A stretch of 64,000 bases of DNA from Rhododendron vialii. Its lineage: Eukaryota; Streptophyta; Magnoliopsida; Ericales; Ericaceae. Both the position numbers and the translations under genes were made by a program. Location of the stretch: contig NC_080560.1 of NCBI RefSeq assembly GCF_030253575.1, positions 37,031,001 through 37,095,000 of the forward strand, read 5' to 3'. Shown here one piece after another: positions 1 to 64,000 of this stretch. The notes beneath the pieces are model-generated. The model made no database searches. It saw only the letters and a list, made by a program, of their open reading frames with translations, and was not told the DNA's origin. Each line of letters opens with the position of its first letter. Positions within the stretch are counted from its first letter, which is position 1.

Positions 1-84
1 AGCAAGCGGTAAAATAGCCGAAGAAGCGAACAACAGTACCAACACGATAAATAACTTGGCGAAGAGACTCTTAGGGAAAACCAT
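1..84 (-). CDS. Small secreted peptide precursor, N-terminal part (cut by window edge)
   Basis: Reading the minus strand from the ATG at 84 gives a start MVFPKSLFAKLFIVLVLLFA followed by a small-residue stretch, a typical secretory signal peptide. It is clearly paralogous to the intact precursor at 3667-3885, which begins MAFPKSLLTKLFIVLVLLFS. The rest of the gene lies beyond position 1, so the mature peptide is not visible. A TATA-like element sits about 150 bp upstream (235-247), at the same spacing as in the paralogue. The upstream 240-370 sequence is also similar to that upstream of the paralogue, so the duplication included the promoter. Gene status is inferred from the paralogue. Confidence 0.55.
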   Translation of the reverse strand, partial: MVFPKSLFAKLFIVLVLLFASSAILPLA

Positions 85-232
85 CTTGTTAATTAACAAA
101 ATATTTGTTCAAAAACAAAATCTTTTTTACAAAATGGATGACCCTTTGTTTGTAATAATATGGAACACAGATTGGGGACTAGAGATGGAAAAATGAGAAC
201 TTTTTTAGGATGTGATGTATTTGTTGAGAGCA

Positions 233-250
233 TTTGTCTATATATAGGCA
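233..250 (-). promoter_or_regulatory. TATA-like element of the edge peptide gene
   Basis: A tatatatagg-type core on the minus strand lies ~150 bp upstream of the ATG at 84. The paralogous gene at 3667-3885 has the same core at the same distance (4031-4040), which supports it as a real core promoter. Confidence 0.4.
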
Positions 251-974
251 TAGGCTTTTGGTTTGTGTTTGACTTGGCCATGGTTTAAGGTTTGAATCAC
301 GTTGGTCCATGTTCTGAAATCAAACACACGGCCGTTGAATCCCAAAAGCAGCATTTGTTTAAAGGAATCAGATTGTCAATTTTAAATTCTTGTAGGGGAG
401 TGATTTTCACACCCGTCTTTTGGATATCTATTCTTCCTTTTTTTTTGGTTTTTTAGTATTGAAAGCGTGTATTTTTTAGGAGCTAAAAGACAAAACAAAA
501 AAAAAGAATATAAAAAAAGGAAGTGTGAAAATCATTTCTCTTGTTATACTATAAGATAAGATGAAAATATAGCTGTTTAGCAATGCTGAGCAAGAAATTA
601 AACAATTATTTAGCTATATACGAGTGGTGTATAGAAAAAAAAAATGCAGAAAAACATGCTCTGCACAAATTAATATTGGCGTTGATTTACTCAATGTGAT
701 TATGCATGACATTCTTACGTAGCGTTGCAAACGAACAAAGCTGTACGAGAATATCTCAAGGCTCAAGTAGTATAATAAATGAGCCGAGCTTAACGCTCTA
801 AAGCTCAGCTCGCTTCATTTGGATAGTCTTGATTCCTTCATAGAGACTCATTTTTTTAAACGAGCAGAGCGCTTGATCTCGAATTATAGGTTTATTTAAT
901 AAACGAACTGAACTCGAACACTAAGTTATCAAAGGCGATTTTAATTGCAATAATACCGTCAAATAGATTATCAT
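251..974. other. Non-coding: peptide-gene upstream region and hAT relic
   Basis: No coding region is visible. 250-370 matches the upstream sequence of the peptide gene at 3885 and the relics near 4800-4985 and 6000-6120. 745-905 is rich in gagccgagct/agctcggctc-type words and resembles the inside of the hAT MITE at 30879-31327, so it is probably a decayed relative. Confidence 0.35.
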
Positions 975-1375
975 ATATATGGTCCACTTGGGGGGTCCCA
1001 TACAAATGATTCAGGCAAGGAATTATTATTTACAAAATTTCAAGGGAATGTGCAAAAAAATCATCTCAATCGGATAAATGCAAGTGCTTGATCCAATCTT
1101 TTGATTTTTCATTTAGAAGTTAGGATCCTCAATTCTGAATAAAAAAATTCAAAGATTGGTTTAAGCACTTTCCCAAAAGTGCTGAAGTACTAAAATTATT
1201 TTTTTTCACAAAATACAAAGGGAAAAAAAGCCTCTTTAGTACTTCTAATTAATACCTTTGGAAAAATAGGGCTTAATGTTATCCGATTGAGCTTTTTTTT
1301 TTCAAGGCCACTTAAAAGTTAATTAATGCCTCGGATCATTTTGTGTGAGATCATGATCCCGGAGTGAACTCCACA
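975..1375. mobile_element. Fold-back (inverted-repeat) MITE, decayed
   Basis: The left arm has ggtcccatacaaatgattc and later caatcggataaatgcaagtg. The right arm carries the reverse-complement partners (atccgattgagc, cctcggatcattttgtgtga, gaactccac). The arms fold on each other with an AT-rich centre. The same family is seen at 62828-63112 and in the interior of 22434-22821. Ends are approximate and no target-site duplication was found. Confidence 0.5.
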
Positions 1376-1464
1376 TGTCGATCTGTACACAATGGGTACC
1401 CTTCCGCCGTTACGCTGCATAGACGAATTTGGTGTTTAATATGTTCTATCGCAAATGCGTGAAA

Positions 1465-1807
1465 TGGAATATATATACTGGACGGTTCCGGGGACACTTA
1501 AAAAAACCCTTAAAAAATCCTCCAAATCTTAATCTCATAGTTCCCGATCAAATTTTAATGATCCGAGCCGCTCAATGTGTTCAGAACGTGATTTTAAGGG
1601 TCCTCATGAGAAACTGGCAAAAAAACTAACCGGGAAGGGCTTGATTTGAGCAGTTTTTTATTGAACTGTTCAATAAAGTTCAATAAAAAACTGTTTGGAT
1701 GAAGCCCTTCCCGGTCATTTTTTTTGTTGATTTCTCGCGGGCGCCCTTAAAATCACGTTCTGATTACATTGAGCGGCTCGGATCATCAAAATTCGATCGG
1801 GAACTTG

Positions 1808-1842
<35 letters not shown>

Positions 1843-1890
1843 TAAGGGTTTTTTTAAGTGCCTCTGGATCGCCCCGATATGTGTGTGTGT
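1465..1890. mobile_element. Fold-back MITE with poly-G interruption
   Basis: The left arm (acggttccggggacacttaa, cgatcaaattttaatgatcc, gagccgctcaatgt, accgggaagggcttgat) is mirrored in the right arm (aagcccttcccggtca, cattgagcggctcggatcat, cgatcgggaact, and a terminal gtgcctctggatcgcc). The turn is around 1650-1690. A second member of the family, split by another insertion, lies at 29800-30375. A G30 run (1811-1840) replaces part of the right arm. Confidence 0.6.
1811..1840. repeat. Poly-G homopolymer (about 30 bp)
   Basis: An uninterrupted run of about 30 G lies in the right arm of the fold-back element. Its length may be affected by sequencing or assembly error. Confidence 0.85.
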
Positions 1891-3666
1891 TCCCCAAAGG
1901 ACCAGTCCGGACGAGTGACTGAACCAAAAATAAAAATACTGTAAAAGATTTCAGTCAACGGTATCTACAAGTGACTAGATCAAATCAAACCTTGAATGAA
2001 GCCGTGTGAGTCTTAAACAAGCATTGAAACTTTTCATTCATCTAAGCTTGTAGCATAATTTTATCTCAATTTTCATTTTTTGAGAACTCAAAGGTTTGAA
2101 TTTCATAGCTAGGGATAGGTACCAAAATTATCGGACTCGGAGGGATAGTCTAAATCACAAGCGGACTATCAAGAGAGAAGGCTAAGATTGTCTCCGAGTT
2201 TACAGTAGATGGGTAAAGGCCCGTGTTTTTCTTTTCCTCATACATCAAATCTTTTATCAACAATATGAGGTTCTTAGTATATTTTGGTTAGTTGAAATTT
2301 CTATACTTGGATAATTAAACCGAGGCACGCTGCTTCCACGTGAGTCGTGGGCCAAAGTCTCAAAGTACTTTTAACTCACTGTTAAAAAAATTTCACAACC
2401 AAAATGGTTAATACCATATCCTCGATCGGTCCATATCTTGATGGTTTGATTTACGGGAAGTACGGCAATACATGCCCTTTATTTAGGTGTCAACATAATT
2501 GAGATGTATGGTTTAAGTTGTGTTGTCTTGCCTCTTTTCTCCTTTTGATCATCGTATCTGTACTCACTTTGATTAATAAATTTCTTTTGCCTTTCGAAAA
2601 AAATTCATAACATTAAGACAAAAATTTATACGCACAATTAAAAGCCGAAATTAAGCTTTATATTATGGATTTTGGTACAACGTTATATACATATATATCA
2701 TAAATATTCGTCCATTATCATGCATTTCTACTCACTACTCAGCTTAATTAACGAGTGCATATCGACACATATCGTACACTTTAAATAGTATAGGCCTCTA
2801 TTTTTATTTTTATTTTTGAAAGTAAATAGACTTTAGAGAACCAGAAATGTTTCACAAGATGTCAAGAACTATCAAAAATGACCAAAAGGACACCCAACTG
2901 CATGTTCCTTACCAATCCATTTTAGGAATTGGTGAGTCCATGAATTGTTCGGGTTGTTTGTGTCATTCTTGTTGAGATCTATTTCTTCGACAATGATATG
3001 TTTTTCCTGTTTTTCATATTAACTTCTTGTCATAGTTAATTACTCAAGTTTATTATAAAATAAAAAATCTTGTAAAAAAATGTTTGACAAGCACATGATA
3101 TGTTTGCCCTATTGAATTAGGGGGCAAATAATTATAATATCACACGGTTGCGAATATTTTTTCTGCATTGTCTCTACCAATTTTTGCATTGTAGTTGGTT
3201 TCTCGACCATCTAGTTGCATGGGAATTGGAGACCCTGCCATGAGCAAAGGACAGCAGGGTGTGCTAGGTGCAAATACGGTCCGTTTTGTAGCCAATTTGA
3301 GTGTCAATCGATTACGCCTTGGCCCTTGGGCCACGTTTGGGACATCGATTATTTATGGGCCCAGATGGGTTTTTCATCGTAAGTAATATGTTCAAATCTC
3401 ACTTGCTACTTGATAATTTTATGGTAAAGTTGCAATTTTGTCTAACAACCTTTTAAATGTACAAATCGTAATACATCTTATATATACCCAAAAATTCATG
3501 AAATCATACAAATAACTAAACTCTCGTAGTGGGTTAGAGAGAAAAAATAAAAAATTTACTTATGGATGCTCAACCAATCTTGATTGGGTTGATGATACGC
3601 GACATCAACTTTATAGCTCTATCGACCACATCATCAAGAGCCTTAAATCGTCCATGTCAACTTAGC
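1891..3666. other. Intergenic, no supported gene
   Basis: AT-rich DNA with frequent stops on both strands. Around 3195-3386 both strands stay open for ~60 codons with higher GC, but I recognise no domain, signal peptide or paralogue there. Nothing else can be supported. Confidence 0.5.
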
Positions 3667-3885
3667 TCACTTCCCACCGGGAATGTAAGTGCTGGGATTA
3701 CTGCCAGATGGGGTCACAGGTCCTCTCTGCAGAGATTGGATCACCGGAACTTTCCTCCCTACAATTCTCCAGGTTTCTCCACGGACCGGCCTCATTGCTT
3801 TAGCAAGCTGTAAACTTGTTGAAGAGCTGAATAACAACACCAACACAATGAATAACTTTGTCAAGAGACTCTTAGGGAAAGCCAT
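3667..3885 (-). CDS. Small secreted (signalling-type) peptide precursor
   Basis: A 72-residue precursor. Residues 1-30 form a strong signal peptide (MAFPKSLLTKLFIVLVLLFS, then SSTSLQLAKA). A short basic middle region follows, ending in a proline/glycine-rich tail RGPVTPSGSNPSTYIPGGK. This layout (signal peptide, variable linker, conserved Pro-rich C-terminus) is that of plant post-translationally processed peptides such as the CEP, PIP and IDA groups. I cannot assign it to one family, and there are no cysteines for a disulfide-rich peptide. The inner ATG at 3885 is chosen over 4071 because it starts the signal peptide and lies 150 bp downstream of a TATA-like element. The paralogue at 1-84 shares the signal peptide. 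Whether it is expressed is not known. Confidence 0.6.
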   Translation of the reverse strand: MAFPKSLLTKLFIVLVLLFSSSTSLQLAKAMRPVRGETWRIVGRKVPVIQSLQRGPVTPSGSNPSTYIPGGK

Positions 3886-4027
3886 CTTGTTAAGAAATCT
3901 AATGAGTACCCTTTGGTTTGCAACAATATGGAACTCACAAAATATGAGGAATAGAGGGAGATATTGGTACTTCAGTTTTTTTCTTTCTGAGATTGATATA
4001 CTTGTTTGAGGGGCTATATCTATATGA

Positions 4028-4045
4028 GGGTATATATAGGCATGG
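4028..4045 (-). promoter_or_regulatory. TATA-like element of the secreted-peptide gene
   Basis: A tatatatagg core at 4031-4040 (reverse strand) lies ~150 bp upstream of the ATG at 3885, with the same spacing as in the edge paralogue. Confidence 0.4.
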
Positions 4046-4171
4046 ATTTCGGTTTGTGGGTTCAAATGCAATTGGGTTTTCTTGACCTGGGCGTTGAGAT
4101 AGCTTGTGTTGACTTGGCCGGGGGGTCCTTTGGTCTATATTAATTACTCCTATGATATGAAATCAAACATG

Positions 4172-4363
4172 GTGGCTTTGAATCCCAATTAATACAAGTA
4201 TTTTGTTTCAAGGGGTCGAGTTGAAAAGTACAAAAGTTAAATCATAAATGTATACTATTTTACTACAGTGGCTTTGAATCCCAATTAATACAAGTATTTT
4301 GTTTCAAGGGGTCGAGTTGAAAAGTACAAAAGTTAAATCATAAATGTATACTATTTTACTACA
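4172..4363. repeat. Perfect tandem duplication, 96 bp x 2
   Basis: 4172-4267 is repeated without visible change at 4268-4363 (both begin gtggctttgaatcccaatta and end ttactaca). It lies in the upstream region of the peptide gene. The identity indicates a recent event. Confidence 0.9.
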
Positions 4364-4559
4364 GTACTATTTGGTTATGGACGTTGCTCCCCTACCATTC
4401 ACAACGTGCCGCATGCACAGTATTATCTTTTGTAAAATAGGGTGAGTTCTCTTCTTCTTCTTTTTTTATAATCGAATATTCAGATCAGTTTACACGTACA
4501 TCGACTAATTTCTGGGCCTTGTAGGTAATGACCGGGCATAACCTCCAATGACCCTAAGA

Positions 4560-4736
4560 CCTTGTTCGGTTAAGGATTTTGAATTCTAATCATTATTTTA
4601 TTTCTCTTTAATCATTACTCTCATTTTTTCTCGCTCTCTCTTTACAATCATTACATCTATTTCCATTTATTACTTTATTTCTCTCTACACTCATTACCTA
4701 CAAATTCAAAATCCCTAAACGATCAAACAGAGTCTA
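4560..4736. mobile_element. Short MITE-like element with gttcggttaagg / aaacgatcaaacag ends
   Basis: The left end cttgttcggttaaggatttt and the right end aaatccctaaacgatcaaac are imperfect inverted repeats. The inside is a run of tcattac/tctct words. Similar elements occur at 12715-12930 and 30114-30318, and a fragment near 34610-34690. Confidence 0.45.
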
Positions 4737-5399
4737 AGGTTTGAAATTTTTAGCCTCCGTGTAAATGAAATCTGTGACCTCATGGAACAACACTGATTTT
4801 ATGGGCATGGATTTTGATTTGTAGGTCAAGTAATGCGATTGGGTATTCATGACTTAGGGGTGGAGGGAGATTTTGTTGACTCTGCCATGGTTAAAAGTTT
4901 GAATCGCAATTTTTGGTCTATATTCCGCGCCGAATTCAAACACATGGTAGATTGAGGCCCAAACATCATTTTTTTTGTTCCCGATAACCGGATGTTCGGG
5001 CTATCTTGCATGCACTTCGAACAATTTTTGAGACCCTAAAGTTAACGATTGGACAAATTCTCCAATGACTCCAAGGTTGCAATGTTTGGCCCCCGTAGAA
5101 GTCGAACATGCGATCTCATGAAGAACAAACAATTATTTGCTTTTGTGGACAAGTGGCCAAACCCCAGGGTTCAAACTTCAAATTACATTTGTTTTAAAGA
5201 AGTCTTGGTTGAAAAGTTCAGGGTTTAAATGACATCCTAAGTTTTAGTAGCTTTCATGGTCGTTGGTTTATTTATGTTCACCTTGACATGATTGGCACGC
5301 GTTTTTGGTCGGATTTCAATCTGGATTGTAATGGAATTAGGGAACATGCGACCCTATATTTTGAAGTTTGCTGCCAAGCACCTCAGCAAAAGCAGGTGT
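4737..5399. other. Non-coding with relic peptide-gene promoter
   Basis: 4800-4985 matches the 4020-4190 upstream block of the peptide gene (ggcatggatttt, then a ttgactctgccatgg-type word, then ttgaatcgcaattt, then tggtctatatt). No precursor follows it on the minus strand, so it is a promoter-only relic. A second, weaker one is at 6000-6120. Confidence 0.4.
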
Positions 5400-5548
5400 A
5401 GAATGGCCGATCCGGCCGTTCATCTCGGCAATCGACGGCTCGAATCTTAACTGAGCAATGGACAATTCATGTTTGTATACATGCAAATTCAATTCGAGCT
5501 GTTCGTGCTGAAATGAATGGCCGGATTAACCGCTCGGCACAGCTTTGC
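5400..5548. repeat. Inverted repeat (short fold-back)
   Basis: gccgatccggccgttcatct and the following cggcaatcgacggctcgaat pair imperfectly with attcgagctgttcgtgctga and aatgaatggccggattaac at the other end. Related words recur at 8836-9058. Probably a decayed MITE. Confidence 0.4.
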
Positions 5549-6838
5549 AGGGAGATGCTTAGCAGCATCCCCTGTCTCTTGGCCAAGGGATTATGGGTTT
5601 CTTTTCCTCCATATGGGAGATTAAGAGAACCTATGAGTTTTGTACTTGCTTTAATTCGCCTAGCAACGGTGGGATCGGTTACAGAACTATGAAAAAGTGC
5701 AACGATAACATTGTCAGGCAAGAGTAAAGTGCTTGAATCTTGTTTCTTAACCTCAAATCGTATTCCAGTGGAAAGTTTAAACGTTAATGGGTTAACCCTA
5801 GGTGTTGGCCCGGCGGTCAAAATTAGAGGGTTGATGTCTCCTCAAGTCCTACCACCTCTTTTGGGAGCCAATCTATACGGAATTTTGCTCTGACTTTAAT
5901 TAATGCCCCCTCTAATGAACGTTGAGATTAGTCTCCCATGATTAGTTGAAATGTACGTAAGCTGACCCGCACGCCAATGTTATGGGAAACAAAAACGTTT
6001 GAATGCGTTTTATTTTGAGTTTGCCTATTTGGTTGTTTCGTGTTGACTTTACCAACCATGGCTTGCAGTTTGAACCACTGCGGTCAAACTACAAAATCAA
6101 CCATGTTTTTTTAGTAGTGCATCCTGTTAGATGGGTTGAATTCAAATCTCCAAATTGTACCATGTTTAGTTTCAGTTTGTGAAAAGTAAAGGAAAATAAC
6201 AGATGATGATGTAACCTTGAATTCGCGAATTTTAAGTAAGGACAATGACATCTAGTTAACTAGTTTCATATTTGTGTTTAGGAAGAAGAAGCATTGGTTA
6301 GGGATGCGGCCAATGGCGGATCTAATGTGGGACAGGGTCCCTTGCCCCATGAATTTTGTATTATGACTATTAAACACAAATGAATTTATCTTATATTTGA
6401 TTCCCTTAAAAACCCATGCTAGTGTCCCAAAGTTTAAAATGTCGTTTACTTTTGCATAAGAACTTCGGCCGTGTTAACCAGTTGAGAGTAGCTCAGTTGG
6501 ATACCTTTGTACACTTCTATGAGAAAAGATTAGGCGGTCAATCTTTGCCGAAAGCAAAATTGATTATTTCTTCTTCTGAATATATAGGGGTGGTATGTTC
6601 TCCTAATTCAATTGCAAATTGGTTATTATGAGTGTATGTCTCATTTGATGTAATTCAGATACTTGTAAAAACGAAATCGACCATATTGATATTTAGCGAA
6701 CTAAACTCGTCCCTTGTTGGCCTAACAACCTATTAAAACGGACAAACATGTTGCTCAAGACTAGACTACCAGGACCTCTTCCTGGACCCACATCGTAGAT
6801 ATCGGAGGTGATATTATTATCCCAAAGGTCTTAACTCC
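5549..6838. other. Intergenic, no supported gene
   Basis: A 117-codon minus-strand open stretch (5467-5820) and a 71-codon plus-strand one (6416-6631) have no recognisable domain, signal peptide or paralogue in the window. The rest is AT-rich. Confidence 0.45.
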
Positions 6839-7046
6839 CTTAGGCTCTGTTTGGAAGTGAAGGAAAGAAAGTGAAAAGGAAAGAAAATAATGAAGAGGAA
6901 AATGAGATGGAAAATTAGTGAGAAATTGAGAGGAAAGTTGAGTTAGAATTTAAAATTTTCCCTTCTTTTTTAAGAATCAAACAAGGGTGGAGAAAATTTT
7001 AAAAATTTTCACATCTTTCCACAAACTTCCAAACAAACCCTAATCT
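6839..7046. mobile_element. MITE with ttaggctctgtttgg / ccaaacaaaccctaa ends
   Basis: The left end ttaggctctgtttggaagtg and the right end cttccaaacaaaccctaa are near-perfect inverted repeats. The inside is purine-rich on the left (ggaaag/gaagag) and mirrored by pyrimidine-rich sequence on the right. About 205 bp. Superfamily not settled. Confidence 0.6.
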
Positions 7047-7420
7047 CAATATATATGTAGGCCGTAAACGTAAAAACTAAAAACCAAAGTTTGTGCAATG
7101 TATGTAACACAAACAAATCTCTTAAATTTAAAAGGTTACGTTAGCTTAAAAGAGCATTTAATCAATCTATAATTACTCAAACATTAATGTCGTGATCATT
7201 CACTTCATTCATGAGTTACGAATTAGAGTATCTCAGGATCAGGAATATCGATCCAACATAGGTTATACGCAACAAAAGATAAAAAGGGCATAGATTGTAC
7301 GATCATTGAAATCATGGCCGTCTCCAACTATTGACATATATAACGAAAGTCAACCAACGCTTATTGGGCTCATCGGTGGATGAACAGCTAGGCCCGGCTT
7401 CGCCGGCCCAAGGCCCCAAT

Positions 7421-7846
7421 ATGTCCGCCTCAAGATTCCTCCTCTTGTTTGGATCACTACTACTACTATCGTTCATTCCTTCTAGTACAGTTTTAGCCAT
7501 CCCTTTGGTCATCGAAAACAAAAGCGGGAGAAACGATTCCTTGGGGTGTAGTGGATGGGGGTCAATATGGGCCTCAGAAACTGGGTATAGCATTGAATTC
7601 GCCGACGGGGAAACGGCCACCATGGATCTGCCACCGATGGAGCCGGGTAGCGGAAGGTGGGGGATAAGTTGTTTGCATTGCGGCATCGCTTCCAGGGGGG
7701 TCCCGATGAAAATAGGGCCTTATTGGGACGCCTTGGATGTGACAAAATGCAAGGACAAGTGTTTTTTGCGAGTCCTGCCCAGTAACCTCACTTGGTGGAA
7801 TGACCATGATCAGGAATGGCAGCAGTGGCCTTTGAGGCGTTTTTGA
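7421..7846 (+). CDS. Small secreted Cys-containing protein, possibly S1/self-incompatibility-like
   Basis: 141 residues. Residues 1-26 are a signal peptide (MSASRFLLLFGSLLLLSFIP, then SSTVLA), followed by a mature part opening IPLVIENKSGRNDSLGC. Five cysteines lie in the mature part (one early, a CLHC pair, a CKDKC pair), and the C-terminus is Trp-rich (WW, EWQQWP). The order (strand-like VIEN opening, central hydrophobic-aromatic core, C-x-x-x-C near the end followed by a Trp/Asp-rich tail) is reminiscent of the plant S1 (S-protein homologue) family, which is the same size. The match is weak and I could not confirm the family cysteine pattern. The internal ATG at 7421 is chosen because it begins the signal peptide; an upstream in-frame ATG (7331) would bury it. 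One exon, higher GC than its surroundings. Confidence 0.5.
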   Translation: MSASRFLLLFGSLLLLSFIPSSTVLAIPLVIENKSGRNDSLGCSGWGSIWASETGYSIEFADGETATMDLPPMEPGSGRWGISCLHCGIASRGVPMKIGPYWDALDVTKCKDKCFLRVLPSNLTWWNDHDQEWQQWPLRRF

Positions 7847-8835
7847 GGATAAAAGAGGAAAAAAAGAGGGCAGCAGGTTGCGGACCGAATTATCGCAGTC
7901 ATAATTTTTTACTTTAAAAAGATTTGTTTCTGAAATGTTTGCTTTAATCGTACCCATTCGGATCCGATCAGTTGTATATGTTCGGCTCGACCAAGATTTT
8001 TCTGCATTTTCAATTTTAGATTGTGAATTGTAGTTTTTTTTTTGTTATTACAAATAAAAATAAACTTTAATCTGTAGAGTGTTTGGATGATTTATAGATT
8101 ATACAATAGAGTAGTGTTTAAAAGTATAATCATCAAAAAAAATTATGAGTTAGTCTTTTACCATCTTGTCCTTGGTTATTCATAACCATGGTCTTATAAA
8201 GTGCATAAATAACCCTTTTAGACATAAATATTTTAGATATTTCTAACATCGTTTGGTTTTTCCACTTTGCAAATACTTTGTATTCTATTTTCGAAAGTCT
8301 CAAATGTAATCTTGGTAAAAATGCTATTACTATTTCGTCGAAAAGGACAAAATAATTTCGTGATCGTCGAGATTACAAAACAGGACGACAATCGAATTCT
8401 TACATACTGTAATTCAAATATAAAATGCCACAAAAGTAAGAAAAGATCACAAAAATAAGAAAAGGTCACAAAGAATGCAGGCGTGCTGCAAATAACACGA
8501 GGACAAATGTGGAAATTCCATAAAATCCCGTATTTTTCCCCTTATGATTGTCAGGAATGTTGTGTTGGAAATTGATTCACAAGAAAAGTGAAAGGAGATG
8601 AAGTGAAGAAAAAATGAAAATCATTTTTCTGTACGTGTTCTGTTAACAAAGAATCTTACAGGAAAACAAGAAATCCTTCATTTTGGCAAAACCTATTTTG
8701 CTGGAAGGTGTTTCTCAATGGAAAAGTTGAGGCTGTGGGTCTTACAACTTTCTTGGTAATTGAGCACTCATAAAATTACATGAAAGTTGATTTTCTCGTC
8801 CTTTCCCATTCTTTCCGTGAGTCCTCCTTGTGAGG
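7847..8835. other. Intergenic, no supported gene
   Basis: AT-rich DNA downstream of the secreted-protein gene, containing its presumed 3' untranslated region. Short open stretches at 8233-8469 overlap on both strands and have low-complexity composition. Nothing recognisable. Confidence 0.5.
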
Positions 8836-9058
8836 ATCGTGTGAGGATTTCCATGGGATCCGGACCGTTCATCTCTGCAATTAATAGTTCGGATTAAAAA
8901 CAAACTCTTCCGGGGAAAAGTCAACTCTTTCCTAACTCTTCTCCAGAAAAGTTCGTTTTCAATTCGAATCATTGATTGTCGAGATAGACAATCTGAATAC
9001 AAATCATCACCCATTCTTATAAAATAGTATCCTCGTAGAGGATCCGGATCCACTGAAC
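8836..9058. mobile_element. Decayed fold-back element
   Basis: gggatccggaccgttcatct on the left is mirrored by ggatccggatccactgaacg on the right; tgattgtcgagatagacaat near the middle is itself imperfectly palindromic. Same word family as 5400-5548. Confidence 0.4.
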
Positions 9059-9434
9059 GGAGCCTTAGAAATTAGAATGTGAAAGATGCTCTTGACCTCA
9101 TTCTCAAATTGTGTCCATAGCATTCGATTTTCAAACTTAATTTTTTCAGAATTTATATATACACACACACACACACATTGCACCTAAGCTCCAAACCGTC
9201 GGAATCTACTATTGCATAATCTAGAATCGTTAATGAACCTCCCAAACACCTCCCACGATTGAAAACACATTATTTTTAATATCTTTTTAGTACTCAAAAA
9301 ATTACGCAAAATTAATCCATGCGAAAAAAATTCCACAAAAACAGAAAAATAATGTCAACCCAAAATAGGACTAAGCTCTGTCCGTCTATGCCATAGATCA
9401 CTAGAGAGAGAAAGGGCTGAGGACGCAGAAGAAG

Positions 9435-11462
9435 ATGGTTCAGATTGGTGCTTTTACTCCGATCAGTCCCATGGATTCTTCTTCTTCTTCTTCTAGTTAC
9501 CGAAGATGTAATCTTCTCCCTCCACCCCACCCTTCATCGTGTTCCTTTCCTACTGAAACTGCAAATCTGTTTCGTTCTCACTCTCACACTAGAAGAAACC
9601 CTAGTTCTTATCCTTCTTCAACCATCACCAGTCCACCAAAACACCAACCCAAGTCGAGAAAACAGCTACCCAAGTCGAGAAAACAGCTTGATAATCTCCG
9701 AGCAGCTGAATTGTTCCTCACTCTGATGCCCCGAACGCGACCTCTGCCAAGCATTCTTGAAATCAACAAGGCGTTGGGGATTATTACGAAATCGGGTAAG
9801 TACAGCACGGCTCTTTCTCATTTCAACAAGTTGCAGTCACAAGACATTGTGCTAGATTTGAATACCTTCGGCATTGCTATTAACTGCTACTGTCACGTCA
9901 ATCGAGTTGGCTATGGGTTCTCGCTTTTAGGCAGCATCTTCAAACACGGTTATGAGCCTGATGAAGTTATCTTCCCCCCGCTGTTAAATGGACTTATTGC
10001 ACAAGATAAAACTGCTGAGGCTAACGGACTTATCGCACAAGATAAAACTGCTGCTGAGGCTAACGGACTTATCGCACAAGATAAAACTGCTGAGGCTCTT
10101 TCTCATTTTGACAAGTTGCGGTTGCTAGGCATTCTGCCAAATGTGTATACCTTCAACATTGCAATTAACTGTTATTGTCGCGTGAATCGAGTTGGCTTTG
10201 GGTTCTCTCTTTTAGGCTGTATCTTTAAATGCGGTTATAAGCCCAATGTAGTTACCTTCACCACCCTGTTAGATGGACTTATTGTACATGATAAACCTGC
10301 TGAGGCTCTTTCCCATTTTGACAGGTTGCAATTGCTGGGCATTCAGTTAAGTTTGTATACCTTGAACATTGCAATTAAGTGCTACTGCTGTGTGAATCGA
10401 GTTGGCTTTGGGTTCTCTCTTTTTGGCAGCATCCTCAAACACGGTTATACACCTGATGTAGTTACCTTCAACAGTCTGTTAAATGGACTTATTGCCCAAG
10501 GTAAAATTGCTGAGGCTGTGGAGTTATTTGAGAAAATTGTCAAAAAAGGTGAAATCAAACCCAACGTGACGATGTATGGATCGCTAATAAACAGGCTTTG
10601 CAAAATGGGAAACAGAGGAGCGGCTATTAGTTTTTTGAGGATAGCGGAAGAAGGAGGTTTAAAACCTGACACCAAGACTTATAGCATGATCATTGACCGT
10701 CTTTGCAAGGATGGGATGGTGGATGACGCTGTCAACTTGTTTGTAGAAATGAATAGCAAATGTTTTTGTGCAGATGTAGTCACTTATACATCTATGATTG
10801 ATGGCCTATGCAAACATGGCAAGACGAAGGAAGCAATAGGAATACTACGAGAAATGTTGGATAATGCTATTTCACCAAATGTTCGTACGTTTAATGTTTT
10901 GGTCTCTGCTCTTTGCAAGCAAGGGATGACAAAGGAAGCGGAGGAGTTACTTGAATTAATGGAAAAAAGAGGTGTGGATCCTGATGTTTTCACATACACT
11001 AGTCTCATGGAGAGATATTGTTTGCAAGGCCGGATGGACGAAGCAATGAGATTGTTAAATGCCATGGTGGAAAGGGGCATTCATCCCAACACTTGTTGCT
11101 ATAACATTTTAATCAAGGGATATTGCAAGAACAGGAAATTAGGCAAAGCCTTGCATCTCTTCCGAGAAATGCCTCTACTCGGTCTAAAACGTGACTTCAT
11201 TACTTTTACAACTATATTTCTTGGTCTGGTTCAAATAGATACATATGCTGCCGCCCAAGAAATTCTTAATGAGATGCAAGCTGCCGACCTACATCCCGAT
11301 ACTAAAACTTGTGGTCTCCTGTTCGACAGCCTTTGCCAAAGTGGGCATATTGATGAAGCAATGTTCTTATTTCACATGATGGAGAAAAAGGGTTTAGGTC
11401 TCGATATTGTTAAGTACAATGTCCTTGTTGATGCCTATTGCAAGAAGAAAACACTAGAATGA
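9435..11462 (+). CDS. PPR1: intact P-class PPR protein, restorer-of-fertility-like (RFL)
   Basis: 675 residues, single exon. Residues 1-105 are Ser/Arg/Pro-rich with few acids, consistent with a mitochondrial or plastid transit peptide. Fifteen PPR motifs follow from residue 107 to 657, then a half motif (658-675). The conserved C-terminal series (CKMGNRGAAISFL, IIDRLCKDGMVDDAVNLF, IDGLCKHGKTKEAIGIL, YCLQGRMDEAMRLL, YCKNRKLGKALHLF, LCQSGHIDEAMFLF) is the RFL signature. RFL proteins bind single-stranded organellar RNA through an alpha-solenoid and some restore fertility by silencing CMS transcripts. Oddities: motif 3 (177-236) is 60 residues instead of 35 because of a tandem NGLIAQDKTAEA-type expansion; the protein ends inside a motif, slightly shorter than typical. 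It is the only copy in the cluster with an open C-terminal half, so it is the best candidate for a working gene. Confidence 0.88.
   Translation: MVQIGAFTPISPMDSSSSSSSYRRCNLLPPPHPSSCSFPTETANLFRSHSHTRRNPSSYPSSTITSPPKHQPKSRKQLPKSRKQLDNLRAAELFLTLMPRTRPLPSILEINKALGIITKSGKYSTALSHFNKLQSQDIVLDLNTFGIAINCYCHVNRVGYGFSLLGSIFKHGYEPDEVIFPPLLNGLIAQDKTAEANGLIAQDKTAAEANGLIAQDKTAEALSHFDKLRLLGILPNVYTFNIAINCYCRVNRVGFGFSLLGCIFKCGYKPNVVTFTTLLDGLIVHDKPAEALSHFDRLQLLGIQLSLYTLNIAIKCYCCVNRVGFGFSLFGSILKHGYTPDVVTFNSLLNGLIAQGKIAEAVELFEKIVKKGEIKPNVTMYGSLINRLCKMGNRGAAISFLRIAEEGGLKPDTKTYSMIIDRLCKDGMVDDAVNLFVEMNSKCFCADVVTYTSMIDGLCKHGKTKEAIGILREMLDNAISPNVRTFNVLVSALCKQGMTKEAEELLELMEKRGVDPDVFTYTSLMERYCLQGRMDEAMRLLNAMVERGIHPNTCCYNILIKGYCKNRKLGKALHLFREMPLLGLKRDFITFTTIFLGLVQIDTYAAAQEILNEMQAADLHPDTKTCGLLFDSLCQSGHIDEAMFLFHMMEKKGLGLDIVKYNVLVDAYCKKKTLE
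9987..10097 (+). repeat. In-frame 36/39-bp tandem triplication inside PPR1 motif 3
   Basis: Three consecutive units begin at 9987, 10023 and 10062 (periods 36 and 39 bp), encoding NGLIAQDKTAEA, NGLIAQDKTAAEA and NGLIAQDKTAEA. The middle unit has one extra Ala codon. The frame is kept. Confidence 0.9.
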
Positions 11463-11800
11463 ATCAAGGTCTTTTGAGGAACCCAAGCTTCAGGAAGCTG
11501 CCTGCAGAATGATGTCTCTTACACGATATCGTTCTGGGATTTCATTGAGGTTTGAAGTCATTTGAGGCCAAGAGGCATCAACAGGGATATCCATATTCCA
11601 AATAGTATGGCCTTTAATTCTTATATTCTTAGCGTTACCCCATGTTGGAGATTCTTATGGACTCTTGTCTTTATCCCTTGGGATAATTTATTTGATCTCC
11701 TTTGGGATAATTTATTTGATCTCCTTTCAATCTACCAGAATGAGTTCTAACATCCTCTTCTGGTGCTTCAATAATCCCATTGTTCCTTTCAATAAGTGGT
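11463..11800 (+). other. Conserved 3' flank of PPR1 (likely 3' UTR)
   Basis: Sequence after the stop (tcaaggtcttttgaggaac ... gatatccatattccaaata ... ttggagattcttatggactc ... tcccttgggataattt) is repeated downstream of PPR3 (from 34190), PPR4 (from 42417) and PPR5 (from 52973), so it travelled with the gene. 11683-11722 has an internal duplication of gggataatttatttgatctc. Confidence 0.55.
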
Positions 11801-12714
11801 TGTAAAAAAAAAGAAGAAGCATTCTTTCTCTCCAAAGAGTCTCGCCTTCACACTTTGAGACATCTTATTGACTTGATTCTTGATAGTCAGTTCTTTCCGC
11901 ATTTTGAAGGAGAATGAACATTATAAACAGAAGGAGAATGGGAAAATGAAAGGAAAAAGTGTATCTTTACAATTTCATTATTCATTAGGGGTGACATTTC
12001 TTTGTTAGTCTGACGATCTTTACAGTCCATGAACAATTCCCATTGAGTGGATTCCCCCATAACGTGTGGCCTCCATCATATGTGTGAGTCCCCATCTTCC
12101 ATTTGAATGGTATTGGTATTTGGCACTCATCCATTTTGTTTTGTTTACATTTTGCCATTTAAACTTGGGACACACACATACAGACACACGCACAAGTGGT
12201 GTGTCTCCTACCATGTCCGTATTTCCATTTTTCTAGAATTCCCGTGCCCGTGTCTGTATCCATGTTTGTGCTACATAGGTGTGCAGTGTGCACTCCACAA
12301 AACCAATCTTAATATGGGAAAGTCCTTGTTACTTTCTTGTGTTTGTGCTCTTGTTGACACCTCACTTAATCCACCTAGTTCAGCAAACCCGCTGATATAT
12401 TCATCATCTTATAACTCGAAGTTTCTAACAAGCAAATTCCTGGCCTCGTGTATTGGGGTCTGTTTAATGAACGCATTATTACAATTCTTAGATGGATCAT
12501 AACTCTCGTTCTTTTTGTCATTCCAATTTTGTAGTGATGCTGTTGGTTTGAACTACTATACTTGTAATAGTTAGTTACTAAGAAGCATGGATACGGATAC
12601 GGGCACAAATATAGACACAAACCCAACTCTCGACAACTCTAAATGAACGGAGACACAGACATGCCTGGGGACACAGCTAAAAATATATGTGCGTTTGTAT
12701 TGACATTTATGTTG
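11801..12714. other. Spacer downstream of PPR1, no gene
   Basis: 11800-12090 continues the shared downstream block (compare 53300-53460 and 54475-54590, including the ttcattaggggtgacatttc site that was hit by a hAT element after PPR5). 12560-12700 begins the repeated spacer module (gcatggatacggatacgggc, actctaaatgaacggagac). Confidence 0.5.
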
Positions 12715-12932
12715 TGTTTGAATGGGTTTTTGAGAATTTTTTAGTTTGGTTTTTGGGTAATGAGTGGAGATAGAAATTAGGGTAATGAGTGGAGACAGAT
12801 AGAGAGAGAAATGAGAATAATGATCGGAGAGTGGATAGAGATGAGAGTAATGATTGGAAGCAGGGGTAATGAGTGTTTTTTGATTTGGAATTTTTTTTTT
12901 CAAAAAGCAAACCAAACAAAGCATTAGTTGTT
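12715..12932. mobile_element. MITE with gtttgaatgggttt / aaaccaaacaaagc ends
   Basis: The left end gttgtgtttgaatgggtttt and the right end aaaaagcaaaccaaacaaag are imperfect inverted repeats; the inside is built of ggtaatgagtggagat-type words, the reverse complement of those in 4560-4736 and 30114-30318. It sits inside the repeated spacer module and is absent from the same place in the other spacers. Confidence 0.5.
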
Positions 12933-13013
12933 AGGCATCTGAAAATTAGGATTATAAATTGATCACTGTCTTCTTTTGATTCCCGGGAATAAGCTTTTAT
13001 TATTATTACTAGA

Positions 13014-13153
13014 GGCTGGGGCATACGCGATGCGTGTGCAAGTCGAATTTTTATAATATTTGTGAAAATTTGATCAAATAATAAGTGAAAAGCATTTTTA
13101 TAAAACGTTGTGAAAATCTGACTTGCACACGCATCGTGTGTGCCCCAGCCTTT
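13014..13153. repeat. Inverted repeat, about 30-bp arms
   Basis: ggctggggcatacgcgatgc (with gtgtgcaagtc following) is mirrored by gacttgcacacgcatcgtgt (with gtgccccagcc following). The AT-rich loop is ~78 bp. Looks like a small MITE. Confidence 0.75.
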
Positions 13154-13535
13154 AGTCTCTTTTATTTTTCAATTCAAAATTTCACCATGTTGCCCAAAAT
13201 TTTGACCCAACTTCACTAACTCAGTTCCAAACCAAACACACAGTTTAACCATTCACCTCGATTGAAACGAATAGATCACCAAAATGCAATGCTCACGTAC
13301 TCTACTAATTTGAATCACAATGAAGGTAAAATGCGCAAGTATATAAGTACTTACATTAAAGACTATCAGATAAAATGCTACTGTACAGCTACTACTAATA
13401 TGTCTAATAGTAACAATTATGTACTTTATAAGTCTACCTCCCAATAAGTCATGACCCTACCAAGCCCATCACACGCACACACAGCACCACCACTTCTCAC
13501 AGCGCATGCGCACGCACATGCACACGCCACACATG

Positions 13536-13561
13536 CTCTCTCTCTCTCTCTCTCTCTCTCT
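13536..13561. repeat. (TC)n microsatellite
   Basis: About 13 uninterrupted CT/TC dinucleotides. Confidence 0.9.
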
Positions 13562-13672
13562 GCACTATCAAACAAAACCCACTGATTCACTTTCTAAAGA
13601 AACAAAACCCATATAATAGAAGACTTTTTGCTGAACCATGTTAGTTGCCACATAGCATTTGACTACTGCTTT

Positions 13673-13673
<1 letters not shown>

Positions 13674-13732
<59 letters not shown>
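13674..13732. repeat. Compound (TG)n-(AG)n microsatellite
   Basis: About 10 TG units pass directly into about 19 AG units. The short open frame across it (13628-13843) is low-complexity and not a gene. Confidence 0.9.
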
Positions 13733-13736
<4 letters not shown>

Positions 13737-14010
13737 CCTTAATTGGAACAGAGCAGGTTTTGCATTGGAACAGCCGAAAGAGTGGTGAAATAAATGAGAG
13801 GGAACTGCTGGAGACGGAGCAGTTGAAGGGAAAAGGGTGGTAACTGTTTTTGGGAGTTTTTTTTTGTGTGGTAAAATGTCTAATATATCCCCAAAACTAA
13901 CTATTTTGTTTTGTGTGATTTTTCTCTTTAGAGGGTATTTTAGGAAAGAAAAATACATGACAAAGGGAGGAGACACCAAAGGGTGCTCTCCCTTTATATA
14001 TTAGAATAGA

Positions 14011-17000
14011 TAATATACCGATCAAAGTAATGTTTCCTACCTGTGTTCAAATTGAGACACAGTGTCCCCGAAATGTCACTGGCATGTCGCTTGCTTAAAA
14101 TACTTGGATACGCCGTCTAGTGTGTCCCATACGTGTCCTCGGCGTGTCTAACACAGATACGGTGAGCATCATGTCCTATGAAGCATCGATGCTTCATAGG
14201 GTAGCCGATACTAGATATTCCTAGAGAATTAGAAGAATAGTAATGATAGGTCTTGCCAATTTGCTTCAGAAATGGAAGAAACCCAACTGATTTATTTCAA
14301 TGTACAATCTATATTTGTTCCATCTTTAGGCTTTTCTTACGTTCATGGTAGAGGTTTTGTGGTGCAATAATGTTGCTATATTGGCTCAGAGGTGATATCC
14401 ATTAGCCACCATTATGACTCTAAGCTAGTAGACTGTTTGCTAGTCTCGTGTGTTTATTTTTAAATTGCAAAACTTCTAGGCTGGAAACTTGTGGTGGTAA
14501 TTTCAACAAATTGATGTGACGTGATGTTCAAATGGCTGTTTCCACATCTTGATTATGGTTGTGTGACATCCTACTCCTTTGATTATGTGTATAAGAGAAC
14601 ATTGTTACTGACCATCTCATTCCACAAATTCTCAGCCTTTGATACATGTGGCCTGTTCTATCCACTAAGCATTTACAAAAATGATGGGTGAAATGGCGTT
14701 GTAGGGGCCGGTCAGATTTGAGCATACAAGATAGAAGTTACCCATGCCTTAGCCACTTGATTATGGTTTCCTATCAATTCGATGTCTTCCCCCCTTCTCC
14801 CACTCTGCTTAATTCAGAGGGTGAGACCAGGAATTACAGGCGCTGGAATGCTTTGGGAACGTAGGTGGAGATGGATTTTCATAAGTACTTTCTAGAACTT
14901 GAGAATCAAGTTCTCCCTACCTGAACCTTTAACCCACGTAGTTCAGTAAACACGCTAATATAAGTTATCATCTTATCCTCATGTATTGAGGTCAGTTTCA
15001 TGACCCATTATTGCAATTCTTAGATGAATCTAACCCTCATTCTTTTTGTGATTCCGATTCTGTATTGCTGCTCTTGGTTGGAACTACAATATTAGTAATA
15101 GGTAGTACTAAGAAGCACGGATACACATACAGACACTGATACAGACACAACTCCCGACAACTCTAAATGAATGGGGACACAGACATGCTAGGGGACACGG
15201 CTAAAAATATATATGCATTTGTATTGACATTAGGCTTGTGAACATTCTATCTAGATACCTCAAATACTCATGGCTTCTTTATGATTCTTTTTACTTTTTA
15301 AATGGTATAATTGTTTAGTGTCATATTTTGATTTCCGGGTATAAGCTTTTATTATAAATTGATCAAATTAATGTTTCCACCGTGCTGAAGTTGAGTTGCT
15401 GATATGTCCCCGGTGTGTCACCTGCTTAAAATTAGTAAAATTACGTGGACATGCCGTCTAGTGTGTCTTGTACGCCATATGTGTCCCCGGCGCGTCTAAT
15501 GCAGATACACTATGCAGTTAGGCGTGTCAGGGCTTTATAAGGATTTAAATACCAGATATTTCAAGAGAATCATAAGAATAGTAATGATAGGTCCTGCCAT
15601 AGTTAAGAAATGGAAGAAACCCAACTGATTTATTTGAATGTCTTCTCAATTTGTGTTCCATTTTTAGGCTTACCTTATGTTCATCAGTTCGTGGTAGAGC
15701 TTTTATGGTGCAATAATGTTGCTATTGGCTCAGAGGTGATATCCATTAGCCACCATTATTACCCTTTGGACTTTTTGCTAGTCTCATATGTGTTTATTTT
15801 TTAATTGTGAAATGTCTAGGCCTGAAACAATTTTATTCTGTCAATCAAGGTCTTTATTCCCCCATGAAAATGTAGTGTCAACGACTCAACTGTCAAATGC
15901 CTTGTGGTGGAATATTCAGCCTATTGATTGATGTTCAAATGACTGCTTCTACTTCTTGATTATGGTGGTGTGACATCCTACTGCTTTGATTATGTTATTC
16001 GAGAACATTGTTACTGACCGTCTCATTCCACATTGTTATTCATGTGAACATTCTATCTAGATTCCATCAAATTTATAACATCAGTACGATTCTTACTTTT
16101 TACATGTTAAATTGTAGATTTTAATTGAGGATTATAAATTGATCACTGTCATAATCTGATACCCGGGAATAAGCTTTTACTATTATAAGTGATCACTGTC
16201 ATGTTTCCACCCGTGTTCAAGTTAAGACCGGTGTCCACAATGTTTCCCTAGTGTGTCGCCTGCTTAAAATTTGTTAATTTAAGTGGACACGCCATCTAGC
16301 ATGTCCCAACCATATCCCTTGTGTGTGTCACATTATTCACGTAGATACGGTAAGCAGTTAGGCGCATCGGTGTTTTGTAGGTTAGTAAATACAAGATATT
16401 ATAACTTATAAGGGAATCAGATTAATACTAATTATAGATCTTGACAAGATAATTTGGAATTGAAAGAAACCCACCTGATTTTTTTAAATGTACCGTCAAT
16501 TTGTGTTCCATCTTTAGGCTTAGGTTATGTGCACGTGAGACGTTTTATGGTGCAATAATTTGGCTATTGGCTCAGAGGTGATATCCATTAGCCACCATTA
16601 TGTTTCTGAGCTAGTGGACTGTATGCAAGACTCGTATGTGTTTATGTTTCAATTGCGAAATTCTAGGCCTGAAACAATTTTATTCTGTCAATTAAGGTTT
16701 GAAATTCCCCCATGGAACAATGCTGTCGGACAACTTGTCATGGAATGTTCAACATATTGATCTGATGTTCAAATGGCTGCTTCTACTTTTTTGGTTAGAG
16801 TGATACGACATCCCACTGCTTCGATTTTGTGTAAGAGACCATTGTTACTGACCGTCTCATCCACGTATCTCAGTTTTATTCGGGGGGAAGCAAGTACAAA
16901 AATGAAGGGTGAATGGCGGCGTACAAATTGGTCAGATTCGAACCAACGAATTGAGGTTTTGCGGACCCCTGCCTTGGCTACTTGGTTGCGGTTACCTATC

Positions 17001-17611
17001 AATTCCATGTCTTTCCCCTTCTCTGACTTCACTTTTTAGGGTGCAACCCGGAATAACAGATGCTGGAATGCTTTGGGAGGAAGCACAACATAGGGGACAT
17101 AGATTTTGATAAATACTTTCTAAAACTTGAGAATCTAAGAGTTCTCCCTACCTAAACCCTTTCCGGGGTGACAATATAAAGATGCGTCTAGGGATTTGTT
17201 GATGCTCCACGACCCAGAAAGTAGCATCTGTCAACGGATTCAGCGGCCATTAGTATGAAAAATGCAGGTTCTAGCCATCAAATTGGAAAACTATGCCAGG
17301 TTATGATCTTATTCTGTAGTGCTTGATGGAGATTCTTTTCTTGGAATCTCTGAATTTTTTGTCAGGATCTTCTGTAGTAGATGAACTGTTTTCTAGGGTG
17401 GCATAAATTGGTTGTTTTCATCTTGTTGATTAGTTCTTGGCTGTGTAGATTTTTTTTTCGTTTCTTTTGCTTTGGTGACTCCTGGCTTTATGCCGTGGGG
17501 AGTTTGCTGAGATAGCTTTGTTGGCTGTGCTGTTTGGACTTTGCTGTATTTGTTTGGAGCTTTTAATGATAAGAGTACATTTACCGGAAAAGAGATTACT
17601 CCCTGCACGTA
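14011..17611. repeat. Repeated spacer module, three subunits (unit 1 spacer)
   Basis: Non-coding. Three diverged ~0.8-1.3 kb subunits each contain a core ttggctcagaggtgatatcc + attagccaccatta (near 14381, 15724 and 16566), with gatcactgtcat and aagcttttactattat words at their starts and gtgtccccgg/cgtgtc words in the middle. The same subunits, in pairs, occupy the spacers after PPR2, PPR3, PPR4 and PPR5. No convincing protein is encoded. Confidence 0.65.
16929..16993 (-). pseudogene. tRNA-Cys(GCA)-like relic, copy 1
   Basis: On the minus strand the segment reads as a D-arm-like ccaagtagccaaggca, an anticodon-arm-like ggggtccgcaaaac with GCA, and a T-arm-like ttggttcgaatctgac. This order and the GGCAGGGGTC-GCAAA words resemble a bacterial/organellar-type tRNA-Cys. 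The acceptor stem does not close, so it is not a functional gene. Diverged relics of the same segment may exist near 14685-14750. Four better-kept copies are in the later spacers. Confidence 0.35.
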
Positions 17612-17737
17612 AGACTTTACTTCTTGTTGCTAGTTATGTTCTTTTGGCCGTCGGGCTAATATAGATATGGCTCAAGACTTTACTTTTTGTTGCTAGTTAT
17701 GTTATTTTGGCCGTCGGGCTAATATAGATATGGCTCA
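17612..17737. repeat. Tandem duplication, 63 bp x 2
   Basis: 17612-17674 (agactttacttcttgttgct ... gatatggctca) is repeated at 17675-17737 with few differences. Single copies are found at 25862, 34808, 44390 and 56721 in the other spacers, so the duplication is private to unit 1. Confidence 0.85.
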
Positions 17738-17989
17738 AGTAGGGTAGTTCAGTATTTAAACTCTGTAACCAAGCTAGTTCGAGCTTTTGAACTCTTTCTT
17801 TTGTGCTCTTGGGAATATTCCCACTTGAACTTTATGTATTTCGGTAACGTAGTATGAGGGTGATGTGCCTCTTCAACTCTAATTCATATGAAGTAGGGGT
17901 GCGGCCACTCAAGTTTTTTCTTCTAGAAATGTACCTCTTGAAATCTTTAGCTAGTATTTTGTCTTATTAATTCTCTTTACAATGGAATC

Positions 17990-18813
17990 TGTTAGAACAT
18001 ATGTGAACGTTGAGTCTCATATCGGATAAACCACAAAAAAGTTGGACCGTAATATATAATTGGATGGTTCATCGCTTACAAGACTTAGCCTTTTAAGTAG
18101 ATATGGGTCATTCAATGTATATTAGGCCCAAGTGATGTGACGGACTCTTTGCCGTTACTCCCATTCAAATTGGGCCTTGAGCACGCAGTGGCGGATCGAT
18201 GTATCTAACAAACTCCCAACAACTGGTATCAGAGCCAATGGCTGACGATCTATGGGAAGACTCTCAGCGCACCATTGAATGGATTTGCACAGAAGACACT
18301 CATGGAGCGGTATAAAGTCCAAAGGTGACTCCTGATGAAGCAAGGTGGCTTGATATTGGAGTGCTGTATTGGATGGCTCATTGTCGATGGAGTTGACTCG
18401 TCTGGGAGCATGGTGCTAGTGAATGAGCACGTTGGCTCTCAATGGAGTTCTCGTCGGGGAGCATGGTGCTGGTGACTAGGCATGTTGGCTCTCAATTGAG
18501 ATGACTCTGAATCGATTGAGTGGGTGCAGAATAAGCCCAGTGCGGGAGATAGGGTTGAGAGTATTAGATCAGAATCAAGGGGGAGCTTGGATGCAAGGAG
18601 AGGTTAAAGCCCAATGTTCGGTTCACGCATGAGGGGGAGATTTGTTAGAACATGTGTGAACGTTGAGTCTCACATCGGATAAACCAAAAAAGAGTTGGAT
18701 CTTAATATACAATTGGATGACTCACCACTTACAAGGGTTAGCCTTTTAAGTGGATATGGGTCAATCAATATATATTGGACCCAAGTAATGTGGTGAACTC
18801 TTTGCCCCCAACA
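17990..18813 (+). mobile_element. TRIM (terminal-repeat retrotransposon in miniature)
   Basis: Direct terminal repeats 17990-18221 (232 bp) and 18643-18813 (171 bp) both start TGTTAGAACAT and end CCAACA; the 5' copy has ~60 extra bp near its end. A primer-binding site tggtatcagagcc (18224-18236), complementary to initiator-Met tRNA, follows the first repeat. A polypurine tract gagggggagattt (18631-18643) precedes the second. No protein-coding region is inside, as expected for a TRIM. The other spacers keep the empty site (aatggaatctctggtatg, e.g. near 26185), and the flanks give a 5-bp target duplication gaatc / aaatc with one mismatch. Confidence 0.85.
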
Positions 18814-20949
18814 AAATCTCTGGTATGCGATGGAATCTTTACGTTCTTGGTATTATTTTTACATAGCACAAGTTACCATGTCCTGAACTGGGAACAATTT
18901 TAACACATTACGTGCTACAACTTAGTATCCAACCATTATATCTTACCCAAAACATACTAAGACCATGTCCCATAAACTAAGAAGCATGGACACATATCTG
19001 GGATTTTCTTATCTGTATCGCAAACGTGTTGGACAGGGAGTCGTGCCCCTTTGGTGGAAAAAAATCACATGTCGGCTATCCTTGTCCTGCATCATTCCCT
19101 CCCTCTCCTTCCTTCATCAAGTTGAAACCTTTGACAAAGTCGCGGTCACCATCTATCGTCAGCTGCTCTCACGTACTCACCACTAATTTTGGCGGAAAAC
19201 AGCATGCAACTAAGATGGAAACAGAGCAGAGAGATTCCACAGACAATGGAGACAATGGATGTTTCACTCAATGCATCTACTTTTTGCATGATTAAGGATT
19301 TAGTCTCAACTAAAGGATAGGATCTTGCTGTCCAAGAAGCGATAACGAAGTTTATGACAAGGATTCATGTGGTGCTGTGAAGGTAAATCTAGTTTTACAC
19401 TGACATATGTAGGCTACCATTTTACAGAATTCTCGTCCCTCAGCATATATATTAGTGGTATTAATTCTTGATGATAATGTGCAGTCATAGCCTCCTGTTC
19501 TAACATGTTTTCCCTCGATCTTCCACTCTTTGTACTCCCCGGATGCCTCTGAATTGCATAGCGTACTGCGATGTTCGATATCATAAAATTCTCCTTCTAC
19601 TACTACGAGTTCTAACATTCCCTTCTGGTGCTTCATTTTCCCTACCATTGTGTTTATTAGTTAGAAATAATGCGTCTCTGAGTACCATTAAGTCTTGTCT
19701 TCTTAGATTCTTGAAAGTCGTATCTTTCTGCATTACGTGCCCCACAAGTTTTTAATTCTCCTCCATCTCTTGATAATTTTGGATATTAATGAGCCAAAAT
19801 AGGCCAAGGTCCTCGCAGCAGCTTGATTGCCATCTTTTCAACTGGCCTCTGCAAAATTGTTCCAAATTCTCTTCTCCCAATCTCATTTTGGAAGTAATTC
19901 GAAACTTACAACCCCTATTAAGGGCTATGATCTATGACCCATCTCTATTGACTCTAGAGACATTTTTTTATTATGCAACTCTCACTTACGTTTATATAGT
20001 TTTTTGATTAATAGTGGCGAAGTCGGGATTTTGACCCTAGGGGGCTCAGGCTTAATAGACATATATTTTTTATCGGAACGTATACTTATTTTATCTTAAA
20101 GTTTTTGCTTTCGAATACAATATATTTGTACATTAAAATGATTGTAACCTACTGCAATTAAAGTATACAAATCATTTTGTTCTTTTTTTCTTTAATGGCA
20201 TTGTGGCTTTTTTTATTCAATTTTTTTGGCATTTATTAGTTTCACATCAAATTTTTGTGAGTTATTGCTTGGTCTTGACGAGAAGAATCAGAAATCTAAA
20301 AAATTATGATTGAAACTCGAATTTTTTGGAATAAAGACGAAAAAAGCAAAAAAAAAATTGCCTTTATGCCTTATTTTTGTCTTTATTCTAACAATTTTGA
20401 GTTTCGATCATGCGTAATTTTTAAAAATTTCTACTTGAGACAACTAATAATCAACAAATTTGACACAAAATCGACAAATGCAAAAAAAAATAAAGACAAA
20501 AATAAATAAATAAACCACTCGACTTATTTTGCAAAACTAGGCCTAGAAACAAAGAAAAGCTATGGGTACATATTGAAATGTACATACCATGTATATATGG
20601 ATTTTGTGGGGCCCACCTTGGGTCCTATACAGCCGATTCAAATTATTCATTATTTCTAAAATATTTTTTATGGAGTCCTATAAAAAAATCACCTCAATTT
20701 GATATCAAAAAGGATTTTTCCAAAATTCGGGCAAAACTGAAAAGAAGTAATTTGGGAAAGACTACATCCTACGTATATAGGGAAAATTTTGAAAAGGCAC
20801 CTAAACTTTGGACTCAATGTCCCATAAACACTTAAACTTCAATTTAATTCAATTGAACACATGTACTTACAAAAAAAAATAAACCCCACCTTTATACTCG
20901 GTTCATTTTGTCAAAAAAATGTACTGACGTGGCATCTTTTTGCCGTTAA
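18814..20949. other. Spacer, no supported gene
   Basis: 18814-18960 continues the shared spacer (ctggtatgcgatggaatctt). The rest is private to this unit. A 98-codon minus-strand open stretch (19352-19648) has no recognised domain. 20080-20520 is an AT-rich block of tttttgtcttta/aaaaaataaagac words with inverted symmetry, and 20570-20700 is half of a fold-back element (ggggcccaccttgggtccta). Confidence 0.45.
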
Positions 20950-21099
20950 ATGCGTCAGTTGCCCATGATAGGATTTCAAAAGATGCACACAATCAAATCC
21001 CTCCTTTCTCTCTCAATCTCCTTGGGCCTCCCTTCCCCTTCTCTCACGTCGTCATTCACTCTTCCACAGAGAACCCCACTACTACTCCCACGGCAAGTC

Positions 21100-21333
21100 G
21101 GCAACACCACCACTGACCCAAAAAAAATCCCCTACGATCTCCTCAACCTTTTGCGTCGGCTCCAACTGCCTCGTCTACCACCTCCTCAACCCCTAACACT
21201 ACCACACCCCAAGGCCTTCCTCTCCTTCTTCTCTAACCCCAACGTCATCGCCGTAGGCGTTGATATGGCGTCGGTCGCAAAGAAACTCGACGAGGTCCAC
21301 GAGATTAAGATCGCGAATGCTGTCCGGCGACTT
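21100..21333 (+). pseudogene. WRN-like 3'-5' exonuclease gene fragment
   Basis: The open frame starting at 20950 contains, from about 21100 on, PYDLLNLLRRL..., then ...AFLSFFSNPNVIAVGVDM and ASVAKKLDEVHEIKIANAV. This resembles the segment of plant Werner-syndrome-like (DEDD) exonuclease proteins in which a predicted FLxxPxxxxVGVG strand is followed by a helix and xxNAVDL. Only this part is present; the catalytic DEDD residues are not visible. After ANAV the sequence passes directly into a relic of the PPR 5' flank (21334-21392). It is a captured or chopped gene fragment. Confidence 0.45.
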
Positions 21334-21392
21334 ACACCAGGTGAGTTTGGAATATCCTCCTCATCCTTTAAATTCACTTGCAGGGAGAGAGA
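21334..21392 (+). pseudogene. Relic of the PPR-gene 5' flank
   Basis: caggtgagtttggaatatcc, then ctcatcctttaaattcactt and gcagggagagagag closely match the block just upstream of PPR2-5 (e.g. 23816-23880: caggtgagcttggaatatcc). No PPR coding sequence follows; instead gatgattcatgtacac appears. Either a truncated PPR copy or the source junction of the flank. Confidence 0.6.
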
Positions 21393-21559
21393 GATGATTC
21401 ATGTACACTTGCATGTTCATTTTTCTTTCATGTACACTTTCATGTTTTGTTTTGATGGCCCCTATCAAGCCTCTATCTAGAATCGGCCCAATCCACGTTC
21501 ATCGTGTGGGGTCTAAAGTAATCTGGGCTTGACATGTGTTACTTAAGTGTACTTTAAAA

Positions 21560-22330
21560 GAGCAGGTGAAATGATGTAAAGTTCGGACTGTGAAATTCTC
21601 CCTCACTTGTTCCTCGACTGTCAGTTTGCACTAGTAGTGTGGACACTCCATTGATTGGGTTTGTACCAAGCATGAATGAACGCACATCTATTTTAGCTTG
21701 GTTTGACAGTTTTATTAGAAGAAAGGTGGAAAGGCACTGAGGAGGGCAGCCACAATGCAGATCCTTAGCTAGCGGTTCTAATGGCGGTGAAGGATGCGAC
21801 AGAGTTTGTTGGTGTGGTTCGCGATGGGGAGGGCGTAAGACCTCAGGGAGCACATATTCAATCTGGGGATGCACAGAGCTGGACACCGGCCACCAGTTAG
21901 CGGGTGAATAAAAATCAATGTGGATGGAGCATGGATTCCGAGAGCGACGGCTGGGGGGACATCAGATGCGGGTGTGGTTTTGAGGGACTCTATGGGTTGT
22001 TTTGTGGCGGCGCGATCGATCAACCTGGGCTCTTCGGGTTATGCGCTTTGTGCTGAAGCAGCGGCATGGAGAGCGGCATTGGGGTTTGCTAAAATTGTTG
22101 GGGTTTAGTAGTATCACGGTAGAGGGAGATTCTCAACAGCTTGTGAAGGTTCTAAACAAGGAAATCCAGTGCCCGGCAGGGGTGGAGGTGATTGTGGAAG
22201 ACATCAGACGGTATGAACAACAGAGCAAGGGTTTGATAGCTGCATCTTTCAGTTTGTTCGGGGATCGACAAATGTGGTTGCGGACAAACTCGCAAGGTTC
22301 AGGATGCTAGGTCCAAGGTCATGGCGTGAA
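21560..22330 (+). pseudogene. LINE 3'-end relic: zf-RVT tail and RNase H domain
   Basis: Starting near 21600 a frame reads HLFLDCQFALVVWTLHWLG-like (end of the zf-RVT linker of plant L1/LINE ORF2). From about 21915 INVDGAWIPRATAGGTSDAG, VVLRDSMGCFVAARS and CAEAAAWRAALGFAKIVG are RNase H (RVT_3) motifs. A frame change near 22105 is needed to continue into SSITVEGDSQQLVKVLN, and another near 22255 for a VADKLARF-type end. At least two frameshifts and no upstream reverse transcriptase, so it is a dead 5'-truncated copy. Confidence 0.65.
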
Positions 22331-22433
22331 GACTTCGCAAGCTAAACTTTCTGATTGGTCAATGGTCATTGGGTTCGTTAGAATGTGATAATCATCCTTC
22401 CTTAGTTTGTTTAGTTGGTGTTTCCAATAAAAT

Positions 22434-22821
22434 CGAAAACACTTCAGTCACCGACCGGGAGGGTCGGTGACCGGCCACCGACCCTGTGTGGGATCCATTC
22501 CGGGTCCCGCACGAATGATCCGAGCCGTTCAATAATTTTAAAAAAAAAACCGAGTGGGCTATGTGAGAAATAAGCTCAATCCGATATGTGTATGTGCTCG
22601 ATCCGAGCTGTTCCAAAATCAGATGATCCGACCCGTTCAAAAATGAAAGTTTGGAACGAGCACGTACACACATCGGATTGAGCTTATTTCTCATGAAGCC
22701 CACTGGGTTTTTTTTTTTAAAATTATTGAGCAGCTCGGATCATTCGTGCAGGGCCCGGAGTGGACCCCACACGCAGTCGGTGGCCGGTCACCGACCCCAA
22801 GGTCGGTGACTGTAGCACTGC
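22434..22821. mobile_element. Fold-back MITE with 11-bp target-site duplication
   Basis: Terminal inverted repeats contain cagtcaccgacc (22445-22456) and ggtcggtgactg (22801-22812). Inner arms pair: cgagtgggctatgtgagaaa with tttctcatgaagcccactgg, and gctcaatccgatatgtgtat with acacacatcggattgagct. The flanks tccaataaaat at 22423-22433 and 22822-22832 are identical, an 11-bp target duplication consistent with a Mutator-like origin (hAT would give 8). 388 bp, non-coding. Confidence 0.8.
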
Positions 22822-22832
22822 TCCAATAAAAT

Positions 22833-23739
22833 TTGCCATTTTGGCAAAAAAAGAAAAGCATAGAAGAAATGATGTAAAGTTTGTGGGCAAAGAAGACAAT
22901 AATACCCCTTTTCCCTCTTTTAAATCAAAAAAGTGACACAAATTGTTAGTACTGGCGGGCATTTTCCCTCCGACTCCTCTTCTCTTCCACTTTCCTACTT
23001 TACTCTTTTCTCTTTTGACCTTTTTCACAAAATTCCAAACCAAGTCTTTCTTGGGTAACCAAATGGGAAGAGAGGAGTGAAAGTAAACCTTGGTGAGTTC
23101 TTTATGGCAAAATCAGTTGCCAACGATTGGGCCGTTGGAATTCTGTGGGACCAATTCAGAATTTGATCGTTGAAATTTGGCTGGAATCACAATTTCCGGC
23201 ACCAAACAAAGGGTTGTACTTGGCTATTTTTGTCCCAAACAAGATCGAGAGGCACAGACAAATCTATTCTCGCAAAAACGATGTATTTACTTAGCTTTTA
23301 TTATCAAGTAAGGTTTTTTGTTTCTCCTTTACTGGGAAGGAAAAAATGCATGTTGAAGAATTTTTAACATGGAAACTAACTTTTTTGTAAAAAATCTCGA
23401 TTTTTTTTTAATACAAATGAAAATAAACCAATAAATTTTCCTTTATGGCTTATTTTTGTCTTTGTTCTAAAAATTTTGAGTTTCAATCACACATAATTTT
23501 TTGATTTTTCTAATCGAGACAAACAACTAATCCACAAATTTGACACGAAATCTACAAAAAAAAAAAAAATAAGCCACTCGACATATTTAGCAAAACTAGG
23601 CCTAAAAACAAAGAAATATGTTGGGTTTCTTTTTATACTTATTTATTTTGCTTCTTGATTTGTTACTCCATTAACCAGGCAAAACCGCAAAAGTTACCAA
23701 AGTGGAAGAGAAAAGTATTTTGCTCAACAAAACGTAGAG
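22833..23739. other. Non-coding region upstream of PPR2
   Basis: No gene. 23440-23610 is the AT-rich block (gcttatttttgtctttgttc ... aataagccactcgacatatt ... gcaaaactaggcc) that also precedes PPR3 (31390-31560), PPR4 (38950-39120) and PPR5 (48470-48640). 23645-23715 (cttgttactccattaac ... gcaaaa) is the next shared piece. Confidence 0.5.
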
Positions 23740-23893
23740 ACATTTTTAAGGGCAAAATTGGAATTTAAAAAATTTGAGAGCAAGTACTGTATGACTTCGA
23801 AAAATTTGGGATACCAGGTGAGCTTGGAATATCCTCATCCTTTGAATTCGCTTGTGGAGAGGGAGAGAGAGAGAGAGAGAGGACGGAGAAGAG
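23740..23893 (+). promoter_or_regulatory. Conserved PPR 5' flank/leader with (GA)n
   Basis: The block acatttttaagggcaaaatt ... gacttcgaaaaatttgggat ... ccaggtgagcttggaatatc ... ttgaattcgcttg runs into (GA)n and cggagaagag before the ATG. It is shared by PPR2-5 (31800-31974, 39430-39645, 50655-50828), so it probably holds the promoter-proximal leader. The cag/gtgagc word looks like a splice donor, but use is not known. Confidence 0.5.
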
Positions 23894-25477
23894 ATGGCTC
23901 AGATTGGGGTTTTTTCAGTAATCAGTCCCATAGAATCTGCTAAATACCGAAAAGGTAATCTTCTCTCTCCTCCCCACCGTTCATATTTTGCCCTTCGTTC
24001 TCATTCCAACACTATAAACACTAGAAGTTCTACTCCTTCTGCGACCCTCATCAGCCCAGCACGAAAGCAAGATGATGTTCCAACCATTTTAGAAATCAAT
24101 AAGGCGTTAGCCAATACTACGAAGTCGGGTAAGTACAGCACGGCTCTTTCTCATTTCAACGAGTTGCAGTTACACGACATTGAGCTAAATTTGTACACCT
24201 TCAACATTGCAATTAACTGCTATTGTTGCGTTAATCGAGTTGGATTTGGGTTCTCTCTTTTAGGCAGCATCTTGAAACGCGGTTATACGCCAGATGTAGT
24301 TACCTTCAACACTCTGTTGAATGGGCTTATCCCACAAGATAATGCTGATGAGGCTCTTTCTCTTTTCAACAAGTTGTTGTTACAAGACATTGAGCTAAAT
24401 TTGTATACCTTCAACATTGCTATTAACTGCTACTGTCGCGTGAATCGAGTTGGCTTTGGGTTCTCTCTTTTAGGCAGTGTCTTCAAACGCGGTTATACGC
24501 CTGATGTAGTTACCTTCAACACTCTGTTGCATGCACTTATCCCACAAGATAAAGCTGAAGAGGCTCTTTCTCTTTTCAACAAGTTGTTGTTACAAGACAT
24601 TGAGCTAGATTTGTATACCTTCAGCATTGCTATTAACTGCTACTCTTGCGTGAATCGAGTTGGCTTTGGGTTCTCTCTTTTAGGCAGCATCTTCAAACGC
24701 GGGTATACACCTAATGTAATTATCTTCAACACCCTGTTAGATGGACTTATCGCACAGGATAAAGCTGATGAGGCTCTTTCTCTTTTCAATAAGTTGTTGT
24801 TACAAGACATTGAGCTAGATTTGTATACCTTCAGCATTGCTATTAACTGCTACTCTCGTGTGAATCGAGTTGGCTTTGTGTTCTCTCTTTTAGGCAGCAT
24901 CTTCAAATGCGGGTATACACCTAATGTAGTTATCTTCAACACCCTGTTAGATGGACTTATTGTACAGGATAAAGCTGATGAGGCTCTTTCTCTTTTCAAC
25001 AAGTTGTTGTTACAAGACATTGAGATCGATTTGTATACCTTCAACATTGCTATTAACTGCTACTGTCACGTGAATCAAGTTGGCTTTGGGTTCTCTCTTT
25101 TAGGCAGCATCTTCAAACGCGGTTATACGCCTGATGTAGTTACCTTCAACACTCTGTTGAATGCACTTATCCCACAAGATAAAGCTGATGAGGCTCTTTC
25201 TCTTTTCAACAAGTTGTTGTTACAAGACATTGAGCTAGATTTGTATACCTTCAGCATTGCTATTAACTGCTACTCTCGCGTGAATCGAGTTGGCTTTGGG
25301 TTATCCCTTTTGGGCAGCATCTTCAAAAGCGGTTATACGCCTAATGTAGTTACCTTCAGCACTCTGTTAAATGGATTTATTGCACAAGATAAAGCTGCTG
25401 AGGCTCTTTCTCATTTTGAGAAGTTGCAGTTACAAGACATTGAGCTAAATTTTGTACACCTTCAACATTGCAATTAA
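23894..25477 (+). CDS. PPR2: RFL-type PPR array, 3'-truncated
   Basis: 527 residues. A 64-residue basic/Ser-rich leader (MAQIGVFSVISPIES...) is followed by 13 consecutive 35-residue PPR motifs (65-519) that alternate between a VVTFNTLLNGLI-type and a LYTFNIAINCYC-type motif. The modules are almost identical to one another. The frame ends after an extra T in aaattttgtacacc (25447-25453; aaatttgtacacc in the intact modules), giving FVHLQHCN and a stop. A few bases later (about 25485) the sequence jumps to spacer DNA (atgtatgttgcattccactg, as at 44006), so the conserved RFL C-terminal half is deleted. The ATG at 23894 matches the MTQIGVFSV start of PPR3-5; an earlier in-frame ATG lies in the GA tract. 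Whether the truncated protein is made is unknown. Confidence 0.65.
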   Translation: MAQIGVFSVISPIESAKYRKGNLLSPPHRSYFALRSHSNTINTRSSTPSATLISPARKQDDVPTILEINKALANTTKSGKYSTALSHFNELQLHDIELNLYTFNIAINCYCCVNRVGFGFSLLGSILKRGYTPDVVTFNTLLNGLIPQDNADEALSLFNKLLLQDIELNLYTFNIAINCYCRVNRVGFGFSLLGSVFKRGYTPDVVTFNTLLHALIPQDKAEEALSLFNKLLLQDIELDLYTFSIAINCYSCVNRVGFGFSLLGSIFKRGYTPNVIIFNTLLDGLIAQDKADEALSLFNKLLLQDIELDLYTFSIAINCYSRVNRVGFVFSLLGSIFKCGYTPNVVIFNTLLDGLIVQDKADEALSLFNKLLLQDIEIDLYTFNIAINCYCHVNQVGFGFSLLGSIFKRGYTPDVVTFNTLLNALIPQDKADEALSLFNKLLLQDIELDLYTFSIAINCYSRVNRVGFGLSLLGSIFKSGYTPNVVTFSTLLNGFIAQDKAAEALSHFEKLQLQDIELNFVHLQHCN

Positions 25478-25484
25478 CTGCTAT

Positions 25485-28400
25485 TAATGTATGTTGCATT
25501 CCACTGATCTTTGTTGTTTGGGTACATTTTAAGAACCCGTCTCTTATAGGACAGAGTTCCAGACTTGGGTTACCCTTACTAAAATACAGTTTCTCACTAT
25601 AAGGTACCTTACGGTTTATAAAACGGGGAAATTTAACTCAATTAAAGAATAATGTAAGTCTTAACGCCTTATGTACATTGATTGCAGATGGTTGGTTCAG
25701 TTGAAAACTTGAAGGCATCTACTATTTGGTCCCCTTTCAAGTTTGTCTTTTGAAGTATGTCAGTGCTTTTGTGAAATGTGTTAGACTTCTACTGGCTTGT
25801 CTATGATGTATAGGGTGTACATGGAGATGCTCACCTTTTGTTTCTTTGTTTGTGCGAGCACAAGACTTTACATTTTGTTGCTAGTTAGTATGTTCTTTTG
25901 GCCGTCGGGCTGATATAGATATGGCTTAAGTAGGATAGTTCAAGATTTAACTCTTTAACGAAGCTATAGTTCGAGCCTTTTGATTTCTTTTGTGCTGATG
26001 GGTTCGATTCCGTAAGAACCCATCCTCCTCCTCAAGTCCCCTAGGATAGAGTAGATTAGGATTAACTATTAGCAAAAAAAAACTCTAATTTGTATGAATC
26101 GGAGGTGGTGGCCACTTTAGTTTTTTCTTATAGAACAGTACCTATTGAAATCTGTAGCTATTTTGTTTTATTGTTTTTCTTTACAATGGAATCTCTGGTA
26201 TGCAATGGAATCTTTACATTCTCGGTATTAATTTTCATTTGAGCACCTTGTAATATGGCACACGTTACCATGTCCTGAACTGGGAACAAAATACATCACT
26301 GGGATTTTCTTACCGTATCGCAAACGTGTTGGACACGGACACAACTCGCGACAACTCTAAATGAATGGGTACACAGACATGTCAGCAGACACGGCTAAGA
26401 ATATACATGCATTTGTATTGACATTAGGCTTGTGAACATTCTATCTAGATACAACAATTACTTATGGCTTCTTTCTGATTCTTACTTTTTGCTTTTTAAG
26501 TGGTATAATTGATCACTGTCATATTTTGATTTCCAGGAATAAGCTTTTACTATTATAAATTGATCAATGTAATGTTTCCACCTGTGCTGAAGTTGAATCT
26601 TTGATATGTCCCTGGTGTCTTGCCTGCTTAAAATTAGTAAAATTACGTGGAGACGCTGTCTAGCATGTCCCATACCGCCATATGTGTCCCTGGCGTGTCT
26701 AATACAGATACAATATGCAGTTAGGCGTGTCAGCGCTTTATCGGGTTGTAGATACCAGATACTGCAAGAGAATCGTAAGAATAGTAATGATAGGTCATGC
26801 CAATATAGTTTGGAAATGGAAGAAACCCAACTGATTTATTTTAATGTACAGTAAATTTGTGTTCCATTTTTAGGCTTACCTTATGTTCATGGTAGAGGTT
26901 TTGTGGTGCAATAATGTTGCTATTGGCTCAGAGGTGATATCCATTAGCCACCATTATTACCCTAAGCTGTTGTACTATTTGCTAGTCTCATATGTGTTTA
27001 TTTTTCAATGGTGAAATGTCTAGGCCTGAAACAATTTTATTCTGTTAATCAAGGTCTTTATTTCCCCATGAAAATATGGTGTCAACGACTCAACTGTCAA
27101 AAGCCTTGTGGTGGAATATTCAGCATATTGATTGATGTTCAAATGACTGCTTCTACTTCTTGATTATGGTGGTGTGACATCCTACTGCTTTGATTATGTA
27201 TTCGAGAACATTGTTACTGACCTTCTCATTCCTCATTGTTATTCATGTGAACATTCTATCTAGATACTATCAAACTTATAAGATCAGTATGGTTCTTACT
27301 TTTTACTTGTTAAATTGTAGATTTTAATTCAGGATTATAAATTGATACCCGGGAATATGCTTTTACTATTATAAGTGATCACTGTCATGTTTCCACCCGT
27401 GTTCAAGTTAAGACATGGGTGTCCACGAACTTTCCCTTGTATGTCGCCTGCTTAAAGTTTTTTAATGTAAGTGGACACGCTATCTAGCATGTCCCAACTG
27501 TGTCCCCGGTGTGTATCATGCAGATACGGTAAGCAGTTAGACGTGTCGGTGTTTCATAGGTTAGTAGATACAAGATATTCTAAGAGAATCAGAAGCATAC
27601 TAATTATAGGTCTTGCCATGATACTTTGAAATTGTAAGAAACCCACCTGAGTCTTTTGAATGTACCGTCAATTTGTGTTCCATCTTTAGGCTTACCTTGT
27701 GTTCATGGTAGAAGTGCAATAATTTGGCTATTGGCTCAGAGGTGATATCCATTAGCCACCATTACATTTCTGAGCTAGTAAGACTCGTATGTGTTTATTT
27801 TTCAATTGCAAGAATTCTAGGCCTGAAACAATTTTATTCTGTCAATGAAGGTTTGAGATTCCCCTATGGAACGATGCTGTCGGACGACTTGTTGTGGATT
27901 GTTCAACATACTGATCTATTGTTCAAATGGCTGCTTCTACTTTTTTTTCGTGATACGACATCCTACTGCTTTGATTATGTATAAGCGACCATTGTTACGG
28001 ACCGTCTCAGCCATGTATCTCAGTTTTATTCGGGGGGAAGCAAGTACAAAAATGAAGGGTGAATGGTGGCGTACAAATTTGTCAGATTCGAACCGACGAA
28101 TTGAGTTTTTGCGAACCCCTGCCTTGGCCACTTGGTTGCGGTTCCCTATCAATTCCTTGTCTTTCCCCTTCTCTGACTTCGCTTCATAGGGTGCAACCCG
28201 GAATAAACGATGCTGGAATGCTTTGGGAGGAAGCATAACATAGGGGACATAGATTATGATAAATACTTTGTAAAACTTGAGAATCCAAGAGTTCTCCCTA
28301 CCCAAACCCTTTCCGGGGTGACAATATAAAGATGCATCCAGAGATTTGTTGATGCTCCACGACCCAGAAAGTATGGTATCTGTCAACAGATTCAGCTGCC

Positions 28401-28790
28401 GTTGGTATAAAAAATGCAGGTTCTAACCATCAAATTGGAAAACTATGCCAGGTTATGATCTTATTCTGTAGTGCTTGATGGAGATTCTTTTCTTCTTCTT
28501 TTTAAAGGGAGAATTGCTGGAATCTCTGAAATTTTTGGTCAGGATCTTCTGTAGTAGATGAACTGTTTACTAGGGTGGCATAAATTGGTTGTTTTCATTT
28601 TGTTGCATAGTTCTTGGCTGTGTCTTGTTTCTTTTGCTTTGGTGGCTCCTGACTTTATGCCGTGGGGAGTTTGCTGAGATAGCTTTGTTGGTTGTGTGTC
28701 CTGTTTGGACTTTGCCGTATTTGTTTGGAGCTTTTAATGATTGTGTACATTTACCGGAAAAATAGATTACTCCGTGCACGTGCGGATCTT
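25485..28790. repeat. Repeated spacer module, unit 2
   Basis: Non-coding. Starts with the block atgtatgttgcattccactg that in units 4 and 5 follows the RG-type repeat. Contains a SINE-like 3' fragment (about 25998-26080: gggttcgattccgtaagaac ... cccctaggatagagtagatt), the empty TRIM site (near 26190), and two spacer subunits with the core ttggctcagaggtgatatcc near 26923 and 27733. It ends with the tgccgtggggagtttgctga segment also found at 17490. Confidence 0.6.
28079..28148 (-). pseudogene. tRNA-Cys(GCA)-like relic, copy 2
   Basis: The minus strand gives ccaagtggccaaggcagggg, then ttcgcaaaaactc with a GCA centre, then gtcggttcgaatctgac, a 5-bp T-stem (GTCGG/CTGAC with one G-U) around TTCGAAT. 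D- and T-arms are well kept. The acceptor stem is not closed. Copies also at 16929, 37155, 46661 and 59041. Confidence 0.4.
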
Positions 28791-29314
28791 GTGCTCGTGC
28801 TTTTGTGCTTTATTTTTATTTTCTTTATTTTGTTTGTGTTGGTGGTTTCCAGGTAGTTCAATGGTGTTTGTTTTTTAATAAAATAACTTTGGTAATTATT
28901 GGCTTTCATTCATTCTAAGATGAGTGTATGAACAAATGTAGTTCAGACAAAGTGTTGAACAAAAGTTCAAACAAACATACAACAAAAAATGAAGAGCTGA
29001 GACTCTTATTCTAGAACTATCAGGTTTAAGGGCAGTCATCACATGTATACAAATGAGAAAATCAATCCCATGTACACAATTTGAAATATGATATTATGTA
29101 CTCCATACGATGAGATAACTGATCAAATTGCATTGCGAAACTCTCAATTGTGTTTGCTGCACATAGTTGTAAGCATACAATCGTATAAAGAAGATGAGAT
29201 GAGAGGGGACGTAAACAGAAACAAGTGGGGGAAAATGGATCTTGTTTATTCCAAGAAGTTCCCATCAGTACAGGTATAGACATCGAAGGGGAGGACAATA
29301 CAGGACACAAGTGA
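28791..29314. other. Spacer, no supported gene
   Basis: AT-rich. 29030-29280 (cagtcatcacatgtatacaa ... gaaaatggatcttgtttatt) recurs at 37780-38050 and 47270-47540. Short minus-strand open frames there (e.g. 29062-29310) align loosely between copies but each carries its own breaks. Confidence 0.45.
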
Positions 29315-29530
29315 CTCTTGGGTCTAGCTCAAGCCATCATGTAGCTCCCCTTTGGGAGCGGGAGGTTGTGCGTTCGATACCTAAGGAGAGGTGGTCACCT
29401 CTTATGGTAATACTAACAGCTAACTACTAACTTTACTGATGCAGGTTGTGCGTTCGATACCTAAGGAGAGGTGGTCACCTCTTATGGTAATACTAACAGC
29501 TAACTACTAACTTTACTGATGCATACCGTA
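29315..29530 (+). mobile_element. tRNA-derived SINE, with internal 80-bp tandem duplication
   Basis: The head ctcttgggtctagctcaagc is an A-box-like region and gttgtgcgttcgataccta a B-box-like region, as in plant tRNA-derived SINEs. 29363-29442 is repeated at 29443-29522 (aggttgtgcgttcgatacct ... actttactgatgc), so this copy has two B-boxes. Single-B-box copies are at 38095 and 47590. Confidence 0.55.
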
Positions 29531-29799
29531 TGAACAAAAATACGATATTTAAAGAAGAGCTCTATAAAGCTTCGATTTCTCAGTCTCTTAACACTACGCT
29601 ATTTCATGAGTTTTCGACATAAACAATATTTATCAGACGTGAACAATATTTATCTGACTAGAATTATCAATTTGAGCTCTTCTTTCTACTAATTTTCTAT
29701 CCGTGGTAAGTGAATTCAATTACTTCTATATTAATTGACAGTGAGCTTTAGTTTCTTTCTTTCTTTCTCACTTATGTATATAACTTATATATATAGACA

Positions 29800-30375
29800 C
29801 ACACACGGGGCGGTTCCAAGGACCCTCTAAAAAAACCCTCCCAAGTTCCCGATCAAATTTTGATGATCCAAGCTGCTCAATGTAATCAAAACGTGATTTT
29901 AAGGGTACTCGTGAGAAATCAGCAAAAAAAATGACCGGGAAGGGCTTCATCTGAACAGTTTTTTATTGAACTTTATTGAACGGTTCAATAAAAAACTGCT
30001 CAAATCAAGCCCTTCCAGGTTATTTTTTTTGTCAATTTCTTGTGGGCACCCTTAAAAATCACGTTCTGAACACATTGAGCGGCTCGGATCATCAAAATTT
30101 GATCAAGATTCGGTTGCTAGTTTAGTTTTAGTTTTAGTTTTGTTTCCAATCATTACCCTATATCTTTCTCTAATTATTACCCTATATCTCCAATTATTAA
30201 TTTCATTTCTCTCTCTATCTTTCTCCAATCATTACCCATTTCTCTAATCATTACCCTATTTCTCTCTCCACTCACTACCAAAACTAAATTAATCTAAATT
30301 ACGAACCAAACAAAGCCTACGAGATTAAGATTTGGGGAGTTTTTTTAGAGATTTTTTTAAGGGTCCCCGGAACCG
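29800..30375. mobile_element. Fold-back MITE (same family as 1465-1890), split by another element
   Basis: The left arm ggggcggttccaaggaccct ... cccgatcaaattttgatgat ... accgggaagggcttcatct pairs with aagcccttccaggttatttt ... cattgagcggctcggatcat, and after a 205-bp interruption the arm ends gagattaagatttggggagt ... gggtccccggaaccg. The interruption (30114-30318) is a separate MITE. Confidence 0.65.
30114..30318. mobile_element. MITE nested in the fold-back element
   Basis: tcggttgctagtttagtttt ... cattaccctatttctctctc ... aaccaaacaaagc. Same word family as 4560-4736 and 12715-12932. It interrupts the right arm of the host element, so it is the younger insertion. Confidence 0.5.
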
Positions 30376-30878
30376 ATATATAACGGGGCAGGGGCAGATT
30401 CATACCTATCCCCAACCCGTTCCCCATTTTTTTTTAAAAACTATCCCCATCCCCTACTCGATTCGTGAAAAATCCCCGAATCTTCAACCCATTTGGGACG
30501 AGGAATTGGGCTGGGTTGGGCGGGGCGGCTGGGATTGCCATCCCTACCCACTAGAAGATGTGGAGTCTGATATGCCGAAAAAAGAGATGAATTCTTTAAC
30601 ATTTTGCATCTAATTTTGTATTTTTCTTTCATGGTCGGACTTGTTCACATTGTAGCACTCATCAAGTAGAACCTGGATGCAGAAAATCAAGTCAATTAGA
30701 CTCTGAAAATATCTAATCGGAGCACATTTATTTTGAAAAAATAAAAGAGAGCAGGGCAAGCTGGGCAAGAGCATCGACATTTGGCTCTTGTTGTGCACTT
30801 TAGTGTCAAATTTTATAGAGATAATAACAATTTGCAAATTTGTTTGCTCCATTTGATCACTTTAAGGACTACTTTAGA
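30376..30878. other. Spacer upstream of PPR3, no supported gene
   Basis: 30575-30860 is the copy of the block discussed at 38432-38881; here its minus-strand frame is broken by stops. The remainder is low-complexity. Confidence 0.4.
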
Positions 30879-31327
30879 TAAGGGGTGTAAACTAGCCAAG
30901 TCAAACTGAATATTGGCATGTTCGAGCTCGACTCGATCAGAATTCGTCTGACTCGAGTTCGAATCGAGCGGAAAATCTCGGCTTGCCAAGCATGTACAAA
31001 GTTCAAGCTCGGCTCATTAGTATTCGGTTAGGAATAAACGAGCCGGCTCGGCTCGAATTCGTCAACTTTTCAGCCTTAATATTGAAAAATTGGATAAATG
31101 AGCCGAGTCGAACCGAATATTGGTATGTTCAAGCCAAGCCGAGCCGAACCTTTATATTTCGAGCCGAGACAAACCTGTTTGAGCCGAGCCCTGCTAGGTT
31201 CGAGCTCGGCTCGTTTATCTAACAAGCTACAAAATCAAGCTCAAGTTCGCTCATTTATCCTTCGAACCGAGCCGAACCAAGCCCTTACCGAGCCGAACTC
31301 GCGAGCTGCTAGCTCATTTACAACCCT
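30879..31327. mobile_element. Non-autonomous hAT element with 8-bp target duplication
   Basis: Ends taaggggtgtaaac and catttacaaccct are inverted repeats, and the interior is full of gagccgagct/agctcggctc words. Flanks actttaga at 30871-30878 and 31328-31335 form an 8-bp target duplication, the hAT hallmark. The uninterrupted site (gactactttagataaaaatc) is kept upstream of PPR4 (near 38895) and PPR5 (near 48400). 449 bp, non-coding. Confidence 0.85.
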
Positions 31328-31926
31328 ACTTTAGATTAAAATCCCCTCCTCCAATTTTTTGGAATACAAACGAAAATAAGCCAATAAATTTGCCTTTATG
31401 GCTTATTTTTGTCTTAATTTAAAAATTTTGAGTTTCAATCTCAAATAATTTTTTGATTTTTCTGGTCGAGACGAACAAATAATCCATAAATTTGACACGA
31501 AACGGATAAAAGAAAAAAAAAGCCATTCGACTTATTTAACAAAACTAGACCAGAAAAACAATGAAATATGTTGGGGGTTTTTTTTATAATATTTCTGTCG
31601 CGTCTTGATTTTGTTACTCCATTAACAAGGCAAAAGTTACAAGAGAATGGAAGAGAAATTCTTTGGTAAATGAGATTGACACTTCAAAAATTGATACAGG
31701 TACTCCAAAGTAATTTCAAAGTTACTTTCTTTTTTTTTTTAAATTGCTTTCATCAATTTTTAAAATGCAAATATCATTTATCAAATTCTTTTGCTCCACA
31801 AAACGTAGAGACATTTTTTAGGGCAAAATAGGCATTTAAAAAATTAGAGGGCAAGTACTGTATGACTTCGAAAAATTTGGGATACCTGCTGAGCTTGGAA
31901 TATCCTCATCCTTCGAATTCACTTGC

Positions 31927-31928
<2 letters not shown>

Positions 31929-31960
<32 letters not shown>
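31929..31960 (+). repeat. (GA)n microsatellite 14 bp before the PPR3 start
   Basis: 16 AG/GA units directly followed by cggacggagaagag and the ATG. Equivalent tracts precede PPR2 (about 23862-23880), PPR4 (39597-39630) and PPR5 (50783-50814). The tract is missing before PPR1, which has only gagagagaaag. Confidence 0.9.
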
Positions 31961-31962
<2 letters not shown>

Positions 31963-31974
31963 GACGGAGAAGAG

Positions 31975-33504
31975 ATGACTCAGATTGGGGTTTTTTCTGT
32001 AACCAGTCCCATGGAATCCGCTAATTACCGAAAAGGTAATCTTCTCTCTCCTCCCCACCTTTCATATTTTGCCCTTCATTCTCATTCCAACACTAGAAAC
32101 CCAAGAAGTTCTACTCCTTCTGCGACCATCATCAGCCAAGCAAAACCCCAGCCCAGTTTTGGAAGAGAAAGCTTGTCGAAAGAAAACCCCAGGTTGGAGA
32201 ATCTGCGCCCTGCGCAAGATGATGTTCCAACCATTTTAAAATTCAATAAGGCGTTGGCAATTATTGCGAAGTCAGGTAAGTACGGCAAAGCTCTTTCTCA
32301 TTTCAACGAGTTGCAGTTAAAGGAGATTGAGCTAGATTTGTATACCTTCGCCATTGCCATTAAGTGCTATTGTCACCTGAATCGAGTTGGCTTTGGGTTA
32401 TCGCTTTTAGGCGGTATCTTCAAACGGGGTTATACGCCTGATGTAGTTACCTTCACCACTCTGTTAAATGGACTTATCGCACAAGATAAAGCTGATGAGG
32501 CTCTTTCTCTTTTCAACAAGATACAGTTACGAGACATTGAGCTAGATTTGTACACCTTCAACATTGCAATTAACTGCTACTGTTGCATGAATCAAGTTGG
32601 CTTTGGGTTCTCTCTTTTAGGCAGCATCTTCAAATGCGGTTATATGCCTGATGTAGTTACCTTCACCACTCTGTTAAATGGACTTATCGCACAAGATAAA
32701 GCTGATGATGCTCTTTCTCTTTTCAATAAGTTGCTATTGCAAGACACCGAGCAAAATTTGTACACCTTCAACATTGCAATTAACTGCTACTGTCACGTGA
32801 ATCGAGTTGGCTTTGGGTTCTCTCTTTTAGGCAGCATCTTCAAATGCGGTTATATGCCTGATGTTTTTACCTTCACCACTCTGTTAAATGGACTTATTGC
32901 ACAAGATAAAGCTGCTGAGGCTCTTTCTCTTTTTGACAAGTTGCAGTTACAAAACATTGAGCTAGATTTGTACACCTTAAGCATTGCAATTAACTGCTAC
33001 TGTTGCGTGAATCGAGTTGCCTTTGGGTTATCGCTTTTAGGCGGTATCTTCAAACGTGGTTATACGCCTGATGTAGTTACCTTCACCACTCTGTTAAATG
33101 GACTTCTTGCACAAGATAAAGCTGATGAGGCTCTTTCTCTTTTCAACAAGTTCTTGTTACAAGACATTGAGCCAACTTTGTATACCTTCAGCGTTGCTAT
33201 TAACTGCTACTGTCATGTGAATCGAGTTGGCTTTGGGTTCTCTCTTTTAGGCGGTATCTTCAAACACGGTTATACGCCTGATGTAGTTACCTTCAACACT
33301 TTGTTAGATGGACTTATCGGACAAGATAAAGCTGATGAGGCCGTGGAGTTATTTGAGAAAGTAGTCAAAAAGGGTGAAATCAAACCCGATGAGACGATAT
33401 ATGGATCGTTAATAAATAGGCTTTGCAAAATGGGAAACACGGGAGCGGCTATTAGTTTTCTGAGGATAGCAGAAGGAGGTTTAAAACATGACACCATGAC
33501 ATAG
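31975..33504 (+). CDS. PPR3: RFL-type PPR array ending at a shared nonsense codon
   Basis: 509 residues. An 86-residue basic, Ser/Pro-rich leader (probable organelle transit peptide) precedes 12 PPR motifs (87-506). Motifs 1-10 alternate between VVTFTTLLNGLI-type and LYTFNIAINCYC-type; motif 11 (VVTFNTLLDGLI...VKKGEIKPD) and motif 12 (ETIYGSLINRLCKMGNTGAA) are the beginning of the conserved RFL C-terminal series. The frame ends at TAG (33502-33504) where PPR1 has TAT (Tyr). The same TAG is present in PPR4 and PPR5. The remaining C-terminal motifs are visible downstream as a pseudogene. This array has no frameshift before the TAG, unlike PPR4 and PPR5. Confidence 0.65.
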   Translation: MTQIGVFSVTSPMESANYRKGNLLSPPHLSYFALHSHSNTRNPRSSTPSATIISQAKPQPSFGRESLSKENPRLENLRPAQDDVPTILKFNKALAIIAKSGKYGKALSHFNELQLKEIELDLYTFAIAIKCYCHLNRVGFGLSLLGGIFKRGYTPDVVTFTTLLNGLIAQDKADEALSLFNKIQLRDIELDLYTFNIAINCYCCMNQVGFGFSLLGSIFKCGYMPDVVTFTTLLNGLIAQDKADDALSLFNKLLLQDTEQNLYTFNIAINCYCHVNRVGFGFSLLGSIFKCGYMPDVFTFTTLLNGLIAQDKAAEALSLFDKLQLQNIELDLYTLSIAINCYCCVNRVAFGLSLLGGIFKRGYTPDVVTFTTLLNGLLAQDKADEALSLFNKFLLQDIEPTLYTFSVAINCYCHVNRVGFGFSLLGGIFKHGYTPDVVTFNTLLDGLIGQDKADEAVELFEKVVKKGEIKPDETIYGSLINRLCKMGNTGAAISFLRIAEGGLKHDTMT

Positions 33505-34190
33505 GCCATGATCATTGACCATCTTTGCAAGGATGGGTTGGCGAATGACGCTCTCAACTTCTTAGTAGAAATGAATAGCAAAGATATTTCTGCAAATAAT
33601 GTCACTTATACATCCTTGATTTATGGTCTCTGCTCTTTGCAAGCGAGGGATGACAATGGAAGTGGAGGAGTTACTTGAAGTCATGGAAGAAAGAGTTGTG
33701 GGTCCTGATGCAGTCACATACACTTGGCTCATGGAGGGATATTGTTACAAGGCCAGATGGACAAAGCAATAAGATTGTTAAAGGCCATGGGGGATAGGGG
33801 CATTCATCTAGACACATGTTGCTATAACATTTGGATCAATGGATATTGCAAGAACATGAAATTAGTCGAGGCTGTGCATCTTCTTCGAGAAATGCCTCTA
33901 CTGGGTCTAAAACGTGACATCATTAGTTTTAGAACTATATTGCTAGGTCTGGTTCAGATAGATATATATGCTCCTGCCCAAGAAATTCTTAATGAGATGC
34001 AACCTGCCGACCCACATCTCGATACTAAAACTTGTGGTCTCTTGTTCGACGGCCTTTGCCAAAGTGGGCATATTGATGAAGCAATATTCTTATTTCACAT
34101 GATGGAAAAAAGGGTTTAGGTCTCGATATTGTTAAATACAATGTCCTTGTTGATGCATACTGCAAGAAGAAAACACTTGGTATGATTCAA
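33505..34190 (+). pseudogene. Decayed C-terminal half of PPR3
   Basis: Aligned with PPR1 it continues as AMIIDHLCKDGLANDALNFL after the TAG. It then has a ~98-bp deletion (joined at gatttatgg/tctctgctc, about 33623), a 1-bp deletion in attgttacaaggcc (attgtttgcaaggcc in PPR1), and a 1-bp deletion in the Lys run of MMEKR that makes a stop at 34117-34119. Motifs GYCKNMKLVEAVHLLREM and LCQSGHIDEAIFLF are still readable. Confidence 0.8.
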
Positions 34191-35380
34191 GGTCTTTTGA
34201 GGAACCCGTGGTTGAGGAAGTTGTTGCCTGCGGAATGATGTCTCTTACACAGTTACACGATATCATTCTGGGATTTCATCGAGGTTTGAAATCATTCGAG
34301 GCCAAGGGGCATCAACAGGGATATCCATATTCCAAATAGTATGGCATTCAATTCTTATATTCTTACCATTATCACATGTTGGAGATTCTTATGGACTCTT
34401 GTCTTTATCCCTTGGGATAATTATTTGATCTCCTTTCAATCTACCAGAATGAGTTCCAACATCCTCTTCTGGTGCTTCAATAATCCCACTGTTCCTTTCA
34501 ATCTGTGGTTGTAAAATATCAGCTTTCTTTCTCTCCAAAGAGTCTCATTTTCACATTGGAGGCATCTTCTGGACTTGATTCTTGATAGTCAGTTCTCTCT
34601 ACTTCCAACATTTCTCTCTCTATCTCTCTCCACTTATTACCCCTACTATTTTTCAAAAAACTTTTCAAATACCAAACCAAACACAGCACATGTCTTTTGA
34701 AGTATAACAGTGCTTTTGTGAAATGTGTTAAGAGTTCTACTGGCTTGTCTATGATGTATAGAGTGTACATGGAGAGGCTCACCTTTTGTTTCTTTGTTGG
34801 TGCGAGCACAAGACTTTACTTTTTGTTGCTAGTTAGTATGTTCTTTTGGCCATTGGGCTGATATAGATATGGCTCAAGTAGGATAGTTCAAGATTTAACT
34901 CTATAACCAAGCTATAGTTCGAGCCTTTTGATTTCTTTTGTACTAGTGGGGAATGTTCCCACTTGAACTTTATCTATTTCAGTAATGTAGTATGAAATGG
35001 GTGATGTGCCCTCTTGAACCCTAATTTGTGTGCAAGTGGAGTGGGTGCAGTTGGTGCCTCCCTTGGGCAAGGTTGGATTCCGTAAGAACCCATCGTCCTC
35101 CTCAAGTCCCCTAGGATATAGTAGATTAGGATTAACGATTAGCAAAAAAACTATAATTTGTATGAATTGGAGGTGGTGGCCACTTTAGTTTTTTCTTCTA
35201 GAACAGTACCTATTAAAATCTGTAGCTGTTTTGTTTTATTGTTTTTCTTTACAATGGAATCACTGGTATGCAATGGAATCTTTACATTCTTCGTATTATT
35301 TTTCATTTGAGCACCTCGTAACATAGCACAAGTTACCATGTCCTGAACTGGGAGCAAAACACATCTCTGGGATTTTCTTA
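34191..35380. other. 3' flank and spacer of unit 3
   Basis: 34191-34600 is the shared PPR 3' flank. 34610-34690 holds a MITE fragment (ctctctatctctctccactt ... accaaaccaaacacagc). 34795-34930 is the agactttactttttgttgct block. 35020-35150 is a SINE-like 3' fragment (ggttggattccgtaagaacc ... cccctaggatatagtagatt ... aaaaaaa). No gene. Confidence 0.5.
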
Positions 35381-37460
35381 ACCGTATCACAAACGTGTCA
35401 GACACGGACACAACTCGCGATAACTCTAAATGATTGAATGGGGACATAGACATGCCGGGGGACACGGCTAAGAATATATATGCTATTGTATTGACATTAG
35501 GCTTGTGAACATTCTATCTAGATACAACAATTACTTATGGCTTCTTTACGATTCTTACTTTTTGCTTTTCAAATGGTATAATTGATCACTATCATATTTT
35601 GATTTCCGGGAATAAGCTTTTACTATTATAAATTGATCAATGTAATGTTTCCACCTGTGCTGAAGTTGAATCCTTGATATGTCCCTGGTGTCTTGCCTGC
35701 TTAAAATTAGTAAAATTACGTGGAGACGCCGTCCAGCATGTCCCATACTGCCATATGTGTCCCCGGCGTGTCTAATACTGATACAGTATGCAGTTAGGCG
35801 TGTCAGCGCTTTATCGGGTTGTAGATACCAGATACTGCAAGAGAATCATAAGAATAGTAATGATAGGTCATGCCAATAGAGTTTAGAAATGGAAGAAAGC
35901 CAACTGATTTATTTGTATGTACAGTAAATTTGTGTTCCATTTTTAGGCTTACCTTATGTTCATGGTAGAGGTTTTGTGGTGCAATAATGTTGCTATTGGC
36001 TCAGAGTTGATATCCATTAGCCACCATTATTACCCTAAGCTGTTGGACTATTTGCTAGTCTCATATGTGTTTATTTTTCAATGGTGAAATGTCTAGGCTT
36101 GAAACAATTTTATTCTGACAATCAAGGTCTTTATTTCCCCATGAAAATATGGTGTCAACGACTCAACTGTCAAATGCCTTGTGGTGGAATATTCAGCATA
36201 TTGATTGATGTTCAAATGACTGCTTCTACTTCTTGATTATGGTGGTGTGACATCCTACTATTTGAGAACATTGTTACTGACCGTCTCATTCCACATTGTT
36301 ATTCATGTGAACATTCTATCCAGATACCATCAAACTTATAAGATCAGTACGGTTCTTACTTTTTACTTGTTAAATTGTAGATTTTAATTCAGGATTATAA
36401 ATTGATACCCTGGAATATGCTTTTACTATTATAAGTGATCACTGTCATGTTTCCACCCGTGTTCAAGTTAAGACAGGGGTGTCCACGAACTTTCCCTCGC
36501 GTGTCGCCTACTTAAAGTTTGTTAATGTAAGTGGACACGCCATCTAGTGTGTCCCAACTGTGTCCCCAGTGTGTATCACGCAGATATGGTAAGCAGTTAG
36601 GCGTGTCGCGTGTCGGTGTTTCATAGGTTAGTAGATACAAGATATTCAAAGAGAATCAGAAGCATACTAATTATAGGTCTTGCCATGATACTTTGAAATT
36701 GTAAGAAACCCACCTGATTGTTTTGAATGTACCGTCAATTTGTGTTCCATCTCGGCTTACCTTGTTCATGGTAGACGTCTTATGGTGCAATAATTTGGCT
36801 ATTGGTTCAGAGGTGATATCCATTAGCACCATTATGTTTTCCGAGCTAGTAAGACCCGTATGTGTTTATTTTTCAATTGCAAGAATTCTAGGCCTGAAAC
36901 AATTTTATTCTGTCAATGAAGGTTTGAAATTCCCCTATGGAGCAATGCTGTCAGACGACTTGATGTGGAATGTTCAACATATTGATCTGATGTTCAAATG
37001 GCTGCTTCTACTTTTTTGGTTATAGTTATACGACATTGTACTGCTTCGATTATGTATAAGCGACCATTGTTACTGACCGTCTCAGCCACGTATCTCAGTT
37101 TTATTCGGGGGGGAAGCAAGTACAAAAATGAAGGGTGAATGGCGGCGTACGAATTGGTCAGATTCGAACCGACGAATTGAGTTTTTGCGGACCCCTACCT
37201 TGGCCACTTGGTTGCGGTTCCCTATCAATTCCATGTCTTTCCCATTCTCTGACTTCGCTTCGTAGGGTACTACAACCCGGAATAAACGATGCTGGAATGC
37301 TTTGGGAGGAAGCATAACATAGGGGACATTGATTATTATGATAAATACTTTGTAAAACTTGAGAATCCAAGACTTCTCCCTACCCAAACCCTTTCCGGGG
37401 CGACAATATGAAGATGCATCTAGGGATTTGTTGATGGTCCACGACCCAGAAAGTATGGTA
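35381..37460. repeat. Repeated spacer module, unit 3
   Basis: Two subunits with the core ttggctcagagttgatatcc (near 35996) and ttggttcagaggtgatatcc (near 36804), each ~0.8 kb apart as in the other units. Non-coding; short frames differ between copies by frameshifts and stops. Confidence 0.65.
37155..37224 (-). pseudogene. tRNA-Cys(GCA)-like relic, copy 3
   Basis: Minus strand: ccaagtggccaaggtagggg, ccgcaaaaactc, gtcggttcgaatctgac. T-stem GTCGG/CTGAC intact, GCA in the anticodon position, acceptor stem not closed. Almost identical to copy 2. Confidence 0.4.
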
Positions 37461-37695
37461 CTACCTCCGTCCCAAATTGGATGTCATTTTTTGATATTCG
37501 TGTCAATTTTAATTACTTATATCTTTCAATATAGATCTAAAAAAATATGCAATATGAATTTTGTTTGATAGTTCTCGATTAGTTCTATTATACAAAGTTT
37601 TTAGACTCATAAAAAAACATTATAGATTGAAAGATATAAGCGATGAGAATTGATACGAGTTTCAAAAATTGTCATCCATTTTGGGACGGAGGGAG
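37461..37695. mobile_element. Stowaway (Tc1/mariner-type) MITE
   Basis: 235 bp with ends ctacctccgtcccaaattgg and ccattttgggacggagggag, flanked by TA on both sides. The ctccgtccc end is the Stowaway signature. Spacers of units 2 and 5 keep the uninterrupted site aagtatggtatctgtcaac (28370, 59330). The same insertion is in unit 4 (46966-47200). Confidence 0.88.
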
Positions 37696-38094
37696 TATGA
37701 GTTTTGCCCAACAAAGCCCATTATGAATCTTAACCACTAGTTGCTCTCATTCTAGAACTATCAGATTTAAGGGCAGTCATCACATGTATACAAGTGAGAA
37801 AACCCATTCCATGTAGACAATTTGAAATATGATATTATGTACTCCATACAACGAGATAACTGATCAAATCGCATTGCGAAACTCTTAAACCCAAATTCAA
37901 ATTACATCGTCTACGAACAGTGAAGTAACACTCGATTGCGTTTGCTGCACGTAGTTGTAAGGATACAATCGTATAAAGAACATGAGATGAGCGGGGACAT
38001 AAACAAAAACAAGCGGGGGAAATGGATCATGTTTATTCCAAAAAGTTCCCATAGGCAGACATCAAAGGGGAGGACAATATAAGTCACAAAGTGA

Positions 38095-38236
38095 CTCTTG
38101 GGCCTAGCTCAAGCGGTCATGTAGCTCCCCTTTGGGAGAGGGAGGTTGTGCGTTCGATGCCTAAGGAGAGGAGGTCACCCCTTGTGGTAATCACTAACTA
38201 TTAACTCTATTGATGTATATTGTATGAAAAAAAAAA
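38095..38236 (+). mobile_element. tRNA-derived SINE
   Basis: A-box-like ggcctagctcaagcggtcat, B-box-like ttgtgcgttcgatgcctaag, and an A-rich tail gtatgaaaaaaaaaataaa. About 142 bp. Duplicated with the spacer (47590-47740). Confidence 0.6.
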
Positions 38237-39430
38237 TAAAGGTTTCAAGTGAAAAGCCAAAAACCTTGGTAAATTTCAATATCCCCAAGATCGAAATTTA
38301 GATTAGGCGGAAGATTACCAGGGGTATTTCACCCCACATATTCTCGTTCAAAATGAAACTCGACAACCATAGGAATTGCATTTAAAACATGGAAATCAAA
38401 GGGTAGTGCAAGGGCTGACCTTGCATAGATATCAACATCTAAAACCGTAGGAATTGCATCTAAAAGCAGTCTTGTTGGCTTCACGACAGATATGGAGGAG
38501 TCGCGCAGCTTGAAATTTTTGGTGATGGTCAGTTCTAGATTCTTGCATTAATTGAATTTCATCTTCAAAATAAACTTTAGGCCCACTAGAAAATGTAGAG
38601 TCTGATGTGCCGAAAAAGGAGATGACTTTTTTAACGTTTAGCATCAAATTTTGTATTTTTCTTTCATGGTCGGACTTGTTCATATTGTAGCACTCATCAA
38701 GTAGAACCAGCATGCAGAAAATCAAGTTAATTAGACTCCAAAAATATCTAATCGGAGCACATTTATTTTGAAAAAATAAAAGAGAGCAAGGCAAGCAGGG
38801 TAAGAGCATCGGGCTCTTGTTGTGCACTTTGGTGTCAGATTTTATAGAGATAATAACAATTTGCAATTTTTTTTGCTCCATTTGATCACTTTAGGGACTA
38901 CTTTAGATAAAAATCCCCTCCTCGAATTTTTTGGAATACAAACGAAAATAATCCAATAAATTTGTCTTTATTCTAAAACTTTTGAGTTTCAATCACAAAT
39001 AATTTTTTGATTTCTCTGGTCGAGACGAACAAATAATCTACAAATTTGACACGAAACCGATAAAAGAAAAAAAATAAGCCACTCGACTTATTTAGCAAAA
39101 CTAGGCCTGAAAACAATGAAATATGTTGGTTTTTTTTATTTTTTATTTTTTTATATTTCTGTTGCATCTTGATTTTGTTACTCCATTAACAAGTATTGAT
39201 TTTTTGTACCAAAAAAAAAAAAGGTCTTGATTTTGTTACTCCATTAACAAGGCAAAAGTTGCAAGAAAGTGGAAGAGGAATTATTTGGTAAATGGAGTAC
39301 TAGCACTCCAAAAATTAATGCAGGTACTCCAAAATTAATGTAATTTCATAGTCATTTTTTTTTATTTTTTGGGTACTTCTATCAATTTTTGGAATGTTAA
39401 TATAATTTTCCAAATTATTTCGCCCCGCAA
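38237..39430. other. Spacer upstream of PPR4 with an open 149-codon minus-strand frame
   Basis: On the minus strand 38881-38432 encodes 149 residues (MEQKKLQIVIISIK ..., VISFFGTSDSTFSSGPKVYF, EDEIQLMQESRTDHHQKF). I recognise no domain. The homologous blocks upstream of PPR3 and PPR5 carry a stop (TAG in place of TTG) in the middle, so it is more likely a relic exon than a gene. 39165-39255 holds a tandem repeat of cttgattttgttactccatt shared with unit 5. No other gene. Confidence 0.35.
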
Positions 39431-39595
39431 AACGTACAGACATTTTTAAGCGCAAAATAGGCATTTAAAAAATTAAAATTTTTTTTTGAAAGAATAAAAA
39501 AATAAAAAAATTAGAATGCAAGTACTTCGAAAAATTTGGGATACCAGGTGAGCTTGGAATATCCTCATCCTTCGAATTCACTTGCGCAGAGAGCG

Positions 39596-39596
<1 letters not shown>

Positions 39597-39630
<34 letters not shown>
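39597..39630 (+). repeat. (GA)n microsatellite before PPR4
   Basis: About 17 GA units followed by acggacggagaagag and the ATG at 39646. Confidence 0.9.
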
Positions 39631-39633
<3 letters not shown>

Positions 39634-39645
39634 GACGGAGAAGAG

Positions 39646-41664
39646 ATGACTCAGATTGGGGTTTTTTCTGTAACCAGTCCCATGGAATCCGCTAATTACC
39701 GAAAAGGTAATCTTCTCTCTCCTCCCCACCTTTCATATTTTGCCCTTCATTCTCATTCCAACACTATAAACCCTAGAAGATCTACTCCTTCTGCGACCAT
39801 CATCAGCCAAGCAAAACCCCAACCCAGTTTTGGAAGAGAAAGGTTGTTGAAAAGAAAACCCAGGTCGGGGAATGTGCGCCTTGCGCAAGATGATGTTCCA
39901 ACCATTTTCAAAATCAATAAGGCGTTGGCGATTATTGCGAAGTCGGGTAAGTACGGCAAAGCTCTTTCTCATTTCATCGAGTTGCAATTAAAAGACATTG
40001 AACTTGATTTATACACATTCAACATCGCAATTAACTGCTACTGTTGCGTGAATCAAGTTGGCTTTGGGTTATCGCTTTTAGGAGGTATCTTCAAAAGCGG
40101 TTATTCGCCTAATAGAGTTACCTTCACCACTCTGTTAAATGGACTTATCGCACAAGATAAAGCTGATGAGGCTCTTTCTCTTTTTTACAAGTTGCAGTTA
40201 CAAGACATTGAGCTAGATTTGTACACCTTAAGCATTGCAATTAACTGCTATTGTCGCGTGAATATGGTTGGCTTTGGGTTATCGCTTTTAGGCGGTATCT
40301 TCAAACGCGGTTATACGCCTGATGTAGTTACCATCACAACTCTGTTAAATGGACTTATTGCACTAGATAAAATTGTTGAGGCTCTTTCTCTTTTCAACAA
40401 GTTGCTGTTACAAGACATTGAACTAAATTTGTATACCTTCGGCACTGCAATTAAATGCTATTGTCGCATGGATATGGTTGGCTTTGGGTTATCGCTTTTA
40501 GGCAGTATCTTCAAACGCAATTATACGCCTGATGTAGTTACCTTCACCACTCTGTTAAATGGACTTATTGCAGAAGATAAAATTGTTGAGGCTCTTTCTC
40601 TTTTCAACAAGTTGCTGTTACAAGACATTGAGTTAAATTTGTATACCTTCGGCATTGCAATTAACTGCTATTGTCGCGTGAATATGGTTGGCTTTGGGTT
40701 ATCGCTTTTAGGCGGTATCTTCAAACACGGTTATACGCCTGATGTAGTTACCTTCAACACTCTGCTAAATGGACTTATCGCACAAGATAAAGCTGATGAG
40801 GCTCTTTCTTTTTTCAACAAGATACAGTTACGAGACATTGATCTAGATTTGCACACCTTTAGCATTGCAATTAACTGCTACTCTTGCGTGAATCGAGTTG
40901 GCTTTGGGTTCTCTCTTTTAGGCAGCATTTTCAAACACGGATATACACCTAATGTAGTTATCTTCAACAACCTGTTAAACGGACTTCTTACACAAGATAA
41001 AGCTGATGATGCTCTTTCTCTTTTCAATAAGTTGCAATTGCAAGACATTGAGCAAAATTTGTACACCTTCAACATTGCAATTAAATGCTACTGTCACGTG
41101 AATCGAGTTGGCTTTGGGTTCTCTCTTTTAGGCAGCATCTTCAAATGCGGTTATATGCCTGATGTATTTACCTTCACCGCTCTGTTAAATGGACTTATTG
41201 CACAAGATAAAGCTGCTGAGGCTCTTTCTCTTTTTGACAAGTTGCAGTTACAAGACATTGAGCTAGATTTGTACACCTTAAGCATTGCAATTAACTGCTA
41301 CTGTTGCGTGAATCGAGTTGCCTTTGGGTTATCGCTTTTAGGCGGTATCTTCAAACGTGGTTATACGCCTGATGTAGTTACCTTCACCACTCTGTTAAAT
41401 GGACTTTTTGCACAAGATAAAGCTGATGAGGCTCTTTCTCTTTTCAACAAGTTGTTGTTACAAGACATTGTGCCAACTTTGTATACCTTCAGCATTGCTA
41501 TTAATTGCTACTGTCATGTGAATCGGGTTGGCTTTGGGTTCTCTCTTTTAGGCAGTATCTTCAAACACGGTTATACGCCTGATGTAGTTACCTTCAACAC
41601 TCTGTTAGATGGACTTATTGGACAAGATAAGCTGATGAGGCCGTGGAGTTATTTGAGAAAGTAG
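39646..41664 (+). CDS. PPR4: longest homogenised RFL-type PPR array, frameshifted at its 3' end
   Basis: 672 residues. An 86-residue basic leader (MTQIGVFSVTSPMESANYRK...) precedes 16 full PPR motifs (87-646) and one partial. Odd motifs are VVTFTTLLNGLIAQDKADEA-like and even motifs LYTFNIAINCYCRVNRVGFG-like, so the array is eight near-identical 210-bp modules. The normal frame is lost by a 1-bp deletion in gacaagataagctgatgag (41621-41640; gataaagctgatgag in PPR3 and PPR5), so the last residues KLMRPWSYLRK are out of frame. Without that deletion the next break would be the TAG at 41802-41804 shared with PPR3 and PPR5. P-class PPRs bind organellar RNA; with only modules of this kind the array resembles a designed consensus solenoid. 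The open length of over 2 kb is notable for a copy with a dead 3' half. Confidence 0.65.
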   Translation: MTQIGVFSVTSPMESANYRKGNLLSPPHLSYFALHSHSNTINPRRSTPSATIISQAKPQPSFGRERLLKRKPRSGNVRLAQDDVPTIFKINKALAIIAKSGKYGKALSHFIELQLKDIELDLYTFNIAINCYCCVNQVGFGLSLLGGIFKSGYSPNRVTFTTLLNGLIAQDKADEALSLFYKLQLQDIELDLYTLSIAINCYCRVNMVGFGLSLLGGIFKRGYTPDVVTITTLLNGLIALDKIVEALSLFNKLLLQDIELNLYTFGTAIKCYCRMDMVGFGLSLLGSIFKRNYTPDVVTFTTLLNGLIAEDKIVEALSLFNKLLLQDIELNLYTFGIAINCYCRVNMVGFGLSLLGGIFKHGYTPDVVTFNTLLNGLIAQDKADEALSFFNKIQLRDIDLDLHTFSIAINCYSCVNRVGFGFSLLGSIFKHGYTPNVVIFNNLLNGLLTQDKADDALSLFNKLQLQDIEQNLYTFNIAIKCYCHVNRVGFGFSLLGSIFKCGYMPDVFTFTALLNGLIAQDKAAEALSLFDKLQLQDIELDLYTLSIAINCYCCVNRVAFGLSLLGGIFKRGYTPDVVTFTTLLNGLFAQDKADEALSLFNKLLLQDIVPTLYTFSIAINCYCHVNRVGFGFSLLGSIFKHGYTPDVVTFNTLLDGLIGQDKLMRPWSYLRK

Positions 41665-42417
41665 TCAAAAAGGGTGAAATCAAACCCGATAAGACGATGT
41701 ATGGATCGTTAATAAATAGGCTTTGCAAAATGAAAAACATGGGAGTGGCTATTAGTTTTCTGAGGATAGCGGAAGGAGGTTTAAAACATGGCACCATGAC
41801 ATAGGCCATGATCATTGACCGTCTTTGCAAGGATGGGTTGGCGAATGACGCTCTCAACTTCTTAGTAGAAATGAATAACAAAGATATTCGTGCAAATAAT
41901 GTCACTTGAAGTCATGGAAGAAAGAGGTGTGGGTCCTCATGCAGTCACATACACTAGGCTCATGGAGGGATATTGTTACAAGGCCGGATGGACGAAGCAA
42001 TGAGATTGTTAAAGGCCATGGTGGATAGGGGCATTCATCCAGACACATGTTGCTATAACATTTGGATCATTGGATATTGCAAGAACATGAAATTTGGCGA
42101 GGCCCTGCATCTCCTTCAAGAAATGCGTCTACTGGGTCTAAAATGTGACATCATCACTTTTAGAACTATATGGCTAGGTCTGGTTCAGATAGATAGATAT
42201 GCTCTTGCCCAAGAAATTCTTAATGAGATGCAACCTGCCGACCTACATTGCGATACTAAAACTTGTGGTCTCTTGTTCGACGGCCTTTGCCAAAGTGGGC
42301 TTATTGATGAAGCAATATTCTTATTTCACATGATGGAAAAAAGGGTTTAGGTCTCGATATTGTTAAGTACAATGTCCTTGTTGATGCATACTGCAAAAAG
42401 AAAACACTTGATATGAT
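41630..42417 (+). pseudogene. Decayed C-terminal half of PPR4
   Basis: Restoring only the alignment, not the gene, the segment continues as KADEAVELFEKVVKKGEIKP, then TAG at 41802-41804. A ~167-bp deletion joins gtcactt to gaagtcatgg (about 41907; shared with PPR5), then the attgttacaaggcc 1-bp deletion and the EKRV stop (42348-42350) follow as in PPR3. The 125-codon open frame 41973-42350 still shows YCKNMKFGEALHLLQEM and LCQSGLIDEAIFLF. Confidence 0.8.
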
Positions 42418-42660
42418 TCAAGGTCTTTTGAGGAACCTGCGGTTTAGGAAGTTGTTGCCTGCAGAATGATGTCTCTTACACAATATCATTCTGGGATTTC
42501 ATCGAGGTTTGAAGTCATTCGCGGCCAAGGGGCATCAACAGGGATATCCATATTCCAAATAGTATGGCATTCAATTCTTATATTCTTACCATTATCACAT
42601 GTTGGAGATTCTTATGGACTCTTGTCTTTATCCCTTGGGATAATTATTTGATCTCCTTTC
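42418..42660 (+). other. Conserved PPR 3' flank (unit 4)
   Basis: The shared 3' block (caaggtcttttgaggaacct ... ttatcccttgggataattat) stops at gatctcctttca (42660) and jumps to cacccatttggaaaccaaag. Unit 5 has ~1.38 kb between these points, of which 1.0 kb is a hAT insertion. Confidence 0.55.
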
Positions 42661-44015
42661 ACCCATTTGGAAACCAAAGATTTTACTGGGGCATCAAAGG
42701 TGCTAACTGTCATAAGTAGCAACTTACGGGTTTAATAATGCTAGCTATATTGATTCTGTCACGTTTAATCATGTTGTTTCGTCATGTTTTGCTGCAGTGA
42801 CGTTAGTCATGTTTTCCTTTAGTTTGTTTCAATCATTTCTAAAGTCTGAAGTTACCCAGTTAAATTTTTTATTCATCACCATGGTGTCCAGCGACCTCCA
42901 TGATAGTCCTTTGTGCTGACACTGCAAAAATTCCTAATGAATTTACGACTGTTCTTTTTGCTTTTAATTTTGATGAACTATGGTATTTCCATGTCATTCT
43001 ATGCTGTACTGTTTATGCATGCTACTCTGTATTACCGAGATGGAAAGGGAAGGATCAGGTAGAGCAGTTAGTTTCTAGCTTTAGGAACTTAAGTCTGCAC
43101 AATTATATCGCTCAGTGAGTTTGAAGCATTCGAACTTAAAGTCTGCACAATTATATTGCTTTTAGAGGAAATCTGGTTTCATTTGTATGTCCTTAATCCA
43201 GGCTAGAGTATTATGCAGTATCTATGGAGAATAGACACCTTGCCAGAGGTCAGCTACCAGTGTTGGAAGCTTCTCACACACCAGCACTCCCTGGACACTC
43301 TCCGGACAACTGTTCCACGTTCAAAGTGTAAGTGTCCAAAAGTTTAAAATTCTGTTCTCTTGGACAATCTGGGGCATGCTTTGAATACCTTAGAACACTC
43401 TTTAGAGGCTTGCAGGACAAGTCTTTACTGTAGTGAAAGCATCTGATATTCTTCATTTTGTGTCTTAGATTATGGTTGATACATTATAATGACAAGTGCA
43501 TGATGAAACACCTTATGTTGGACAATTATTAGGAATAATGCAATGACAGTTGGCAAATAAGAATTTTAGTTTAGTTGCCTTATTCTTGTTATGGTCTTTT
43601 TTTTTTCACTGCCACGTATTCGAAAGATTAACATACAGATTTGTATGTCGTATACCTAATGTGTCAAGTCCACCATTTTTCAAAATCTGGTAGTTGGTGT
43701 GGTGGTATCCTGTCTGTGTCTGTATGCCATACTGCAACATGGTGCACAGTAAATACATAATCAAGTTAGATATTGAGGATTGATGTTAAAGCTCTTAACC
43801 CTCTGATTTTGACTTCTATATCAAGTTCTAATTAGCACTCTTATACTGATAATATAATGGTGCAGGGCAGGGGGAGTTCAAATGGAAGGGGGAGGTCAAG
43901 TGGAAGGGGAATGTCAAGTGGCATAGGACGGTCAAGTGGAAGAGGAAGGTCAAATGGAAGGGGAGTTCAAGTGGAAGGGAAATATGTCAAGTGGCATAGG
44001 CTTGATGTATGTTGC
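42661..44015 (+). pseudogene. Exon-like relics of an unrecognised gene, with RG/QVEG minisatellite (unit 4)
   Basis: About 43203-43329 lies between an acceptor-like tccag and a donor-like gtaagtg and is open (LEYYAVSMENRHLARGQLPV, then LEASHTPALPGHSPDNCST). 43865-44000, after an acceptor-like atggtgcag, is a minisatellite of 15-18-bp units (ggtcaagtggaaggggaatg-type) that reads GRGSSNGRGRSSGRG in one frame and GGVQMEGGGQVEGE in another. I do not recognise the protein. The same blocks are at 54600-55945, and the acceptor region once more at 63400-63520. Confidence 0.35.
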
Positions 44016-46965
44016 ATTCCACTGATCTTTGTTGTTTGTGTACATTTTAAGAACCTGTCTCATATAGCACAGAGTTCCAGACTTGGGTTACCCTTACTAA
44101 AATACAGTTTCGCACGATATGGTACCTTACGGTTTATAAAACGGGGAAATTTAACTCAATTAAAGACTAATGTAAATCTTAACAACTTATGTACATTGAT
44201 CGTAGATGATTGGTTCAGTTGAAAACTTGAAGCCATCTACTATTTGGCAAGTTTGCATGTCTTTTGAAGTATAACAGTGCTTTCTTGAAATGTGTTAGAC
44301 TTCTACTGGCTTGTCTATGATTTATAGGGTGTACATGGAGAGGCTCACCTTTTGTTCCTTTGTTGGTGCGCGCACAAGACTTTACTTTTTGTTGCTAGTT
44401 AGTATGTTCTTTTGGCCATCGGGCTGATATAGATATGGCTCAAGTAGGTTAACTCTGTAACCAAGCTATAGTTCGAGCCTTTTGATTTCTTTTGTGCTGG
44501 TGGGGAATGTTCCCACTTGGAACTTTTTCTATTTCAGTAACGTAGTAAGAAATGGGTGATGTGCCCTCTTGTACCCTAATTTGTGTTCAAGTGGAGTGGG
44601 TGCAGTTGGTGCCTCCCTTGGGCAGGGTTTGATTCCGTAAGAACCCATTGTCCTCCTCAAGTCCCCTAGGAAGAGTAGATTAGGATTACTGATTAGCAAA
44701 AAAACTATAATTTGTGTGAATTGGAGGTGGTGGCCACTTGAGTTTTTTCTTCTAGGACAGTACCTACTAAAATCTGTAGGTATTTTGTTTTATTGTTTTT
44801 CTTTACAATGGAATCTCTGGTATACAATGGAATCTTTACATTCTTCGTATTAGTTTTCATTTGAGCACCTCGTTACATAGCACAAGTTACCATGTCCTGA
44901 ACTTGGAGCAAAACACATATCTGGGATTTTCTTAACTGTATCACAAACGTGTCGGACACGGACACAACTCGCGATAACTCTAAATAAATGAATGGGGACA
45001 TAGACATGCCGGGGGACATGGCTAAGAATATATATGCATTTGTATTGACATTAGGCTTGTGAACATTCTATCTAGATACAACAAGTACTTATGGCTTCTT
45101 TGTGATTCTTACTTTTTGCTTTTCAAATGGTATAATTGATCACTATCATATTTTGATTTCTGGGAATAAGCTTTTACTATTATAAATTGATCAATGTAAT
45201 GTTTCCACATGTGCTGAAGTTGAATCCTTGATATGTCCCTGGTGTCTTGCCTTCTTAAAATTAGTAAAATTACGTGGAGACGCCGTCTAGCGTGTCCCAT
45301 ACTGCCATATGTGTCCCCGGTGTGTCTAATACTGATAAAGTATGCAGTTAGGCATGTCAGCGCTTTATCGGGTTGTAGATACCAGATATTGCAAGAGAAT
45401 CATAAGAATAGTAATGATAGGTCATGCCAATATAGTTTAGAAATGGAAGAAACCCAACTGATTTATTTGAATGTACAGTAAATTTGTGTTCCATTTTTAG
45501 GCTTACCTTATGTTCATGGTAGAGGTTTTGTGGTGCAATAATGTTGCTATTGGCTCAGAGGTGATATCCATTAGCCACCATTATTACCCTAAGCTGTTGG
45601 TCTATTTGCTAGTCTCATATGTGTTTATTTTTCAATGGTGAAATGTCTGGGCCTGAAACAATTTTATTCTGACAATCAAGGTCTTTATTTCCCCATGAAA
45701 ATATGGTGTCAACAACTCAACTGTCAAATGCGTTGTGGTGGAATATTCAGCATATTGATTGATGTTCAAATGACTGCTTCTACTTCTTGATTATGGTGGT
45801 TTGACATCCTACTATTCGAGAACATTGTTACCGACCGTCTCATTCCACATTGTTATTCTTGTGAACATTCTATCCTGATACCATCAAACTTCTAAGATCA
45901 GTACGGTTCTTACTTTTTACTTGTTAAATTGTAGATTTTAATTCAGGATTATAAATTGATACCTGGGAATATGCTTTTACTATTATAAGTGATCACTGTC
46001 ATGTTTCCACCCGTGTTCAAGTTAAGACAGGGGTGTCCACGAACTTTCCCTTGTGTGTCGCCTACTTTAAGTTTGTTAATGTAAGTTGACCCGCCATCTA
46101 GCGTGTCCCATCCATGTCCCCAGTGTGTATCACGCAGATATGGTAAGTAGTTAGGCGTGTCGGTGTTTCATAGGTTAGTAGATACAAGATATTCTAAGAG
46201 AATCAGAAGCATACTTATTATAGGTCTTGCCATGATACTTTGAAATTGTAAGAAACCCACCTGATTTTTTTGAATGTACTGTCAATTTGTGTTTCATCTT
46301 TAGGCTTACCTTGTGTTCATGGTAGACGTTTTATGGTGCAATAATTTGGCTATTGGCTCAGAGGTGATATCCATTAGCCACCATTATGTTTCTGAGCTAG
46401 TAAGACTCGTATGTGTTTATTTTTCAATTGCAAGAATTCTAGGCCTGAAACAATGCTGTCGAACGACTTCTTGTGGAATGTTCAACATATTGATCTGATG
46501 TTCAAATGGCTGCTTCTACTTTTTTGGTTATAGTTATACGACATCGTACTGCTTCGATTACGTCTAAGCAACCATTGTTACTGACCATCTCATCCACGTA
46601 TCTCAGTTTTATTTGGGGGGAAGCAAGTACAAAAATGAAGGGTGAATGGCGGCGTACGAATTGGTCAGATTCGAACTGACGAGTTGAGTTTTTGCGGACC
46701 CCTGCCTTTGCCACTTTGTTGCGGTTCCCTATCAATTCCATGTCTTTCCCCTTCTCTGACTTCGCTTCGTAGGGTGCAACCCGGAATAAACGATGCTGGA
46801 ATGCTTTGGGAGGAAGCATAACATAGGGGACATAGATTATGATAAATATACTTTCTAAAACTTGAGAATCCAAGAGTTCTCCCTACGCAAACCCTTTCCG
46901 GGCCGACAGTATAAAGATGCATCTAGGGATTTGGTGATGGTCCACGACCCAGAGAAAGTATGGTA
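44016..46965. repeat. Repeated spacer module, unit 4
   Basis: Contains the agactttactttttgttgct block (44390), a SINE-like 3' fragment (44590-44705, gtttgattccgtaagaaccc ... cccctaggaagagtagatta), the empty TRIM site (near 44815) and two subunits with the core ttggctcagaggtgatatcc near 45550 and 46354. Non-coding. Confidence 0.65.
46661..46730 (-). pseudogene. tRNA-Cys(GCA)-like relic, copy 4
   Basis: Minus strand: acaaagtggcaaaggcaggg, tccgcaaaaactc, gtcagttcgaatctgac. T-stem here is GTCAG/CTGAC, which pairs fully by Watson-Crick. The acceptor stem is not closed. Confidence 0.38.
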
Positions 46966-47200
46966 CTACCTCCGTCCCAAATTGGATGTCAATTTTTGAT
47001 ATCTGTGTCAATTTCAATTCTTTTTATCTTTCAATATAGATCTAAAAAAAATATATAATATAGATCTTGTTTGATAGTTCTCAATTAGTTGTATTATACA
47101 AAGTTTTCAGACTAATAAAAAATATTATAGATTGAAAGATATAAGCGATGAAAAATGACACGAGTTTCAACAATTGTTATCCATTTTTTGTCGGAGGCAG
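46966..47200. mobile_element. Stowaway MITE, duplicate of the one at 37461
   Basis: Same 235-bp length and ends (ctacctccgtcccaaattgg ... ttgtcggaggcag), flanked by TA. The outer sequence tatggta ... tatctgtcaacg rebuilds the uninterrupted site of units 2 and 5, which proves the boundaries. Confidence 0.88.
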
Positions 47201-47589
47201 TATCTGTCAACGAGTTTTTGTCCGGCAAAGGCCATTATGAATCTTAACCATTAGTTGCTCTCATTCTAGAACTAATGTGAGAGCCAATTCCATGCACACA
47301 ATTTGAAATATCATATTATGTACTCCATACAACAACGAGATAACTGATCAAATCGCATTGGGAAACTCTTAAACCCAAATTCAAATTACAGCATCTATGA
47401 ACAGTGATGTAACACTCGATTGCATTTGCTGCACGTAGTTGTAAGGATGCAATCGTATAAAGAACATGAGATGAGAGGGGACATAAACAGAAACAAGCGG
47501 GGGAAAATGGATCATGTTTATTCCAAAAAGTTCCCATCAGTGTACAGGTATAGACATCAAAGGGGAGGACAATACAGGACACAAAGTGA
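47201..47589. other. Spacer, no supported gene
   Basis: Copy of 37700-38090. The minus-strand frame 47316-47582 aligns with others at 29062 and 37800 but is interrupted differently in each. Confidence 0.45.
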
Positions 47590-47740
47590 CTCTTGGGCCT
47601 TGCTCAAGCGGTCATGTAGCTTCCCTTTGAGAATGAGAGGTTGTGCGTTTGATGCCTAAGGAGAGGAGGTCACCCCTTGTGGTAATCACTAACAGCTAAC
47701 TACTAACTCTACTGATGTGTACTGTATGAAAAAAAATTAC
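47590..47740 (+). mobile_element. tRNA-derived SINE, duplicate of the one at 38095
   Basis: tcttgggccttgctcaagcg (A-box-like, one change), ggttgtgcgtttgatgccta (B-box-like, C to T), tail gtatgaaaaaaaattac. Confidence 0.55.
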
Positions 47741-48929
47741 AGGTTTCAAGTGAAAAGCCAAAAACCTTGGTAAATTTCAGTATCCCCAAGATCGAAATTT
47801 CGATTAGGCAGAAGATTACCCGGGGTATTTCACACCTACATAGTCTCGTTCAAATTGAAACTCGACTACCGTAGGAATTGCATTTAAAACATGGAAATCA
47901 AAGGGTAGTGCAAGGGCTGATCTTGCCTAGATATCAGCATCTAAAACCGTAGGAATTGCATCTAAAAGCAGTCTTGTTGGCTTCACGACAGATATGGAGG
48001 AGTCGCGCCGCTTGAAATTTCTGGTGATGGTCAGTTCTAGATTCTTGCATTAATTGAATTTCATCTTCAAAATAAACTTTAGGCCCACTAGAAAATGTGG
48101 ACTCTGATGTGCCGAAAAAGGAGATGACTTCTTTAACGTTTAGCATCTAATTTTGTATTTTTCTTTCATGGTCGGACTTGTTCCCATTGTAGCACTCATC
48201 AAGTAGAACCAGCATGCAGAAAATCAAGTTAGTTAGACTCCAAAAATATCTAATCGGAGCACATTTATTTTGAAAAAATAAAAGAGAGCAAGGCAAGCAG
48301 GGTAAGAGCATCGGGCTCTTGTTGTGCACTTTAGTGTCAGATTTTATAGAGATAATAACAATTTGCAATTTTTTTTGCTCCATTTGATCACTTTAGGGAC
48401 TACTTTAGATAAAAATCCCCCCCTCGAATTTTTTGAAATACAAACGAAAATAATCCAATAAATTTGTCTTTATGGCTTATTTTTGTCTTTGTTCTAAAAC
48501 TTTTGAGTTTCAATCACAAATAATTTTTTGATTTCTTTGGTCGAGACAAACAAATAATCCACAAATTTGACACGAAACCGACAAAAGAAAAAAAAAAAAG
48601 CCACTCGACTTATTTAGCAAAACTAGGCCTGAAAACAATGAAATATGTTTTTTTATTTTTATTATTATTATTATTATTTTATATTTCTGTGGCCTCTTGA
48701 TTTTGTTACTCCATTAACAAGTATTAATTGTTTGTACCAAAAAAGAAAAAAGGGTCTTGATTTTGTTACTCCATTAACAAGGCAAAAGTTACACGAAAGT
48801 GGAAGAGAAATTATTTGGTAAATGATACTAACACTCCAAAAATTAATGCAGGCACTTCAAAATCAGTGTAATTTCAAAGCCATTTTCTTTTGTTTTTTGG
48901 ATGCTTCCATCAATTTTTGGAATGCTAAT
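47741..48929. other. Spacer upstream of the LINE and PPR5, no supported gene
   Basis: Copy of 38237-39420. The minus-strand frame is split by a stop (ORFs 47934-48146 and 48147-48383). The 48697-48785 tandem repeat cttgattttgttactccatt is the one shared with unit 4. 48661-48680 is an (ATT)n tract. Confidence 0.45.
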
Positions 48930-50630
48930 ATATATATATTTTTTGATAGTCAAAAACTTGCCCACAGGGCTACACAAAATTAGAGAATTCAGAAGCTAGA
49001 ACAGAAAAAACAAGAGGAGGTGGACTAGCCACCCAGTTACAAGGAAGTAAATCTCTGAGCGCCTTGGAAGCCACAACATGTGCTACTCCATTGGCAACCC
49101 TGCTAACCCAAGTGAGAGCTATCTCACACTCCTTCCTCAATTCTCTGATATCCATCACAATGGAGGCCACATCCCATGGGGGAGCTAATTCGGACACACT
49201 CAATTTGATGGTTTGCTGATTATTTGATTCTATACACGCCCTTCTGCAGCCCATAGATTTGACCATGCCACAAGCAAACCGAATCGCTAGCAACTCTCCC
49301 TGAAGAGGACTGGATACTTTAACATGATTTGCACTTCCATTCAGAATCTTTCCCTTCCAATCTCTCTGCACCACTGCACAAACTGCATCCTTCCCATTCT
49401 TTTTAATAGCCACATCACAATTCAATTTAAAGCATCCTTGGTTCGGAGCCCTCCACCGGGAAGGACTGTCCACAGTGGGAGGGTTATCCATGCGAACCAA
49501 ACCTGGGACCCTAATCTCCATGAATTCTCGAAGGGCTTCTCCAGCTCTTCTCATTGTCTTCTCTGGATCAACTGGGTTAGATGAGAAAACAAATTCATTC
49601 CTTGATTTACATATATACCACGCTATTGTAACCACTCTGCTCAAAAACTGATTGAGCTCCTTGCCTTTCAAAGTATCCACCACTTGAGATGTCCATACCT
49701 TGGCTGAATTGGGAGAGCCATGACCTACATTCAGCTTTATATGACTCCCAAACCACACAACACGAGTCGAGCAACAATCAAACAACACATGTTCAATAGT
49801 TTCATCGAATGATCCACAGATGGGGCACACTTTGGAATTACTACACTTCCTTCGCATCAGATTTTCTTTCCTTGCCAGGCTATTACTACACACTCTCCAC
49901 CAAAAATGCCTTACTTTATGAGGGACTTCCAGCTTCCAAATTACATCCCAGAGATTTTTGTTGGGCGTGAACGAGGATGAGGGTTGGCTATCTCTTTTGC
50001 AAACTCTTTCCTGAAAAGCAAAGCGATACCTTGACTTCACCGAATAGTCACCATTCTTAGAAAAATGCCAGACCAAAGAATCCTCTCTCTCCGGCCATGG
50101 AATTGGAATTGAGGTGATCACTTGCCATTCTTGCACTCACCACTTGCCTCAGCTTATCTTCCTCCCAGACCCCTCTATTCTTGTTGATTACATCTGACAC
50201 CCACTCAATTTCGCAATTGCTAGGTTTAAGAGACACCATCTTGAAACCAGGAAGTGACGGAATCCATTTGTCTTCCCAGAACTTGATCTTCTCCCCATTT
50301 TGAACTTGCCACCTCACTCCTTTTTCTAGAATCCCCCTTCCATATAACAAGCTTAATCATACCCATGAAGCTCTACTCCCTCTCGCTGCTTCCATAAATG
50401 AACTATTTGGAAAGTACAACCCTTTTAGAATCATTGCCCTATAGGACTGAGGGTTCTTCGTCAGCCTCCAACCCTGCTTCGCAAGTAAAGCTTCGTTCAT
50501 GGCTCTAAAATTCCTAAATCCCAACCCTCCTTCAGACTTGACACAAGTCATTGTATCCCAATCTTTCCAATGAATTCATCTCTTCTCCGGGTCTCCTTTC
50601 CACCAGAAATTAGACACGACTCACACGAGA
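48930..50630 (-). mobile_element. 5'-truncated LINE (L1-type) inserted upstream of PPR5
   Basis: Minus-strand frames give, in order, the end of the reverse transcriptase/thumb region (VKSEGGLGFRNFRAMNEALL, AKQGWRLTKNPQS; 50551-50357), GIRWQV-like NGEKIKFWEDKWIP (50350-50057), zf-RVT (WKLEVPHKVRHFWWRVCSNS, CPICGSFDETIEHVLFDC) and RNase H (KLNCDVAIK, GELLAIRFACG, ACIESNNQQ). At least two frame breaks separate them. The catalytic Asp of the third RNase H motif (usually ESDS) is Asn (ESNN), so the enzyme would be inactive. The catalytic FADD-type reverse-transcriptase core is missing. Unit 4 keeps the uninterrupted site (39390-39430), which bounds the insert to about 1.7 kb. Confidence 0.85.
48970..50136 (-). 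pseudogene. LINE ORF2 C-terminus: zf-RVT and RNase H
   Basis: 388 codons open. Residues ~60-140 are the zf-RVT linker (Trp/Cys-rich, CPICG...HVLFDC), residues ~225-365 the RNase H fold (NCDVAIKKNGKDAVCAVV, GELLAIRFA, ESNNQQTIKL, WVSRVANGVAHVVAS). Asp to Asn in the third motif. In life the domain removes the RNA strand after target-primed reverse transcription; here it is a relic in a truncated copy. Confidence 0.8.
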
Positions 50631-50780
50631 ATTTAACTTGTTCTTTTGCGCCACAAAACGTACAGACATTTTTAAGGGCAAATAGTCATTTAAAAAATTA
50701 GAATGCAAGTACTGTGTGACTTCGAAAAATTTGGGATACCAGGTGAGCTTGGAATATCCTCATCCTTCGAATTCACTTAC

Positions 50781-50782
<2 letters not shown>

Positions 50783-50814
<32 letters not shown>
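50783..50814 (+). repeat. (GA)n microsatellite before PPR5
   Basis: 16 AG/GA units followed by cggacggagaagag and the ATG at 50829. In one frame it extends the open reading frame upstream as (RE)n, which is not taken as coding. Confidence 0.9.
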
Positions 50815-50816
<2 letters not shown>

Positions 50817-50828
50817 GACGGAGAAGAG

Positions 50829-52211
50829 ATGACTCAGATTGGGGTTTTTTCTGTAACCAGTCCCATGGAATCCGCTAATTACCGAAAAGGTAATCTTCTC
50901 TCTCCTCCCCACCTTTCATATTTTGCCCTTCATTCTCATTCCAACACTATAAACCCTAGAAGATCTACTCCTTCTGCGACCATCATCAGCCAAGCAAAAC
51001 CCCAACCCAGTTTTGGAAGAGAAAGGTTGTTGAAAAGAAAACCCAGGTCGGGGAATCTGCGCCTTGCGCAAGATGATGTTCCAACCATTTTCAAAATCAA
51101 TAAGGCGTTGGCGATTATTGCGAAGTCGGGTAAGTACGGCAAAGCTCTTTCTCATTTCATCGAGTTGCAGTTAACGGAGATTGAGCTAGATTTGTATACC
51201 TTCGCCATTGCTATTAAGTGCTATTGTCACCTGAATCGAGTTGGCTTCGGGTTATTGCTTTTAGGCGGTATCTTCAAACGCGGTTATACGCCTGATGTAG
51301 TTACCTTCACCACTCTGTTAAATGGACTTATCACACAAGATAAAGCTGATGAGGCTCTTTCTCTTTTTTACAAGTTGCAGTTACAAGACATTGAGCTAGA
51401 TTTGTACACCTTAAGCATTGCAATTAACTGCAATTGTCGTGTGAATATGGTTGGCTTTGGGTTATCGCTTTTAGGCGGTATCTTCAAATGCGGTTATACG
51501 CCTGATGTAGTTACCTTCACCACTTTGTTAAATGGACTTATTGCACAAGATAAAATTGTTGAGGCTCTTTCTCTTTTCAACAAGTTGCTGTTACAAGACA
51601 TTGAGCTCAATTTGTATACCTTCAGCATTGCAATTAACTGCTATTGTCGCGTGAATATGGTTGGCTTTGGGTTATCGCTTTTAGGCGGTATCTTCAAACG
51701 CAGTTATACGCCTAATGTAGTTACCTTCACCACTCTGCTAAATGGACTTATCGCACAAGATAAAGCCGATGAGGCTCTTTCTCTTTTCAACAAGATACAG
51801 TTGCATGACATTGATCTAGATTTGCACACCTTTAGCATTGCAATTAACTGCTACTCTTGCGTGAATCAAGTTGGCTTTGGGTTCTCTCTTTTAGGCAGCA
51901 TTTTCAAACACGGATATACACCTAATATAGTTATCTTCAACACCATGTTAAAAGGACTTGTTACACAAGATAAAGCTGATGAGGCTCTTTCTCTTTTCAA
52001 CAAGTTGCAGTTACAAGACATTGAGCTAGATTTGTACACCTTCAACAATGCAATTTACTGCTACTGTCACGTGAATCGGGTTGGCTTTGGGTTCTCTCTT
52101 TTAGGCGGTATCTTCAAACACGGTTATACGCTTGATGTAGTTACCGTCAACACTCTGTTAGATGGACTTATTGGACAAGATAAAGCTGATGAGGCCTTGG
52201 AGTTATTTTGA
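50829..52211 (+). CDS. PPR5: RFL-type PPR array, frameshifted at its 3' end
   Basis: 460 residues. The leader is nearly identical to PPR4 (86 residues), followed by 10 full PPR motifs (87-436) and one partial. It is the sister of PPR4 by shared deletions and spacer but has six motifs (630 bp) fewer. The frame ends by a 1-bp insertion in gagttattttgag (52200-52211; gagttatttgag in PPR3), which creates an immediate TGA. The ATG at 50829 matches the other copies; an in-frame ATG at 50703 would add a (RE)n low-complexity tract from the GA repeat and is rejected. A LINE sits about 0.2 kb upstream of the start, so the promoter may be altered. Confidence 0.62.
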   Translation: MTQIGVFSVTSPMESANYRKGNLLSPPHLSYFALHSHSNTINPRRSTPSATIISQAKPQPSFGRERLLKRKPRSGNLRLAQDDVPTIFKINKALAIIAKSGKYGKALSHFIELQLTEIELDLYTFAIAIKCYCHLNRVGFGLLLLGGIFKRGYTPDVVTFTTLLNGLITQDKADEALSLFYKLQLQDIELDLYTLSIAINCNCRVNMVGFGLSLLGGIFKCGYTPDVVTFTTLLNGLIAQDKIVEALSLFNKLLLQDIELNLYTFSIAINCYCRVNMVGFGLSLLGGIFKRSYTPNVVTFTTLLNGLIAQDKADEALSLFNKIQLHDIDLDLHTFSIAINCYSCVNQVGFGFSLLGSIFKHGYTPNIVIFNTMLKGLVTQDKADEALSLFNKLQLQDIELDLYTFNNAIYCYCHVNRVGFGFSLLGGIFKHGYTLDVVTVNTLLDGLIGQDKADEALELF

Positions 52212-52975
52212 GAAAGTAGTCAAAAAGGGTGAAATCAAACCCAATGTGACGATGTATGGATCGTTTCTAAATAGGCTTTGCAAAATGGGAAACACGTGAG
52301 CGGCGATTAGTTTTCTGAGGATAGCGAAAGGAGGTTTAAAACATGACACCGTGACATAGATCATGATCATTGACCGTCTTTGCAAGGATGGGTTGGCGAA
52401 TGACGCTCTCAATTTCTTAGTAGAAATGAATAGCAAAGATATTCGTGCAAATAATGTCACTTGAAGTCATGGAAGAAAGAGGTGTGGGTCCTGATGCAGT
52501 CACATAAACTAGGCTCATGGAGGGATATTGTTACAAGGCCGGATGGACGAAGCAATGAGATTGTTAAAAGCCATGGTGGATAGGGGCATTCATCCAGACA
52601 CATGTTGCTATAACATTTGGATCAATGGATATTGCAAGAACATGAAATTTGGCGAGGCCCTGCATCTCCTTCAAGAAATGCGTCTACTGGGTCTAAAATG
52701 CGACATCATTACTTTTAGAACTATATGGCTAGGTCTGGTTCAGATAGATAGATATGCTCTTGCCCAAGAAATTCTTAATGAGATGCAACCTGCCGACCTA
52801 CATCGCGATACTAAAACTTGTGGTCTCTTGTTCGACGGCCTTTGCCAAAGTGGGCTTATTGATGAAGCAATATTCTTATTTCACATGATGGAAAAAAGGG
52901 TTTAGGTCTCGATATTGTTAAGTACAATGTCCTTGTTGATGCATACTGCAAAAAGAAAACACTTGATATGATTCA
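52205..52975 (+). pseudogene. Decayed C-terminal half of PPR5
   Basis: Continues in alignment with PPR1/PPR4. It adds a private stop (ACG TGA at about 52296 where PPR3 has ACG GGA) before the shared TAG (52357-52359), then the shared 167-bp deletion (about 52463), the attgttacaaggcc deletion and the EKRV stop (52903-52905). YCKNMKFGEALHLLQEM and LCQSGLIDEAIFLF remain readable in 52528-52905. Confidence 0.8.
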
Positions 52976-53463
52976 AGGTCTTTTGAGGAACCTGTGGTTG
53001 AGGAAGTTGTTGCCTGCAGAATGATGTCTATTTCACAATATCATTCTGGGATTTCATCGAGGTTTGAAGTCATTCGAGGCCAAGGGGCATCAACAGGGAT
53101 ATCTATATTCCAAATAGTATGGCCTTCAATTCTTATATTCTTACCATTATCACATGTTGGAGATTCTTATGGACTCTTGTCTTTATCCCTTGGGATAATT
53201 ATTTGATCTCCTTTCAATCTACCAGAATGAGTTCCAACATCCTCTTCTGGTGCTTCAATAATCCCACTGTTCCTTTCAATCTGTGGTTGTAAAATATCAG
53301 CGTTCTTTCTCTCCAAAGAGTCTGATCTTCACACTGGAGGCATCTTCTGGACTTGATTCTTGATAGTCAGTTCTCTCTGCATTTTGAAGGGGAATGAAAC
53401 AGAAGGAGAACGGGGAAATGAAGGAAAAAAATGTATCTTTACAGTTTCCTTATTTATTAGGGG
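52976..53463 (+). other. Conserved PPR 3' flank (unit 5)
   Basis: Same block as after PPR1 and PPR3, complete to gaaggggaatgaaacagaag, then tttattaggggt where the hAT element entered. Confidence 0.5.
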
Positions 53464-53732
53464 TAGGGGTGTCAAATTGAACCCAGACCCATTAACAAAC
53501 CCAGATCCATCAACTAAAAAATAGACCCAACCCAACCCATTTATTAGTTGGGTAAGAATGGGTTCAAACCCAGCTAACCCATTATTAGTTGGGTCATAAT
53601 TGGGCATCAATTGGGTCAACTTAAATGACCCAATGGGCAGTGAAAGTAACCCACCAAATTCTGTCTCTTTTGCAATTGGGAAGCCCAATAAATCCAAACC
53701 ACCCCGCTCAAATCTAGTACGGCCCCCTCCCT

Positions 53733-53770
<38 letters not shown>

Positions 53771-54474
53771 CCCCCACCCCACCCCACCCCACCCAGGAGC
53801 ATGGCCTTCTCTCTCTTTTTTATTCAATTGTTTTGTGCTAAATCACACGCGTCCAAAAATATTTTGAATGGTCCGAATTAAAAATCAATTGTGACCGGTA
53901 ACAATTATTTTGATCAGTCAAAATTGAAAACACATCTCATCCATTAATTGCGCGAATGGACCTGTGAAATTGTGCTCCGCCGTGAATAAATTTCTCTCAT
54001 GGTAGTCCCGCAAAGGGTTTGGATTAAAAAATTGACTTATTTTTTTGTCCTTATTCAAATTTTTTTTGCATTTTTTTTGTTTTGTGTCAAATTTTTGTGA
54101 CTTATTAATTTGTTTTGATGAGAGGAATCGGAAAAGTAAAAAAATTTGATTGAAACTTATAATTTTTTGAATAAAGACAAAAAAAATCAATAAGACAAAA
54201 AAAATTACTTATTCTCGTCTTTTTGAAAAAATTTATGAGTTTCGATCATAAATTTTTTTTACTTTTCTAATTTTTCGATCATAATTTTTAGTATATATGT
54301 AATTGGGTTAATGAGCGGGTCGGGTTTGCTTTAAAATAAATGGGTCGGGTTGGGTATGGGTATGGGTAATTAGACTCATAGTTAATGGGTCTAAATGGGT
54401 CAATAATCCATTAAAGACCCAACCCAATAACAACTTACCCAATTTGACCCAAACCCGCCCGTTTGCCACCCCTA
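53464..54474. mobile_element. Non-autonomous hAT element with 8-bp target duplication
   Basis: Ends taggggtgtcaaa and gtttgccaccccta form terminal inverted repeats. Flanks attagggg at 53456-53463 and 54475-54482 are identical (8 bp). The spacer after PPR1 keeps the empty site (attcattaggggtgacattt, 11979-11998). Sub-terminal arms are rich in aacccaaccc / gggtcgggtt. The 1011-bp interior has a (CT)n tract (53725-53775) and an AT-rich fold-back (54020-54240), with no transposase. Confidence 0.88.
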
Positions 54475-55950
54475 ATTAGGGGTGACATTGGTGACATTTC
54501 TTTCTTAGTTTGACGATCTTTACACTCCATGAACAATTTCCATTGAGTGGTTTCCCCCCTAACGTGGGGCCTGCATCATAAGTGTGAGTCCAGTTCACCC
54601 ATTTGGAAACCAAAGATTTTACTGTGGCATCAAAGGTGCTGACTGTCACAAGTAGCAACAAACAGGCTTAATAATGCTAGCTATATTGATTCTGTCACGT
54701 TTGGTCATGTTGACTCGTCATGGTTGGCTACAGTGACATTAGTCATGTTTTCCTTTAGTTTGTTTCAATCATTTCTAAAGTCTGAAGTTACCCAGTTAAA
54801 TTTTTTATTCATCACCGCTGTGTCCAGCAACCTCCATCATAGTCCTCGGTGCTGACGCTGCAAAAATTCCTAATGAATTTACAACTGTTCTTTTTGCTTT
54901 TAATTTTGATGAACTATGGTATTTCCATGTCATTCTATGCTGTACTGTTATGCACGCTACTCTGTATTACTGAGATGGAAAGGGAAGGATCAGGTAGAGC
55001 AGTTAGTTTGTAGCTTTAGGAATTTAAGTCTGCACAATTATATTGCTCAGTGAGTTTGAAGCATTCGACCTTAAAGTCTGCACAATTATATTGCTTTTAG
55101 AGGAAATCTGGTTTCATTTGTATCTCCTTAATTCAGGCTAGAGTATTATGCAGTATCTATGGAGTATAGACACCTTGCCAGAGGTCAGCTACCAGTGTCG
55201 GAAGCTTCTCACGCGCCAGCACTCCCCAGACACTCTCCGGACAACTATTCCACGTTCAAAGTGTAAGTGTCCAAAAGTTTAAAATTCTGTTCTCGTGGAC
55301 AATCTGGGGCATGCTTTGAATACCTTAGAACACTCTTTAGAGGCTTGCAGGACAAGTCTTTACTGTAGTAAAAGCATCTGAAATTCTTCATTTTGTGTCT
55401 TAGATTATGGTTGATACATTATAATGACAAGTGCATGATGAAGCACCTTATGTTGGACAATTATTAGGAATAATGCAATGACAGTTGACAAATAAGAATT
55501 TTAGTTTAGTTGCCTTATTCTTGTTATTGTCTTTTTTTTTCCACTGCCATGTATGCGAAAGATGAACATACAGATTTGTATCTCGTATCCCTAATGTGTC
55601 AAGTCCACCATTTTTCCAAAATCTGGTAGTTGGTGTAGTGGTATCCTGTCCGTGTCTGTACGCCTTACTGCAACATGGTGCACAGTAAATACATAATCAA
55701 GCTAGAGATTGAGGATTGACGTTAAAGCTCTTAACCCTCTGATTTTGACTTCTATATCAAGTTCTAATTAGCACTCTTATAATGATAATATAATGGTGCA
55801 GGGCAGGGGGAGGTTAAATGGAAGGGGGAGGTCAAGTGGAAGGGGAATGTCAAGTGGCATAGGACGGTCAAGTGGAAGAGAAAGGACAAATGGAAGGGGA
55901 TTTCAAATGGAAGGGGAGTGTCAAGTGGCATAGGCTTGATTTATGTTGCA
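54475..55950 (+). pseudogene. Exon-like relics of an unrecognised gene, unit 5 copy
   Basis: Copy of 42661-44015: the exon-like block 55136-55262 (LEYYAVSMEYRHLARGQLPV) with acceptor-like caggct and donor-like gtaagtg, and the minisatellite 55800-55935 after atggtgcag. Unit length and order of minisatellite repeats differ slightly from unit 4. Confidence 0.35.
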
Positions 55951-56034
55951 TTCCACTGATCTTTGTTGTTCTGGTACATTTTAAGAACCTGTCTCATATA
56001 GGACAGAGTTCCAGACTTGGTTACCCTTACTAAA

Positions 56035-56440
56035 GAGTAATGCTATAAGTACCGATGGGAGTGTAGGGATTTCGTACCGATCGGCCCGCCGGGCCGTCTC
56101 CGGCCACTGGACGGCCGATCCGAGCCATCCAAAAATTTTAAAAAAAAAAACCGAGGGGGCTCTCGCGGGAATTAACGGCTTCCAAGGTGTGTAGGGTGCT
56201 TGATCCGAGCACCCATTTTTCGTGTATATACACGTATATACATATATACACGAAAAAAGGGTGCTCGGATCTAGCACCCTACACACCTTGGATGCCGTTA
56301 ATTCCCGCGCCGGCCCCCTCGGTTTTCTTTTTTAGAATTTTTGGACGGCTCGGATCGGCCGTCCGGTGGCCGAAGACTGCCCGGCGCGGCCGGTCAGTAC
56401 GAAATCCCTACACCCCCATCGGTACCTCAATCATTTTCGC
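56035..56440. mobile_element. Fold-back hAT-type MITE with 8-bp target duplication
   Basis: Long inverted arms: gtaccgatgggagtgtaggg with ccctacacccccatcggtac; ggacggccgatccgagccat with ttggacggctcggatcggcc; aattaacggcttccaaggtg with caccttggatgccgttaatt. The turn is at cgtgtatatacacgtatata. Flanks ttactaaa at 56027-56034 and 56441-56448 are an 8-bp duplication; unit 4 has one ttactaaa here (near 44095). 406 bp, GC-rich compared with its surroundings. Confidence 0.88.
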
Positions 56441-56448
56441 TTACTAAA

Positions 56449-59400
56449 ATACAGTTTCGCACTATAAGGTACCTTACGGCTTATAAAACGGGGAAATTTA
56501 ACTCAATTAAAGACTAATGTAAGTCTTAACACCTTATGTACATTGATTGCAGATGGTTGGTTCAGTTGAAAACTTGAAGCCATCTACTATTTGGCAAGTT
56601 TGTCTTTTGAAGTATGCCAGTGCTTTTGTGAAATGTGTTAGACTTCTACTGGCTTGTCTATGATGTATAGGGTGTACATGGAGATGCTCACCTTTTGTTT
56701 CTTTGTTGGTGCGAGCACAAGACTTTACTTTTTGTTGCTAGTTAGTATGTTCTTGTGGCCATCGGGCTGATATAGATATGGCTCAAGTAGGATAGTTCAA
56801 GATTTAACTCTGTAATCAAGCTATAGTTCGAGCCTTTTGATTTCTTTTGTGCTGGTGGGTAATGTTCCCACTTGAACTTTATCTATTTCAGCAACGTAGT
56901 ATGAAACGGGTGATGTGCCCTCTTGAACCCTAATTTGTGTGCAAGTGTAGTGGGGTGTAGTTGGTGCCTCCCTTGGGTAGGGTTCGATTTTGTAAGAACC
57001 CATCATCCTCCTCAAGTCCCATAGGATAAAGTAGATTGGGATTAACGATTAGCAAAAAAACTCTAATTTGTATGAATTGGAGGTGGTGGCCACTTGAGTT
57101 TTTTCTTCTAGAACAGTCCCTATTGAAATCTGTAGCTATTTTTTTTTTATTGTTTTTCTTTACATTGGAATCTTCGTATTATTTTTCATTTGAGCACCTC
57201 GTAACATAGCACAAGTTACCATGTCCTGAATTGGGAACAAAACACATCTCTGGGATTTTCTTAACCGTATTGCAAACGTGTCAGACACAGACACAACTCG
57301 CGACAACTCTAAATGAATGGGGACACAGACATGCCGGGGGACACGGCTAAGAATATATATGCATTTGTATTGACATTAGGCTTGTGAACATTCTATCTAG
57401 ATACAACAATTACTTATGGCTTCTTTATGATTCTTACTTTTTGCTTTTTAAATGGTGTAATTGATCACTGTCATATTTTTATTTCCGAGAATAAGCTTTT
57501 ACTATTATAAATCGATCAATGTAATGTTTCCACCCGTGCTGAAGTTGAATCCTTGATATGTACCTGGTGTCTTGCCTGTTTAAAATTAGTAAAATTACGT
57601 GGAGACGCCATCTAGAATGTCCCATACTGCTATATGTGTCCCCGGCATGTCTAATACAGATACAGTATGCTGTTAGGTGTGTCAGCGCTTTATAGGGTTG
57701 TAGATACCAGATATTGCAAGAGAATCATAAGAATAGTGATGATAGGTCATGCCAATATAGTTTAGAAATGGAAGAAACCCAACTGATTTATTTGAATGTA
57801 CAGTAAATTTGTGTCCATTTTTAGGCTTACCTTATGTTCATGGTAGAGGTTTTGTGGTGCAATAATGTCGGTATTGGCTCAGAGGTGATATCCGTTAGCC
57901 ACCATTATTACCCTAAGCTGTTGGACTATTTGCTAGTCTCATATGTGTTTATTTTTCAATGGTGAAATGTCTAGGCGTGAAACAATTTTATTCTGTCAAT
58001 CAAGGTCTTTGTTACCCTATGAAAACATGGTGTCAATGACTCAATTGTCAAATGCCTTGTGGTGGAATATTCAGCATATTGATTGATGTTCAAATGACTG
58101 CTTCTACTTCTTCATTATGGTGGTGTGACATCCTACTGCTTTGATTATGTATTCGAGAACATTGTTACTGACTGTCTCATTCCACATTGTTATTCATGTG
58201 AACATTCTATCCTGATACCATCAAACTTATAAGATCAGTACGGTTCTTACTTTTTAATTGTTAAATTGTAGATTTTAATTCCGGATTATAAATTGAGACC
58301 TGGGAATATGCTTTTACTATTATAAGTGATCACTGTCATGTTTCCACCCATGTTCAAGTTAAGACAGGGGTGTCCACGAACTTTCCCTTGTGTGTCGCCT
58401 GCTTAAAGTTTGTTAATGTAAGTGGACGCGCCATCTAGCATGTCCCAACCGTGTCCCCGTTGTGTATCAAGCAGATATGGTAAGGAGTTAGGCGTGTCGG
58501 TGTTTCATAGGTTAGTGGATACAAGATATTCTAAGAGAATCAGAAGCATACTAATTATAGGTCTTGCCATGATACTTTGAAATTGTAAGAAACCTACCTG
58601 ATTTTTTTGAATGTACCGTCAATTTGTGTTCCATCTTTAGGCTTGCCTTGTGTACATGGTAGACGTTTTATGGTGCAATAATTTGGCTATTGGCTCAGGG
58701 GTGATATCCATTAGCCACCATTATGTTTCTGAGCTAGTAAGTCTCGTATGTGTTTATTTTTCAGTTGCAAGAATTCTAGGCCTGAAACAATTTTATTCTG
58801 TCAATGAAGGTTTGAAATTCCCCTATGGGCAATGCTGTCGGACGACTTGTTGTGGAATGTTCAACATATTGATCTGATATTCAAATGACTGCTTCTACTT
58901 TTTTGGTTATAGTTGTACGACATCCTACTGCTTCGATTATGTATATGCGACCATTGTTACTGACCATCTCATCCACGTATCTCAGTTTTATTCGGGGGGA
59001 AGCAAGTACAAAAATGAAGGGTGAATGGCGGTGTACGAATTGGTCAGACTCAAACTGACGAATTGAGTTTTTGCGGACCCCTGCCTTGGCCACTTTGTTG
59101 CGGTTCCCTATCAATTCCATGTCTTTCCCCTTCTCTGACTTCGCTTCATAGGGTGCACCCGGAATGGCAGATGCTGGAATGCTTTGGGAGGAAGCATAAC
59201 ATAGGGGACATAGATTATGATAAGTACTTTCTAAAACTTGAGAATCCAAGAGTTCTCCCTACCCAAACCCTTTCCTGGGCGACAATATAAAGATGCATCT
59301 AGGGATTTGTTGATGCTCCATGACCCAGAAAGTATGGTATCTGTCAACGGATTCAGCTGCCGTTAGTATAAAAAATGCAGGTTCTAACCATCAAATTGGA

Positions 59401-59460
59401 AAACTATACCAGGTTATGATCTTTTTCTGTAGCGCTTGATGGAGATTCTTTTCTTCTTCT
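56449..59460. repeat. Repeated spacer module, unit 5
   Basis: Non-coding copy of the spacer: agactttactttttgttgct block (56721), SINE-like 3' fragment (56940-57060), two subunits with the core ttggctcagaggtgatatcc (near 57876) and ttggctcaggggtgatatcc (near 58690), then the uninterrupted Stowaway site (59330). Confidence 0.65.
59041..59110 (-). pseudogene. tRNA-Cys(GCA)-like relic, copy 5
   Basis: Minus strand: acaaagtggccaaggcaggg, tccgcaaaaactc, gtcagtttgagtctgac. Both the T-loop and the D-arm have drifted further than in copies 2 and 3. Confidence 0.35.
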
Positions 59461-60986
59461 TTTTAAAGGGAACTAGAAAAGGTAATGATCAAGCATATGG
59501 TTCCTTGTCCACTTTTCAATTACTATGTCGATGCCTCTAATGTCTAGTTGACCGTAGTTTTGAGTATGTCTGTGCTGGAGTATAGATATATTTGCCCCAC
59601 ATTTTCAGCAGCACTTTATGAACTATAGTTTCTTGCTCTGCTTTTCCTGCCAATGCGGGCCCTCCTTGTGATTGCTGTTTCAAAAAAAGTACCTGTGGCT
59701 GATAGTTTCTTGGTCTGCTTAAAATACCAATGCAGGCCCTCCTTGAGAATTCAGCCTATTTGGATTTTCTCTCAGTTCTCATAGTGAGTATATTCAAGAG
59801 AAAGCTGTTTAATGACTTATGATATAAGACAAACTATACTTCAGCCGTCATTTTCGTATCTCAAAAGCCAATTGCATTCTGAAGAATGCAAAACAATTGC
59901 CGAATTTTGTTATGCAAATTTATGTATTCATGTGATTAACGTTTGAAACTGCATGGAGTGCACCAGTTGTGGTCCAAAGAATGCAAAACATCTTATTATA
60001 AAGACGCTGTGTTCCAAAGAATCAAAAGCATCTTCTTCACGTGGTGTATTTGCAGAGTTCAAGAAGTGTGCCAAAGTGCCAGCAAAGCTATCCAACGTAT
60101 CTTCTTCACATGGTGTATTTGGAGAGTTCAAGTGTGCCAAAGTGCCAGCAAAGCTATGAAGCACCAAGCCACCGACACTCCTACAGGTCGTTGTATCTAT
60201 GTCCAACACGCTGGGGACACGACAAAAAACGTGTGAGATACACCACGTGGTGTGTCCATTATATTATATTTAATTTATTATTCATGGGGACACAGTGGGG
60301 ATACGGGGGTCACGGCGGGGACATGTATAGGGACACGGTAGGGGTTAAATATGCAATTTTTAATTTGTACTTTTTAATTTTAATTTTAATTTTAATTTTT
60401 TTTGGGGGGGGGGGGGGGGGAATGTGTAATACTTCAAAATTATGGGTTAAAAGTGTAAATGATGTATATATGATGCTTCATACTTCTACATAAAATTATG
60501 CTTCCACTTGTTGACAATAAATACTATTTATTCATTTTTGCAATGTCTCTTGCTACGTCCGTGTCCATGTTTGTGTCTGTGTCTGTGCTACATAACTGCA
60601 AAGTGTCGTAAAAGTATTTGAATTTAATTTTATGTAAGACGTGTTGAAGAAGTGCGGACAAGCTCCTTTTTTTTTTTTTCACGACATGCCTCCTTCATAG
60701 AAGTGTTTGTGCTTCTTGATATGGTACAAATGTCCATGTCGTTGTATTGCTTATTTTGTGTCGTAAGTTAATATAGCAATAGCAATAGCAATTTACTTTT
60801 GTAATCGTATACCTTTGGCTGGGTCTTTGAATTCAAATGTGGAGCTAAGAGTAATGCTTTGTTTCATGCTGGGTTAATATGACTTGCCTTTTATCTTGCA
60901 TTTCAATCGGAAAGTGTAACCCTAGTTTTCTTTCTTTTGTTGTGTTCGTGCAATTACTTCATATCTTCAAAATTTCCACTCTGCCT
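59461..60986. other. End of the repeat cluster, no supported gene
   Basis: 60031-60156 is a tandem duplication with ~69-bp period (tcttcttcacgtggtgtatt ... gtgccagcaaagctat). 60220-60350 has dispersed ggggacac/cacggcggggac words like those in the spacers. 60404-60420 is a G17 run after (TTTTAA)n. Overlapping open stretches on both strands here arise from the repeats. Confidence 0.5.
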
Positions 60987-61667
60987 TGTTACACCCCAGG
61001 TCAATTCTAGAAATGGGCAAGGCTCGACATGATGAAGAGTATAAAACTGTTGCTAGGTTATGGCTTGTGGGGTGGCCTCGGTTACCGTCTTTGGTAACCT
61101 GGTCAAGTGGTTTGAACCGATGCCTTGTGAGGTTCTGTCCAGCAACTTTGTAAAAGCTAATGATCCCGACATACTGTTCAGTTTATCGCTCGGTTACAAG
61201 GCTTCTGTATCTGCTTCGGTAGCCATCTGCAGTTTGCAATGTATTTGTTTCGATGTTCCCGAAGCCACCAAAAGAAGCAGTTACGCCAGATGGGGCCATG
61301 AGGATAATATAGCAAATGTAATCATTGGGATCAGATCTGGTCATGTGCTCCGTAACTGTTTTGCTCCACTCATCATATATGAAGTCATTCGAGCCGGTTA
61401 CCCGAGCGTATGCTCCACGCGCTGGCTTGGAGGTTAAGTAAACTTAAGTCTATAAATACAAAGGGAGACACATCTGGAGAGGTAGGTCATTCTTCTCTAA
61501 CTCTAGATCTACATTCTTCCCTTGAGATCTAACTTGATCATCAGAGGGTCACTGGGCTGTCCTAGCCCTAGTGACTTGTTGCAAGTCCAGCGGCGGGAGT
61601 GCGGAGCAGCGGAGGGAGGATCCCAGCCTTTTTCATGGTCAAGGTTCCGTCAAATCGAACCCCCACA
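60987..61667 (+). mobile_element. LTR-like segment (probable solo LTR, Gypsy-type)
   Basis: Begins tgttacaccccaggtc and ends cgaacccccaca (TG...CA). It contains a TATA-like ctataaatacaaaggg (61449), then ctctaactctagatctacat ... cttgagatctaacttgatca and a GC-rich tail, the usual U3-R-U5 order of plant Gypsy LTRs. No PBS or coding region follows. The 5 bp on each side (tgcct / gcttg) do not match, so the boundaries are tentative. A 125-codon open stretch inside (61060-61437) has no domain I recognise. Confidence 0.4.
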
Positions 61668-62450
61668 GCTTGCAATGTTGTTTGATAGAGGAGTGCTAGA
61701 GACAAAGAAATTTGATAAATAAAATACTCTTAAACTGTACATGGACGGCTCATATTCACTGTGCAGTGCATCTGAGCTGTTCATGTACACTCTAAGGGTA
61801 TTTTCTTTGTCCATTTTCTTTGCACCTAGCATTTCTCTGTTTGATAACACGCAAGAGGTGAACTTGACAGCTAGAGACTGATGTATTTTTTTTACATCGG
61901 AGTTCAAGACGAAGGAAAGGGGGCATGTGCCTATTTGGAGACCTAAGCCATTGCATAATTGCGAGATGGATTGTTTTGAAGCCACAACTAGAAAGGTGCT
62001 CCCTTGCATCCTTTACTGTATCTCTTTTAACTGGCAGAAACGCACAAAGTCAGAGACACGGGGAGAAGAGATTTCCATGCCTTGTGTGAGAAAATTTCAG
62101 TTTCGTACCCTTAACTATTCAATTTTGTGTAATTTGTCTTTAATGTATCAATTAAACCTATTGATTCCTTAAAACTTTGTAAATCGATTTCCACGCACTC
62201 TGGATTCCCAGTCTGTTTACTGATGTAAGTCACTGTTCTTTCTAAAATATCAAAGAAATTGTTGGTCTCAATTATAAACAACTAATGATCAGAAATCCAT
62301 ATTTTTCAATTAGCTCCTGATTTTATTGAATCCCCAAGACTTGTAGATTACACGACGAGTTTTAGTAACAAACCTCAGGATACAACAGTCAACGACACAC
62401 TGCAATTTGTTTTTGTGTACATTTATGGAATATGTCATCTATGCGAATTA
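61668..62450. other. Intergenic, nothing supported
   Basis: 61730-61850 has short inverted symmetry (gtacatggacggctcat ... gagctgttcatgtac). No gene. Confidence 0.5.
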
Positions 62451-62721
62451 CTCCATCCGTCCCTTATTTAGAATCCAGTATTTCATTTTGGGTTGTCCTT
62501 TAATAAGTGTCAATTTTGTAAAGTTAGTGGGTAGAAGTTGGTGCATTGTCTATTTTGTCTATAAAAGTAAATTTCATTTTGAAAAGTTAGTGAGTAAAAC
62601 TGTAATGATGATGGATAAGTAGAGAAAATAGAGGAAAAAGTTAATGTGAAATGTATATTGATGATGTCTTTTTAATAAATTAGAATGATGAAGTAAGACA
62701 CTTAAAAAGGGACAGAGGGAA
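62451..62721. mobile_element. Stowaway MITE, older copy
   Basis: Ends ctccatccgtcccttattta and taaaaagggacagaggga with TA on both sides. About 271 bp. More diverged ends than the copies at 37461 and 46966 and a different interior. Confidence 0.75.
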
Positions 62722-62827
62722 TAATAATATATCCAGTGGTAACACAAACTATGGGTTTAACTGTCATACAGAAAGTCCATTGACGCAGACTTTTCATACA
62801 TATATATATCAAGCACAGATCATTATG

Positions 62828-63112
62828 TAGGGCCCCTTCTGGGTCCCACTTGAATGATTTGAGCCGCTTATTAAATGTAAAATATTTTTTCAAGGTCCCT
62901 GCCAAAAATCAGCTCAATCCGATACCTATAGGCTCTTGATCCAATCATTTAACCTTTCATTATTCTGAAATCTGAATGAAAAGTTAGATGATTAGATCGA
63001 GCCTCTATATGTATCGGATTGAGTTGATTTTTCGCGTGGACACTCGAAAAAATGTTTTACATTTAATGAATGGCTCGGATTATTTGTGCGGGACTCGTAG
63101 TAGGCCCCACAT
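62828..63112. mobile_element. Fold-back MITE (family of 975-1375)
   Basis: tagggccccttctgggtccc and gaatgatttgagccgcttat pair with gaatggctcggattatttgt and gggactcgtagtaggcccca; aatccgatacctataggctc pairs with gagcctctatatgtatcgga. Confidence 0.65.
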
Positions 63113-64000
63113 TGAAATTTGTGCATAGAAATCTGTGTGGATAGCACGGCTCACTGTCATATCTGTAACTTCAAAGCCAATTGTACCAGTTGTGTTTCCA
63201 AAGAATGCGAAACATCTTATTATGAAGGCATTGTGCAAGAAAGATTGCAAAACATCTTATTATAAAACATTTTTCAGGTGGTGTATTTGGAAAGTTCAAG
63301 AAGTGTTGCCATAGTGCCCGCAAATAGTTTATAGCGTCTCTGACATGTCGTGTCCTCCACATTTTAAATTTGCTTGTTGGAGTGTACGTGTCGTGTCCGT
63401 ATTGCTTAGTGCAACATGTTGCTCAATAAATAGATATTCAAGCTAGATAACCCTAAACTTTTAACTCATATATACATCAAGTTCTAATTTGCACTCTCAT
63501 TCTTTAATGGTGCAGGGCATTTGTTAAAGCCTAGCTAGAAGCTGCAGCAAGACAAGTTTTCCATTACTTCATTATCCCAATGAATAGGACACCAGATGCC
63601 AACACTAATAGAGAGCAAAGGAGGGTGGTAGAAACATGGTATACACCTTTTTACATGAAGGTACTTACCCTTTTTTTTTGGGTGCTCACCCAAACACAAA
63701 ATGGTATCCATCTCCTCAGGCCACCTTTGAGATAATCGCGGATGCGATATTTTTGTAAAAAAATATTTGTCAAAGCGTTTGCTATTCTCGAGGGTGTTAT
63801 TCTAAGATTAAAAGAGAGAGGGTGTTATCCTTATTCACCAGATCACTAATTTCCGAACCAAGCTGGTGATACTAATTCAATTCTAAAGTGTGAGCGGCGT
63901 AGCCATGCCATTTTTGGTGACATTGTTGGAGCTGATAAATTGTTAGCCCTATATGACTTACTACTTCTTTGAGGGTCTTAATGCGTCATATGTATTGGTT
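63113..64000. other. Intergenic with repeat relics, no supported gene
   Basis: 63170-63310 is a copy of the 59980-60160 block (ccaaagaatgcgaaacatct, ttattataaaacatttttca). 63395-63520 repeats the segment before the minisatellite in units 4 and 5 (ccgtattgcttagtgcaaca ... catcaagttctaatttgcac ... aatggtgcaggg). After 63520 no similarity within the window. Confidence 0.45.

Follow-up and report, generated by a model that had tools for sequence, protein, structure and literature searches.

Motif turnover in the rice RFL genes, in the passages of PMC5075784 that deal with it, comprises duplication, deletion, insertion and transposition of motifs. The same passages give 15-20 PPR motifs for a full RFL protein and propose, in the legend of Fig. 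6d, that unequal crossing over altered RFL gene length. The part of PMC2848758 on the radish Rfo PPR genes describes an internal tandem duplication of a PPR block together with intra- and intergenic recombination. In rice RF6, according to the section of a review that treats it (PMC13326993), a set of PPR motifs is duplicated that is absent from rf6 and from the other known RF proteins. Among 26 long RFL sequences of barley, nine are listed in the relevant part of PMC7380019 as possible pseudogenes, either without a targeting signal or cut inside a motif, and short RFL remnants are there attributed to unequal crossing over.

The window investigated here, a 64,000-nucleotide stretch of Rhododendron vialii DNA, contains PPR genes (PPR1 to PPR5) with the tandem 35-residue motifs of the P class, as all five had Pfam PPR_2, PPR_1 and PPR matches (PPR_2 E-values 6.6e-119 to 1.8e-60). 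No DYW family appeared among the Pfam matches of PPR1-5 up to E 0.001, and the arrays consist of 35-aa motifs only, with neither the PLS triplets nor the E/DYW tail foreign to this class, the tail of PPR2-5 being lost anyway. We class these genes as putative RFL genes on account of their architecture, their clustering and a general resemblance. Like RFL genes they form a cluster of very similar paralogues: motif A of the repeat unit was found in 22 places within the 33.2-39.5 Mb interval of contig C4, and as five single matches elsewhere in the genome. The combination of 15-20 PPR motifs and a full C-terminal tract was absent from PPR2-5, of which only PPR4 reached the motif count. PPR1 (9435..11462, + strand), an RFL-type PPR gene of 675 aa, has motif A three times, and its C-terminal PPR tract lies within the same open frame. 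A 2.4-kb segment recurs beside the PPR genes, and its open frames gave no convincing gene. Searches of the window with Rfam at gathering thresholds and with a tRNA scan gave no matches.

The unit of PPR2-5 measures 210 bp or 70 residues. Tandem Repeats Finder and translation both bore out the original prediction of 210-bp repeats with strictly alternating motifs: the LYTFxIAINCYC type and the VVTFxTLLNGL type alternate without exception, two 35-aa motifs per module, at an exact module spacing of 70 residues. The interval 23894-52211, to which that prediction referred, runs from the PPR2 ATG to the PPR5 stop, and all features of PPR2-5 described below are on the + strand. The PPR2 open frame, taken from the family ATG (23894..25477), has six modules and is truncated past module 6; its array (24142..25483) was detected as 6.4 copies with 91% matches (score 2122), and from 25484 onward the sequence matches that found about 2.3 kb past the PPR4 array. 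PPR3 (31975..33504) has five modules, an array at 32290..33341 (5.0 copies, 88% matches, score 1600) and a TAG end located at the same place in PPR4 and PPR5, past which a decayed C-terminal PPR tract (33505..34438) displays 1-nt deletions and one larger deletion. PPR4 (39646..41664) is the longest with eight modules, motif 1 being followed by 15 module motifs that are complete and one that is cut, and is terminated by a frameshift within the last motif; the array lies at 39961..41641 (8.0 copies, 87% matches, score 2410) and the decayed C-terminal PPR tract at 41665..42661. The PPR5 open frame was likewise set from the family ATG (50829..52211; the mechanical ORF begins earlier, at 50703), and its five modules end in a frameshift and stop within the last motif. 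Its array (51144..52195) has 5.0 copies with 85% matches (score 1516), and its decayed C-terminal PPR tract is at 52212..53216. Indels amounted to 0% in each of the four arrays.

The internal second motif of the unit, motif B, is a hybrid, the front of which is like motif 3 and the back like motif 1. In PPR3, where this comparison is free of indels, the tail of internal B gave 0.79 against the motif-1 tail and 0.31 against the old motif-3 tail, and the fronts displayed the reverse pattern, with 0.36 against motif 1 and 0.90 against motif 3; PPR4 and PPR5 agree but have indels there. This hybrid junction shows that the unit was born by duplication within an ordinary P-class RFL-type PPR gene. 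Genome-wide the copy numbers form a ladder of 1-2-3-5-6-8, in which the loci other than PPR2-5 have one to three copies (control 0). The lengths of PPR3, 4 and 5 differ by one to three whole units; relative to PPR4, one unit is skipped in PPR5 with a switch near 51494 and two more with a switch at approximately 52000-52059. These unit-sized gaps and the copy ladder confirm that array length varies in whole 70-residue steps. Most one-copy genes lie on outer branches in the module tree. L010, L011 and L018, three loci that also have a single copy, nest among the multi-copy modules, and therefore loss of copies probably occurred too. PPR3, 4 and 5 are spaced 7.7 and 11.2 kb apart, in tandem segments that, flanks included, are 90.6-94.7% identical.

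Positions 5 and 35, which contact the RNA, had a dN/dS of 8.5 in the array modules versus 0.44 elsewhere, and a codon model gave omega 13.3 versus 0.58 for the rest. The rate of the four 5/35 codons was reached by 796 of 100,000 random four-codon sets. Thus the excess predicted for these positions is real, but modules do not differ mostly there, as had been claimed: the four codons hold 15.3% of the nonsynonymous differences, where 5.7% are expected by length. A35 was the weakest of the four, and A16, A13, A30 and B13 were each more variable than any of them. A13, A16 and A30 are CGN codons altered largely to TGN or CAN and were rejected as signals of selection because these changes are largely of the CpG type. 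B13 is strongly variable (pN 0.36) with zero synonymous changes. In PPR1 and nine other loci, with 19 modules between them, dN/dS was 1.51 at 5/35 versus 0.46. Diversifying change at RNA-contact positions, a property of RFL genes, is accordingly present in this family.

All four long arrays, PPR2-5, are without the C-terminal PPR tract, a point that the original prediction missed. Their open frames stop 24-73 residues past the last motif A, and the 18 relatives with such a tract keep 312-707 residues. At least 300 residues past the last motif A, a cut-off chosen after the table was seen, were found in none of the four long arrays versus 18 of the 25 loci with one to three copies (Fisher p 0.014). 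The four losses do not count as independent, a single lesion having been inherited by PPR3, 4 and 5; the tails of these three have the TAG and two 1-nt deletions in common, and PPR4 and PPR5 each have private frameshifts within the last module. The C-terminal tract of PPR3-5 drifts neutrally (omega 1.20, interval 0.75-2.1). Eight pairs of counterpart array modules gave a pooled omega of 0.50, with a codon-bootstrap interval (0.28-0.88) that excludes 1; taken singly, four of the eight had omega near 0.9 or zero synonymous change. Array and tail omega differ (Fisher p 0.008 or 0.013). The frames of all four genes are open from the ATG, with no stop or frameshift ahead of the last module, and the leaders have a high S/T content (15-16 of 60 residues) with few acidic residues (1-2 of 60). 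The arrays of the truncated genes may still be constrained, and the better preservation of array bodies than of tails, together with the open frames, argues against plain pseudogenes. The absence of stops from the 56 recent changes does not depart significantly from neutral expectation (P 0.08-0.19).

The evolutionary history of the cluster may probably be depicted as that of an RFL-type cluster in which a unit was duplicated and then expanded, the long arrays being tail-less and most likely relics. The cluster would be part of an RFL-type group of P-class PPR genes located on a single plant chromosome. The founding event, shown by the hybrid junction motif, was a tandem duplication of 210 bp in an ancestral gene, covering the second half of motif 1 through the first half of motif 3, and the resulting in-frame unit of 70 residues would then have grown and shrunk, giving paralogues with 2, 3, 5, 6 and 8 copies. 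Unequal exchange between units is the presumed mechanism behind the ladder and the unit-sized gaps observed. Copying of gene and flanks in tandem would have produced PPR3, 4 and 5. During module divergence, purifying selection would have acted on the scaffold and diversifying pressure on the RNA-contact positions 5/35; the observed selection pattern fits RNA binders chasing changing mitochondrial transcripts, their presumed target. Rather than forming the active core of the cluster in which specificity is generated, PPR2-5 would most likely be truncated relics without restorer function; at best they would bind RNA through the array only.

Tandem arrays are generally error-prone, and the assembly might have given a wrong unit count. 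However, the units differ in about one base in eight and no array exceeds 1.7 kb, so that long reads would span them, and four genes have distinct arrays and diverged flanks; we hold such an artefact to be highly improbable. Concerted evolution, by which gene conversion would hold the modules of each gene alike, is improbable too, though to a lesser degree. It would account for PPR2, where five of the six modules have their nearest relative within PPR2 itself (m2/m5 96%, m3/m4 96%) and one block recurs three units further on at 97% identity. For PPR3-5 it is already contradicted: the closest module is in another gene for 15 of the 18 (same gene 2, tie 1), with up to 99% identity, and the module tree mostly pairs counterparts from different genes. 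Mean module identity was 87.3% within genes (63 pairs, range 78-96%) and 87.2% between genes (213 pairs). "Near-identical" was therefore an overstatement, and identity no higher within than between genes is half of what the original prediction had itself named as evidence against it. The repeats of TAL effectors are regular, with variable specificity residues. Homogenisation of the TAL-like concerted kind, with repeats more alike within a gene, was rejected here on the identity figures and the module tree, PPR2 being a partial exception as the only gene with clear intragenic kinship.

Two readings of the truncated genes need closer weighing. The narrower form of the preferred explanation holds that module divergence took place when the genes were still full length and has given way to drift, the low array omega representing old differences moved by conversion. 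We entertain it tentatively, at somewhat below an even chance: the neutral tail, the resemblance of the A13, A16 and A30 changes to CpG decay, the mosaic matches to several donors and the four counterpart pairs without a low omega of their own all agree with it, but the interval of the pooled omega of the eight pairs excludes 1. Less likely, the truncated genes work as array-only RNA binders, the array still being re-cut for length and specificity. A leader peptide of S/T-rich, acid-poor composition, motif 1 and between 9 and 15 complete module motifs would then replace the tail, and the lower omega of the array than of the tail and the frames open through to the last module in four of four genes point the same way, as do the 15 complete motifs of PPR4, close to the 15-20 given for complete RFL proteins in the cited part of PMC5075784. 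Against this stand the private frameshifts of PPR4 and PPR5 in the last module, the lack of clear enrichment among recent changes at 5/35 (4 of about 34, P 0.13-0.14), the non-significant absence of stops, and exchange with intact paralogues, which could depress omega without selection on the truncated copies. More doubtful still is that PPR3, 4, 5 and perhaps PPR2 represent a new type of RFL product, tail-less array-only binders made from one cassette re-cut in 70-residue steps with the scaffold under purifying selection; if true, they would be a natural graded-length series of designer-like PPR arrays.

Under the preferred explanation of an expanded unit in probable relic genes, paralogues of one genome form a graded series in which the same site bears one to eight copies of one cassette, and the founding junction can still be read. 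The cluster may serve as a worked example of unequal exchange lengthening PPR arrays and of the fate of the remaining gene. Expression of any of the truncated arrays would make the series a test of motif number alone as a determinant of natural PPR binding; if none is expressed, this would suggest that runaway cassette growth accompanies gene loss.

A literature search on concerted evolution and PPR restorers, most terms being required, found no paper, and one on Rhododendron and PPR restorers gave nothing on such arrays by title. A special likeness to consensus-designed PPRs, part of the original prediction, was rejected as a distinctive trait, since L017, an ordinary gene with one unit from this genome, matched designed PPRs at 590 bits and PPR4 matched them at 222 bits. 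PPR2-5 share regular repeats and variable specificity residues with TAL repeats and designed consensus PPRs (dPPR, cPPR), but they belong to the RNA-binding PPR family and their modules are just 87% alike. With the rice RFL genes, as far as the passages of PMC5075784 go, they have in common the clustering of P-class genes, motif gain and loss and 5/35 variation; those passages have one or several motifs moved per event and describe no array of up to eight two-motif copies. The internal tandem duplication of a multi-motif block recalls radish Rfo, where the part of PMC2848758 concerned reports a single duplication, C-terminal in position and five motifs long, with the motif number stable at 17, whereas here a two-motif block close to the N-terminus is present in 1-8 copies. 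The RF6 duplication is, in the section of PMC13326993 cited, required for restoration. Amplified two-motif arrays are not described in the part of PMC7380019 on the barley RFL sequences. Motif duplication in RFL genes is already published, and the PPR2-5 arrays are an extreme variant of known RFL evolution.

Five long + strand open frames of the window (G000:C4:37031001-37095000; source genome 532.6 Mb, 13 contigs) matched Pfam PPR families, and this richness in PPR genes suggests a plant nuclear genome. The predicted 210 bp repeats with alternating two-motif modules were present in four of them, PPR2, PPR3, PPR4 and PPR5, which hold 6, 5, 8 and 5 modules, every one exactly 70 residues long. 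Motif A (LYTFxIAINCYC...) comes first and motif B (VVTFxTLLNGL...) second in every module, and all four arrays found by TRF start 48-49 bases upstream of the first motif A. A separate small tandem repeat lies within a motif of PPR1 (window 9990-10097; period 39, 2.9 copies, GLIAQDKTAEAN-like).

The whole genome was searched with a 35-base pattern from the core of motif A, allowing up to 3 mismatches, the counts being lower bounds. At least 56 matches were detected, compared to none with the reversed control pattern, and all but one of the 24 modules in the PPR2-5 arrays were recovered (6, 5, 7 and 5 matches, the true count for PPR4 being 8). In this pattern search all places with two or more matches were confined to contig C4, 33.2-39.5 Mb, with two at six places and three at two others, PPR1 and 39.49 Mb; on these lower-bound counts no place in the genome besides PPR2-5 was found with more than three copies. 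Single matches occurred at ten more places on C4 and at five on C1, C8, C10 and C12. The same ladder emerged when a motif A profile was applied to the window plus 23 fetched loci (L009-L031), with L018 entered as one copy, its second, broken copy falling below the cut-off.

In PPR3 the internal B motifs resembled, over their last 48 bases, the tail of motif 1 (0.79) rather than that of the terminal motif B (0.31), and their fronts resembled the terminal B front (0.90) rather than motif 1 (0.36). In PPR4 and PPR5, where indels of the last module disturb the terminal B comparison, the tails scored 0.79 and 0.81 to motif 1 versus 0.30 and 0.30 to terminal B, and the fronts 0.76 and 0.86 to terminal B versus 0.33 and 0.34 to motif 1. 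Since internal B thus joins a terminal B front to a motif 1 tail, the founding duplication in a normal gene started midway through motif 1 and ended midway through motif 3, giving a hybrid motif at the junction. In PPR2 the terminal B tail scores as an internal one (0.85), since the array breaks off where a seventh unit starts. Self-matches at a 210 bp shift were also seen in L012, L013 and L018-L022. With L027 chosen as root and the topology read without support values, the module tree placed one-copy loci mostly on outer branches, except L010, L011 and L018, which were nested among multi-copy modules.

PPR3, PPR4 and PPR5 lie in tandem segments with flanks 90.6-94.7% identical. In a path model that permits shifts of whole units alone, and hence imposes the step size, PPR5 is PPR4 minus one unit near 51494 and minus two more by 52059. 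The PPR5/PPR4 path segments are 93-98% identical, except for the first module (89%) and a final 18-base piece, and short pieces of PPR5 fit units other than their PPR4 counterpart better. PPR3 likewise reads as PPR4 lacking about three early units, with short pieces from other units. Independently of this model, BLAST matches displayed whole-unit offsets with few or no gaps and TRF gave 0% indels in the 210 bp arrays. The proposal that array length changes in 70-residue steps is supported by the unit-sized gaps among PPR3-5 and by the copy ladder. A PPR2 block from module m2 into m3 is repeated three units downstream at 97%.

The modules inside each gene had also been claimed to be homogenised, and this was contradicted: when the modules were compared over their first 165 bases, 63 within-gene pairs averaged 87.26% identity and 213 between-gene pairs 87.22%. 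The closest module was in another gene for 15 of the 18 PPR3-5 modules, in the same gene for two (PPR3 m2, PPR4 m3) and tied for one (PPR4 m1); in PPR2, five of the six modules were closest to another PPR2 module.

For all pairs of the 24 modules, the codons of the RNA-contact positions 5 and 35 in both motifs gave a dN/dS of 8.5 (pN 0.252, pS 0.035), compared to 0.44 for the remaining 66 codons. A codon model gave an omega of 13.3 at 5/35, resting on four codons only and fitted on the tree of the other codons, versus 0.58 elsewhere (0.68 for all codons). The rate of change at these positions was reached by 796 of 100,000 random four-codon sets, but the original prediction that modules differ mostly there was overstated, the four codons accounting for just 15.3% of nonsynonymous differences. 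A16, A13, A30 and B13 were more variable than the 5/35 codons, of which A35 alone fell outside the 16 most variable. A13, A16 and A30 are arginine CGN codons repeatedly changed to TGN or CAN, largely of CpG type, and their changes look as expected of CpG decay; B13 was equally variable (A, P, G, T, V) and not of CpG type. The 5/35 contrast was weaker in 19 modules from PPR1 and nine other loci hand-picked as close relatives (1.51 versus 0.46 over 55 codons; reached by 1431 of 50,000 random three-codon sets). Since it extends to these loci, the raised change at 5/35 characterises the family rather than the long arrays alone.

All four long arrays lack the C-terminal PPR tract: the open frame extends only 43, 73, 26 and 24 residues past the last motif A in PPR2, 3, 4 and 5, versus at least 300 residues in 18 of 25 other rows with 1-3 copies, PPR1 included (Fisher p 0.014, with the 300-residue cut set after the table was inspected and PPR3-5 not independent). 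The tails of PPR3, 4 and 5, the C-terminal PPR tracts beyond the arrays, have a TAG and two 1-base deletions in common at identical places, and a larger tail deletion is common to PPR4 and PPR5. The PPR2 array runs into sequence located about 2.3 kb past the PPR4 array.

The long arrays of PPR3-5 may still be under constraint. Eight pairs of counterpart modules, one module being used twice, gave a pooled omega of 0.50 (0.28-0.88), compared to 1.20 (0.75-2.1) for three overlapping pairs of tails, and array and tail substitution counts differed (Fisher p 0.008 or 0.013, by rounding); the leader gave 0.61 (0.34-1.2). Among the single counterpart pairs, four were near 0.9 or without synonymous change and four at 0.15-0.29. 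A tally of disabling events pointed to better preservation of the arrays, with P 0.08 or 0.02 by the manner of counting by eye. Speaking against function, the last module is frameshifted separately in PPR4 and in PPR5, the shortage of stops is not significant and recent changes at 5/35 are not clearly enriched. Constraint on the arrays is suggestive only, because exchange with intact paralogues would lower omega too.

Separate from the window arrays, L024:7353-9839 and L025:1477-3858 (C4 about 35.83 Mb) harbour a second higher-order repeat, a five-motif block of 525 bp present about three times at 93-95% identity, with a 420 bp version also in L025. Positions 5 and 35 are among those that differ between block copies, and the open frames that contain the blocks (828 and 793 residues), unlike those of the window arrays, retain a long tract past motif A. 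A longer internal duplication (L010:1954-3403; shift 736 bp, 84%) lies within a 723-residue PPR frame. Downstream of each PPR gene is a segment of about 2.4 kb (window 15138-17610, 26000-28510, 35071-37460, 44625-46965 and 56980-59471), 86-95% identical among copies, in which no convincing gene was found; part of the segment, about 0.8 kb long, is itself repeated inside it at about 75%. Between PPR4 and PPR5, a reverse-transcriptase-related frame on the - strand (48970-50136; Pfam zf-RVT, RVT_3) is probably a transposon remnant that would partly explain their wider spacing. By eye, TIR-like and NB-ARC-like frames at L012:1-2040 (C4 about 37.15 Mb) adjoin a two-copy PPR remnant and form a putative disease-resistance-type gene within the PPR cluster.

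Designed PPRs were the best solved matches of PPR4 (222 bits), yet L017, an ordinary gene with a single unit, scores higher against them (590 bits), and the suggested special kinship with consensus-designed PPRs was not borne out. Consulted portions of the restorer-of-fertility-like (RFL) literature describe motif duplication, deletion and insertion in rice RFL genes, with gene length altered by unequal crossing over (PMC5075784), duplication of a five-motif block in radish Rfo (PMC2848758), a duplicated motif set that RF6 requires to function (review PMC13326993), truncation among barley RFL sequences (PMC7380019), and copying of Brassicaceae RFL genes by segmental duplication and retrotransposition (PMC5080715). 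No many-copy array of one two-motif unit was found in the portions surveyed, and we regard the PPR2-5 arrays as an extreme, new form of the already known RFL motif duplication.
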